The position numbers and the translations under genes are program-made. Below the pieces are notes generated by a model that made no database searches, had not been told where the DNA came from, and saw nothing but the letters and a program-made list of their open reading frames with translations. Positions 1 through 64,000 of a stretch of DNA of 64,000 bases are shown here, piece by piece. The DNA is from Watersipora subatra. Taxonomy: Eukaryota > Bryozoa > Gymnolaemata > Cheilostomatida > Watersiporidae. Positions within the stretch are counted from its first letter, which is position 1. Each line of letters starts with the position of its first letter. Location: assembly GCF_963576615.1 (NCBI RefSeq), contig NC_088711.1, forward strand, positions 18,818,182-18,882,181. The letters run 5' to 3'.

Positions 1-704
1 TATTATTGAGAAATACACAGTTATATAACGTGTCCTTGACACTTTGGCTTCATTCTTAAATCATATATATATTCTAATTTAAGCTAATATGGTATCACTC
101 AAATAGATGGAGACAGTCTATTAGACACTGAGCTAATATTTCCTGACACACCACAGCAAACGCATGGTGCCAGTCATTCTGCCTGTGAGACAAAACTGGA
201 ACCACTGATTTTGCTACCTTATCAGGGCCCACTAGGGTTGGCCAACAGTCCGTTTCTTCTCCATTTCATTAGGCTACACAAGCAGACGTCATAGTCACCT
301 GCCAATGTATTTTACAAAATTCTCACTTTTTGGTCTTTTTCAAAGCTATTCATACTGAACCAACCAGGAAGAAAGCGACCAAATTAATCTGTTGGGAGTT
401 TGTGTGGCCTGGTACACATGTGACTCAGTGTCGTTGGCTATATGTTTCTAAGCGTAACATGAAGTTGACGGAACTAAACCCAAATAGATGGCAAGAGAAG
501 GTGGAGAACAGCTACATGGAAGTCAGTGATAAGCCTAAACCATAAGACAATCATTGTCGAAAAAGCCGATTACAAGGGAAGAGACAGAGTTCGTGTGTGG
601 CACCGGAAAGGTTTTGATATTGTCGACTAAAATCACCAATAGGGGCTGATGTTTTGTTATTATTTGCTGCAGCAACCAATAGGAGTCGATGTTTGTTTTT
701 ACAG
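1..704. other. Left edge, probably DLAT intron
   Basis: No host exon is recognised here. The next confident exon (starting at 705) begins inside a codon with a good acceptor, so at least the right part of this stretch should be intron of the acetyltransferase gene. An approximately 20-bp phrase around ACCAATAGG occurs twice, near 634 and 675. A short stretch near 340-545 faintly resembles a retroelement integrase and is listed separately. Confidence 0.5.
340..545 (+). mobile_element. Possible gypsy-type integrase-like relic
   Basis: About 65 codons include FVWPG followed by an HVTQ segment, reminiscent of the zinc-binding to core transition of Ty3/gypsy-type integrases. No LTRs, reverse transcriptase or other parts were seen nearby. 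If real it is a small, old and broken fossil. The similarity is short and judged by eye, so chance is a serious alternative. Confidence 0.2.
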
Positions 705-794
705 GTGACTTGCCAGAGCATAAAGTGGTTGGAATGCCCAACCTGTCCCCAACCATGGAGACTGGCACCATCGTAGCTTGGATTAAGAAGGAAG
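705..794 (+). CDS. DLAT: DLAT exon: lipoyl domain, first half
   Basis: Preceded by TTTTTACAG and followed by GTCAGT. It encodes a segment with [11 protein letters not shown], the conserved PxLSPTM opening of E2 lipoyl domains. It enters and leaves in phase 1. Confidence 0.92.
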
Positions 795-3700
795 GTCAGT
801 AGATTAATCTCCACCAGGTAACAGACAAACCGGTTCTCAACCATAATAATCATATTATAGACATTCATTTGCGTTGTAAATAAACACTATACCGTAAGTC
901 CTCATGCTCAAGCCGCGCGGCTTGTGCTTGCAAACAGATGACTCACAAAAGAAAAAAGAATCTTCCAACAATCCTCAATCCTCCTGTGGTATCTAGCCGC
1001 CCTTACCAACAAGCCGCATATGCCCACAGACCGCGGCTAATGACTGAGGTTTTGTCGTCCTTGACCCCTTTGAGAGCAAGAGTGATGAGACGGGTTTTAA
1101 TATACCCCGTCCTCTTAAATAAGAAAACAGGCTACATCAGTACAGTGAAAAGAATTTTCTTTTACTTCCAAGTTCGAATTAAAATTCCTGAACCCTTGCA
1201 TCAAGAACTTACTTGCCATGTCTCAGCTAGATTTTTATTGCACTGTTAGAGGGCTTATAGGCTACACTGTAGGTTTTTTGTGAAGGTTTAGCACCAGTTG
1301 ACATGGTTGTATCAAGCTAATGAGTTCAGTCTTGCTGCTGCTAACTATGTAAAATAACTGAACGGCTGTGGCTTGCTGCAATTTGTTTGATGTGGTGACT
1401 TTTGCACTCAGTTTGGTCCATAGTTTCTGCTTCGATATCAGCAGGTATTAACACGCTCCCAACCACTTGTCTCTCACTCGTGTGTCACGAAATCATCTCG
1501 ACTTAAAGCAATAAATTCTTCTTTAGTCTAAAGTATTCCATAAACATGACCTTGAAAATAAACGAGTAGGTCGCCAAAACCCCCTACATAAAAGTGTATC
1601 ATGAATGCGATTCCTTGGTTATAGTGAGGGAGCTGAGCAGAAATCGCATTTATCGAGAAGCCGCCCTGAGCTCCACGTAATTTTTTAAAGTTTGACCTTT
1701 AGCCGCCGTCTATGACCTTGAACCAGAAGCAACGCCCAATGACAAGCCGCGCGGCCTGCGCATGAGGACTTACGGTACATGTATTGAAATAAGCTTTACA
1801 AAAATTGTCACAAATTGTTCTACGCAGTGTCTGCAGCGGATCATGCATTTTGATCCCTGGCGTGTAACAACAGGTCAAGTCTATCAGTATCACATAACCT
1901 GTAATATTATTGCAGCCCTTATGTAATTCTGCCTCAAGTTCTCCTAAAGTGCGATATTCAGTTTGCTATACTCTCACTTGCATGTAGGAGAGAGCATGTC
2001 TGAGGGAGATGCACTGGCGGAGATAGAGACAGATAAGTCGACCATGGTGCTGGATACCCCTGAAGATGGATACCTTGCTAAGATACTTATTGCTGAGGGA
2101 ACCAAAGATATTCCTATCGGAACGGTAGCATATTCTATCAGCTTCCTCGGTCAAACCTTGTGTTGTCATTGAGTAGATTTCAATAGTTAATAAAAGGCAA
2201 TCAGATATTTGGGTCACAATCTCAGAAACCATAGTTAAGTCGGTGGTGTGAGAATTGGAGTTATCCACACTAGCAGAAGGAGAAAATTCTCATAGTCATT
2301 TTGCAAAAAAATGTCATATTCTCTTTAAAGACGAATCAACAATAATTGTTTTGGAATTTCGTTAAACATAAGTACGTTATGCTCTTGGCAGCATTTATGA
2401 AGTTTGGCTTGTGTTTAATTAAGTACTTTACAACACGATGGACATGAGGTTTATTACATTCAGAATATAACGTGCTCGCTCCCAATGACTGACTAACAAA
2501 ACATTACTGGAATGGACACTATTTTCCACTAAGTCTTTGTATTTTATTTCAAACTAGCAAATCAGCTAAACTGACTTTGAGACTGATTTCAGTAATTATT
2601 GCCCGTGTTTACTATGTGTTGACAGTATACTATCACCTATAGAGTCTGTGGTCTTATGATGATGTGGTTTCTGGAAGCGCAAGTAAAGTTGTCAGAAATA
2701 GAATAAGTCACCTTTGTAGCTGTATGTAAAGATAATTTGTTTATCAGGCTAGGTCAAGGCTACCCAGGGTTGGCGTTTAGGACGGGAAAACACTTTTTCC
2801 CAGGACAGCGGGAAATCCAGAAATAAGTGGAAAAAAGTGGGATAAAGTAAAAAGAATGGAATTAGATTGAGAATTAGTTAATTATTTTTGATGGCTGCCA
2901 GCAATTTGTTTCATGCGTACAGTTTGTTGCTACCAGGAAAATACTTGTCTGGGCACAATTCTGGGTAACATTCTGACTAAATTATTAAGAAGTTAGATAG
3001 ATTGAACCATAATCTGTTAGTTCCTCTTGGACTGAAAATTTATTAATGAGTGAACATACCTATGGTCAGCTTATTACATGTAGCTATTTAAAAGATAATG
3101 TAATAATTATTTTTGGTCAGTTAAAAATGCTGACATGTTTTACACAATACAATCACTTAATTTCTGAGAAGATGAAATATTTATCCAGGCCAGATAGGAT
3201 TATAAACTCAAACACAGACAACTTGTTATGTATGAATTCGTGTTTTCCATGACATAAATTGGTTAGAGAGAGACTATAGAATACTATCTGTATAATCATC
3301 ATACATGTGGGTACAATTATCATTTTCTTACATTCTCTTTTTCATCTGAGTTACATTAGTTCAATATTAGAAGTTATGTGTTTCTATAGTTACATGTAAT
3401 TTGAGAATTAATGTTTCACCGAGTATATCTATTGTACATTATATATTACAATATATGTATATTATTACTATAAATAAAGTTATAAAATCATTTTATAAAT
3501 CATTAATATTATTATATATAAATCATAAATTATTAATATATTCAATTTAGCAAGATGTATCTCTAGTTTATTTAAAAAAAAAACTAAATATTCATACTTT
3601 TTACCATTTTATCCCATTTTTTTTTCAATTTTTACTTTTTTGGTAAATATTGGTGGTATTTTTTACATTTTTGGTAAATATTGGTGGTATTTACCAAAAA

Positions 3701-6700
3701 GTACTGGTATTTACCAAAAAAAACTATTCTCTGTGCGGTAAATACCACTGGTATTTGGAAGCACAGGGAGAAATGTGCCAACCCTGAGGCTATCTTTGCT
3801 ATTGGTAATGACAAACATGCTGTGCTGACTATGCGGAGATCTGAATTATATTTCTGACGGTGTTAAACTTTCGATCATTCTTATTCTACCAAGAAGTCTT
3901 TGTCTTCATACAGTTTTGAATGCTTGATACTTTAATATGCCATTTTATTACAAATAGTAAAACTTCATTTTCTGCTGAATAGCATTGTAAGATTTTTGTA
4001 TTTCTTGACTAGGAAATGTTGCATCCTATACTCCATTAATAAGAGTATAGAAATGTACATATTGCATAGTTGAATGCCCTTTGAATACCTGTGATAGGAA
4101 ATAACTGGGATGTTATTATATTGTTTTGTTTCCAACTGTCTAGTTCATTTCCTCTGTAATCAACTTTGTCTATAAGGCAGTATGTGTAGTTATTAGCTTT
4201 TGTACTGTTTTTCTCAGCCTATCTTATCGCGTGTAAAGGTAGATGTATCATTTATCAGTTTTTCATGTTATCAAGCCACTCTATGTCATGGTGGAAGAAG
4301 AATCTGCAATATCAGCCTTCAAAGACTTTGAAGCGTCTGCAGTGTCTAAACCATCTTCCCCGCCAGAGGCTGCTGCCGCTCCTCCACCAGAGTCTAAACC
4401 AGCGCCTACACCAGCTCCTCCAGTTGCGGCTCCTAGTACCCCGGCAGCTCCTCCTCCAGCTCCTGCTGCCACAGGTACCCCGGCAGCTCCAGGGGGAAGG
4501 ATCATTGCATCACCGTTGGCCAAGCGTTTGGCAGCTGAACAGAACATCAACTTGGCGGTAAGTACTGTATCTGTTGGTAGGGGTCTGCAAACACAACTAT
4601 ATATTTTGTGTACATAACTTATATCGGTTCATAGGTTTCTACATACACAAATTTATATATGTAGTGTACATGAATTGTATTTGTTCATAGGATTCTCCAA
4701 ACACTATTTTTTCACGACCAAACACGAGTGAAGCGATTGGTTTGGGAGATTTATGATAAATGCATATGTGCACACAACTCCCGAAAAATTATCCGTTAAC
4801 GGCGTTACCAAACCATTGTACCAAAAGTTCTTCAATAAATTTAACCATTTTTGTGTAGAGTCGTTCAAGTATAATAATAATAATACAAAACACATATAAA
4901 CCTATTTAAATATGTTACCAAGTCTTGGAAAGGTTACCGCAAAGTTCTAAAACTAACCCATCTGATCAGATGATACATAAATAGACAGATTAATTCGGCC
5001 TAACATCGAAATAGAAACTTGAAAAACCTATTTTAATCAAAATTAAGACCGGCCAACAAAATGCCATTAAGGCCGTGCGACAGATAGTATAACTATTAAG
5101 TCGTCCAAATTTCTCGAAAAAAACGTGCACATTTCACCAGTCTATGGAATTGTTCAATTGCCGAAGGTTTCTGTAATTAACTTAGAAGTACTCAAAAGTG
5201 ATTGTTTCTTTTTTGCCGATTTTATTATTCAAATTGGTTATTTGATTTTATAAAAAATTTATTATAATATTTAATTATAAGAATAATCATTAGAATTTAC
5301 AACATCGAAGTATATAATGATTGCATTGTCTAATTACCGAAGGTTTCTTTAATTAACGTAGACTGTTTGAGGCGTAGACCGATTTACAGGTACGAAAATG
5401 TGGTACACAGTTTATCAGCCTATGTTTTTTGTCCAATTACCGAAGGTTTCATTAAATTATCTAGAACATTAGCCAGATTTCTTTATATCTTATCTGCAAG
5501 CTAGGGCCGAACTACAATGCCCCTTTGTGACAAGAATATTTCTTTATTATGCTCCAGTTTGCAGAAAACTTCTAGACGCGTTAATGCTAATGCTTGCTTT
5601 CTGTTACATATCGCTGTCAAAACCATTCTACATCCAACACAACCAACTTTTAACTTTCCAAAGCAGCTTTCAAACTGTGTATATTACACGGCAGCTTGCC
5701 ATTTTACTTTTAATATTGCATTTCAGAGATATAATAAACATATTTCATTATTGCTATTGTTAGTTAAATTTCGTCCAGTAGGTTAGGCCTACAGCTTGAA
5801 TTAATATTTATTTTAATGTTGTAAAACATAGGTTCGAGATAGTAGTAGATTAGGTCTGATTTTTATACAACCTTTTGTTTTGCATAATTGACCTTTTGAA
5901 TTTCATTTCAAAACAACTTGACAACTACCATGGACATACAACCTCCCAGAACACCATGTCGTCGCACTGGCCGTCCACGTGTCTCCCAATTATTACGGAG
6001 GAGGAGAAATAGAAGGTCCTCACAGCAACCATCAACATCAAATGCTAATGTTCAACAACACGCTACTCAAAATAATAACAACAACTCATCTGATTCAGAG
6101 AATTCTTTAGTAGATGTTGTAGGCGAAGCCTACAACATCCAACTAAAGAATTCTACTTTTGTAGAATTCTGACCTTTTGTCACTACTTTTTCAACAACCA
6201 TCAGTACCCTTTCTTTTCTCCAATATCACTTTGGTCGTGGGCTGTATGACAGGGGAATTTCTAGTATATATTTAGTGTACATAACTATTTTTTTCAGAAT
6301 GTTACTGGCACTGGGCCTGGTGGAAGAATTGTAGCTAGTGATTTACAAAATGTTGAGTCTGCTGCAGCACCAGCCGCAGTCAGCACCAACTACACGGATG
6401 TAGACCTCAGCAGCATGAGAAAGGTACGGTCTTAGTTTTTAGCGTAATTTTGTAATCACTCTGCTACAAATCCAGCATTGTCTTGTTAGTGCACTTGTTC
6501 AAGCTTGTTATGGTCATAGAATGTTGCAGTCAGTGTGCCACGGTCATAGACTTTGATAAACAGAGTGGTGCAGTCAATAGAGTGTGGCAGTTATTGTGCC
6601 ACGGTCATAGACTTTGATATACAGAGTGGTGCAGTCATAGAGTGTTGCAGTTATTGTGCTTAAATATTTCATAGTACATTTTTATGTGAAACTGCTAGTA

Positions 6701-9700
6701 GCGCTACATTACTAACTTACATGTAGTTTACCCATACTTTTAGTTGGATGCAAGAAATATAAAAAGTTGTTAAATTAAAGAATATAAGTCACTAATACTG
6801 AAATTTGGTTTCACCAGCATTCCGATGTGCAATGCAATTCACAGGCAATTTGCATGAGCTAAACTAAATCGAAAAATTAGATTTACCATAAACATCGAAA
6901 AAGTTAATTTAAGTCGAAAAAAATATAATTTTTTCACAAAAATCTTCATGTCCATCCCTGCTTTGATGTTTTCTTGACACATCGATCAGTATCGCTTTAA
7001 AATTTGGGTCATATTTGGGTTCAAGGTCTTGTCTGTGTCATGATTCCGCTTCTGCATGATGGTATGGGGTTCTTTTTTATCAGCTCACAGCACCCCGCAA
7101 TCATTTGCAGGTTTAAAAAGTTATGCTGAAACTGAGGCTTGTAGCAGTGCTTCAGACCACACAGCGTCAGCCACGTCAGCCTCTGACGTGGCTAACGGTG
7201 TGTGCGTTCCGTTATCTACATTTTTAGGGTTTTTGCTCTGCTATACAATATAGTTTGTGTACAACACGTAGTTTCCAAGGAGAGAAGCCAAAGAACCGAG
7301 ATGAAGGCTGAACATTGAATCACATTTTTCTAAACATTCACTAGTCTTTTAGTATCAGAGTGAAGTCTTACTAGCAAGTGCAAGTTCATTGTACTTTTTA
7401 ATGTGATTAGATTTTTTCAAACTCTGGTGTATGTGGACTGTATTCTGTTTATAGACCATCGCAAAGAGGCTAACAGAATCAAAGCAGACAGTGCCGCACT
7501 ACTACCTCACAGTTGACGTGAATATGGATAATATCATGAGGTAAGTGCTGAGAGCTTTGCTGTCTTAAAGAGTAGAATAACTTGCGGCAGCTTGGCGGCC
7601 ATCTCATGTCATCTCTGCAGCTGACGTTCAATTAAAGCTGTATCGATTTTGATCACATAGTCAGATTGCTGTAGAATGTCAAGGTCATTTTGGGAATGTG
7701 GCACTCAACAGAAAACGAAGGTTTTCTGGTTTTCTATATCTGCTGTGAGACTCGTCTGTAGGGCAGTTGCTCACCTCGACCTGTGTAATAGATTTTGAGG
7801 TTTTGTCTGCGTCAGCTACTGGCGGCAACTGGAATATAGGTTCCCATTTCATTGTGGTAGTTTGAGCAACTTGTTGCCGGTGCTTGCAGCTGATATGAGA
7901 ACCTATGCTCAAGGTGGCATGTTTGAATATATTGCTCTGCTTTCTATTGATTTCTGTTTATCCGTTGCGTATGTCTGTTTACGCCTTCTTACGATTTTCG
8001 CCGAGTTCCACATTGTATTTTTAACTGGTTCACTTTATACTGACTTGCTCTATTGCATACATGGTTCGTTCGTTCTATCAGTTACCCCTCCATCTTTGCT
8101 ACACGTTCATTCTATTAGTCGTATGTCGTACAGTCTGCTCTCGACTTGAGATTATCAAAATACTTGCAACAAGTTTGGCAGCACCTGGGATTCCTTTTAT
8201 CTGTAATCAGATAACCCGCAGGTGGGTGTAAAAGAGACTGGTTATTAGGCACCAGATAGTTTAGAAGCTGAATACTTTAGATGACCTGACGGAAGGCATG
8301 GAGCATAAACGCGTGAAGTCTGAATGAAATTGGCCAAAAACATGTGGCTATGCATAACGTTTCCGCTGACTAACAGATGGACATACAGAATGACAAAGGG
8401 AATCAATAAATATAGATTATTACCACTGGTCAAAGTGGGCGTTCACCGCGAGACCATTGGATTCCATATTAGCTCATATTCTCACTTGACTGCGAAGATT
8501 TATCAATACTGGTTTACTTTATCATTATAAGCTGGTAATTATGTTCACTTGTATGTTCTCTTCATAATTATGAGTTGTTCTAATGGTTTCTCTGTTAACA
8601 GTTCTCTAATACTTGCTAACAACTGATTGTCTTTATTTTAGACTCAGATCTGAACTAAATGAGACATTGTCTGGAGATGGAGTAAAATTATCAGTAAATG
8701 ATTTTGTCATCAAGGCAGCTTCCTTGGCTTGTTTGAAAGTTCCTGCTGCCAATTCTGCTTGGATGGATACCTTTATTAGACAGTAAGTTTGCATCTTGCT
8801 GACTTTATTTGGGGATCTGTAGCATTTTAAATATACATGTAGTTCAATGTTCATGTGACCCGCTGCAGGTTCTATACCAAATCTATACAATTTATGATAA
8901 ATCTAAAAAATAATATTTTATCTCACTCGTCGTTTATAAATGATTTAATCTATATCAGAATTTTAGACCCTAACGCAGGGGTCAGGAACCTATGGCTCGC
9001 GAGCCATGTGTGGCTCTTTTGATGCCTACATATGACTCTCTCAGACAAATCAGCAAGCAGTAAAATTGGCCAATCAAAACAAATCTAGTAGACTTAATTT
9101 TACTTGCACTCTCAGCCGCAGCCATGCTCATGAAGGCCTTCACTTCACTGCAGAGCTAGTTATAGACTTAGTCCTCGAAAGCAGTGAGTGTGCTACCATT
9201 GCGTTATATATCTAAATGGTTATTATTCATAGGCAAAACCGGGACAACAAGCTAGTTACTCTTAGCTCCACCTACTTGCTAGAAGGTCAATGTTATTTTA
9301 ATGACTGGACAAAGCGTAATCCTGTCACAACTAGAAAAGCTCGTTTTGAATCAGAGATTTGCTAATTGTTTTCGCAGACTTGGCATATGGGTTCAGATGT
9401 AAGTTTACAATCATTGTCCTAGCTTTGTGTGAGCAACATTTTGCATGTCAATTTATGTGTATTATTTATAATATAATAATAATAGATTATTTTGGGCAAA
9501 ACAATAATATTGAAAATTTTTCTTCAAATAAATAATGATATAAATAAATTATGAAAAAGTGTCGTTAGACTCTTTTGCGCGTGTGCAAAAGACTACAAAG
9601 CCATCAGCAAAACCATGCAGCACCGAAGTCGCATTAATGTTGGGAAATACTCATTAGTAACAGTATAGCAATGTTATTAAACATAATCCAGTGTCATATT

Positions 9701-12700
9701 GTACTTTAAGTGTTGAAATTAATTAAAATGCACAATTTATTTGTATTTTTAAACATATTGTATGGCTCTCACAATATTATATTTTAAAATATATGGTGTT
9801 TATGACTATCTCAGTCCAAAAGGTTCCTGACCCCTGCCCTAACATTAGGGTCTAAAATTTTTTAGACACGAGTTTTAGGCTAATATTATTGTGACACCCA
9901 TTCCATTACTCTGTTTGCACACACGTTTGTCTAAGAATATGTTATATTTCTGTACACAGATACAAGAATGTGGATGTTTGTGTCGCTGTGGCTACAGACG
10001 GGGGACTGATAACTCCAATAGTACCAAAGGCTGAGACAAAGGTGAGATGTTGTATCATGTAGGCCTATTAACTGTAGAACGAAAGTGTCCATGATAAATA
10101 CAGCTTGTTGGATCCTTTATGTTTGTACTTTCAATCTTTTAATCAGTTATCTGTATATCCTGCCACCTTTGTTCATGGTCATAAGGTTTAGTTGTTAGAG
10201 ACATGTTTTGTTCTCTTGGTGTTCACCTGCCTAAAGTTATGTTCCTTTCAGTTGAAATCGGGTCATGTTTCAGTTTGCAGGTGCCCATTGGCTAATTAGT
10301 TTCCTATTGGTTAACATTGTGAGTTGACAGATGCCCATTGGCTAATTCACTTCTATTAATTAACCAGATGTATTGACAGATGCCCATTGGCTAATTCACT
10401 TCTATTAATTAACCATATGTATTGACAGGTACCCATTTGCTAATTCATTTCCTATTGGTTAACATGGTGTATTGGGCAGGTGCCCGTTGGGTAACTAGTT
10501 TCGCATTGGTTAACAATGTGCATTTTCAGGCGCCCATTGGCTAATTAGTTTTCTTTGGGTTATCAATGTGTATCAACTTATTATGTTTGTTTTATATAAC
10601 TGGTTCGTATTGGTTCATGTTGTTTTTCATTTTTCATGGTTTATCTTTGTGATTGGCGATCGGCTCCCGCTGACCCATGTTATTGTCTGTTATTGCCCAT
10701 TAACTGAGGTGGAGTGGTGAAATGCAAGTTCTATAAAATACAAAACTAGTGTTTATGTCCGGTATATTCTCTCAGGGCCTGGCTTCTATAAACACAGAGG
10801 TTGCATCACTCGCAGCCAAAGCAAGAGAAGGTCGTCTTAAACCACACGAGTTTCAGGTATGTCTCTATATTAGTTTTATCCAATACTGGTACAAACCATT
10901 TTTAAGTATGTGACTTAATGAATATTTGTGTATATTTCATGTGTTGTATCGCGGTAAAGGTGCCTTTTATCAGTTACCATGAAATTTCTATTTGAATGCC
11001 ACGGCACTCTATTTTTCAACTTCTCTCCTGCAATGGCACTTTATTAGAGGTAATGTTCAAATAGGGGATGGCGTTGTATTTTTCAAATAGCTCGTCAGAC
11101 TTTTGGGGAGATAGTTTTAGCCCTTTTGCAGGCAAAGCGTATGTCGCCCTTATTTTGCACTCTCCTTTCAGTGAGCCACATTAGTCTGTATGGATGCAAT
11201 AAATCTGCTAACTTCCCTCCAAGTTGTATTCTCTAAACAAATATGGCATAAGAAGTGGAGTAATATCTCTACCAGTTGGTATTTATTGCTTGCAATTAAC
11301 CTTCGACGATCTTATAACCCGCGCTGCAATTTGTTGAAACTTGCAATTTTTAATTTCATTCTAAAGTTGAAGGCATATTTTTATTTTCTAACAATATTTA
11401 ATAAAGCTGCATAGGAGCTCATTACACTCATCAATATGTTTGCTAGTTTGCAGTCATGGCTTTATCATGTGCAATAGAAGAGGAGTTATGAATATCGATC
11501 CATTGTAAGCCAAGTTTAGATAACTGCAATGATGCTGTCAAATAATCTGCTATAAATCTGCAAATTCATAAGTTATATAATGATAATCCATCTAATGTTA
11601 CAAATGTACATTCAAGAACAAGTGACATAAACAAACCATATTTATAATACATACGGAAACAAAAGTTAGCATTTTTGAAACAATAATATTTGCATCGTTT
11701 GCTCAGCCAGTTGCATTATGATTGTTGATTTCATTTGAAACTATTTCATCTTCTGGCTGTTCAACACCTTCCACAGTGTCTTCTGACCTAAACTCTTCTT
11801 CCGCGTTGCTCAGCTAGTTGATATTAATGTACAAACAATTTTTTTGGCTGAGCAAAGCTTTTACGTGTTGCAATTTAAAATACTTTTTACGGAAATGATG
11901 ATAAACTTTTAGCCACATGCCACTGAGCACAATATTTAGCCTCAAAATTCCATCATAAATGTTAAACAGTTTTTCATATATGTCCTGATATCAAGACCTC
12001 GTTAAACAAGGAGCTACTATTAGCCTGCTACAGCTATTAAATATTTCTGTGGTGTTTCAAATTGTTAACAAAAAACTGTAAAACCTAGAGTTGTAAAACT
12101 GTCTTCAATAGAAACTGCAGCAACGAACGAATTAATCGTTCACTATTGATGTAATTGAGTAATTATTATTACCGTTTTGTGGATAATGTTTTACTGATCA
12201 CTTATGGGTTTATAAAGATAGTAATGTCAAAGTGGCGCTCAAATAGAGGTGGTGCTCAATTAAAGGGTGGCGCTGCATTTTTCAACCTTTCTTTTATAAT
12301 AGCGCTTAAATAGATGTGGCGTTTAAATAACGGTGGCATTCAAATAGAGGTTTTACGGTATCTATAAAAGCTATTACTTTGATATAAAATATCCATCTAG
12401 GTTTTAATTCTGAAAGTTTGGCATAAGGTTTTTAAGTTGGAACATTGTAGTTTAAGTTATACATTGATCATTACGATTTTACGTCATTGCACATAAAAAT
12501 GTGACCATTGCTGCTATGTTTAATTATGTTTAGTTTCATCATAGACAGTGTATTTGTTGAGCTTATACCGTGAAAGACTCTTTGGTGCATTTATAACATT
12601 ACAGGGTGGCACCTTCACCATCTCCAACTTGGGTATGTTTGGGGTTAAAAGTTTCACAGCTATCATCAACCCTCCTCAGGCTTGTATTTTGGCTGTCGGA

Positions 12701-13088
12701 GGAACTGAAAAGAGGATCTTAGTGGATGCAGACTCTAGAGATGGGTAAGCTATTATCTGTCTGGTTGCAGTTCTCTGTTCACCTCTTTGTTTGTGTTCAC
12801 CCTTTTTTGAAGGTCAAGTTCTGTCAGTGCCAATAGGTTTGGGTGAGATTATATAAATATGAAAATAGCTCCATGTCACACTTCTATGTCGCATTTGGTG
12901 CTCATACTTGGGAGTTAAAATGTTTAGTTTGTCACATTTTCATCTGATCACCTTTTAGGTATAAATCAGCACAAGTGATGTCTGTTACACTCAGCTGTGA
13001 TCACCGAGTTGTGGATGGAGCAGTCGGAGCTCAATGGTTGGCAGAGTTCCGCAAACTCCTAGAATCTCCAAATAGGATGCTACTATAA
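705..13088 (+). CDS. DLAT: Dihydrolipoamide acetyltransferase (PDC-E2), 3' ten exons
   Basis: Product: E2 core of the mitochondrial pyruvate dehydrogenase complex, which moves the acetyl group from lipoyl-lysine to CoA. Ten exons (705-794, 1988-2124, 4276-4557, 6298-6423, 7455-7540, 8642-8782, 9960-10041, 10776-10856, 12605-12744, 12959-13088) join in one frame to 430 residues and a TAA stop, all with GT-AG introns. Domains in order: lipoyl domain with ETDKST (lipoylated Lys), Ala/Pro-rich linker, peripheral-subunit-binding domain ([11 protein letters not shown] ... GTGPGGRI), and catalytic core ending in DHRVVDG, which holds the active-site His and Asp. Intact DHRxxDG favours DLAT over PDHX, which lacks it. 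The mitochondrial presequence, and a first lipoyl domain if present as in vertebrates, must lie upstream of the window. No defect is seen in the visible exons. Confidence 0.95.
890..1777. mobile_element. TA-flanked inverted-repeat element (MITE-like)
   Basis: Left end 892-925 and right end 1742-1775 are inverted repeats matching at 32 of 34 positions, opening CCGTAAGTCC and containing the palindrome GCCGCGCGGC. TA dinucleotides at 890-891 and 1776-1777 look like a Tc1/mariner-style target duplication. The interior of about 816 bp has no recognisable transposase, so it is probably non-autonomous. It sits in the DLAT intron between 795 and 1987. Confidence 0.75.
1988..2124 (+). CDS. DLAT: DLAT exon: lipoyl-lysine hairpin
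   Basis: The acceptor is TGCATGTAG and the donor GTAGCA. It encodes [18 protein letters not shown] and [16 protein letters not shown]; the Lys in ETDK is the lipoylation site. The exon ends in phase 0. Confidence 0.93.
2757..3794. mobile_element. hAT-like non-autonomous element
   Basis: Element 2765-3786 has 10-bp terminal inverted repeats CAGGGTTGGC. It is flanked by 8-bp near-identical direct repeats, AGGCTACC (2757-2764) and AGGCTATC (3787-3794). CAGGG ends and 8-bp target duplications are the hAT signature. The interior near 3640-3745 repeats a TTTGGTAAATATTGGTGGTA-type phrase and its inverse; no transposase is visible. It lies in the DLAT intron 2125-4275. Confidence 0.75.
4276..4557 (+). 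CDS. DLAT: DLAT exon: lipoyl end, Ala/Pro linker, PSBD start
   Basis: The acceptor after TTATCAAG gives [19 protein letters not shown], matching the PLCIIVEKEADISAF segment of E2. About 50 Ala/Pro/Ser residues follow (flexible swinging-arm linker), then [19 protein letters not shown] of the subunit-binding domain. Both boundaries are phase 0. The acceptor lacks a strong pyrimidine tract, so this start rests mainly on homology and frame. Confidence 0.88.
4558..6297. other. DLAT intron with degenerate repeats
   Basis: The motif CCGAAGGTTTC recurs three times (near 5161, 5337 and 5440) in an AT-rich context. An 84-codon open frame at 5918-6172 encodes an Arg-rich segment with GRPR, resembling an AT-hook, followed by Ser/Gln/Asn-rich residues. 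Its 3' part is formed by an inverted repeat. This is more likely remnant mobile DNA than a host gene. Confidence 0.4.
6099..6169. repeat. Nested inverted repeats (strong hairpin)
   Basis: Arms 6099-6124 and 6128-6154 are near-perfect reverse complements separated by GAA. A second, perfect 9-bp inverted repeat GAATTCTAC (6148-6156) and GTAGAATTC (6161-6169) overlaps the right arm. A transcript of either strand would form a stem of about 26 bp. Confidence 0.8.
6298..6423 (+). CDS. DLAT: DLAT exon: PSBD end and hinge
   Basis: The acceptor is TTTTTTTCAG and the donor GTACGG. It encodes [16 protein letters not shown], the second half of the E1/E3-binding domain, then an Ala-rich hinge and the start of the acyltransferase core ([11 protein letters not shown]). 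Phase 0 at both ends. Confidence 0.93.
6509..6660. repeat. 61-bp tandem repeat, about 2.5 copies
   Basis: The phrase CACGGTCATAGACTTTGATA recurs 61 bp apart (about 6539 and 6600), with flanking GTTGCAGT(C/T)A segments also repeated. Intronic. Confidence 0.75.
6661..7454. other. DLAT intron remainder, no feature recognised
   Basis: Intronic DNA between the subunit-binding-domain exon and the next core exon. No exon, RNA gene or delimited repeat was recognised. Confidence 0.5.
7455..7540 (+). CDS. DLAT: DLAT exon: core, PHYYLTVDV segment
   Basis: Encodes [20 protein letters not shown] followed by DVNMDNIMR, the conserved region that opens the E2 core (human VIAQRLMQSKQTIPHYYLS). The donor GTAAGT splits an Arg codon in phase 2. 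Confidence 0.93.
7541..8641. other. DLAT intron, no feature recognised
   Basis: About 1.1 kb of intron. Open frames at 7862-8149 and nearby are not similar to any family I know and lack splice or codon support. No repeats with clear ends were seen. Confidence 0.5.
8642..8782 (+). CDS. DLAT: DLAT exon: core, CoA/lipoate channel region
   Basis: Encodes [20 protein letters not shown] and [11 protein letters not shown], nearly matching human ISVNDFIIKASALACLKVP. The donor is GTAAGT and the exit is in phase 2. Confidence 0.94.
8968..9844. mobile_element. hAT-like element inserted in a palindrome
   Basis: Element 8976-9836 has perfect 16-bp inverted termini opening CAGGGGTCAGGAACC. The 8-bp flanks are CCCTAACG (8968-8975) and CCCTAACA (9837-9844). 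Without the element, the target is ATTTTAGACCCTAA joined through CA to TTAGGGTCTAAAAT, a perfect palindrome, so insertion hit its centre. The terminal GGCTCGCGAGCC-type sequence is typical of animal hAT elements. No transposase frame is visible. Confidence 0.82.
9960..10041 (+). CDS. DLAT: DLAT exon: core, [10 protein letters not shown]
   Basis: Encodes [20 protein letters not shown] then VPKAETK, the conserved core strand (human VAVSTPAGLITPIV). Bounded by CACAG and GTGAGA; ends in phase 0. Confidence 0.94.
10275..10578. repeat. About 50-bp minisatellite, six copies
   Basis: The phrase GTGCCCATTGGCTAATT recurs with variation at about 10281, 10330, 10380, 10429, 10480 and 10530, each followed by a TATTGGTTAACA-type segment. 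It lies in the DLAT intron 10042-10775. Confidence 0.85.
10776..10856 (+). CDS. DLAT: DLAT exon: core, [13 protein letters not shown]
   Basis: 27 codons, [20 protein letters not shown] then LKPHEFQ, matching human [23 protein letters not shown]. Phase 0 on both sides. Confidence 0.94.
10975..12360. mobile_element. TA-flanked inverted-repeat DNA element
   Basis: Left end from 10977 and right end to 12358 are imperfect inverted repeats (22 of 26 positions), sharing TCTATTTGAATGCCAC, with TA on both sides (10975-10976, 12359-12360). Variants of the AAATAGAGGTGGCG phrase are repeated inside both ends. About 1.38 kb with no transposase seen, so probably non-autonomous; the imperfect ends suggest some age. 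Confidence 0.65.
12605..12744 (+). CDS. DLAT: DLAT exon: core, [13 protein letters not shown]
   Basis: Encodes [20 protein letters not shown] and [13 protein letters not shown], among the most conserved E2 core segments. An in-frame read-through from 12548 exists, but homology and the AG at 12603-12604 set the exon start. Exits in phase 2. Confidence 0.95.
12959..13088 (+). CDS. DLAT: DLAT terminal exon: catalytic DHRVVDG and stop
   Basis: Encodes [20 protein letters not shown] followed by [15 protein letters not shown] and TAA (13086-13088). DHRVVDG carries the catalytic His and Asp. The C-terminus MLL matches the human protein. Confidence 0.96.
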
Positions 13089-14216
13089 TAACCTATATTC
13101 TTATCGTGTTTCATGTTATTTAGCGATGTTTTTCATTTAGAACAATGTGAAGAGGTGCGCAAAAGTTATGATTGAAGTTGTTTGACATAATATTGACTAG
13201 CCTGTTGGTTGGCTGGATGCTTTAGAGTTGTGGTTAAGATTTTATGCAGGTTTATTGCTGTTCTGTAACCAAGGCTTTTTATGCAAACCAAGTGAAGGGT
13301 TAGCAATCAACGCAACAGTTGCAGAGTGCCAGTCTTATCTACCTGATGGTTGTGGAAGACTGTTTTACGATTCTAACACCAAAATTTATTCAATGAAAAT
13401 ATGATATATTTTTTTGTTCATTTTACTTTAATATAATTATGTGGTATACAATGAACATGTCTTAGCATTTTTTCTGCAACATTTCCAGTTCTAATAAGAA
13501 AATCAGCCTGCAAGCCTGAATATTCCTGCAGCCATTGCACTGTGAAGGATACTCAGTGGAGTTGTGTTCTTTTACATTTCTCTATCCCAAATTGATGATG
13601 TCATAACTTCTTCCATTGAAAACAGTAAATATTTAACTAAAGAAGTTTAGAGATAAAAAAGAGAACTATTTTGCGAAGTAAGTTACACATATTTAAGTAG
13701 GTAAGACATGATTTTGAGTTGTTTGCCCCTGGGTAGGTAGCTGCTGGAGGTATTTAGCTAAAATTACTTATGCTGGATTATTGTGACCAGCACTATCGTG
13801 GGCATTCATTTAGATAGGAAAACCTCTTCATTGAGTTTGTAACAGCACTAGGATTTATGGTGGGCAAAAAATCGATATTAACTGGAAAGGATACAGAGTA
13901 GTGAAAAGTTGACATGTTTCGGAACTGATCAAACTTTTCAGCTCAGATAATACTGAGCTATCTGAAAAGTTAGTTTTCTGGTGCATAACTACTACATAAC
14001 AAAAATCTCTGGGCTATTTTAGAAAGATCAATGATCAGATATTTCAGAACCCAACACATGGTGTTAAAATATAAGTTGTAGCCAACTCGAGCAAGAACAA
14101 ATTCTTATGGGATAAAAACCTGCAAACTATGGTAATATATGAATAAAAACATTAGTGCGTTTATCTCATTAACGAATATGCATTTAACATAAAGTTAGGA
14201 GAGCTTGCTGGCCAAG
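13089..14216. other. DLAT 3' UTR and intergenic spacer
   Basis: Contains the DLAT 3' untranslated region and the 5' region of the next gene on the same strand. No canonical AATAAA was found close after the DLAT stop; one lies near 14142. No TATA box or other promoter element could be assigned with confidence. Confidence 0.5.
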
Positions 14217-14391
14217 ATGGGTGCTAAAGCAGACGAGGTGAAGCGATACTATGATAAACAAGCCGATCGAGTCTGGCAAGATGCCAAAGATACGCTGACG
14301 TCGGAGGCTCAGAAACTCATTCCTAATCTCAGGCCACTTGATACGGATGAAGCGAAAGAACGAGCGAATTATCAACCTGAGAACAGATTTG
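14217..14391 (+). CDS. OTU gene exon 1 (start)
   Basis: Encodes residues 1-58, MGAKADEVKRYYDKQADRVW onward, rich in Lys, Asp and Glu. No signal peptide. The donor is GTAGGC. The family was not recognised. Confidence 0.75.
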
Positions 14392-17300
14392 GTAGGCATC
14401 TCTTGCTTTAGATCTCATACAAAAATGCAAAATAATTAATCAATTTTAATTAGTGTTAGATGTAGAGAACATGCCGTCATTGTAAAATCTTTTAATTTTC
14501 AAAATTTTTCAAGCTTGGTTATTTAAAGGGTGTAAAACATTTTATCATCAAAAATATGCACACAACCAGATATTCACATTGAAACAATACCAGTTATGGA
14601 AAGTGTGAATCATAATTTTGTAATCTTGCCCACTTGACAGCGAAGACATTCGGGAGTTTGGTTGAATTGGCGGAAGAAACCTTGAAGCCAAAAAAAGGAT
14701 TGACTCTTCAGCAGCGCTTAGCTGATTTGTTCTGTGGCACCGACAGCGGAGGTAGGTGCTATAAGGGTTTCATTGTTTTACGGTTTGACTAGAAGTGACA
14801 AAGATATAATATAGACACAGATGTAATATAGACACAGATATAATATAGACACAGATATAATATAGACACAGATGTAATATAAACACAGATATAATATAGA
14901 CACAGATATAATATAGACACAGATATAATATAGACACAGATATAATATAGACACAGATATAATATAGACACAGATATAATATAGACACAAATAAAATATA
15001 GACACAGATATAATATAGACACAGATATAATATAGAAACTAATCTAATATAGACACATATATAATATACATGTAGACACAGATATAATATAGACACAGAT
15101 ATAATATAGACACAGATATAATATAAACACAGATGTAATATAGACACAGATATAATATAGACACAGATATAATATAGACACAAATATAATATAGACACAG
15201 ATATAATATAGACACAGATATAATATAGAAACTAATCTAATATAGACACATATATAATATACTGTAGACACAGATATAATATAGACACAGATATAATATA
15301 GACACAGATATAATATAAACACAGATGTAATATAGACACAAATATAATATAGACACAGATATAATATCCTTTTCCAAATACAAAGACCATTACTCTGCTT
15401 TAATACCAGCAGCTGAATACAATCACGCTTGTCTGAAGGCTCATAACTTGAAAATTAAAAGATGCAACAGAATAAAATCAACTGAGCGCAACTACATACA
15501 TAGTTATATGTATAATTGTATACATAATTATGTACATTACTAGATACATAATTACATACATAATTATGTATATAATTATATGTAATTATATAATAATAAT
15601 TATATATATATTGATAATTATATATACTCATATATATAATTATGTATATAGTAATTATGTATATATAATTATCTATATGCATATATGACTGTATATAACT
15701 ATATATATGATTATATATACAGTTATATATATAATGTATAATTATATACATATATATGCATATATAACTATATATATAATTACATACATAGTTATATACA
15801 TATATGCTAACAGTAAACAGCTAAACGAATCAAATAGAATTTTAGATTACTCATTGTGATTACACAATGAGTAATCAATGCCCTACAACTGACACGGCCA
15901 GAATATTGCACACTGCTATAAAGTAGAGAGACACGGTAATCATGAATAGTATGATAGATATTAGCTAACACACTACTACATACAGCTTCATTTAATTTAG
16001 GCTTAAATATTTGTAATTATTATGATTATTACTAATAATTATGAATTAACAACAATTATTATTCGTATAATAATTGTTAATCATTAATAATTCTATAATT
16101 ATGCTAAACATGTAACACTGTGGAAATAAAATACATGTATACGAAATAGTTTCTAAGGACCTTCAAAGTTTTGGGCCCTTTTATGTAATCTTCAAGCAAT
16201 ATTTCTACACAAAATTGACTTTGTTGTGAGTAGTAGTTCTATTAGCAAAGAACATATACAATAGAAGACAGATTAACAATTTTGTCTTGTCCATCCGACT
16301 GAGGTGGAAATGGTATTTTCTACTAGATCAGGGCTGTTTATCTGCTGTGCATCAGAATTTTGAGCATTTTATATTCGAACAGATGCTGGTGACTAAGATA
16401 GTTGGGTTAACATTCACGTAAATATGGTTGTTTTCAGAACTGATGCATCTTCCCACTCTGTTTATGCTAAATTTTTATTTCATGTCAATAATAGGTTTCA
16501 AAATTTTTCATGGTTTGTGTCCTCATTTTTTACCAGGTAGTTACAGGTTCTCAGCTCACTCCAGCTGCGAGCTTTATGAAAAAATTGCATAAAACATCTA
16601 ACACTTATTTTGAAAATATTATGGCTAACTGCTTTAACAATTTTGAACTAATATCAATTCTCTTAGAAGAGTATTTTTAACACTATATGTCAAACTATTT
16701 ATTTGATTTTATTGCTTAATTGGCTAAAACTATACAAATTAAATTGGAAAAAATTCTGTTTAAAATACAACTACATAATCACCAATAAAAAGGTTTGTAT
16801 ATCAGTAAGATTTTGTCTCAACCAGTTCTACATTGATTCTGGTTTAGTCTGGCTGGTTGTTTGTATCGGTGCTGGTTTCAGTCTGTCTTTTGTATATGTA
16901 GGCGTACTTTTTATACGTTTGCTTTGCTTCAAACAAGGAACATATTTTAAACAAATTTGTACTTTCAGACATTTCAAAGTATTATTTAAAAAAATAGTAA
17001 TAGCTATATTTCTATTCATGGAATGATGTACTAGTGTCAGCAGCCTTAGATGACCTTGAAACTGTAATAAAATATTCATGTTTTGATGAAAAAATTTGCT
17101 ATGAATTTAATAACACACACAAAAATGCGTTCGCAGCTCTTGAAGCAGAGTTCTGTTGTTTTGTGGATTAATTAATAGATAAAACGTTTCCTAAAAATTA
17201 ATTTGACAACTAAAAAATTCTTTGTAAAAGGCAGATGTTGCTTTTTACATCCCATTTGGTTCCAAATCTTTTTTTGTTGGAGTAATTCTTAAAAAATTTT

Positions 17301-20300
17301 CTTGTTGAGTAAGTAATTAGTTAGAGTAAGTAATTAGTTAGAGTAAGTAATTAGTTAGAGTAAGTAATTAGTTAGAGTAAGTAATTAGTTAGAGTAAGTA
17401 ATTAGTTAGAGTAAGTAATTAGTTAGAGTAAGTAGTTAGTTAGAGTAAGTAATTAGTTAGAGTAAGTAATTAGTTAGAGTAAGTAATTAGTTAGAGTAAG
17501 TAATTAGTTAGAATAAGTAATTAGTTAGAGTAAGTAATTAGTTAGAGTAAGTAAATAGTTAGAGTAAGTAATTAGTTAGAGTAAGTAATTAGTTAGAGTA
17601 AATAATTAGTTAAAGTGAGTAATTAGTTAGAGTAAGTAATTAGTTAGAGTAAGTAATTAGTTAGAGTAAGTAATTAGTTAGAGTAAGTAAATAGTTAGAG
17701 TAAGTGATTAGTTAGAGTAAGTAATTAGTTAGAGTAAATAATTAGTTAAAGTGAGTAATTAGTTAGAGTAAGTAATTAGTTAGAGTAAGTAATTAGTTAG
17801 AGTAAGTGATTAGAGTAAGTAATTAGAGTAAGTAATTAGTTAGAGTAAGTAATTAGTTAGTTAGAGTAAGTAATTAGTTAGAGTAAGTAATTAGTTAGAG
17901 TAATTAGTTAGAGTAAGTAATTAGTTAGAGTAAGTAATTAGTTAGAGTAAGTAATTAGTTAGAGTAAGTAATTAGTTAGAGTAAGTAGTTAGTTAGAGTA
18001 AGTAATTAGAGTAATTAATTAGTTAGAGTAAGTAATTAGAGTAAGTAATTAGTTAGAGTAAGTAATTAGTTAGAGTAAGTAATTAGTTAGAGTAAGTAAA
18101 TAGTTAGAGTAAGTAAATAGTTAGAGTAAGTAATTAGTTAGAGTAAATAATTAGGTAAAGTGAGTAATTAGTTAGAGTAAGTAATTAGTTAAAGTAAGTA
18201 ATTAGTTAGAGTAAGTAAATAGTTAGAGTAAGTAATTAGTTAGAGTAAATAATTAGTTAGAGTAAGTAATTAGTTAGAGTAAGTAATTAGTTAGAGTAAG
18301 TAAATAGTTAGAGTAAGTAATTAGTTAGAGTAAGTAATTAGTTAGAGTAATTAATTAGTTACAGTAAGTAATTAGTTAGAGTAAGTAATTAGTTAGAGTA
18401 AGTAATTAGTTAAAGTAAGTAGGTAAAGTAAGTAAGTAGCTAAAGTAAGTAGGTAGTTAAAGTAAGTAATTAGCTAAAGTAAATGTCAAGCTAGCGCTGT
18501 GGTTAAACAAACATGAAGAAACCTAAATGTACATTTCCTCCTCGCAGCACTCATTCAAGGTATGATAACTTTTGTAGCATATCGTAGAGCAAAAGAAGAG
18601 GATGATGGAAGTTTTGAAGGTGTTGAAATGCAGTCAATGGAGCACTCTTCTAGAAGTAAGGATAATATTACACAGCGCTGCTTTACTATTTATTATTTCC
18701 CTTGGCTCATGCTACCCGTTAGACTGTGTGTAACCCTTTACAATAATCCAGTACTTATATTTTTTATGATTATTCTAGAACAAAATCTGAGTAAAAAATC
18801 TTTTACACAAGCAAGAATCACTTGGACGGAAAGAAGCAATAACAACCGATAAACACGTTCAATAGATTAGAATTTTTTGTACAGAAAAAAAAACAATAGC
18901 AAATAATAAGGACATCTGAGATGTAGGATCTTTTGTACTGAAAAAAACAGTACCAACCAATGGGCATCTGAGACATTAGGTCCTTCACTGTTTAGTGTGA
19001 AAACAAAAGCCCTAAAGGCAGTCGATTCTGAAAACAGAACACCTCATGCTCAGCCGTTCCACAGAATTGACCACTATAAGTTTGTTTCGTTGGTCATAAT
19101 CAACAAGAAATTGCTGTTGTCTGGAGAATGCCGTATATTTCTAACAACGACGCCAAGGCAGAACGCTAATAATATAAATTAGCTGAGTTCATACCGAGAC
19201 CATCTTATAAGAACTATAAGTTAACTGCATGATACTGATATCATCTTGCAAGGAATATAAATTGGTTGTATGATACCGAGCTCATCTTTGTTGACTTGAA
19301 ACTGATCACATTAGACTGTTCCCACCAGAGAGTAGATAATACCAAGCTCACAATTTACGCTTTCTAGGTTAAGTGGACATTATGAAAGACAAAGTGAGCC
19401 TGCGAAATGCTACTGCGAACTGTGCCAGAGACTAATTGTAGTATCACATTGATATGGTAGTATGTATAGAGAAGGCTGTCAGCCTTTTTTCTGTAATCAG
19501 AGGTATTCTATCAGTTTTTTGCGTAAATAAGTAGACTTAGTAGAAGTACGTGTCCTGTGAGCAGAGGCTGAGACTTACAGGGCGTATATTAGGACTGCCA
19601 GAAAATAAATTGCATTAGAAAAGATGCATTACAGAAATATAGGCGCCCGTTAATCTGGAATATAAATGTTGAACAATAAATGAGAGAACAATCATACAGA
19701 GAGATTGGGCAAGCTCTGCTGGCTCCTTGGTAGCTCCTTATATAGCCAGCTTGCGCGATAGGCTTTTCTTTTTTCTTATCATCTCCCGCAATCTTTCTTT
19801 GTGTAACTCGGCACGCCGAGCTGACTCACCTGCGGCCAAGTCGCTTGTCGTGATACTGAGACTTGGCCCCACTGTGAAGTCGGTCGTGTGACAGTCCGGG
19901 TCACATTGCTCTGTCATTAAAATATAATATACACAACAGCTTTAAGCTTTTAGCACACAACATATTTGTTTATACAATGCCTACCAATAATATAAATCAT
20001 CTTATTTTGCAGAAATGGGAAACTATAAGTTGGCAGGTATGTTATTATCTCCTCTTTTCAGCAATAATTTTTCATATAACATCTGATTAACAAACTTCCC
20101 GTATCTAGTCAAGAAATCCAAACCTTTATAATTGCAGAAAGCAGAAAGCCAGGTGAAATGATCTATGGCTCAGTGGGTGACCAACTCAGCTTCATCGGCA
20201 GACGGCTTATCCCGGTTGCCCCGAGTGGCAACTGCATGTTTGAAAGTGTGGCTAAACAGAACAAGTCGACAAATGAACGACTTAGTGACCACAAATATTT

Positions 20301-23300
20301 GCGATGTGTCACAGCTCAGCATGGATGGGATCACCCTGAGTTGTATGAACAGTTTCTTGAAGGAGATCGATACTACTACAAAGATCAGCTGCTTCAACTC
20401 GAGGATGATCGAGTATGGAATATTGCTGTCGGAGATGTTGCTTTGGCAATTATCAAAGACGTGGTTCAGAGAAAAATAGTTGTGATACGTGCATATCAGA
20501 AACCTCAGCACTTTCCAGATGATGGCAGAGATGTTGACGAGGATACTATTGTACTTGTTAGAGACGATAAAGGACAACATTATGATGCAACTGAGTTGCT
20601 GACTCATTACCAAATCGCGGCCTACAGCGATAAATCAAACTGCGCCCTTTTTCGCCATGGCCGTAAGTGATTTTTTTAGTAAGAAATTCAGAAAGTTTTA
20701 GAAGCTGTCCTTTATCACCATGGGTATAAGGGGACTTTCTTAGTGAGAAATTCAGAATGTTCTAGAAGCTGTCCTTTATCTCTATGGGTATAAGAGGGTT
20801 TTTTTAATGAGAAGTTCGGAATGTTCTAGAAGCTGTCCTTTATCACCATGGTCATAAGTGATTTTCTTAGCAAGAAATTCAGAATGTTGTAGAAGCTGTC
20901 CTTTATCGCAACGGGCATAAGGAGGTGAGAAATTCAGAATGTTATAGAAGCTTTCCTTTATTACTATGGGCATAAGGGAATTTTCTTAGTGAAATGTTGT
21001 GAATGTTCTAGAAGCTGTCCTTTCTCGCGTGAGCAGGATTTTCCTAATGAGAATTTTAAATGTTCTAGAAGCTGTCCTTCACTGCTGTGAGCATAAGTGC
21101 GAAATGAAAAAGTCCTAAGAAAAAGCCCTAATGAAAAACTCAGAATTTTCTAGAAGCTGTCTTTCTTGTTAGTTTGAATATTTTAAACTAGCAAGGACAG
21201 GGTTTAAATATTTAGTTGCAGTTGTTTCAAGAGTCATTGATGCAGCCACTGATGAAAAATATTTTACAAGTTAGTGCTCATTTTAAAATTAAATTGCTTC
21301 TCTACATTGAGTTTTACAACTCAACGGTTCCAGAAAATAACTTTTTGAATAATCACAGCAGTTGTGCTATTTTTCTGTGCCAATTTTTTTTCAATATGCT
21401 ACTGAAATGTTACCACATTTGTTTTTTAGTTTTGAACCGTTAATTTTTTTATTTTGCTGTGACCAACTTTAAAGCTTCTATATACAAATCAATTTTGACC
21501 TCATTTCACTTGTAATTTTGTTGAATTTTACCAAATGGTAGGAATATCTATCTGAACAAAAAAATAATTTTACAAAAAGAAGTTTTTTTGTTAATATAAA
21601 ATGTTGTAGTCAACACGAAAAAGTGTGTCTATTATTTCAATGCATGAACTTATCTGCTTGCAGTTCTACCAGTTTTTGGCAACATTGAGCAACAGTTGGG
21701 TGCCATAGGCAGAACCCTAGATTGTGTACCAGAAGGAGGCGACTCCCTATTTGAGAGTATATCAAGACAAATAGAAGATCGTACATACACACCTCAATAT
21801 CTGAGAAACGTAGTCTATAATGCAGGATACAGTCATCCAAAAGTATACGAAAAATTAATCCCTGGCACTCGAGGCAATTTCTACACACTCTTAAACAAAA
21901 TTAAAAAATCTGGATTTTATCATTTACAAACGGACGAATTTATCCTAAAAGTTCTGCATATGGAGACTGGCTTAAAAATAGTTGTAATTAAAGATAAGCA
22001 CTCTCCTCATCACTTCCCCGACGATGGAAAGCCTATTGATAAAGACTGCATCATTATCACACGAAGTGGAAAAGGAAACGACAGTCACTATGACGCCAGC
22101 AAAATTAGAGTCCGTAAGTAAAACCATATCACAGCTCAATCAGCTTTCCTCTATAGAAGTTTCCTCTATTCAGCTGAAGCTTGTTAGAGGAAACCTGATG
22201 TGTATGTAGTTTATTTTTATCGATTATAAAAATACTTTTCTTATGCCAGTTTCTGTGAATTCTCTATCATGGCAAGGAGCACATGTATATAAGCAAATTT
22301 AAATTGATCAGAAAATATGGAGCAGGGCATCAATATAAGCACTAAGGTTTTGTGACACTCTACTTTGAGGCAGTTAAACATTCTTTTTCCTACACTTGCA
22401 TCAAAATAAAGGTTTCTTTCACGCTTTTTTAAGTAAAAAAAAACACAATTTCAACTATTTTAATACATACTGTAAAATGATAAAATTGACTGTCACTGAT
22501 AAAACTAATATTATTATTATTGTTATTATATTTATTGCTATTATTACTCGGGCTATGTTTCTTGTTAATATTATTATCACTACTATTTGTATTATTGTTA
22601 ATATGATAATTAATGCTTGAATATCTGACCATTAGTATTTTATTGAAATATTATCATTGTTATGATTATTATTTATTTTATTTCATTTATTCCTTTATTA
22701 TTTTTACATATATTTATAGTTGGTGTGGTTTAGATGTGGAGTTGCCCAACCATGTAACTATTATAGGCCTCAAATAATTAACCCAAAATGATTAATGTTG
22801 GTTTTTCAAGTTGCAGGCCCCGTATTATTACGATATTGTAGGCGCTAAAATGGATGACACTTTGATATCAGTTTCTAACTGTTATAAAGTTATTGGGAGA
22901 TTTGCTAAGCATGTAATAATACAGCCGGAGCTAATGCATTACTAATGCATACAATAAGCTAATGCATTACTAATGCATGCAATGAGCTAATGCATCACTA
23001 CATTGCTGCTTACATTTATAACATAGTCAGCCCTGACTCTAACAGGAGGTTAAAGTAGTGCAGTACAACAAATAGCAGTGAGATAGGTATTGCCAGGATT
23101 TTTTTGCTTTCGATCAAATAGCCTGCAGTATACGTGTAGATTTTCAACTCAAATTGCTGCAATGCTTTTACAACAAAAACACATGATCATCGTTCTTTAT
23201 GCATACGAAGATGGATTACTGAGTTTCTATTCAGATAGATTGTGGCGTATTTATAAGGAAAACAAAAGTTTTAAAATTGCCAACTGAGCCTGGTGTTGCT

Positions 23301-26300
23301 TGGAGTGGCTCTGCTTTTTTACATTAAATAAGCTGTAGGTTATGCATGGAGTCGGTTTTTAATAACTTTTACAATGTCATGAGTTCGAGTTCTGTACAAA
23401 ACGTTTTTCTTTTTAAAGTTATTTTAGTATTTGCCTTTATTGTTTCTTCAGTGCAGCGGCTTCAAAAAAGATTACAAAAGGATCAGTTTCTTAAGTATGT
23501 AGATAAACTTACACAAAATTTGAACAAATTTTATCAGAATTTTTCTATCATTTACGACTATTTTTTATATTTGAAGTGTTCTGACTACCAGGATGTTTCA
23601 AGATAAAATTCCACAAAACCTGATTACTGCTAAAATGCTTAAAAGAAAAATGTGTGCAAAATGACATCACTAGTTGCTATTATTGTGATAGCTAATATTG
23701 GCTATTGTGTTCAAGTTGCAGTATTATGCGTCTCTATTCTGTTGGTCTCTTTGCAACTATAGACATCATAATCACACTTTTGCTAAATCGGAGCGTTTCA
23801 ACCGCTTTCAAGTTGTAATCGATCTTACTCTTGAAACATCTTGGCAGTCAGATCACCTCTACATCAAAAACAATTATGAATAATAGAATTTGCTCATATT
23901 GATACTTTCTGATCAGATTCATTAAAATTTTGTGCGAGATCATCTGTAAAGGGCTTCACCAATAGAAGATAGAACTTATACATTTGGAACAACTCTTTTC
24001 ATTATTACTTTGCCAAAACGGCTTATAGATTATTGATTTACCCTGATAATAGTTTAAGTATTTCAATCAAATAACCCGATTAACTGATAGATTTAATATA
24101 AAAGCTTACATATGTGACTAGCAACAAGTATAAAAACTAATAACTTTATAGGAAGGAGAGAATATCAAAGCAGGGAGAAGCAAGTACAGGACATGGGACG
24201 CTGCATCGAGGAACGAACACAGCATGGTGAAAATAGTATGTTTGAAGCTATTGGCGCTCAAATACATGACTTTCTGCGAGGAAACGCAAAAACCATGAGA
24301 ATGGAAATCTCGAACTATGCTATCAACCAAATGGTAGACTATGCGATGAAAATAGGAAATGATGCGGACCTTACGGAGAGGGTTGCAAAATATTTAGCGA
24401 TTGTGAGACCAGGCGTCTGGTTTGAGTCTCTTGCTATAAGTGTTCCTCTAGTTGCGTACCGATTATACAATCAGAAAATAATAGTCGTGCGAGATCGCCA
24501 ACGACCGTGGTACTTCCCTTATAATGATGGCAAGCCTGTAACCAAAGATACAATCGTAATCGTCCAATATTTCTATGAGGACGGCCCGATGAAAGGACTG
24601 TCTTACTATTTGCCAACTTACGAGGAGTCTCTAGGTAAGTCTAAATAGATTGCGACAAAAATTATAACAACTAGTTTTTTATTCCCTTGGCTTGTGCATG
24701 TTTTTTAGTTTTAGCATGGCGGTAAAATTAATGTAGAGCTATCAATCTCTAAAAATTACAGTAACAATTTCATCTTGCCATTCCTGAAGGCTACAATGTG
24801 CACCTGATTATTAAACTGCATATCATAACAATTCCCAAAGAGTAAGCTTTTAATAAATGCAGGCATGTAATTGTTTTTGTATACATTTTAAATGTATAGT
24901 TTTATTTAAGCTGCCAGCAGAGAAAAGTGTTCAAATAATCAAGTATCTAGAAGGCAACTATTTGGCATACATAAACAAGTGCTTCTCAATTTTGTATTTT
25001 CCCTCCCCTAGCGAGACGAAAACAGCTTGCTCCCCTCTCCTAGCTGCGACTACAAGTAGTACCATCTTTCTTGTATTTAAATCTCAAAATGTATGTCATT
25101 GTCACTTTCTGTTATTCTGTGTGTCCAGCTATAGCTAATAAAATCTTAGAACGAAAAGCTTGCTTCATGCCGGATGCAAACTCGTGGAGGTGGCAACCGC
25201 AAGTTTGTAACCAGAAATTTAACCACTGAGCTACACAGTCCTTAGAATTCAACTGCTCTTATCCTATACCGTATACCCTTTTCTTGATTGCACACACTAA
25301 ACGACATATTAATTGATACATTGCGGCAATGGGTTGCAATGTTCCTGTTATATAATATTTTTCGCCTCACTCTATAAAGCACGATGATTTTTCATCCTCA
25401 CCATGCTAGGGCGAGTTTGTTTTCCGCCATACGATATCAATAATAATTTATATTGAAATTAAAATTTGGTGATTCTGTACTGATTACGACGAAATAACAA
25501 AAATGTTGATGTGCTATTTTGCCACTATTTCACTCAGTTCGGATTTATCCGTTATAGTAAAAACGGATTTGCAAACAGATAAGTGAAAAATATTTAGTTA
25601 AAAGTTTGAAGTTTACTAAAATGCATACTAAAACGTCCTTCAAGTATGTGTTTAGTAAACTAAACTCATTTAAGTTAGATTCCGCGTTTATGTTACACGT
25701 CTGTCTTGAAGGTAAGAACTCTGCATGTAGTACATTGTTATGCCACATTTTCTTGCAGATCATAATCACAAAATGCACTAAAGTTATTGTAGGTAACTAT
25801 AGTTAATAAGGTAAACATATTGTTTTGTTACTATTTTTTAATGATGATGATTTTTAACAGAAGGTGATTGCATTAGATAATTACTATGGGTTTCTATACC
25901 ACTATATGCCTATAAAAAGTTTCGCCTTGTGATGCAACAATGAAACAAACTAAAATCATATAAATGTATAACAAATCAGTTTTCATTGTAATCGCAGCAA
26001 AATAGACTATATTTAAACATTACTTGCTAATGATTTTACATTTACATTTAAACACCTCTATAGTTTTATTTTTTCTCCTAATTTATTTCAACGAAACACT
26101 TCTTCCATGATATGAAATTTACAAGTTACAGTTGTTTGAAACAGTTTGAAAACCTTTACAGTTGTTTTATTTTTTCTCCTAATTTATTTGAACAACACAA
26201 AAAGCTTTCTCATGATATGAAATTTGAACATTAGAATGGTAAATGCTTTGTATGGTAATTGAAAATAAATTTTCTGTCCAAAGACTTTGCTATTACCCGG

Positions 26301-28967
26301 GCAATGTCAGGTATTTAACTAGTTTGTTTATAAAATCGTAAAAAGTACACCTCTGTATAACATCTTTAAAAACGTTGAAAAGCAGAAAGAGAAAAGAGAA
26401 ATGTGTATCAATTAAAAAGGAAGAATTATTTTTTATTAAGTGCAACAGCAAAGATTTAACAATTCATATTTTTGCTCTGTTTGCACATGCTCAGTGCAAA
26501 CAAAAGTGTTATTTCGCAAAACGAATGCTATTTGCACACTCTCTGCTAATGAGAGCGCCACCGCCTCCTAATGCAGTTGAGGTGCAATTGCGCTTTATTC
26601 TTGGACAACCAAAATCAGAGCTAAAAAAATAAAAAGTGTGTTCTCCGAGGTCAAACACGCTGACCTTTTGACAGAGCCCCGTGCTCTCAGGTGGTGCGTT
26701 CCAACTATTTGAGAAGTACTGGCTCTACGTAAAAACTGCTTTTACTAAAGCTTTAAAAGAAACTGTTAAACTCATAAGCTTTAATATGGCAGCCATATAC
26801 TCAAATCTTCTCAGTTTTTGCAAATTGTCTGAACAGCTGTCTTAACTCTTAGGTGATAGGTGATTGACTTACTGAGTAGCAGGGATAGGCAACTCTTCAA
26901 CAGTCAATTTACTGCAAGCTTTTAGCAAGCTTGTGTAAGAAAATAAATTTTTTCTTGTGACCCATTAAAGAAGCAAATAAAGTGATTGTTTTTTCCATTT
27001 TCACGGCGAGGCATCAAACTTCAGGCAACGTTTAAGATCTTAACAGAGCCTCATGTCAATAAAAAACATAAAAAACACTTAATCTATATACAGTAGGCGC
27101 TCCTACAATGTAAATAATCTGTTCCACGAACATTTACGTTATAGAGATTTTACGTTATACGAACAGTGAAATACATGTAAATTGCCTAATCTGTTCTAAG
27201 ACCTTTCCAAGCCACCCCTTTGGCCACGAATAAAGGAAAAGCTTGACTTATCTCTTTTAATTTGTTGGCTGTACCGTAACTGCAGCCTTTGGTTTGCATC
27301 GTCAACTTTTCTCCTTTTTCTAATCAACCTTACAGGTTTTATCATAGATATAATAAACTCTCATTATATTATTATTATATAATAATATATTATATCTATA
27401 GGTTGTATAGACCATAGTCGCAGTAATTTTTTCAATAAGTTGATGGGAAGCGCACATCTTCAACGTTCATTCACAATTATTTGCTTATTTTTTTCTGAAC
27501 TGCCAAGTCTATAATTCTGCAAAGTAAAACTAATAATAAATATTTTATACGTCTATAATAAAGCATAACGACAAAATAATTTACTCCAACAAGCGGCACT
27601 ACCTGTTTGCCGTCTATCTGTAACCAGGGGGTCAGGGTTGGAATGAAAGAGGACTTTTGACGTCACAATCAGATTGGTAAACTGACGCTGTAACACCTGC
27701 ACCAATCGATCGTCTTTGTATTTATGAACAATTGCGCAGCTATCCTATTCTCCTTTTTGTCGACACATTTGACAATCTATTGCAATGTACTAGAATGACA
27801 CAAAAGTTAAATATAAGTTGTATATAACGCTAGACACACTGTGGTTTTTGTTCCGCAAGTGCTACAAGATAGACTAACATTCAAATCAAATTTTGAAACT
27901 CGCCTGACTTGACACTTTGCGTTATATGGAATTCTTTATGTAGCAGGAAACAAAAATTTCACATAAATCTTTTACGTTATCTGGAATTTATGTTATAAGA
28001 GGTATATGTTATAGGAGCGTCTACTGTATATGAATCTCAGAGTTTGTCCATCTATCAGTGCTTCTGTCTAGCTATAGCGAAAAAGTTTAAAAAGGCAAAA
28101 TCAAGGTTCAACTGGATATGAACTCACATTTTCTTGTTTTGCGGACGTATATTAATCCAATACACCACACTGTCCAACTTGCTCTGCTATAGAATAAATT
28201 TAGCGCATACGTACTTGGAACACACGTCAATCTTTCATGGCTTATATTAAATACTGCTGCTAGCTTTATGTGTATAAAGCCATACTAAAAGAAAAATCCG
28301 TGAAGCCTTACCAGAAGAAAAATCCGTGAAGCCTTACCAGAAGAAAAATCCGTGAAGCCTTACCAGAAGAAAAATCCGTGAAGCCTTACCAGAAGAAAAA
28401 CACATGGTCATAAGTGACGAAAAATGCTTAAACTCACATAGCCAACAAAACTATTGCAATCAGTATAAATCTATTATAGTAGGCCATTACGGTATAAATT
28501 ACACAGAAATAAACACAGTAAACATAAATAGCACAGTACACGGATATAAACAAACACCTTGATTTAAAAATTAGAATGTTAAATGTTGATGTTGATTAAA
28601 AGTAATATTTTATGTACAAAAACTGTTTTTATTACTCGTGCAATGCTGGGCATCTAGCTAGTATTAGTTTATTTTTAAACGTAACTAATCATTAGTATTT
28701 GAAAACTACAGACTTGTTAATTTCTTTTACATAATTGTAATCATTATAACTTTAGAGCGATCATTTTCCGATGAGGAAATGGAAGGAATTGAGGATGTCT
28801 CACTTAGAAGAGGTAAATTTGGTTCACTTAGAGACCGCTTCACTAGAATGAGCTTGCGGAGAAAGGAGAGTGGGGTGTCAGCAAATTTAAGGAAGCTGAG
28901 AGGAGGAAATGAATATTGTTCAGCAAAAACTTCCGAGAATGGGTCTGAGAGAGAGACGTCAATGTAG
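14217..28967 (+). CDS. Triple OTU-like domain protein, eight exons
   Basis: Exons 14217-14391, 14641-14751, 18548-18655, 20013-20036, 20138-20662, 21664-22113, 24152-24634 and 28756-28967 join in one frame to 695 residues. Every intron is phase 1 and GT-AG. ATG 14217 has AAG before it and G after, with an in-frame stop a few codons upstream. Residues 1-139 are a charged, mostly helical-looking region of unknown family. Three OTU-type domains follow at about 147-300, 320-460 and 475-620, then a basic Ser/Arg-rich tail. OTU domains are usually deubiquitinases with an Asp-Cys-His site. Domain 1 keeps Cys172 (SGNCMFES) and His287 (QHYD), domain 2 has Ser342 with His456, and domain 3 has Ser493 and no HYD. 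I infer at most one active site and possible ubiquitin binding by the others. No symbol can be assigned. Confidence 0.8.
14641..14751 (+). CDS. OTU gene exon 2
   Basis: The acceptor is CTTGACAG and the donor GTAGGT. It encodes residues 59-95, including FGSLVELAEETLKPKKG and LQQRLADLFCG. Function unknown. Confidence 0.72.
14798..15367. repeat. 17-bp minisatellite (CACAGATATAATATAGA)n
   Basis: About 33 tandem copies of a 17-bp unit. A variant block beginning TATAGAAACTAATCTAATAT occurs at about 15031 and again at about 15224, so a segment of about 193 bp was duplicated within the array. Confidence 0.95.
15488..15806. repeat. TA-rich (TATGTATA-type) simple repeat
   Basis: Dense TATA, TATGTA and TACATA runs with many overlapping palindromes. 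Low complexity; no gene. Confidence 0.85.
15807..17305. other. Intron DNA, nothing recognised
   Basis: AT-rich intron of the OTU gene between the two minisatellites. It includes a short palindromic stretch near 15850-15880 (TTACTCATTGTG with its inverse). The 107-codon frame at 16703-17026 shows no recognisable family. Confidence 0.5.
17306..18483. repeat. 17-bp minisatellite (TTAGAGTAAGTAATTAG)n
   Basis: About 69 units of a 17-bp repeat end 64 bp before the next exon. Each unit contains GTAAGT, a perfect vertebrate-type 5' splice-site consensus, and ends in AG. Variants (AAATAG, AGTGAGTAA) recur in groups, showing block-wise amplification. Confidence 0.96.
18548..18655 (+). CDS. OTU gene exon 3
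   Basis: The acceptor is CCTCGCAG and the donor GTAAGG. It encodes residues 96-131: ALIQGMITFVAYRRAKEEDD followed by an acidic/Ser stretch. Phase 1 at both ends. Confidence 0.68.
18656..20012. other. OTU gene intron 3, nothing recognised
   Basis: Contains a weak local duplication: GATCTTTTGTACTGAAAAAAACA-like text near 18865 and 18925, each followed by a CATCTGAGA-type phrase. No coding or RNA gene was seen. Confidence 0.5.
20013..20036 (+). CDS. OTU gene 24-nt microexon
   Basis: Flanked by TTTTGCAG and GTATGT. It encodes MGNYKLA plus split codons at both ends. It keeps phase 1 on each side, so skipping it would preserve the frame and remove eight residues. Support comes from splice sites and phase only. 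Confidence 0.5.
20138..20662 (+). CDS. OTU gene exon with OTU-like domain 1
   Basis: Bounded by ATTGCAG and GTAAGT. It encodes about 175 residues with PSGNCMFESVA (Cys nucleophile kept; the Asp usual before GNC is Ser), a central RKIVVIRAYQ strand and GQHYDATE with the catalytic-type His. This fits the OTU fold order D(S)-Cys ... His. Of the three domains this is the most likely to be enzymatically competent. Confidence 0.85.
20653..21165. repeat. About 60-bp tandem repeat starting in exon end
   Basis: Eight degenerate units. Unit 1 is CGCCATGGCCGTAAGTG, the last exon bases plus the splice donor; later copies read ACCATGGGTATAAG and similar, ending TAGAAGCTGTCCTTTAT. The tandem array therefore grew from the exon-intron junction itself. 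Only the first copy keeps the GTAAGT donor. Confidence 0.9.
21664..22113 (+). CDS. OTU gene exon with OTU-like domain 2
   Basis: Bounded by CTTGCAG and GTAAGT. It encodes EGGDSLFESISRQ, in which Ser stands where the OTU Cys is expected, a LKIVVIKDKHSPHHFPDDGK segment shared with domain 1, and DSHYDAS with the His kept. Probably a pseudoenzyme domain. Confidence 0.85.
22114..24151. other. OTU gene intron 6, AT-rich
   Basis: Two kb of AT-rich intron, with ATT-trinucleotide-rich DNA at 22500-22680 and the short tandem repeat listed at 22928. The open frames (for example 23346-23606) have no recognisable family or splice support. Confidence 0.5.
22928..23000. repeat. About 28-bp tandem repeat, 2.5 copies
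   Basis: AGCTAATGCATTACTAATGC is repeated with small changes three times; each unit has two ATGCAT palindromes. Confidence 0.8.
24152..24634 (+). CDS. OTU gene exon with OTU-like domain 3
   Basis: Bounded by TTTATAG and GTAAGT. It encodes HGENSMFEAIGAQ (Ser for Cys), QKIIVVRDRQRPWYFPYNDG resembling the shared strand and PDDGK loop of domains 1 and 2, and GLSYYLPTYEE where HYD is expected. Both nucleophile and His are missing, so catalysis is unlikely. Confidence 0.82.
24635..27088. other. OTU gene intron 7, left part
   Basis: Holds a tRNA-like SINE relic (25162-25241) and an imperfect direct repeat of about 70 bp (26060-26125 and 26155-26228, sharing TTATTTTTTCTCCTAATTTA). A TATTACCCGGGCAATG phrase at 26291 is related to one at 28627. 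No additional exon was found. Confidence 0.5.
25162..25241 (-). repeat. tRNA-like relic or SINE head
   Basis: Read on the minus strand it has a perfect A-box TAGCTCAGTGG (25223-25233) and a weak B-box AGTTTGCATCC (25172-25182). The cloverleaf is not clean, so a tRNA-derived SINE fragment is more likely than a gene. Confidence 0.45.
27089..28028. mobile_element. pogo/Tigger-like non-autonomous element
   Basis: Ends 27091 and 28026 are inverted repeats opening CAGTAG(G/A)CGCTCCTA, flanked by TA on both sides. CAGT(A/T)G ends with TA target duplication are typical of pogo/Tigger elements. Subterminal TTACGTTAT-type motifs recur at both ends. No transposase was recognised in the 936 bp. Confidence 0.75.
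28104..28174 (-). repeat. tRNA-like relic or SINE head
   Basis: On the minus strand there is a perfect A-box TGGTGTATTGG (28157-28167) and a B-box-like AGTTCATATCC (28114-28124). The acceptor ends do not pair. It lies just right of the pogo-like element. Confidence 0.45.
28288..28400. repeat. 26-bp tandem repeat, four copies
   Basis: Near-perfect copies of AAATCCGTGAAGCCTTACCA plus GAAGAA. They are almost identical, so recent. Confidence 0.93.
28756..28967 (+). CDS. OTU gene terminal exon, basic tail and stop
   Basis: The acceptor is ACTTTAG. It encodes about 70 residues, acidic at first (SFSDEEMEGIEDVSLRRG), then basic Ser/Arg-rich (RDRFTRMSLRRKESG), ending ETSM and TAG. Phase matches the preceding exon. 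The RRxS-type sites might be phosphorylated; that is inference. No clear polyadenylation signal was identified directly after it. Confidence 0.65.
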
Positions 28968-29585
28968 GAACTGATGCCTAACAAATATTGAAACAACCAT
29001 AGATTTTAAAGTTCTTTTACCCTATTGATTTATTTTAAGAATGAACAAAATACACCAGAAATATAGAAAAAAGTACACAATTCTTCAACACAGTGCATAA
29101 TCAAATTTTATATCCTTTTTGCGTATTTGTTTGCGGCTGAGAAAACTTGGTATAATCGGCTTGACAATTTCACAATAACCAATCAAACTGGGCCATGACC
29201 TTTTGTAACTTTGTTTATTTCTGTTTACCCACAAAAACCATGTTTGATTATAAATTATTTTATGCGCTAGACAATTATAAAATAAAACAAATTTTGTACC
29301 AACTGAAATTAACAAATATAAATTATTCAGCTGCTGTAGCAATTGTTATGTTTTGGCCAAAGAAAACGATCATTCTAAAATCAGCATATTAAAAAATCTT
29401 TCATTTACTATCTGCAACCACAAGTTAGTTTGTAAGTTTTAGAAAAATTCAGGCTTTGAACACGTTGCTTTGTAACTACCATGTTTTTCGTAGATTTAGC
29501 GATTTATGAATCATTGGTTGAAAGATAACACGCATCACCTCCACATTGCTTAAGCAGTTAAACTGTGCATTGTCTGTATGACATA
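28968..29585. other. 3' flank of the OTU gene
   Basis: Probably 3' UTR and intergenic DNA. No further exon, RNA gene or repeat with defined ends was seen. Confidence 0.5.
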
Positions 29586-29656
29586 GGTTGTATGGTGCAA
29601 TGGATACCACTCAGGCTTTTGGACCTTGAGATCTGAGTTCAAGTCTTGGTAGAGAC
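29586..29656 (+). pseudogene. Degenerate tRNA-Gln(TTG)-like sequence
   Basis: 71 nt align end to end with the tRNA-Gln of the right-hand array (GGTT.TATGGTG.AATGG, loop TTTTGGA, TTCAAGT T-loop). The acceptor has about two mismatches and the anticodon stem one. A TTTTATTTTTT run follows about 18 nt downstream. It is a tRNA pseudogene or SINE head. Confidence 0.5.
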
Positions 29657-31299
29657 AATGTCTGCTTGACCTTTTATTTTTTCTAACCTATCAATTTAAG
29701 TTTTATTGGATTGTCAGTTTTGATTGCCTTTTTGAGTCTAACACTTCACTCATATCTCGTGTTTCAGGAACCTCCTTTTCAACGGCGATGTCAGTTTCCA
29801 TCTAATTTCATTGTTTTTTATATACCATGTTCTTATTATATTTTAGTTCTTTTATCTAAATGTACATAATATGACACAGAATAAGGCCTTTGGTGGCATA
29901 AATGTTTTATGGGGAGCGGTTGAAACCTCTCTCTTTAAAACTTTGATATTGAAGCTGTTTAGGTAAGGAGATATGTCTTCACATCGATAAAAATTATGGT
30001 GAGCAAACAACTCCAGAGTTTATGTTGAAAAAGTAAGTATACTCTCAATGCTAAAGTTGGTTCATGTTCCAGCATCTATCACATTTCTGGTAGTCAAAAG
30101 GAGTGAAATTGCAAGATCTGCTTGATAAACCTTCATATTACAGAAGTTGGTTCTCTAGATGAGCACATTTCTAGCTCATAACACAAAATAATTACTGCTT
30201 CATTTGTAGTTCATCCATCTAAAGCTCAGAAAATGTCAAAAATCATTACAGTCGACCCTCTTTTGTTCAGGCTAATGCTGACTGTACCATGCTCAGACAT
30301 TGAAAAAGTCTGAATATTGAAAATTGAGCACTGTACTGTACATTAAATGACTGATATTGTCTCGCACACATACTCCTAGGCTATAGTGTGATACAGTATG
30401 CATATACAGTATACTTGTACATGAGAGAGTAAGATATGGTTATGCATGCAATAAATTACAATATGAAACTAATAACAGTAATGATAACAAATGAAAATTC
30501 CACACTAAGCTCTAAGGTGCATGTATTGCTCGTGTTGTTCGTCTCGAGAGCCACCTATTGGTCAGAATTTTTATTCTTTAGACTGACACAGCCACATGGG
30601 ACAGTCGTCTAAACGCCAGATGTTGTACGAATAACTGAAGTTTTAGAAAAGTGAAGTTCGAAGAAGCTTGGGTTGCCCGCACATGTTTTACCAGTTTCCG
30701 CTTAACGGAAGCTTCATTAAAGCGCTGAAACTAAACTAATGGCTACTTATAGCAGTTATACCGAGCAGTACACCTTAGAACTGTGCAAAAGAATAAGAGT
30801 ATTAAAAGACTATATATAAGAACAAAAGCAGGTCACCTCTGTGCTCGGTGAACTATGTAAATTCTGTTTCAAAAAAGAATGTTGGCAGCAACTTTTACAA
30901 AACATCTAAGAAATTTACCGTATTAACAACAAGATATTTGTAGTTTTGTAAATAGAAAATGCTTCAAATGTATTTTTTGTAAAATGGTCCATTTAGATTG
31001 CTTTATGATAAGTAAAAAACAAACTCAAAATGTCCACAAAATATTGATCACTTCCATGTTTTCACGAATTGACATTGTTAAAAGTTTAACTTTAAATGCA
31101 TAACTGAAAATATTACTCGCTTATGATGACCCAAAAAGTTATCGCATACCTTAAAACCAAGCCTCTCAACATCTTTACTATATTCTTACTATATCTTTAC
31201 TATAATAAGAGCAGTGTCCATCTGTCTGACAAGAGCCTCACGATCAACATTAGCAAAGAAATTAATTAAAAAGTAAAAAAAGTAAAAAAGTGAATAGAA
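29657..31299. other. Intergenic, little recognised
   Basis: A possible pogo-like end, CAGTCGACCCTC, sits at about 30250 but no matching second end was found. No protein or RNA gene is supported. Confidence 0.45.
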
Positions 31300-31362
31300 C
31301 AGTAAATGGACCTGAACACTCTGTTGTACAGACTGGCGCACTAACCACTACACTACTTGGTT
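31300..31362 (-). repeat. tRNA-like relic or SINE head
   Basis: On the minus strand there is a perfect A-box TAGTGTAGTGG (31346-31356) and a near B-box TGTTCAGGTCC (31308-31318). The spacing is short for a tRNA and the stems are poor. Confidence 0.45.
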
Positions 31363-31779
31363 GTCTCACCGCTTCACAGGATAATCATGAGCAAACTGAT
31401 TATATGCTCATGACAATTTCTGATGGTGCACGAGACTGCCAGGCCTACTGTACTAGTATAGTAAGTACATATTTAGTAAAAATTAATTGACCTCAACAGA
31501 AAAGAGTTTGCAGCCGTTATTATTACAACATGGACTGTTCCGCATGTTGGTAGCTAATGATAAAAAATATTGCAGAAATAATGGCACAAAAAAGAAATTA
31601 ATTTTCTGCTGTGAACTGCGCAGAGACAGCAAAAACCTGAAAGTCACTCAGAAAATCTATGAGTCTGAATTACTTAAAAAAACTGGCAATGTTACTAATT
31701 TATAGCATGTTTTCAAACAAACTTGTAGCCAAGAGTTCAGCAGAAATATAACCTCACACTGAAAGGATCAAAGTCTTGG

Positions 31780-32098
31780 GTGCCAACAAAACTCACAATC
31801 CTACAAAATTTAAATCACAGATAAAAAAAAACAATGTCTATTTATCCCTAAATTTCAGCTAATATCAGGTTTCTAACAAAGAAGTACGAACCACACCACA
31901 AGTACGTGCCCCATAAAACTTTCATGTAACCAAAAGCTTGGTGCTTTATTATTTAAAGCAGTCTGAAAAACCAAATTTTGATAAAAAATAATAGCAAAAA
32001 AACTGGCATAAGTTGTATCAAGATTTGAACTGCGAACTGTGACGATTTGGGCTCGCAGGAATCAGACTCCTGAGTGCTAACCATTGCACCATAGAACC
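31780..32098 (-). repeat. Orphan decayed monomer of the tRNA-Gln repeat
   Basis: Spacer phrases of the right-hand array can be followed here in the same order: CTAATAT.A ... TTCTAACA ... AACCAC ... AAAAGC.TGGTG.TT ... GTTGTA. They lead into a tRNA-Gln-like sequence at 32011-32098. It is far more diverged than any monomer inside the array and about 5 kb outside it. Confidence 0.65.
32011..32098 (-). pseudogene. tRNA-Gln pseudogene with long variable region
   Basis: The 5' half (GGTTCTATGGTGCAATGGTT, D-arm, CAGGA...TCCTG anticodon stem, CTG anticodon) is nearly intact. The region after the anticodon stem is about 16 nt longer than in the array copies, apparently a partial repeat of the T-arm, and the acceptor 3' strand pairs poorly. 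Confidence 0.7.
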
Positions 32099-32880
32099 AA
32101 TAGAAATTAGCACTTAATAACTAGTCACCAAATAGAAAGCTGGAATTATACATAAATTTTATGTATCACTAGCTGCATTACCCGTGTTCGGGAACAGATT
32201 TACGCAAAGCAATAGTTTTATTGAGAGTTGTCTTTCATACTGTAAAAAAACTCCAAATATGCAACCTACTGAATTTTTTGTGCTGTTCAGACTGCATAAA
32301 CATATGCAGTCGTACATGTCAATAATGTTGGAGAGACCAATGGAAATATGCAATGTGTTTTACAGCTAGTCTACAATGCATCAGTCTCGAACCACTCAAA
32401 TCGGAGTGGTCCTAATTTTGTACACAGAACTGATAATGAAATTGACATTGCTAGGCAAACTGAAGTTCTTCAAACTGGCAGTATTTAAAAGTTTTACATA
32501 TTTTAAGAAATTCTAAAAAATATTTTGTTTTTGCACTGCTAAGCTATTGCCAGCATTTATTGAATTGAAACTTCAACAAGCTTAAAACACTAATCATGAC
32601 TCACCAGCTCTTCGTCTATAGCCTGTGTTTTGACATGGTATATACAAACTGTGCAGCAGTAACGTGGTTGTGTTGATGAAACTTATTATCATTTACTATA
32701 TAAACTACATATATGGCCTCTCGCCTTTTCAACGTAGTACATCTGGAGCATTTTTGGACATCCGTCCCATAGAAAAATTTGGCCCTATACTGTGTTTCAG
32801 GACTGTAGTCAAGTGCAAAGTTTTCTGCCCATACACAGTGAGTGCCATACAATTAGTGCATCTCGCTGTTGTAGCCGTTT
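32099..32880. other. Intergenic with dispersed-repeat end
   Basis: The phrase ACTAGCTGCATTACCCGTG at about 32168 resembles the inverse of phrases at 26291 and 28627, so a dispersed repeat family probably ends here. The minus frame at 32616-32852 is not recognised. Confidence 0.35.
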
Positions 32881-33374
32881 CATCTGCTCTGAAAATTAAG
32901 CTCGCCGAGCAGCTGTTGTAGCTAGTGCATCATGTTCTTGTCGCCGCTGCATCTGCTCAAAGATTTCTGCACGTCTGGCCGCTGTAGTGGCTGCTCTGAG
33001 CCGTTTGAGTCGCTGCTGGGTCGGCTCAGCAGTCTCTGCACTTCTAGCAGCTGCAGCATTTATTCTGGCCTGCTCTCAATGTACCTGTGTTAGTTCAGCG
33101 GTTTCTGCTCTACTAACAGTTGCTATTCTGTTTTGTTGTAGGCGTAGCTGTGTTTGCTCTGCAGTTTCTGCACTTCTAGCAGATGCAGTAGCTATTCTGT
33201 TTCGTTGCAGGCGGAGTTGTGTTTGCTTTGCAGTTTCTGCACTTCTAGCAGCTGCAGTAGCAGTGTTTGCGCTGCAGTTTCCGCTTGTCTTGTTGCTGCT
33301 TTGCGAATTCGGTCTCTTTCTTTATGGGAATCAATTTGTTCTTTCGTTTGGGCAGTAGGCTTTTTGGGAGGCAT
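32881..33374 (-). mobile_element. Helitron-like protein fragment, broken
   Basis: The minus strand from 33374 encodes MPPKKPTAQTKEQID and then repeated units of about 25 residues of the type RSAETAEQTQLRLQRNRIAT, predicted coiled coil. Ala/Glu/Arg repeats like these precede the helicase region in some animal Helitron proteins; that assignment is from memory and tentative. No Rep or helicase motifs follow, and the frame is interrupted, so this is a degenerate N-terminal fragment. Confidence 0.4.
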
Positions 33375-33476
33375 TGTACTGCTTCAAGCTTTTCTAAAAG
33401 TGAATGAGATGGTGTGCTTTTTTGTAATATACACTGCTCGCTTTTTTCTCACCGTCGCCTATCGCAACGCTCGGAG

Positions 33477-33831
33477 TGCCCGTGCAGGTTCTGTAGTAGC
33501 TGTAGTTCTGTGGTACTCGTAGCTAGAAAAAAAAGTAAAGGTAACTCAGCTGCGGAAGGAAATGAACATGCTTACTATCACAAACAGTTGCAAATCCAAC
33601 GTTTTTAAGTAGTGAAGGTGTGGCAATTCGTAGACAATAGAACATTGAATAGGAAGTACTGACCTTTTCGACGTAGAAATTTAGTACGTAAAACGCAATA
33701 GCAGTGCCCGTGCATGTTCTGTAATAGCTGTAGTTCTGAAATACTCGTAGCTGGAAAAGAAGTAAAAGTAACTCAGCTGCGGAAGGAAATGAACATGTTT
33801 ATTATCACAAACAGTGGCAAATCCAACGTTT
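33477..33831. repeat. Direct repeat of about 130 bp
   Basis: 33477-33606 and 33704-33831 are similar (GCCCGTGCA.GTTCTGTA ... CTCAGCTGCGGAAGGAAATG), offset by 227 bp. The segment between them (TGTGGCAATTCGTAG ... TTTAGTA) recurs at about 34699-34778. Confidence 0.8.
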
Positions 33832-36800
33832 TCAACCCAAGTCAAGTAGACTCAAGTCAAGTAGACTCATTAATGCGTTTTCTATGGTCAACCGCTGTAG
33901 ACACATTTTTGTGAATTTCCCAGCAATTGCTAGTAACTGAATTTTATTATTTGTTGATAACACAACCAACGATCTTTAAGACTTTAATGGTAGTGACAGT
34001 GATGTCCAAAGGTTTCTCTGTAAAATTGGCCTAAAATTTAATTTTAAATCTTTGTTTGATAATTTCTAACTTAAAAACACCCATTTTTTGTGTAAGTTTT
34101 GAAAACGCCACCGAGTTATAAAACAGTTACTTATGTTGATGACATTATAGCTGGTTCAGATTTAGATTTTTGTGATCACACAGATAATTAAAATAGCAAT
34201 AGCAGCATTGACTCTGATGGTGGTGAAAGCATTGGTTTTGTAATAAGGAACATTGCAGAGGATCGTTTTAGCTTCGTAGCCTCACATCGCTTAAGTTTGT
34301 GAGGCTATGCACAAAATATAGATACAATGAATTTTTTGTATAGCAGTGTTTGTTAACATGTTGGCAAAATCTGCGATGTAACAAAACAAACATTCTAGAA
34401 AGAGTTTCAAATTGAAAAAATATCATGAAGCAATATTGGCAAAATGGCTGGCAGTAGGCCGATAGCTAAATTTGTACATGGACGGAAGTTAAAGGGTTAT
34501 GTAGTGGAGGTATGTGTTGTATTATGTACTTTAGAGTTATCTCCGCACTATTGTATCAATATTATATTCGCATACCTTGTCTGTCCCACTTTGTGTTTCC
34601 TGTCAATAAACAGTTTCCTGTCACCTTCCGCATGGATCGCATTACGCTTACTAATACCAAACTCTTATGTTATCAGAAGCACCCATCGACAATACCACAG
34701 TGTGGCAATTCATAGGCAACACAACATTGAATAAGAAGTACTAACTTTTTTTTCGATGTAGAAATTTAGTAGGTTAGAACTGCGTTTTTTCCAGTGACCG
34801 CAAAAAACAAACGTTTATGTGACCTTCTCGGTAGACGTTAGCAGTAAATATTAATTGCATGTAAACTACGACTAATTAATTTATTTTTATTTAATGTGTA
34901 GTACATTTGTATAGCTGTATAGGCACCTTTGTATAGGTCGCAGAACTCAGGACGGTGCGTTTTAACACGGCAGCAACTTTGCTGTTTAAAACGAAACAGT
35001 GCCATTGGCACTGTAAAGAGGCGCGCTAACCAGAGATCCCATGATTTTTGTGTAAAAACAATGAATAGGTTATGTATAGAGGCGCACTAAATGGAGATTC
35101 CCGTTAGTGTGCACTAGTGGTGAAAAAAACCACAGAATAGCCGCACTCTTTTATAAGCCGAATGGCTCACAAACAGTCAGAAAAAAGTAGCTGCTAATAG
35201 TCCGAAAAGCACGGTACTTTATAAGGCCGACAGACAACGATGGCCGTTTATATAGTAGATTAAAGCATATAATTTTATGTATTAGGTGACAACATCAAAT
35301 ATCAGCATAAATAAACTTAAAATGACGAGTAATAAAGCATTAAATCTGCTACAAATGAAAACTTATAAGTTTTACAAAAAAAGCTTCAGCAGCGGCCAAA
35401 TTAATTTAGATCTGCTGCTGGAATCATGTACTCTAATAATATCTGCTTCAACATGGAAAATTTAGATAGTAAGTTAGGTTAGACTTGACTAAAATATTCT
35501 TAAGTTAAACCTGAGCGGAGGAGAACTATTAGACTTGAGTTAGTTTGAATTAGACTTGAGTTAGTTTGAGTTAGTTTAACAGGTAAGACACAAAGAATAT
35601 TCTTGAGTGCTGAGAGTAACATCAGAGGTTATCATGCAAGTCAGAAAAACTGAAGCCACATGATCGAATGCGATGTTCAAGTTAGTTTGCTACATGAAAT
35701 GCTTTAAACTATTGAGTAAGCCTAGTAACTTTGTGTGCAACATCAAAAACAGCTTTTATTTTTTGAGAGAGATGTGCAACAACAATGAAAATCAATGAGA
35801 CAAAGAAACCTGATGAAATAATGATGTAGAACTTAAAGGAGACAGTTACAGTTGCCATTAAAATATGAATTATTTAAAAATGGAATTACTTACAACTATT
35901 GCATATATTGATAGAAAATAATGCGTATGTTGGCTAAATTAAAAAAGTAAAAATGACCAAACTAATGTTTCCTTGTGAATTGTATAAACACAGATTTTAC
36001 TAATGTTCTATTGAGACAAGTTTGAGGACCCGCCTATAAAAGACTGGCATTATTCAGGTCTGCATGACAACAACTCAGCAACAGAGCGCTAAATGCACCA
36101 TACACCATCCTTCCAAATAATAACTCAAAACAGATAATAGATAAATACGAAGTGAATGCAGGTCAATTAACAGGATAATAGTATGTCACCACTCAATGAA
36201 ATCAGTCTGGGCAGTAAGCTCTAGCTCACTGCCATTGGTTATTGGTCACTGGTCATTGGCTTGCCTGAGATACAAATAATTATTTCATTGCTCTTGTGAG
36301 CCTTAATTGTAAAATGATAATTTCAAGATAGAACAAAACTGCTTTAAATAAAGATAAATATCACTGATACAAAACTAAATTTCATTTTTTATGACTCTTC
36401 CTAGGCAATTGACATTAACACCTTAAAGATCTAAACATGAATTAGACCCAAGACCTAAAATGTTTTCACTAGCATTTTTTGCAGAAAAGGCTAAAAGTTT
36501 GCAACTGAAAAAATGAACAAAAACTAAACAACTTTTAAAAGGCACTGATTGAGTCAACTATTAAAATTGCCAAATATTTAAAAAAAACTGAAACCTATTT
36601 AAAAAATAAAGTGTGAAAAACAATATATTAGACTAAATTGACGACAACATCTCCAAAAATAGTTAAACTCGTCTCGCAAGAATCCGCATCTCCAGATTCT
36701 TCAGAAAAATTCAGAATAGTTTATGAAGAATGAATAAACACAAAAACAATAACCAAAAAATTTTCAGTTGAATTAAATGACAGATATCAATAAATCAAAC

Positions 36801-36836
36801 TCTATTTAGATTTGAAACTAACGCAGGATATTGGAT
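33832..36836. other. Spacer left of the tRNA array
   Basis: No gene is recognised. It contains a 17-bp direct repeat CAAGTCAAGTAGACT at 33841-33872 and a TTAGACTTGAGTTAGTTTG repeat near 35530-35575. A stretch at 35998-36105 vaguely aligns with a minus-strand tRNA-Gln and may be a very old monomer. Confidence 0.45.
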
Positions 36837-37248
36837 ATTGGATAGCAAGGATAGTGGAGCAGCTGCATGCTCTTTATCATTCAACCTTTTAAAATCTGAA
36901 ATCCAAAGGAGTAAGGATTGGTAAACCTAGATTTAGATAACTAATCACATGCAGCCAACAAAAAGAAGGTTACTCCGAAAGAACAAATAGCAGTTTTTAA
37001 GTGCAAACCAGTTCTGGTTTTCCGCTAAATATGTAAATCTGAGATTTAAAACTAAGAAAGAACTCCAGTTTTGTCTAAATTTGCGCTAATATCAAAAGGT
37101 TTTAGCAGAGGACTGCGAAACGCTTTCGACTGAACTTTTACGCACACAAAAGCCTGGTGTTTACTCATTCAATGTTCAACAAAACAGATAACTTTGCTAA
37201 AAATTGACAGCGACACCGAAGAGAGTTGTAGCACAATGAAGCAAAAAT

Positions 37249-37320
37249 AGGTTCTACCGAGATTTGAACTCGGATCGCAGGATTCAAAGTCCTGAGTGCT
37301 AACCATTACACCATAGAACC
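37249..37320 (-). tRNA. tRNA-Gln(TTG), copy 1
   Basis: 72 nt including discriminator T. Stems GGTTCTA/TAGAACC, GTG/CAC, CAGGA/TCCTG and CCGAG/CTCGG all pair; the anticodon loop is CTTTGAA. A-box TGGTGTAATGG and T-loop TTCAAAT are present; a T5 terminator follows. Reference copy for the list below. Confidence 0.93.
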
Positions 37321-37758
37321 GATATCAACAGCAGCGATGTGTCGTTCAATTGCGCAAAGATAATGGAGGTGATATATGCTCTTTATCATTCAACCTTTTT
37401 AAATCTGAAATCCAAGGGAATCATGATTAGTGAACATAGATTTAGATAACTATTCACATGCAGCAAACAAAATAGGTTACTCTGAAACAACAAATAGCAA
37501 GCTTTAAATGAAAAAAACGTTGAAGTTTTGAGAAAATTAATTTGAAAGTCTGAGAATTAAAAAGGAGTAGAAGCTCTAATTTTGCCAAAATTTTCACTGA
37601 TATTAAAAACCCTTTACAGATGAAATCCAACCACTTTTGACTGAGCTTTCACACACACAAAAGTCTTGTGTTTACTCATTCGATGTTCAACAAAAAAGAG
37701 AACTTTGACAAAGATTGACAGCGACACCGATGAAAGTTGTAGCACAATGAAGAAAAAT

Positions 37759-37830
37759 AGGTTTTACCGAAATTTGAACTTGGATCGCAGGATTCAGAGT
37801 CCTGAGTGCTAACCATTACACCATAGAACC
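37759..37830 (-). tRNA. tRNA-Gln(CTG), copy 2, degenerate
   Basis: One acceptor mismatch (C5 against A) and a T-stem A-C mismatch plus wobble. T5 terminator. Likely pseudogene. Confidence 0.6.
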
Positions 37831-38269
37831 GATATCAACAGCAGCATGCGTCGTTCAATTGCGCAAAGATAATGGATGTGGTATATGCTCCTTATCATGC
37901 AACCTTTTAAAGTCTGAAATCCAAGGGAATCATGATTGGTGAAGATAGATTTAAATAACTATTCACATGCAGCCAACAAAAAACCGTTTACCCTAAAACA
38001 AAAAATAGCAAATTTTAAATGAAAAAAACGTTGAAGTTTTGAGAAAATTAATTTGAAAGTCTGAGAATTAAAAAGGAGTAGAAGCTCTAATTTTGCCAAA
38101 AATTGAACTAATGTAAAACCTTTTAACAGATGAGTTCCAACCACTTTCGACTGAGCTTTCACACACACAAAAGCCTGGTGTTTACTCATTCGATGTTCAA
38201 CAAAGAAGAAAACTTTGACAAAGATTGACAGCGACACCGAAGAGAGTAGTAGCACAATGAAGCAAAAAT

Positions 38270-38341
38270 AGGTTTTACCGAAATTTGAACTTGGATCGCA
38301 GGATTCAGAGTCCTGAGTGCTAACCATTACACCATAGAACC
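38270..38341 (-). tRNA. tRNA-Gln(CTG), copy 3, degenerate
   Basis: Same acceptor and T-stem changes as copy 2, so copies 2 and 3 share a decayed ancestor. Confidence 0.6.
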
Positions 38342-38783
38342 AATATCAACAGCAGCGATGCGTCGTTCAAATGCGCAAAGATAATGGAGGTGGTATATGC
38401 TCTTTATCATTCAACCTTTTTAAATCTGAAATCCAAGGGAATCATGATTAGTGAACATAGATTTAGAAAACTATTCACATGCAGCAAACAAAATAGGTTA
38501 CTCTGAAACAACAAATAGCAAGCTTTAAATGAAAAACAAAACGTTGAAGTTTTGATGAAATTATTATGAAAGTCTGAGAACTAAAAACAAGAAAAAACTC
38601 TAATTTTGCCAAAATTTTCACTGATATTAAAAATTTTTAACGAATAAGTTCCAACCACTTTCGACTGAGCTTTCACGCACACAAAAGCCTGGTGTTTACT
38701 CATTCGATGTTCAACAAAGAAGAAAAGTTCGACAAAGATTGACAGCGACACCAAAAAGAGCAGTAGCACAATGAAGCAAAAAT

Positions 38784-38855
38784 AGGTTCTACCGAGATTT
38801 GAACTCGGATCGCAGGATTCAGAGTCCTGAGTGCTAACCATTACACCATAGAACC
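38784..38855 (-). tRNA. tRNA-Gln(CTG), copy 4
   Basis: Anticodon loop CTCTGAA; all stems pair; T5 terminator. Confidence 0.93.
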
Positions 38856-39296
38856 GATATCAACAGCAGCGATGTGTCGCTCAAATGCGCAAAGACAATG
38901 AAGGTGCTACATGCTCTTTATAATTCAACATTTTAAAGTCTGAAATCCAAGGGACTAATGATTGGTGAATATAGATTTAGATATCTATTCAACTGCAGCC
39001 AACAAAAAACAGGTTACCGTAAAACAACAAATAAAAACTTTGAATGAAAAAAAAACGTTGAATTTTTGATAAAATTAATTTGAAAGTCTGAGAATTAAAA
39101 AGGAGTAGAAGCTCTAATTTTGCCAAAAATTGAACTAATATAAAAACTTTTAACAGATGAGTTCCAACCACTTTCGACTGAGCTTTCACACACACAAAAG
39201 CCATGTGTTTACTCATTCGATGTTCAACAAAGAAGAAAATTTCGAAAAAGATTGACAGCGACACCGAAGAGAGTAGTAGCACGATGGAGCAAAAAT

Positions 39297-39368
39297 AGGT
39301 TCTACCGAGATTTGAACGCGGATCGCAGGATTCAGAGTCCTGAGTGCTAACCATTACACCATAGAACC
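39297..39368 (-). tRNA. tRNA-Gln(CTG), copy 5
   Basis: One T-stem mismatch (CCGCG against CTCGG); otherwise intact. Confidence 0.8.
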
Positions 39369-39809
39369 GATATCAACAGCAGCGACGCGTCGTTCATTCG
39401 CGCAAAGGAAATGGAGGTGCTCTTTGCTCTTTATCATTCAACCTTTTAAAATCTGAAATCCAAGGGAATCATGATTGGTGAATATAGACTTAGATATCTA
39501 TTCACATGCAGCCAACAAAAAACAGGTTACCGTAAAACAACAAATAAAAACTTTGAATGAAAAAAAAACGTTGAATTTTTGATAAAATTAATTTGAAAGT
39601 CTGAGAATTAAAAAGGAGTAGAAGCTCTAATTTTGCCAAAAATTGAACTAATATAAAAACTTTTAACAGATGAGTTCCAACCACTTTCGACTGAGCTTTC
39701 ACACACACAAAAGCCTGGTGTTTACTCATTCGATGTTCAACAAAGAAGAAAATTTCGAAAAAGATTGACAGCGACACCGAAGAGAGTAGTAGCACGATGG
39801 AGCAAAAAT

Positions 39810-39881
39810 AGGTTCTACCGAGATTTGAACTCGGATCGCAGGATTCAAAGTCCTGAGTGCTAACCATTACACCATAGAACC
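39810..39881 (-). tRNA. tRNA-Gln(TTG), copy 6
   Basis: Intact cloverleaf, T5 terminator. Confidence 0.93.
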
Positions 39882-40323
39882 GACATCAACAGCAGCGATG
39901 TGTCGTTCAATTGCGCAAAGATAATGAAGGTGCTACATGTTCTTTATCATTCAACTTTTTAAAATCTGAAATCCAAGGGACTCATGATTGGTGAACATAG
40001 ATTTAAATAACTATTCACATGCAGCCAACAAAAAACAGGTTACCCTGAAACAACAAATTGCAAACTTTGAATGAAAAAAAAACGTTGAAGTTTTGATAAA
40101 ATTAATATGAAAATCTGAGAATTAAAAAGGAGTAAAAGCTCTAATTTTGCCAAACTTTTCACTGATATTAAAAACCCTTTACAGATGAGTTCCAACCACT
40201 TTTGACTGAGCTTTTACACCCACAAAAGCCTGGTGTTTACTCATTCGATGTTCAACAAAAAAAAAAATTTTGACAAATATTGACAGCGACACCGATGAGA
40301 GTTGTAGCACAATGAAGCAAATT

Positions 40324-40395
40324 GGGTTCTACCGAGATTTGAATTCGGATCGCAGGATTCAGAGTCCTGAGTGCTAACTATTACACCATAGAACC
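40324..40395 (-). tRNA. tRNA-Gln(CTG), copy 7, degenerate
   Basis: The discriminator is C, one of the invariant D-loop G pair is A, T-stem G53 is A (weakening the B-box), and only T3 follows. Probably inactive. Confidence 0.55.
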
Positions 40396-40831
40396 GATAT
40401 CAACAGCAGCGATGTGTCGTTCGATCGCACAAAGATAATGGATGTGGTATATGCTCTTTATCATTCAACCTTTTAAAATCTGAAATCCAAGAGAATCATG
40501 ATTGGTGAACATAGATTTAAATAACTATTCACACGCAGCAAACAAAATTGGTTACTCTGAAACAACAAATAGTAAGTTTTAAATGAAATACAAAACGTTT
40601 AATTTTCAATAAATATGAAAGTCTGAGAACTAAAAATGAGAAAAAGCTGTAATTTTGCCTAAATTTGCACTGATATAAAAACTTTTAACAGATGAGTTCC
40701 AAACACTTTCGACTGAGCTTTCTCGCACACAAAAGCCTGGTGTTTACTCATTCAATGTTCAACAAAAAAGAGAACTTTGACAAAGATTGACAGCGACACC
40801 GAAGAGAGTTGTAGCACAATGAAGCAAAAAT

Positions 40832-40903
40832 AGGTTCTACCGAGATTTGAACTCGGATCGCAGGATTCAAAGTCCTGAGTGCTAACCATTACACTATAGA
40901 ACC
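40832..40903 (-). tRNA. tRNA-Gln(TTG), copy 8
   Basis: A9 instead of G9, still within the A-box consensus (TAGTGTAATGG); stems pair; T5. Confidence 0.9.
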
Positions 40904-41344
40904 GATATCAACAGCAGCGATGCGTCGTTCAATCGCGCAAAGGAAATGGAGGTGCTCTATGCTCTTTATCATTCAACCTTTTAAAATCTGAAATCCAAGG
41001 GAATCATGATTGGTGAATATAGATTTAGATATCTATTCACATGCAGCCAACAAAAAACAGGTTATCGTAAAACAACAAATAAAAACTTTGAATGAAAAAA
41101 AAACGTTGAATTTTTGATAAAATTACTTTGAAAGTCTGAGAATTAAAAAGGAGTAGAAGCTCTAATTTTGATAAAAATTGAACTAATATAAAAACTTTTA
41201 ACAGATGAGTTCCAACCACTTTTGACTGAGCTTTCACACACACAAAAGCCTGGTGTTTACTCATTCGATGTTCAACAAAGAAGAAAACTTCGACAAATAT
41301 CAACAGCGACACCGAAGAGAGTTGTAGCACAATGAAGCAAAAAT

Positions 41345-41416
41345 AGGTTCTACCGAGATTTGAACTCGGATCGCAGGATTCAGAGTCCTGAGTGCTAACC
41401 ATTACACCATAGAACC
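41345..41416 (-). tRNA. tRNA-Gln(CTG), copy 9
   Basis: Intact cloverleaf, T5. Confidence 0.93.
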
Positions 41417-41856
41417 GATATCAACAGCAGCGATGTGTCGCTCAAATGCGCAAAGATAATGGAGGTGGTATATGCTCTTTATCATTCAACCTTTTTAAAT
41501 CTGAAATCCAAGAGAATCATGATTGGTGAATATAGATTTAGATAACTAAGGACATGCAGTCAACAAAAAACAGGTTACCGTAAAACAACAAATAAAAACT
41601 TTGAATGAAAAAAAACGTTGAATTTTTGGTAAAATTAACTTGAAAGTCTGAGAATTAAAAAGGAGTAGAAGCTCTAATTTTGCCAAAAATTGAACTAATA
41701 TAAAAACTTTTAACAGATGAGTTCCAACCACTTTCGACTGAGCTTTCTCGTACACAAAAGCCTGGTGTTTACTCATTCGATGTTCAACAAAAAAGATAAC
41801 TTTTACAAAGATTGACAGCGACACCGAAGAGAGTTGTAGCACAATGAAGCAAAAAT

Positions 41857-41928
41857 AGGTTCTACCGAGATTTGAACTTGGATCGCAGGATTCAGAGTCC
41901 TGAGTGCTAACCATTACACCATAGAACC
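41857..41928 (-). tRNA. tRNA-Gln(CTG), copy 10
   Basis: One A-C mismatch in the T-stem (CCAAG); otherwise intact, T5. Confidence 0.8.
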
Positions 41929-42364
41929 GATATCAACAGCAGCGATGTGTCGTTCAATCGCACAAAGATAATGGATGCGGTATATGCTCTTCATCATTCA
42001 ACTTTTTAAAATCTGAAATCCAAGGGAATCATGATTGGTGAAGATAGATTTAAATAACTATTCACATGGGGCCAACAAACTTGGTTATTCTGAAACAACA
42101 AATAGTAAGTTTTAAATGAAATACAAAACGTTTAATTTTTAATAAATATGAAAGTCTGAGAACTAAAAATGAGAAAAAGCTGTAATTTTTCCTAAATTTG
42201 CACTGATATAAAAACTTTTAACAGATGAGTTCCAGCAACTTTCGACTGAACTTTCTCGCACACAAAAGCCTGGTGTTTACTCATTCGATGTTCAACAAAG
42301 AAGAAAACTTCGACAAATATCAACAGCGACACCGAAGAGAGTTGTAGCACAATGAAGCAAAAAT

Positions 42365-42436
42365 AGGTTCTACCGAGATTTGAACTCGGATCGCAGGATT
42401 CAGAGTCCTGAGTGCTAACCATTACACCATAGAACC
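42365..42436 (-). tRNA. tRNA-Gln(CTG), copy 11
   Basis: Intact, T5. Duplicate partner of copy 28 (offset 8,687 bp). Confidence 0.93.
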
Positions 42437-42878
42437 GATATCAACAGCAACGATGTGTCGCCCAAATGCGCAAAGATAATGGAGGTGGTATATGCTCTTT
42501 ATCATTCAACCTTTTTAAATCTGAAATCCAAGAGAATCATGATTGGTGAATATAGATTTAGATAACAATTCACATGCAGCCAACAAAAAACAGGTTATCG
42601 TAAAACGACAAATAAAAACTTTGAATGAAAAGAAAATCGTTGAATTTTTGATAAAAGTAATTTGAAAGTCTGAGAACTAAAAAGGAGTAGAAGCTCTAAT
42701 TTTGCCAAAATTTGAACTAATATAAAAACTTTTAACAGATGAGTTCCAACCACTTTTGACTGAGCTTTCACGCACACAAAAGCCTGGTGTTTACTCATTC
42801 GATGTTCAACAAAGAAGAAAATTTCGAAAAAGATTGACAGCGACACCGAAGAGAGTAGTAGCACGATGGAGCAAAAAT

Positions 42879-42950
42879 AGGTTCTACCGAGATTTGAACT
42901 CGGATCGCAGGATTCAGAGTCCTGAGTGCTAACCATTACACCATAGAACC
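42879..42950 (-). tRNA. tRNA-Gln(CTG), copy 12
   Basis: Intact, T5. Partner of copy 29. Confidence 0.93.
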
Positions 42951-43385
42951 AATATCAACAGCAGCGATGTGTCGTTCAATCGCACAAAGATAATGGATGC
43001 GGTATATGCTCTTCATCATTCAACTTTTTAAAATCTGAAATCCAAGGGAATCATGATTGGTGAAGATAGATTTAAATAACTATTCACATGGGGCCAACAA
43101 ACTTGGTTATTCTGAAACAACAAATAGTAAGTTTTAAATGAAATACAAAACGTTTAATTTTTAATAAATATGAAAGTCTGAGAACTAAAAATGAGAAAAA
43201 GCTGTAATTTTGCCTAAATTTGCCCTAATATAAAAACTTTTAACAGATGAGTTCCAGCAACTTTCGACTGAGCTTTCTCGCACACAAAAGCCTGGTGTTT
43301 ACTCATTCGTTGTTCAACAAAGAAGAAAACTTCGACAAAGATTGACAGCGACACCGAACAGAGTTGTAGCACAATGAAGCAAAAT

Positions 43386-43457
43386 AGGTTCTACCAAGAT
43401 TTGAACTCGGATCGCAGGATTCAAAGTCCTGAGTGCTAACCATTACACCATAGAACC
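43386..43457 (-). tRNA. tRNA-Gln(TTG), copy 13
   Basis: A G-T wobble in the T-stem; T4 terminator. Partner of copy 30. Confidence 0.88.
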
Positions 43458-43898
43458 GACATCAACAGCAGCGATGTGTCGTTCAATTGCGCAAAGATAA
43501 TGAAGGTGCTACATGTTCTTTATCATTCAACTTTTTAAAATCTGAAATCCAAGGGACTCATGATTGGTGAACATAGATTTAAATAACTATTCACATGCAG
43601 CCAACAAAAACAGGTTACCCTGAAACAACAAATTGCAAACTTTGAATGAGAAAAAAACGTTGAAGTTTTGATAAAATTAATATGAAAATCTGAGAATTAA
43701 AAAGGAGTAAAAGCTCTAACTTTGCCAAAATTTTCACTGATATTAAAAACCCTTTACAGATGAGTTCCAACCACTTTTGACTGAGCTTTCACACCCACAA
43801 AAGCCTGGTGTTTACTCATTCGATGTTCAACAAAAAAAATAACTTTGACAAATATTGACAGCGACACCGAAGAGAGTTGTAGCACAATGAAGCAAAAT

Positions 43899-43970
43899 AG
43901 GTTCTACCGAGATTTGAATTCGGATCGCAGGATTCAGAGTCCTGAGTGCTAACCATTACACCATAGAACC
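43899..43970 (-). tRNA. tRNA-Gln(CTG), copy 14
   Basis: G53 is A, breaking a T-stem pair and weakening the B-box; T4. Partner of copy 31. Confidence 0.72.
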
Positions 43971-44406
43971 GATATCAACAGCAGCGATGTGTCGTTCGAT
44001 TGCACAAAGATAATGGATGTGGTATATGCTCTGTATCATTCAACCTTTTAAAATCTGAAATCCAAGAGAATCATGATTGGTGAACATAGATTTAAATAAC
44101 TATTCACACGCAGCCAACAAAATTGGTTACTCTGAAACAACAAATAGTAAGTTTTAAATGAAATACAAAACGTTTAATTTTCAATAAATATGAAAGTCTG
44201 AGAACTAAAAATGAGAAAAAGCTCTAATTTTGCCTAAATTTTCACTAATATATAAACTTTTAATGAATAAGTTCCAACCACGTTCTACTGAGCTTTCAAA
44301 CACACAAAAGCCTGGTGTTTACTCATTCAATGTTCAACAAAAAAGATAACTTTGACAAAGATTGACAGCGACACCGAAGAGAGTTGTAGCACAATGAAGC
44401 AAAAAT

Positions 44407-44478
44407 AGGTTCTACCGAGATTTGAACTCGGATCGCAGGATTCAAAGTCCTGAGTGCTAACCATTACACTATAGAACC
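44407..44478 (-). tRNA. tRNA-Gln(TTG), copy 15
   Basis: A9 variant, stems pair, T5. Partner of copies 20 and 32. Confidence 0.9.
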
Positions 44479-44919
44479 AATATCAACAGCAGCGATGTGT
44501 CGTTCGATTGCACAAAGATAATGGATGTGGTATATGCTCTGTATCATTCAATCTTTTAAAATCTGAAATCCAAGAGAATCATGATTGGTGAACATAGATT
44601 TAAATAACTATTCACATGCAGCCAACAAAAAACAGGTTACCGTAAAACAACAAATAAAAACTTTGAATGAAAAAAAAACGTTGAAGTTTGGATAAAATTA
44701 ATTTGAAAGTCTGAGAATTAAAAAGGAGTAGAAGCTCTAATTTTGATAAAAATTGAACTAATATAAAAACTTTTAACAGATGAGTTCCAACCACTTTCGA
44801 CTGAGCTTTCACACACACAAAAGCCTGGTGTTTACTCATTCGATGTTCAACAAAGAAGAAAACTTCAACAAATATCAACAGCGACACCGAAGAGAGTTGT
44901 AGCACAATGAAGCAAAGAT

Positions 44920-44991
44920 ATGTTCTACCGAGATTTGAACTCGGATCGCAGGATTCAAAGTCCTGAGTGCTAACCATTACACCATAGAACC
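44920..44991 (-). tRNA. tRNA-Gln(TTG), copy 16, weakened
   Basis: C72 is A, opening the first acceptor pair, and the downstream run is only T3. Shares this with copies 21, 33 and 39. Confidence 0.65.
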
Positions 44992-45431
44992 GATATCAAC
45001 AGCAGCGATGTGTCGTTCAATCGCACAAAGATAATGGATGTGGTATATGCTCTTTATCATTCAACTTTTTAAAATCTGAAATCCAAGGAAATCATGATTA
45101 GTGAACATAGATTTAAATAACTATTCACATGCAGCCAACAAAAAACAGGTTAACCTGAAACAACAAATAAAAACTTTGAATGAAAAAAAACGTTGAATTT
45201 TTGGTAAAATTAACTTGAAAGTCTGAGAATTAAAAAGGAGTAGAAGCTCTAATTTTGCCAAAAATTGAACTAATATAAAAACTTTTAACAGATGAGTTCC
45301 AACCACTTTCGACTGAGCTTTCTCGCACACAAAAGCCTGGTGTTTACTCATTCGATGTTCAACAAAAAAGATAACTTTTACAAAGATTGACAGCGACACC
45401 GAAGAGAGTTGTAGCACAATGAAGCAAAAAT

Positions 45432-45503
45432 AGGTTCTACCGAGATTTGAACTCGGATCGCAGGATTCAAAGTCCTGAGTGCTAACCATTACACTATAGA
45501 ACC
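45432..45503 (-). tRNA. tRNA-Gln(TTG), copy 17
   Basis: A9 variant, stems pair, T5. Confidence 0.9.
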
Positions 45504-45944
45504 GATATCAACAGCAGCGATGCGTCGTTCAATCGCGCAAAGGAAATGGAGGTGCTCTATGCTCTTTATCATTCAACCTTTTAAAATCTGAAATCCAAGG
45601 GAATCATGATTGGTGAATATAGATTAAGATATCTATTCACATGCAGCCAACAAAAAACAGGTTACCGTAAAACAACAAATAAAAACTTTGAATGAAAAAA
45701 AAACGTTGAATTTTTGATAAAATTACTTTGAAAGTCTGAGAATTAAAAAGGAGTAGAAGCTTTAATTTTGCCAAAAATTGAACTAATATAAAAACTTTTA
45801 ACAGATGAGTTCCAACCACTTTCGACTGAGCTTTCACACACACAAAAGCCTGGTGTTTACTCATTCGATGTTCAACAAAGAAGAAAACTTCGACAAATAT
45901 CAACAGCGACACTGAAGAGAGTTGTAGCACAATGAAGCAAAAAC

Positions 45945-46016
45945 AGGTTCTACCGAGATTTGAACTCGGATCGCAGGATTCAGAGTCCTGAGTGCTAACC
46001 ATTACACCATAGAACC
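45945..46016 (-). tRNA. tRNA-Gln(CTG), copy 18
   Basis: Intact; the downstream sequence reads TG then T5 instead of TA then T5, shared with copy 25. Confidence 0.92.
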
Positions 46017-46456
46017 GATATCAACAGCAGCGATGTGTCGCTCAAATGCGCAAAGATAATGGAGGTGGTATATGCTCTTTATCATTCAACCTTTTTAAAT
46101 CTGAAACCCAAGGGAATCATGATTAGTGAACATAGATTTAGATAACTATTCACATGCAGCAAACAAAATAGGTTACTCTGAAACAACAAATAGCAAGCTT
46201 TCAATGAAAAACAAAACGTTTAATTTTTGATAAATATGAAAGTCTGAAACATAAAAAAAAAGAAAAAGTTCTATATGTTGACCTAAATTTTCACTGACAT
46301 TAAAAACCTTTAACAGATGAGTTCCAAACACTTTCGACTGAGCTTTCACGCACAAAAAAGCCTTGTGTTTACTCATTCGATGTTCAATAATAAAGAAAAC
46401 TTTGACAAAGATTGACAGCGACACCGAAGAGAGTTGTAGCACAATGAAGCAAAAAT

Positions 46457-46528
46457 AGGTTCTACCGAGATTTGAACTCGGATCGCAGGATTCAGAGTCC
46501 TGAGTGCTAACCATTACACCATAGAACC
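46457..46528 (-). tRNA. tRNA-Gln(CTG), copy 19
   Basis: Intact, T5. Confidence 0.93.
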
Positions 46529-46964
46529 GATATCAACAGCAGCGATGTGTCGTTCGATCGCGCAAAGATAATGGATGTGGTATATGCTCTTTATCATTCA
46601 ACCTTTTAAAATCTGAAATCCAAGAGAATCATGATTGGTGAACATAGATTTAAATAACTATTCACATGCAGCAAACAAAATTGGTTACTCTGAAACAACA
46701 AATAGTAAGTTTTAAATGAAATACAAAACGTTTAATTTTCAATAAATATGAAAGTCTGAGAACTAAAAATGAGAAAAAGCTGTAATTTTGCCTAATTTTG
46801 CACTGATATATAAACTTTTAACGAATAAGTTCCAACCACGTTCTACTGAGCTTTCAAACACACAAAAGCCTGGTATTTACTCATTCAATGTTCAACAAAA
46901 AAGATAACTTTGACAAAGATTGACAGCGACACCGAAGAGAGTTGTAGCACAATGAAGCAAAAAT

Positions 46965-47036
46965 AGGTTCTACCGAGATTTGAACTCGGATCGCAGGATT
47001 CAAAGTCCTGAGTGCTAACCATTACACTATAGAACC
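46965..47036 (-). tRNA. tRNA-Gln(TTG), copy 20
   Basis: A9 variant, T5; 2,558 bp from its relative copy 15. Confidence 0.9.
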
Positions 47037-47477
47037 GATATCAACAGCAGCGAGGCGTCGTTCAATCGCGCAAAGGAAATGGAGGTGCTCTATGCTCTTT
47101 ATCATTCAACCTTTTAAAATCTGAAATCCAAGGGAATCATGATTGGTGAATATAGATTTAGATATCTATTCACATGCAGCCAACAAAAAACAGGTTACCG
47201 TAAAACAACAAATAAAAACTTTGAATGAAAAAAAAACGTTGAAGTTTGGATAAAATTAATTTGAAAGTCTGAGAATTAAAAAGGAGTAGAAGCTCTAATT
47301 TTGATAAAAATTGAACTAATATAAAAACTTTTAACAGATGAGTTCCAACCACTTTCGACTGAGCTTTCACACACACAAAAGCCTGGTGTTTACTCATTCG
47401 ATGTTCAACAAAGAAGAAAACTTCAACAAATATCAACAGCGACACCGAAGAGAGTTGTAGCACAATGAAGCAAAGAT

Positions 47478-47549
47478 ATGTTCTACCGAGATTTGAACTC
47501 GGATCGCAGGATTCAAAGTCCTGAGTGCTAACCATTACACCATAGAACC
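47478..47549 (-). tRNA. tRNA-Gln(TTG), copy 21, weakened
   Basis: C72A and T3 as in copy 16, at an offset of 2,558 bp. Confidence 0.65.
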
Positions 47550-47989
47550 GATATCAACAGCAGCGATGTGTCGTTCAATCGCGCAAAGATAATGGATGTG
47601 GTATATGCTCTTTATCATTCAACTTATTAAAATCTGAATTTCAAGGAAATCATGATTGGTGAACATAGATTTAAATAACTATTCACACGCAGCCAACAAA
47701 AAACAGGTTAACCTGAAACAACAAATAAAAACTTTGAATGAAAAAAAACCGTTGAAGTTTTGATAAAATTAATATGAAAGTCTGAGATTTAAAAACGAGT
47801 AAAAGCTCTAACTTTGCCAAAATTTTCACTGATATTAAAAACTTTTTACAGATGAGTTCCAACCACTTTTGACTGAGCTTTCACACACACAAAAGCCTGG
47901 TGTTTACTCATTCGATGTTCAACAAAAAAAAAACTTTGACAAAGATTGACAGCGACATCGAACAGAGTTGTAGCACAATGAAACAAAAT

Positions 47990-48061
47990 AGGTTCTACCG
48001 AGATTTGAACTTGGATCGCAGGATTCAGAGTCCTGAGTGCTAACCATTACACCATAGAACC
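47990..48061 (-). tRNA. tRNA-Gln(CTG), copy 22
   Basis: One T-stem mismatch (CCAAG), T4. Confidence 0.78.
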
Positions 48062-48502
48062 GATATCAACAGCAGCGATGTGTCGTTCAATTGCGCAAAG
48101 ATAATGAAGGTGCTACATGTTCTTTATCATTCAACTTTTTAAAATCTGAAATCCAAGGGACTCATGATTGGTGAACATAGATTTAAATAACTATTCACAT
48201 GCAGCCAACAAAAACAGGTTACCCTGAAACAACAAATTGCAAACTTTGAATGAGAAAAAAACGTTGAAGTTTTGATAAAATTAATATGAAAATCTGAGAA
48301 TTAAAAAGGAGTAAAAGCTCTAACTTTGCCAAAATTTTCACTGATACTAAAAACCCTTTACAGATGAGTTCCAACCACTTTTGACTGAGCTTTCACACCC
48401 ACAAAAGCCTGGTGTTTACTCATTCGATGTTCAACAAAAAAAAAAATTTTGACAAATATTGACAGCGACACCGATGAGAGTTGTAGCACAATGAAGAAAA
48501 AT

Positions 48503-48574
48503 AGGTTTTTCCGAAATTTGAACTTGGATCGCAGGATTCAGACTCCTGAGTGCTAACCATTACACCATAGAACC
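48503..48574 (-). tRNA. tRNA-Gln(CTG), copy 23, likely pseudogene
   Basis: Two acceptor mismatches, a T-stem mismatch, and G at position 32 of the anticodon loop (GTCTGAA). Confidence 0.5.
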
Positions 48575-49014
48575 GATATCAACAGCAGCGATGTGTCGTT
48601 CAATCGCACAAAGATAATGGATGTGGTATATGCTCTGTATCATTCAACCTTTTAAAATCTGAAATCCAAGAGAATCATGATTGGTGAACATAGATTTAAA
48701 TAACTATTCACATGCAGCCAACAAAAAACAGGTTAACCTGAAACAACAAATAAAAACTTTGAATGAAAAAAAACCGTTGAAGTTTTGATAAAATTAATAT
48801 GAAAGTCTGAGATTTAAAAACGAGTAAAAGCTCTAACTTTGCCAAAATTTTCACTGATATTAAAAACTTTTTACAGATGAGTTCCAACCACTTTTGACTG
48901 AGCTTTCACACACACAAAAGCCTGGTGTTTACTCATTCGATGTTCAACAAAAAAAAAACTTTGACAAATATTGACAGCGACACCGATGAGAGTTGTAGCA
49001 CAATGAAGAAAAAT

Positions 49015-49086
49015 AGGTTTTTCCGAAATTTGAACTTGGATCGCAGGATTCAGACTCCTGAGTGCTAACCATTACACCATAGAACC
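49015..49086 (-). tRNA. tRNA-Gln(CTG), copy 24, likely pseudogene
   Basis: Same set of changes as copy 23 in the adjacent monomer, so a recent duplication of a decayed unit. Confidence 0.5.
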
Positions 49087-49527
49087 GATATCAACAGCAG
49101 CGATGTGTCGTTCGATTGCACAAAGGTAATGGATGTGGTATATGCTCTGTATCATTCAACCTTTTAAAATCTGAAATCCAAGAGAATCATGATTGGTGAA
49201 CATAGATTTAAATAACTATTCACACGCAGCCAACAAAATTGGTTACTCTGAAACAACAAATAGTAAGCTTTAAATGAAAAACAAAACCTTGAAGTTTTGA
49301 TGAAATTATAATGAAAGTCTGAGAACTAAAAACAAGAAAAAGCTCTGATTTTGCCTCAATTTGCACTAATATATAAACTTTTAACAAATAAGTTCCAACC
49401 ACTTTTGACTGAGCTTTCACACACACAAAAGCCTGGTGTTTACTCATTCGATGTTCAACAAAGAAGAAAACTTCGACAAATATCAACAGCGACACTGAAG
49501 AGAGTTGTAGCACAATGAAGCAAAAAC

Positions 49528-49599
49528 AGGTTCTACCGAGATTTGAACTCGGATCGCAGGATTCAGAGTCCTGAGTGCTAACCATTACACCATAGAACC
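49528..49599 (-). tRNA. tRNA-Gln(CTG), copy 25
   Basis: Intact; shares the TG-T5 downstream variant with copy 18. Confidence 0.92.
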
Positions 49600-50035
49600 G
49601 ATATCAACAGCAGCGATGTGTCGCTCAAATGCGCAAAGATAATGGAGGTGGTATATGCTCTTTATCATTCAACCTTTTTAAATCTGAAACCCAAGGGAAT
49701 CATGATTAGTGAACATAGATTTAGATAACTATTCACATGCAGCAAACAAAATAGGTTACTCTGAAACAACAAATAGCAAGCTTTCAATGAAAAACAAGAC
49801 GTTTAATTTTTGATAAGTATGAAAGTCTGAGAACTAAAAATGAGAAAAAGCTGTAATTTTGCCTAAATTTGCACTGATATAAAAACTTTTAACAGATGAG
49901 TTCCAGCAACTTTCGACTGAGCTTTCTCGCACACAAAAGCCTGGTGTTTACTCATTCGATGTTCAATAATAAAGAAAACTTTGACAAAGATTGACAGCGA
50001 CACCGAAGAGAGTTGTAGCACAATGAAGCAAAAAT

Positions 50036-50107
50036 AGGTTCTACCGAGATTTGAACTTGGATCGCAGGATTCAGAGTCCTGAGTGCTAACCATTACACCA
50101 TAGAACC
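50036..50107 (-). tRNA. tRNA-Gln(CTG), copy 26
   Basis: One T-stem mismatch (CCAAG), T5. Confidence 0.8.
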
Positions 50108-50543
50108 GATATCAACAGCAGCGATGTGTCGTTCAATCGCACAAAGATAATGGATGCGGTATATGCTCTTCATCATTCAACTTTTTAAAATCTGAAATCC
50201 AAGGGAATCATGATTGGTGAAGATAGATTTAAATAACTATTCACATGGGGCCAACAAACTTGGTTATTCTGAAACAACAAATAGTAAGTTTTAAATGAAA
50301 TACAAAACGTTTAATTTTTAATAAATATGAAAGTCTGAGAACTAAAAATGAGAAAAAGCTGTAATTTTTCCTAAATTTGCACTGATATAAAAACTTTTAA
50401 CAGATGAGTTCCAGCAACTTTCGACTGAGCTTTCTCGCACACAAAAGCCTGGTGTTTACTCATTCGATGTTCAATAATAAAGAAAACTTTGACAAAGATT
50501 GACAGCGACACCGAAGAGAGTTGTAGCACAATGAAGCAAAAAT

Positions 50544-50615
50544 AGGTTCTACCGAGATTTGAACTTGGATCGCAGGATTCAGAGTCCTGAGTGCTAACCA
50601 TTACACCATAGAACC
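50544..50615 (-). tRNA. tRNA-Gln(CTG), copy 27
   Basis: Same T-stem mismatch as copy 26; the two units are 508 bp apart and nearly identical from mid-spacer through the tRNA. Confidence 0.8.
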
Positions 50616-51051
50616 GATATCAACAGCAGCGATGTGTCGTTCAATCGCACAAAGATAATGGATGCGGTATATGCTCTTCATCATTCAACTTTTTAAAATC
50701 TGAAATCCAAGGGAATCATGATTGGTGAAGATAGATTTAAATAACTATTCACATGGGGCCAACAAACTTGGTTATTCTGAAACAACAAATAGTAAGTTTT
50801 AAATGAAATACAAAACGTTTAATTTTTAATAAATATGAAAGTCTGAGAACTAAAAATGAGAAAAAGCTGTAATTTTTCCTAAATTTGCACTGATATAAAA
50901 ACTTTTAACAGATGAGTTCCAGCAACTTTCGACTGAACTTTCTCGCACACAAAAGCCTGGTGTTTACTCATTCGATGTTCAACAAAGAAGAAAACTTCGA
51001 CAAATATCAACAGCGACACCGAAGAGAGTTGTAGCACAATGAAGCAAAAAT

Positions 51052-51123
51052 AGGTTCTACCGAGATTTGAACTCGGATCGCAGGATTCAGAGTCCTGAGT
51101 GCTAACCATTACACCATAGAACC
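51052..51123 (-). tRNA. tRNA-Gln(CTG), copy 28
   Basis: Intact, T5; partner of copy 11. Confidence 0.93.
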
Positions 51124-51565
51124 GATATCAACAGCAACGATGTGTCGCCCAAATGCGCAAAGATAATGGAGGTGGTATATGCTCTTTATCATTCAACCTT
51201 TTTAAATCTGAAATCCAAGAGAATCATGATTGGTGAATATAGATTTAGATAACAATTCACATGCAGCCAACAAAAAACAGGTTATCGTAAAACGACAAAT
51301 AAAAACTTTGAATGAAAAGAAAATCGTTGAATTTTTGATAAAAGTAAATTGAAAGTCTGAGAACTAAAAAGGAGTAGAAGCTCTAATTTTGCCAAAATTT
51401 GAACTAATATAAAAACTTTTAACAGATGAGTTCCAACCACTTTTGACTGAGCTTTCACGCACACAAAAGCCTGGTGTTTACTCATTCGATGTTCAACAAA
51501 GAAGAAAATTTCGAAAAAGATTGACAGCGACACCGAAGAGAGTAGTAGCACGATGGAGCAAAAAT

Positions 51566-51637
51566 AGGTTCTACCGAGATTTGAACTCGGATCGCAGGAT
51601 TCAGAGTCCTGAGTGCTAACCATTACACCATAGAACC
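51566..51637 (-). tRNA. tRNA-Gln(CTG), copy 29
   Basis: Intact, T5; partner of copy 12. Confidence 0.93.
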
Positions 51638-52072
51638 AATATCAACAGCAGCGATGTGTCGTTCAATCGCACAAAGATAATGGATGCGGTATATGCTCTT
51701 CATCATTCAACTTTTTAAAATCTGAAATCCAAGGGAATCATGATTGGTGAAGATAGATTTAAATAACTATTCACATGGGGCCAACAAACTTGGTTATTCT
51801 GAAACAACAAATAGTAAGTTTTAAATGAAATACAAAACGTTTAATTTTTAATAAATATGAAAGTCTGAGAACTAAAAATGAGAAAAAGCTGTAATTTTGC
51901 CTAAATTTGCCCTAATATAAAAACTTTTAACAGATGAGTTCCAGCAACTTTCGACTGAGCTTTCTCGCACACAAAAGCCTGGTGTTTACTCATTCGTTGT
52001 TCAACAAAGAAGAAAACTTCGACAAAGATTGACAGCGACACCGAACAGAGTTGTAGCACAATGAAGCAAAAT

Positions 52073-52144
52073 AGGTTCTACCAAGATTTGAACTCGGATC
52101 GCAGGATTCAAAGTCCTGAGTGCTAACCATTACACCATAGAACC
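52073..52144 (-). tRNA. tRNA-Gln(TTG), copy 30
   Basis: T-stem wobble, T4; partner of copy 13. Confidence 0.88.
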
Positions 52145-52586
52145 GACATCAACAGCAGCGATGTGTCGTTCAATTGCGCAAAGATAATGAAGGTGCTACA
52201 TGTTCTTTATCATTCAACTTTTTAAAATCTGAAATCCAAGGGACTCATGATTGGTGAACATAGATTTAAATAACTATTCACATGCAGCCAACAAAAAACA
52301 GGTTACCCTGAAACAACAAATTGCAAACTTTGAATGAGAAAAAAACGTTGAAGTTTTGATAAAATTAATATGAAAATCTGAGAATTAAAAAGGAGTAAAA
52401 GCTCTAACTTTGCCAAAATTTTCACTGATATTAAAAACCCTTTACAGATGAGTTCCAACCACTTTTGACTGAGCTTTCACACCCACAAAAGCCTGGTGTT
52501 TACTCATTCGATGTTCAACAAAAAAAATAACTTTGACAAATATTGACAGCGACACCGAAGAGAGTTGTAGCACAATGAAGCAAAAT

Positions 52587-52658
52587 AGGTTCTACCGAGA
52601 TTTGAATTCGGATCGCAGGATTCAGAGTCCTGAGTGCTAACCATTACACCATAGAACC
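52587..52658 (-). tRNA. tRNA-Gln(CTG), copy 31
   Basis: G53A T-stem mismatch, T4; partner of copy 14. Confidence 0.72.
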
Positions 52659-53094
52659 GATATCAACAGCAGCGATGTGTCGTTCGATTGCACAAAGATA
52701 ATGGATGTGGTATATGCTCTGTATCATTCAACCTTTTAAAATCTGAAATCCAAGAGAATCATGATTGGTGAACATAGATTTAAATAACTATTCACACGCA
52801 GCCAACAAAATTGGTTACTCTGAAACAACAAATAGTAAGTTTTAAATGAAATACAAAACGTTTAATTTTCAATAAATATGAAAGTCTGAGAACTAAAAAT
52901 GAGAAAAAGCTCTAATTTTGCCTAAATTTTCACTAATATATAAACTTTTAATGAATAAGTTCCAACCACGTTCTACTGAGCTTTCAAACACACAAAAGCC
53001 TGGTGTTTACTCATTCAATGTTCAACAAAAAAGATAACTTTGACAAAGATTGACAGCGACACCGAAGAGAGTTGTAGCACAATGAAGCAAAAAT

Positions 53095-53166
53095 AGGTTC
53101 TACCGAGATTTGAACTCGGATCGCAGGATTCAAAGTCCTGAGTGCTAACCATTACACTATAGAACC
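53095..53166 (-). tRNA. tRNA-Gln(TTG), copy 32
   Basis: A9 variant, T5; partner of copy 15. Confidence 0.9.
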
Positions 53167-53607
53167 AATATCAACAGCAGCGATGTGTCGTTCGATTGCA
53201 CAAAGATAATGGATGTGGTATATGCTCTGTATCATTCAATCTTTTAAAATCTGAAATCCAAGAGAATCATGATTGGTGAACATAGATTTAAATAACTATT
53301 CACATGCAGCCAACAAAAAACAGGTTACCGTAAAACAACAAATAAAAACTTTGAATGAAAAAAAAACGTTGAAGTTTGGATAAAATTAATTTGAAAGTCT
53401 GAGAATTAAAAAGGAGTAGAAGCTCTAATTTTGATAAAAATTGAACTAATATAAAAACTTTTAACAGATGAGTTCCAACCACTTTCGACTGAGCTTTCAC
53501 CCACACAAAAGCCTGGTGTTTACTCATTCGATGTTCAACAAAGAAGAAAACTTCAACAAATATCAACAGCGACACCGAAGAGAGTTGTAGCACAATGAAG
53601 CAAAGAT

Positions 53608-53679
53608 ATGTTCTACCGAGATTTGAACTCAGATCGCAGGATTCAAAGTCCTGAGTGCTAACCATTACACCATAGAACC
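53608..53679 (-). tRNA. tRNA-Gln(TTG), copy 33, weakened
   Basis: C72A and T3, plus a T-G wobble in the T-stem; shared with copy 39. Confidence 0.62.
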
Positions 53680-54120
53680 GATATCAACAGCAGCGATGTG
53701 TCGTTCAATCGCACAAAGATAATGGATGTGGTATATGCTCTTTATCATTCAACTTTTTAAAATCTGAAATCCAAGGAAATCATGATTAGTGAACATAGAT
53801 TTAAATAACTATTCACATGCAGCCAACAAAAAACAGGTTAACCTGAAACAACAAACAAAAACTTTGAATGAAAAAAAACCGTTGAAGTTTTGATAAAATT
53901 AATATGAAAGTCTGAGATTTAAAAACGAGTAAAAGCTCTAACTTTGCCAAAATTTTCACTGATATTAAAAACTTTTAACAGATGAGTTCCAACCACTTTT
54001 GACTGAGCTTTCACACACACAAAAGCCTGGTGTTTACTCATTCGATGTTCAACAAAAAAAATAACTTTGACAAAGATTGACAGCGACACCGAACAGAGTT
54101 GTAGCACAATGAAACAAAAT

Positions 54121-54192
54121 AGGTTCTACCGAGAATTGAACTTGGATCGCAGGATTCAGAGTCCTGAGTGCTAACCATTACACCATAGAACC
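54121..54192 (-). tRNA. tRNA-Gln(CTG), copy 34
   Basis: T-stem mismatch and altered T-loop (TTCAATT), T4; identical changes in copy 40. Confidence 0.68.
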
Positions 54193-54627
54193 GATATCAA
54201 CAGCAGCGATGTGTCGTTCAATCGCACAAAGATAATTGATGCGGTATATGCTCTTCATCATTCAACTTTTTAAAATCTGAAATCCAAGGGAATCATGATT
54301 GGTGAAGATAGATTTAAATAACTATTCACATGGGGCCAACAAACGTGGTTATTCTGAAACAACAAATAGTAAGTTTTAAATGAAATACAAAACGTTTAAT
54401 TTTTAATAAATATGAAAGTCTGAGAACTAAAAATGAGAAAAAGCTGTAATTTTTCCTAAATTTGCACTGATATAAAAACTTTTAACATATGAGTTCCAGC
54501 AACTTTCGACTGAACTTTCTCGCACACAAAAGCCTGGTGTTTACTCATTCGTTGTTCAACAAAGAAGAAAACTTCGACAAAGATTGACAGCGACACCGAA
54601 CAGAGTTGTAGCACAATGAAGCAAAAT

Positions 54628-54699
54628 AGGTTCTACCGAGATTTGAACTCGGATCGCAGGATTCAAAGTCCTGAGTGCTAACCATTACACCATAGAACC
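54628..54699 (-). tRNA. tRNA-Gln(TTG), copy 35
   Basis: Intact, T4. Confidence 0.91.
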
Positions 54700-55141
54700 G
54701 ACATCAACAGCAGCGATGTGTCGTTCAATTGCGCAAAGATAATGAAGGTGCTACATGTTCTTTATCATTCAACTTTTTAAAATCTGAAATCCAAGGGACT
54801 CATGATTGGTGAACATAGATTTAAATAACTATTCACATGCAGCCAACAAAAACAGGTTACCCTGAAACAACAAATTGCAAACTTTGAATGAGAAAAAAAC
54901 GTTGAAGTTTTGATAAAATTAATATGAAAATCTGAGAATTAAAAAGGAGTAAAAGCTCTAACTTTGCCAAAATTTTCACTGATACTAAAAACCCTTTACA
55001 GATGAGTTCCAACCACTTTTGACTGAGCTTTCACACCCACAAAAGCCTGGTGTTTACTCATTCGATGTTCAACAAAAAAAAAAATTTTGACAAATATTGA
55101 CAGAGACACCGATGAGAGTTGTAGCACAATGAAGCAAAAAT

Positions 55142-55213
55142 AGGTTCTACCGAGATTTGAACTCGGATCGCAGGATTCAGAGTCCTGAGTGCTAACCATT
55201 ACACCATAGAACC
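55142..55213 (-). tRNA. tRNA-Gln(CTG), copy 36
   Basis: Intact, T5. Confidence 0.93.
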
Positions 55214-55656
55214 GATATCAACAGCAGCGATGTGTCGTTCAATCGCGCAAAGATAATGGATGTGGTATATGCTCCTTATCATGCAACCTTTTTAAAATCT
55301 GAAATCCAAGGGAATCATGATTGGTGAACATAGATTTAAATAACTATTCACATGCAGCCAACAAAAAACAGGTTACCCTGAAACAGCAAATAGCAAACTT
55401 TGAATGAAAAAAAACCGTTGAAGTTTTGATAAAATTAATATGAAAGTCTGAGAACTAAAAACAAGAAAAAGCTCTAATTTTGCCTAAATTTGCACTAATA
55501 TATAAACTTTTAACGAATAAGTTCCAACCACGTTTGACTGAGCTTTCACACACACAAAAGCCTGGTGTTTACTCATTCGATAGTCAACAAAAAAAAAAAT
55601 TTTGACAAAGATTGACAGCGACACCGAACAGAGTTGTAGCACAATGAAGCAAAAAT

Positions 55657-55728
55657 AGGTTCTACCGAGATTTGAACTCGGATCGCAGGATTCAGAGTCC
55701 TGAGTGCTAACCATTACACCATAGAACC
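55657..55728 (-). tRNA. tRNA-Gln(CTG), copy 37
   Basis: Intact, T5; upstream flank reads CAGCTG where others have CTGCTG. Confidence 0.93.
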
Positions 55729-56164
55729 GATATCAACAGCTGCGATGTGTCGTTCGATCGCACAAAGATAATGGATGTGGTATATGCTCTTTATCATTCA
55801 ACCTTTTAAAATCTGAAATCCAAAAGAATCATGATTGGTGAACATAGATTTAAATAACTATTCACATGCAGCCAACAAAATTGGTTACTTTGAAACAACA
55901 AATAGTAAGTTTTAAATGAAATACAAAACGTTTAATTTTCAATAAATATGAAAGTCTGAGAACTAAAAATGAGAAAAAGCTCTAATTTTGCCTAATTTTG
56001 CACTGATATAAAAACTTTTAACGAATAAGTTCCAACCACGTACTACTGAGCTTTCAAACACACAAAAGCCTGGTGTTTACTCATTCAATGTTCAACAAAA
56101 AAGAGAACTTTGACAAAGATTGACAGCGACACCGAAGAGAGTTGTAGCACAATGAAGCAAAAAT

Positions 56165-56236
56165 AGGTTCTACCGAGATTTGAACTCGGATCGCAGGATT
56201 CAGAGTCCTGAGTGCTAACCATTACACCATAGAACC
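56165..56236 (-). tRNA. tRNA-Gln(CTG), copy 38
   Basis: Intact, T5. Confidence 0.93.
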
Positions 56237-56678
56237 GATATCAACAGCAGCGATGTGTCGCTCAAATGCGCAAAGATAATGGAGGTGGTATATGCTCTTT
56301 ATCATTCAACCTTTTTAAATCTGAAATCCAAGAGAATCATGATTGGTGAATATAGATTTAGATAACTATTCACATGCAGCCAACAAAAAACAGGTTATTG
56401 TAAAACGACAAATAAAAACTTTGAATGAAAAAAAAAACGTTGAATTTTTGATAAAAGTAATTTGAAAGTCTGAGAACTAAAAAGGAGTAGAAGCTCTAAT
56501 TTTGCCAAAATTTGAACTAATATAAAAACTTTTAACAGATGAGTTCCAACCACTTTCGACTGAGCTTTCACCCACACAAAAGCCTGGTGTTTACTCATTC
56601 GATGTTCAACAAAGAAGAAAACTTCAACAAATATCAACAGCGACACCGAAGAGAGTTGTAGCACAATGAAGCAAAGAT

Positions 56679-56750
56679 ATGTTCTACCGAGATTTGAACT
56701 CAGATCGCAGGATTCAAAGTCCTGAGTGCTAACCATTACACCATAGAACC
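56679..56750 (-). tRNA. tRNA-Gln(TTG), copy 39, weakened
   Basis: Carries copy 33's tRNA changes (C72A, T3, wobble), but the distal spacer of its monomer is of copy 45 type: a recombinant unit. Confidence 0.62.
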
Positions 56751-57191
56751 GATATCAACAGCAGCGATGTGTCGTTCAATCGCACAAAGATAATGGATGT
56801 GGTATATGCTCTTTATCATTCAACTTTTTAAAATCTGAAATCCAAGGAAATCATGATTAGTGAACATAGATTTAAATAACTATTCACATGCAGCCAACAA
56901 AAAACAGGTTAACCTGAAACAACAAACAAAAACTTTGAATGAAAAAAAACCGTTGAAGTTTTGATAAAATTAATATGAAAGTCTGAGATTTAAAAACGAG
57001 TAAAAGCTCTAACTTTGCCAAAATTTTCACTGATATTAAAAACTTTTAACAGATGAGTTCCAACCACTTTTGACTGAGCTTTCACACACACAAAAGCCTG
57101 GTGTTTACTCATTCGATGTTCAACAAAAAAAATAACTTTGACAAAGATTGACAGCGACACCGAACAGAGTTGTAGCACAATGAAACAAAAT

Positions 57192-57263
57192 AGGTTCTAC
57201 CGAGAATTGAACTTGGATCGCAGGATTCAGAGTCCTGAGTGCTAACCATTACACCATAGAACC
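57192..57263 (-). tRNA. tRNA-Gln(CTG), copy 40
   Basis: Same T-arm changes as copy 34, 3,071 bp away. Confidence 0.68.
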
Positions 57264-57698
57264 GATATCAACAGCAGCGATGTGTCGTTCAATCGCACAA
57301 AGATAATTGATGCGGTATATGCTCTTCATCATTCAACTTTTTAAAATCTGAAATCCAAGGGAATCATGATTGGTGAAGATAGATTTAAATAACTATTCAC
57401 ATGGGGCCAACAAACGTGGTTATTCTGAAACAACAAATAGTAAGTTTTAAATGAAATACAAAACGTTTAATTTTTAATAAATATGAAAGTCTGAGAACTA
57501 AAAATGAGAAAAAGCTGTAATTTTTCCTAAATTTGCACTGATATAAAAACTTTTAACATATGAGTTCCAGCAACTTTCGACTGAACTTTCTCGCACACAA
57601 AAGCCTGGTGTTTACTCATTCGTTGTTCAACAAAGAAGAAAACTTCGACAAAGATTGACAGCGACACCGAACAGAGTTGTAGCACAATGAAGCAAAAT

Positions 57699-57770
57699 AG
57701 GTTCTACCGAGATTTGAACTCGGATCGCAGGATTCAAAGTCCTGAGTGCTAACCATTACACCATAGAACC
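57699..57770 (-). tRNA. tRNA-Gln(TTG), copy 41
   Basis: Intact, T4; partner of copy 35. Confidence 0.91.
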
Positions 57771-58212
57771 GACATCAACAGCAGCGATGTGTCGTTCAAT
57801 TGCGCAAAGATAATGAAGGTGCTACATGTTCTTTATCATTCAACTTTTTAAAATCTGAAATCCAAGGGACTCATGATTGGTGAACATAGATTTAAATAAC
57901 TATTCACATGCAGCCAACAAAAACAGGTTACCCTGAAACAACAAATTGCAAACTTTGAATGAGAAAAAAACGTTGAAGTTTTGATAAAATTAATATGAAA
58001 ATCTGAGAATTAAAAAGGAGTAAAAGCTCTAACTTTGCCAAAATTTTCACTGATACTAAAAACCCTTTACAGATGAGTTCCAACCACTTTTGACTGAGCT
58101 TTCACACCCACAAAAGCCTGGTGTTTACTCATTCGATGTTCAACAAAAAAAAAAATTTTGACAAATATTGACAGAGACACCGATGAGAGTTGTAGCACAA
58201 TGAAGCAAAAAT

Positions 58213-58284
58213 AGGTTCTACCGAGATTTGAACTCGGATCGCAGGATTCAGAGTCCTGAGTGCTAACCATTACACCATAGAACC
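58213..58284 (-). tRNA. tRNA-Gln(CTG), copy 42
   Basis: Intact, T5; partner of copy 36. Confidence 0.93.
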
Positions 58285-58727
58285 GATATCAACAGCAGCG
58301 ATGTGTCGTTCAATCGCGCAAAGATAATGGATGTGGTATATGCTCCTTATCATGCAACCTTTTTAAAATCTGAAATCCAAGGGAATCATGATTGGTGAAC
58401 ATAGATTTAAATAACTATTCACATGCAGCCAACAAAAAACAGGTTACCCTGAAACAGCAAATAGCAAACTTTGAATGAAAAAAAACCGTTGAAGTTTTGA
58501 TAAAATTAATATGAAAGTCTGAGAACTAAAAACAAGAAAAAGCTCTAATTTTGCCTAAATTTGCACTAATATATAAACTTTTAACGAATAAGTTCCAACC
58601 ACGTTTGACTGAGCTTTCACACACACAAAAGCCTGGTGTTTACTCATTCGATAGTCAACAAAAAAAAAAATTTTGACAAAGATTGACAGCGACACCGAAC
58701 AGAGTTGTAGCACAATGAAGCAAAAAT

Positions 58728-58799
58728 AGGTTCTACCGAGATTTGAACTCGGATCGCAGGATTCAGAGTCCTGAGTGCTAACCATTACACCATAGAACC
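58728..58799 (-). tRNA. tRNA-Gln(CTG), copy 43
   Basis: Intact, T5; shares the CAGCTG upstream flank with copy 37. Confidence 0.93.
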
Positions 58800-59235
58800 G
58801 ATATCAACAGCTGCGATGTGTCGTTCGATCGCACAAAGATAATGGATGTGGTATATGCTCTTTATCATTCAACCTTTTAAAATCTGAAATCCAAAAGAAT
58901 CATGATTGGTGAACATAGATTTAAATAACTATTCACATGCAGCCAACAAAATTGGTTACTTTGAAACAACAAATAGTAAGTTTTAAATGAAATACAAAAC
59001 GTTTAATTTTCAATAAATATGAAAGTCTGAGAACTAAAAATGAGAAAAAGCTCTAATTTTGCCTAATTTTGCACTGATATAAAAACTTTTAACGAATAAG
59101 TTCCAACCACGTACTACTGAGCTTTCAAACACACAAAAGCCTGGTGTTTACTCATTCAATGTTCAACAAAAAAGAGAACTTTGACAAAGATTGACAGCGA
59201 CACCGAAGAGAGTTGTAGCACAATGAAGCAAAAAT

Positions 59236-59307
59236 AGGTTCTACCGAGATTTGAACTCGGATCGCAGGATTCAGAGTCCTGAGTGCTAACCATTACACCA
59301 TAGAACC
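59236..59307 (-). tRNA. tRNA-Gln(CTG), copy 44
   Basis: Intact, T5; partner of copy 38. Confidence 0.93.
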
Positions 59308-59749
59308 GATATCAACAGCAGCGATGTGTCGCTCAAATGCGCAAAGATAATGGAGGTGGTATATGCTCTTTATCATTCAACCTTTTTAAATCTGAAATCC
59401 AAGAGAATCATGATTGGTGAATATAGATTTAGATAACTATTCACATGCAGCCAACAAAAAACAGGTTATTGTAAAACGACAAATAAAAACTTTGAATGAA
59501 AAAAAAAACGTTGAATTTTTGATAAAAGTAATTTGAAAGTCTGAGAACTAAAAAGGAGTAGAAGCTCTAATTTTGCCAAAATTTGAACTAATATAAAAAC
59601 TTTTAACAGATGAGTTCCAACCACTTTCGACTGAGCTTTCACGCACACAAAAGCCTGGTGTTTACTCATTCGATGTTCAACAAAGAAGAAAATTTCGAAA
59701 AAGATTGACAGCGACACCGAGGAGAATAGTAGCACGATGGAGCAAAAAT

Positions 59750-59821
59750 AGGTTCTACCGAGATTTGAACTCGGATCGCAGGATTCAGAGTCCTGAGTGC
59801 TAACCATTACACCATAGAACC
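59750..59821 (-). tRNA. tRNA-Gln(CTG), copy 45
   Basis: Intact, T5; its position corresponds to copy 39, but the tRNA differs, which bounds the 3,071-bp duplication. Confidence 0.93.
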
Positions 59822-60261
59822 AATATCAACAGCAGCGATGCGTCGTTCAATCGCACAAAGATAATGGATGTGGTATATGCTCTTTATCATTCAACTTTTT
59901 TAAATCTGAAATCCAAGGGAATCATGATTAGTGAACATAGATTTAGATAACTATTCACATGCAGCAAACAAAATAGGTTACTCTGAACCAACAAATAGCA
60001 AGCTTTAAATGAAAAACAAGACGTTTAATTTTTGATAAATATGAAAGTCTGAAACATAAAAAAAAAGAAAAAAATCTGTATGTTGACCTAAATTTTCACT
60101 GACATTAAAAACCTTTAACAGATCAGTTCCAAACACTTTCGACTGAGCTTTCACGCACAAAAAAGCCTTGTATTTACTCATTTGATGTTCAATAACAATG
60201 AAAACTTTGACAAAGATTGACAGCGACACCGAAGAGAGTTGTAGCACAATGAAGCAAAAAT

Positions 60262-60333
60262 AGGTTCTACCGAGATTTGAACTCGGATCGCAGGATTCAG
60301 AGTTCTGAGTGCTAACCATTACACCATAGAACC
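60262..60333 (-). tRNA. tRNA-Gln(CTG), copy 46
   Basis: One anticodon-stem mismatch (CAGAA against TCCTG), T5. Confidence 0.78.
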
Positions 60334-60774
60334 AATATCAACAGCAGCGATGCGTCGTTCAATTGCGCAAAGATAATGGAGCTAGTATATGCTCTTTATC
60401 ATTCAACCTTTTTAAATCTGAAATCCAAGGGAATCATGATTAGTGAACATAGATTTAGATAACTATTCACATGCAGCAAACAAAATAGGTTACTCTGAAA
60501 CAACAAATAGCAAGCTTTAAATGAAAAACAAGACGTTTAATTTTTGATAAATATTAAAGGTTTGAGACATAAAAAAAATGAAGAAAATCTATATGTTGAC
60601 CTAAATTTTCACTGACATTTAAAACCTTTAACAGATCAGTTCCAAACACTTTCGACTGAGCTTTCACGCACACAAAAGCCTTGTGTTTACTCATTTGATG
60701 TTCAATAAAAAAGAAAACTTTGACAAAGATTGACAGCGACACCGAAGAGAGTTGTAGCACAATGAAGCAAAAAT

Positions 60775-60846
60775 AGGTTCTACCGAGATTTGAACTCGGA
60801 TCGCAGGATTCAGAGTTCTGAGTGCTAACCATTACACCATAGAACC
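60775..60846 (-). tRNA. tRNA-Gln(CTG), copy 47
   Basis: Same anticodon-stem mismatch as copy 46. Confidence 0.78.
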
Positions 60847-61286
60847 AATATCAACAGCAGCGATGCGTCGTTCAATTGCGCAAAGATAATGGAGGTGGTA
60901 TATGCTCTTTATCATTCAACCTTTTTAAATCTGAAATCCAAGGGAATCATGATTAGTGAACATAGATTTAGATAACTATTCACATGCAGCAAACAAAATA
61001 GGTTACTCTGAAACAATAAATAGCAAGCTTTAACTGAAAAACAAGACGTTTAATTTTTGATAAATGTGAAAGTCTGAGACATAAAAAAAAAGAAAAAAAT
61101 CTATATGTTGACTTAAATTTTCACTGACATTAAAAACCTTTAACAGATCAGTTCCAAACACTTTCGACTGAGCTTTCACACACACAAAAGCCTTGTGTTT
61201 ACTCATTTGATGTTCAACAAAAAAGATATCTTTGACAAAGATTGACAGCGACACCGAAGAGAGTTGTAGCACAATGAAGCAAAAAT

Positions 61287-61358
61287 AGGTTCTACCGAGA
61301 TTTGAACTCGGATCGCAGGATTCAAAGTCCTGAGTGCTAACCATTACACCATAGAACC
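61287..61358 (-). tRNA. tRNA-Gln(TTG), copy 48
   Basis: Intact, T5. Confidence 0.93.
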
Positions 61359-61798
61359 AATATCAACAGCAGCGATGCGTCGTTCAATTGCGCAAAGATA
61401 ATGGAGGTGGTATATGCTCTTTATCATTCAACCTTTTTAAATCTGAAATCCAAGGGAATCATGATTAGTGAACATAGATTTAGATAACTATTCACATGCA
61501 GCAAACAAAATAGGTTACTCTGAAACAATAAATAGCAAGCTTTAACTGAAAAACAAGACGTTTAATTTTTGATAAATGTGAAAGTCTGAGACATAAAAAA
61601 AAAGAAAAAAATCTATATATTGACCTAAATTTTCACTAACATTAAAAACCTTTAACAGATCAGTTCCAAACACTTTCGACTGAGCTTTCACGCACACAAA
61701 AGCCTTGTGTTTACTCATTTGATGTTCAACAAAAAAGATATCTTTGACAAAGATTGACAGCGACACCGAAGAGAGTTGTAGCACAATGAAGCAAAAAT

Positions 61799-61870
61799 AG
61801 GTTCTACCGAGATTTGAACTCGGATCGCAGGATTCAAAGTCCTGAGTGCTAACCATTACACCATAGAACC
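61799..61870 (-). tRNA. tRNA-Gln(TTG), copy 49
   Basis: Intact, T5; the monomer is nearly identical to that of copy 48. Confidence 0.93.
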
Positions 61871-62311
61871 GATATCAACAGCAGCGATGCGTCGTTCAAT
61901 CGCGCAAAGGAAATGGAGGTGCTCTATGCTCTTTATCATTCAACCTTTTAAAATCTGAAATCCAAGGGAATCATGATTGGTGAATATAGATTTAGATATC
62001 TATTCACATGCAGCCAACAAAAAACAGGTTACCGTAAAACGACAAATAAAAATTTTGAATGAAAAAAAAACGTTGAATTTTTGATAAAATTAATTTGAAA
62101 GTCTGAGAATTATAAAGGAGTAGAAGCTCTAATTTTGCCAAAATTTGAACTAATATAAAAACTTTTAACAGATGAGTTCCAACCACTTTCGACTGAGCTT
62201 TCACACACACAAAAGCCTGGTGTTTACTCACTCAATGTTCAACAAAAAAGATAACTCTGACAAAGATTGACAGCGACACCGAACAGAGTTGTAGCACAAT
62301 GAAGCAAAAAT

Positions 62312-62382
62312 AGGTTCTACCGAGATTGAACTCGGATCGCAGGATTCAAAGTCCTGAGTGCTAACCATTACACCATAGAACC
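62312..62382 (-). tRNA. tRNA-Gln(TTG), copy 50, T-loop deletion
   Basis: The T-loop is one base short (TTCAAT), which breaks the B-box spacing; otherwise intact. Possibly inactive. Confidence 0.65.
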
Positions 62383-62822
62383 GATATCAACAGCAGCGAT
62401 GTGTCGTTCAATCGCGCAAAGATAATGGATGTGGTATATGCTCTTTATCATTCAACCTTTTAAAATCTGAAATCCAAGGGAATCATGATTAGTGAACATA
62501 GATTTCGAAAACTATTCACATGCAGCAAACAAAATAGGTTACTCTGAAACAACAAATAGCAAGCTTTAAATGAAAAACAAAACGTTTAAATTTTGATAAA
62601 TACGAAAGTCTGAGACATAAAAAAAAAGAAAAAAATCTATATATTGACCTAAATTTTCACTAACATTAAAAACCTTTAACAGATCAGTTCCAAACACTTT
62701 CGACTGAGCTTTCACGCACACAAAAGCCTTGTGTTTACTCATTCGATGTTCAATGAAAAAGAAAACTTTGACAAAGATTGACAGCGACACCGAAGAGAGT
62801 TGTAGCACAATGAAGCAAAAAT

Positions 62823-62894
62823 AGGTTCTACCGAGATTTGAACTCGGATCGCAGGATTCAAAGTCCTGAGTGCTAACCATTACACCATAGAACC
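62823..62894 (-). tRNA. tRNA-Gln(TTG), copy 51
   Basis: Intact, T5. Confidence 0.93.
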
Positions 62895-63334
62895 GATATC
62901 AACAGCAGCGATGCGTCGTTCAATCGCGCAAAGGAAATGGAGGTGCTCTATGCTCTTTATCATTCAACCTTTTAAAATCTGAAATCCAAGAGAATCATGA
63001 TTGGTGAATATAGATTTAGATATCTATTCACATGCAGCCAACAAAAAACAGGTTACCGTAAAACAACAAATAAAAACTTTGAATGAAAATAAACGTTGAA
63101 TTTTTGATAAAATTAATTTGAAAGTCTGAGAATTAAAAAGGAGTAGAAGCTCTAATTTTGCCAAAAATTGAACTAATACAAAAACTTTTAACAGATGAGT
63201 TTCAACCACTTTCGACTGAGCTTTCACACACACAAAAGCCTGGTGTTTACTCATTCGATGTTCAACAAAGAAGAAAACTTCGACAAATATCAACAGCGAC
63301 ACCGAAGAGAGTTGTAGCACAATGAAGCAAAAAT

Positions 63335-63406
63335 AGGTTCTACCGAGATTTGAACTCGGATCGCAGGATTCAGAGTCCTGAGTGCTAACCATTACACCAT
63401 AGAACC
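63335..63406 (-). tRNA. tRNA-Gln(CTG), copy 52
   Basis: Intact, T5. Confidence 0.93.
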
Positions 63407-63849
63407 GATATCAACAGCAGCGATGTGTCGCTCAAATGCGCAAAGATAATGGAGGTGGTATATGCTCTTTATCATTCAACCTTTTTAAATCGGAAATCCA
63501 AGGGAATCATGATTGGTGAATATAGATTTAGATAACTATTCACATGCAGCCAACAAAAAACAGGTTATCGTAAAACGACAAATAAAAACTTTGAATGAAA
63601 AAAAAATCGTTGAATTTTTTGATAAAAGTAATTTGAAAGTCTGAGAATTAAAAAGGAGTAGAAGCTCTAATTTTGCTAAAATTTGAACTAATATAAAAAC
63701 TTTTAACAGATGAGTTCCAACCACTTTCGACTGAGCTTTCACGCACACAAAAGCCTTGTGTTTACTCATTTGATGTTCAATAAAAAAGAAAACTTACACA
63801 AAGATTGACAGCGACACCGAAGAGAGTTGTAGCACAATGAAGCAAAAAT

Positions 63850-63921
63850 AGGTTCTACCGAGATTTGAACTCGGATCGCAAGATTCAGAGTCCTGAGTGC
63901 TAACCATTACACCATAGAACC
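63850..63921 (-). tRNA. tRNA-Gln(CTG), copy 53
   Basis: A G-T wobble in the anticodon stem (TCTTG); otherwise intact, T5. Last copy before the window edge. Confidence 0.9.
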
Positions 63922-64000
63922 GATATCAACAGCAGCAATGCGTCGTTCAATCGCGCAAAGAAAATGGAGGTGCTCTTTGCTCTTTATCATTCAACCTTTT

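Follow-up and report, generated by a model that had tools for sequence, protein, structure and literature searches.

Does a long run of tandem tRNA-Gln genes represent a working gene family, a satellite that carries a tRNA, a set of retroposed copies or an artefact of assembly, and how do its members come to carry both glutamine anticodons? A 64,000-nucleotide stretch of DNA (the window) raises these questions, and we addressed them from the copy number and integrity of the genes, the distribution of diversity within and among the repeat units, and published tRNA gene arrays.

Extent and integrity of the array

The window contains 53 minus-strand tRNA-Gln genes (37249-37320 to 63850-63921, ARAGORN), and because the array continues past the right end of the window this is a minimum copy number. 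Alignment of the 53 units gives a unit length of 507-515 bp and an average whole-unit pairwise identity of 0.89, with up to 24% divergence between units. All copies lie above the gathering score of 29 in Rfam RF00005 (range 37.9-70.8 bits), and 51 of the 53 score at least 52.4 bits. The locus thus combines many same-strand copies, even spacing and alignable spacers, as in a tandem tRNA gene array, and its copies have the cloverleaf, conserved sequence and glutamine anticodon of nuclear tRNA-Gln genes. The array is real; a regular same-strand order of 53 genes cannot be chance.

When each stem was scored by script, standard pairing was complete in 32 of the 53 copies, and a T4 or T5 run starts 1 nt past the gene end in every one of these. 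Across the array, a terminator of four or more Ts in this position is present in 48 copies, and most copies have an A-box region TGGTGTAATGGT and a B-box region AGTTCAAATCT, so that both the internal and the terminal signals of RNA polymerase III (Pol III) genes are in place; no CCA follows the gene in the array copies. Each of the other 21 copies shows a stem mismatch or an indel. All five copies that lack the terminator also have a broken stem (Fisher p = 0.007), although these amount to about two independent cases of decay, since four of them (u16, u21, u33 and u39) have the same acceptor-stem change and the same flank variant. Judged by pairing and terminators, the majority of copies look functional.

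An earlier note on this DNA had described 53 same-strand tRNA-Gln genes at this spacing, running off the end of the window, with alignable spacers, about 32 fully paired cloverleafs and T4 or T5 terminators nearly everywhere. ARAGORN, the unit alignment and the per-copy scoring bear this out, the number of fully paired copies being exactly 32. Its left boundary, 36837, is close to the point at about 36845 where recognisable unit homology begins, and low covariance-model scores, which it had named as evidence against the array, did not appear in the Rfam comparison.

Coordinates of the array, its block copies, its edge unit and the outlying relics in the window
Feature	Position	Strand	Basis
tRNA-Gln gene array, head to tail, one gene per unit	37249-63921	-	ARAGORN, Rfam RF00005, unit alignment, per-copy stem and terminator scoring
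Tandem six-unit block duplication	53441-59692	-	Diagonal scan
3.39-kb block with a copy 17 units away	41805-45191	-	Diagonal scan
Left-edge unit (u01)	36845-37320	-	Unit alignment and homology comparison
Decayed tRNA-Gln copy	32010-32098	-	ARAGORN, homology and permissive RNA search; 34 bits
Decayed copy in inverse orientation	29586-29657	+	Homology and permissive RNA search; 27.3 bits, below threshold

The flanking sequence holds plus-strand exons of dihydrolipoyl acetyltransferase (pyruvate dehydrogenase E2; 1948-12745), whose lipoyl, E3-binding and catalytic parts are distributed across more than 10 kb, and the best match of one exon is to mammalian E2. As this gene is split over several exons, the genome is intron-rich and probably that of an animal. 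Three related plus-strand open reading frames (20080-20667, 21648-22118 and 24118-24645) form a small local family; the first encodes an OTU-like cysteine protease (Pfam), the second shares 33% identity with it over 148 amino acids, and the third is more distant. About seven copies of a repeat of about 64 bp occupy 20646-21097, at the end of the first of these frames. Two minisatellites with 17-bp periods and different units lie at 17307-18482 (about 70 copies) and 14797-15367 (about 33 copies), and a 134-bp direct repeat of 90% identity occurs at 33475-33608 and 33703-33835.

Constraint and exchange among the units

Per-site diversity is 0.029 in the tRNA gene and 0.104 in the spacer, a 3.5-fold difference, and even the least diverse 72-bp window of spacer reaches at least 0.062. 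The difference persists when recent duplicates are collapsed into 42 haplotypes, defined as units differing by more than three sites (41 without the edge unit): the values are then 0.031 (tRNA) and 0.104 (spacer), with segregating sites at 17 of 72 tRNA positions and 210 of 443 spacer positions (Fisher p = 1.7e-4). In a passive satellite the tRNA would be no more conserved than the rest of its unit. Here the gene is under constraint, so a purely passive satellite is disfavoured, and so is the suggestion of the earlier note that a satellite had captured a tRNA, where passive junk is meant: in this unit the tRNA is the most conserved part, and 32 copies are fully paired with a terminator. The most constant stretch of the unit is the first 30 bases of the gene; variation is also low in the last 20-25 bases upstream of it, and diversity climbs gradually to either side. 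Because this gradient is gradual on both sides, gene-centred conversion may add to the effect of selection in keeping tRNA diversity low.

A spacer motif, AATGAGTAAACACCAGGC, at unit alignment columns of about 151-175, is as low in diversity as the tRNA. It matches no RNA family, and an exact match to this 25-nt sequence is absent from prokaryote and viral collections. Rfam identified no RNA other than tRNA in the spacers across the window, and a permissive RNA search over 18000-37900, an interval that takes in the first units, added two tRNA relics and one chance-level match. We did not accept the repeated open reading frames of 127-128 amino acids as genes, since they run across the tRNA, only a minority of the units keeps them open, and the unit length is usually not divisible by three.

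A largely silent, satellite-like repeat, in which unequal exchange alone shapes the array and most copies lie unexpressed in heterochromatin, is possible by analogy with the tRNA-Ser/Tyr cluster of Arabidopsis, which is silent in most tissues and active in root tips (PMC12308677). The 21 copies with a broken stem pair or an indel are in keeping with such a repeat, as is the copying of multi-unit blocks, which is typical of satellites. We nevertheless regard it as unlikely, given the low diversity of the tRNA, the 32 fully paired copies with their terminators, and a CpG observed/expected ratio of 0.80 in the array spacers vs 0.61 in the flanking 36.8 kb. The array is less depleted in CpG than its surroundings; CpG decay was therefore set aside as a mark of silencing, and nothing points to heavy germline methylation.

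Exchange between units is apparent at two scales. Within the unit, linkage (r2) falls from 0.25 at less than 10 bp to 0.03 at more than 400 bp, and the share of site pairs with all four gametes rises with distance from 34% to about 80%; since this decay takes place inside one unit, exchange tracts are shorter than 500 bp. At the larger scale, 53441-56621 recurs at 56512-59692, at an offset of 3071 and with a single mismatch in 3181 bp, and 41805-45191 differs from its copy at 50492-53879 by 4 mismatches and one 1-bp indel. The near-perfect tandem block of 3.1 kb could be an assembly error, and it is the point in favour of mis-joined reads as the source of the array or of its duplicated blocks. 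We consider such an origin very unlikely: most neighbouring units are clearly different and 42 haplotypes lie more than three sites apart, at its left edge the array borders unrelated sequence, and there are decayed units outside it. An artefact could alter the copy count; it could not create the array.

The edge itself has diverged. The leftmost unit differs most from the others (best whole-unit identity to any of them 0.81), with a distal spacer that in places is 54-70% like the consensus and a tRNA that is exactly the commonest TTG form. Left of 36837, homology to the unit is not above shuffles. Two decayed units, absent from the earlier note, occur at a distance of 5-8 kb from the array, and one of the two is inverted. 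The minus-strand relic has an insertion of about 17 nt in its variable/T region and borderline traces of the downstream spacer (429; the highest of 800 random segments reached 426), and homology of its 5' flank, beyond 32098, to the unit is not above shuffles. In the inverted relic, the upstream flank of the unit is recognisable in the preceding 85 bp (score 141; none of 3,000 random segments scored above 97). With derived forms of a single tRNA present, outlying ones among them, one might think of a tandem tRNA-derived SINE or a retrotransposed tRNA family, a reading to which we give almost no credence. Such a SINE has a tRNA head on an unrelated body and is dispersed by reverse transcription; here CCA is lacking, a 5-T terminator directly follows the gene in most copies, the head-to-tail order is strict, and an outlying copy keeps genomic flank upstream of the gene. 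The relics fit DNA-level duplication rather than retroposition.

Low tRNA diversity, linkage decay within the unit and multi-unit block copies together indicate concerted evolution of the units, to which the diverged edge also conforms. We consider it highly probable that the locus is a Pol III tRNA-Gln array in which unequal exchange and gene conversion have multiplied and homogenised the units and selection keeps most copies functional. The starting point would have been a single tRNA gene, together with about 440 bp of flanking sequence, that was duplicated head to tail; continual expansion and homogenisation would have followed through unequal exchange and gene conversion between units, and purifying selection acting on the array as a whole would have kept the majority of its tRNA genes functional. 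The copies would be transcribed by Pol III, and the array would supply both glutamine isoacceptors. Against this explanation stand the defective copies, the possible conversion near the gene and the possible assembly error in the tandem block.

Two anticodons on one backbone

The earlier note did not mention that the array carries both glutamine isoacceptors on one tRNA backbone. The anticodon is CTG in 34 copies and TTG in 19 (ARAGORN and per-copy scoring), and the 32 fully paired copies split into 18 CTG and 14 TTG. A UUG anticodon reads CAA and a CUG anticodon reads CAG. No site of the gene varies more than position 34, which is nearly unlinked to other variants (r2 <= 0.21). With recent duplicates removed, the anticodon state changes 11 times on the spacer tree, compared with a mean of 12.5 (range 8-15) for shuffled labels. 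Along the array the two anticodons follow one another in random order (24 runs against 25.4 expected), with neither regular alternation nor clustering of CTG and TTG copies.

The simplest account of the C/T variation at position 34 is a nearly neutral change that leaves the amino acid as it is and has passed from unit to unit through conversion. Recurrent mutation at this position would produce much the same distribution, and the mixture could also be one favoured by selection. A maintained two-state isoacceptor pool, in which C34 and T34 pass freely among units and the remainder of the tRNA is kept unchanged, seems to us improbable; if true, a single locus, with no need for separate gene families, would supply both glutamine tRNAs and could quickly re-balance them.

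Selection may also have favoured the array because it provides tRNA-Gln in large amounts, with a CTG:TTG ratio tuned to codon use, a proposal about why the array is kept that is compatible with concerted evolution under selection for function. The earlier note had raised high tRNA-Gln demand and, as another possibility, a chromosomal domain with TFIIIC clustering. The good representation of both anticodons among the fully paired copies agrees with it, and the Arabidopsis Ser/Tyr cluster supports the making of a Ser/Tyr/Pro-rich protein in root-tip cells (PMC12308677). On the other hand, the anticodon order is random and independent of lineage, as fits neutral exchange, and those tRNA families of Phytophthora infestans that are expanded the most match rare codons (PMC9584435), so that copy number by itself is weak evidence of demand. 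We therefore entertain selection for dosage or isoacceptor balance as a tentative, minority view.

Relation to known tRNA gene arrays

The earlier note had called a glutamine-only array of this density unusual. Its regularity is indeed unusual, but comparable single-isotype arrays have been published (PMC9584435). P. infestans has 271 tRNA-Cys-GCA genes in a single-isotype head-to-tail array with a 513-nt unit, practically identical in length to the 507-515 bp found here, as well as repeat arrays pairing tRNA-Gln-CTG with tRNA-Gln-TTG; variants cluster near an edge of its arrays, and growth is ascribed to unequal crossing-over (PMC9584435). The monomeric arrays of P. infestans are nearly identical internally, whereas the present units are diverged, and its glutamine anticodons sit in dimeric or trimeric units, whereas here successive units carry one or the other anticodon at random. 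The window, with 35% GC and an intron-rich gene, is also unlikely to come from an oomycete. A limited literature search did not find a published match for a random two-anticodon mixture in a diverged monomeric array.

Similarly, the Entamoeba arrays consist of tRNA genes in tandem units and their homogenisation is explained by concerted evolution, but those units hold up to five different tRNA genes, and in two species short tandem repeats separate the genes (PMC2652664), in contrast to one gene per unit and no such repeats here. Hydractinia has tRNA arrays for all 20 amino acids (PMC11067881). The human 1q23.3 locus is likewise a tandem repeat with tRNA genes, variable in copy number, whose GC-rich, CTCF-binding unit of 7.3 kb (PMC4041453) differs from the AT-rich 0.5-kb unit here. 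The Arabidopsis clusters share the tandem duplication of small units; they differ in that the Ser/Tyr cluster mixes isotypes (PMC12308677) and the Cys cluster has only four genes, in 0.4-kb units with a tRNA-Cys pseudogene ahead of them (PMC10701932).

The array is a member of the known class of self-homogenising tRNA gene arrays, and it offers a clear, well-preserved case of concerted evolution of a tRNA gene family. It is also a natural experiment, in that one unit carries either anticodon, unlinked to spacer lineage, which makes it possible to ask if codon use or drift determines the anticodon ratio and the number of copies. Tandem tRNA arrays were reportedly once thought special to Entamoeba; the present locus adds to the evidence that, given contiguous assemblies, they appear in other eukaryotes.
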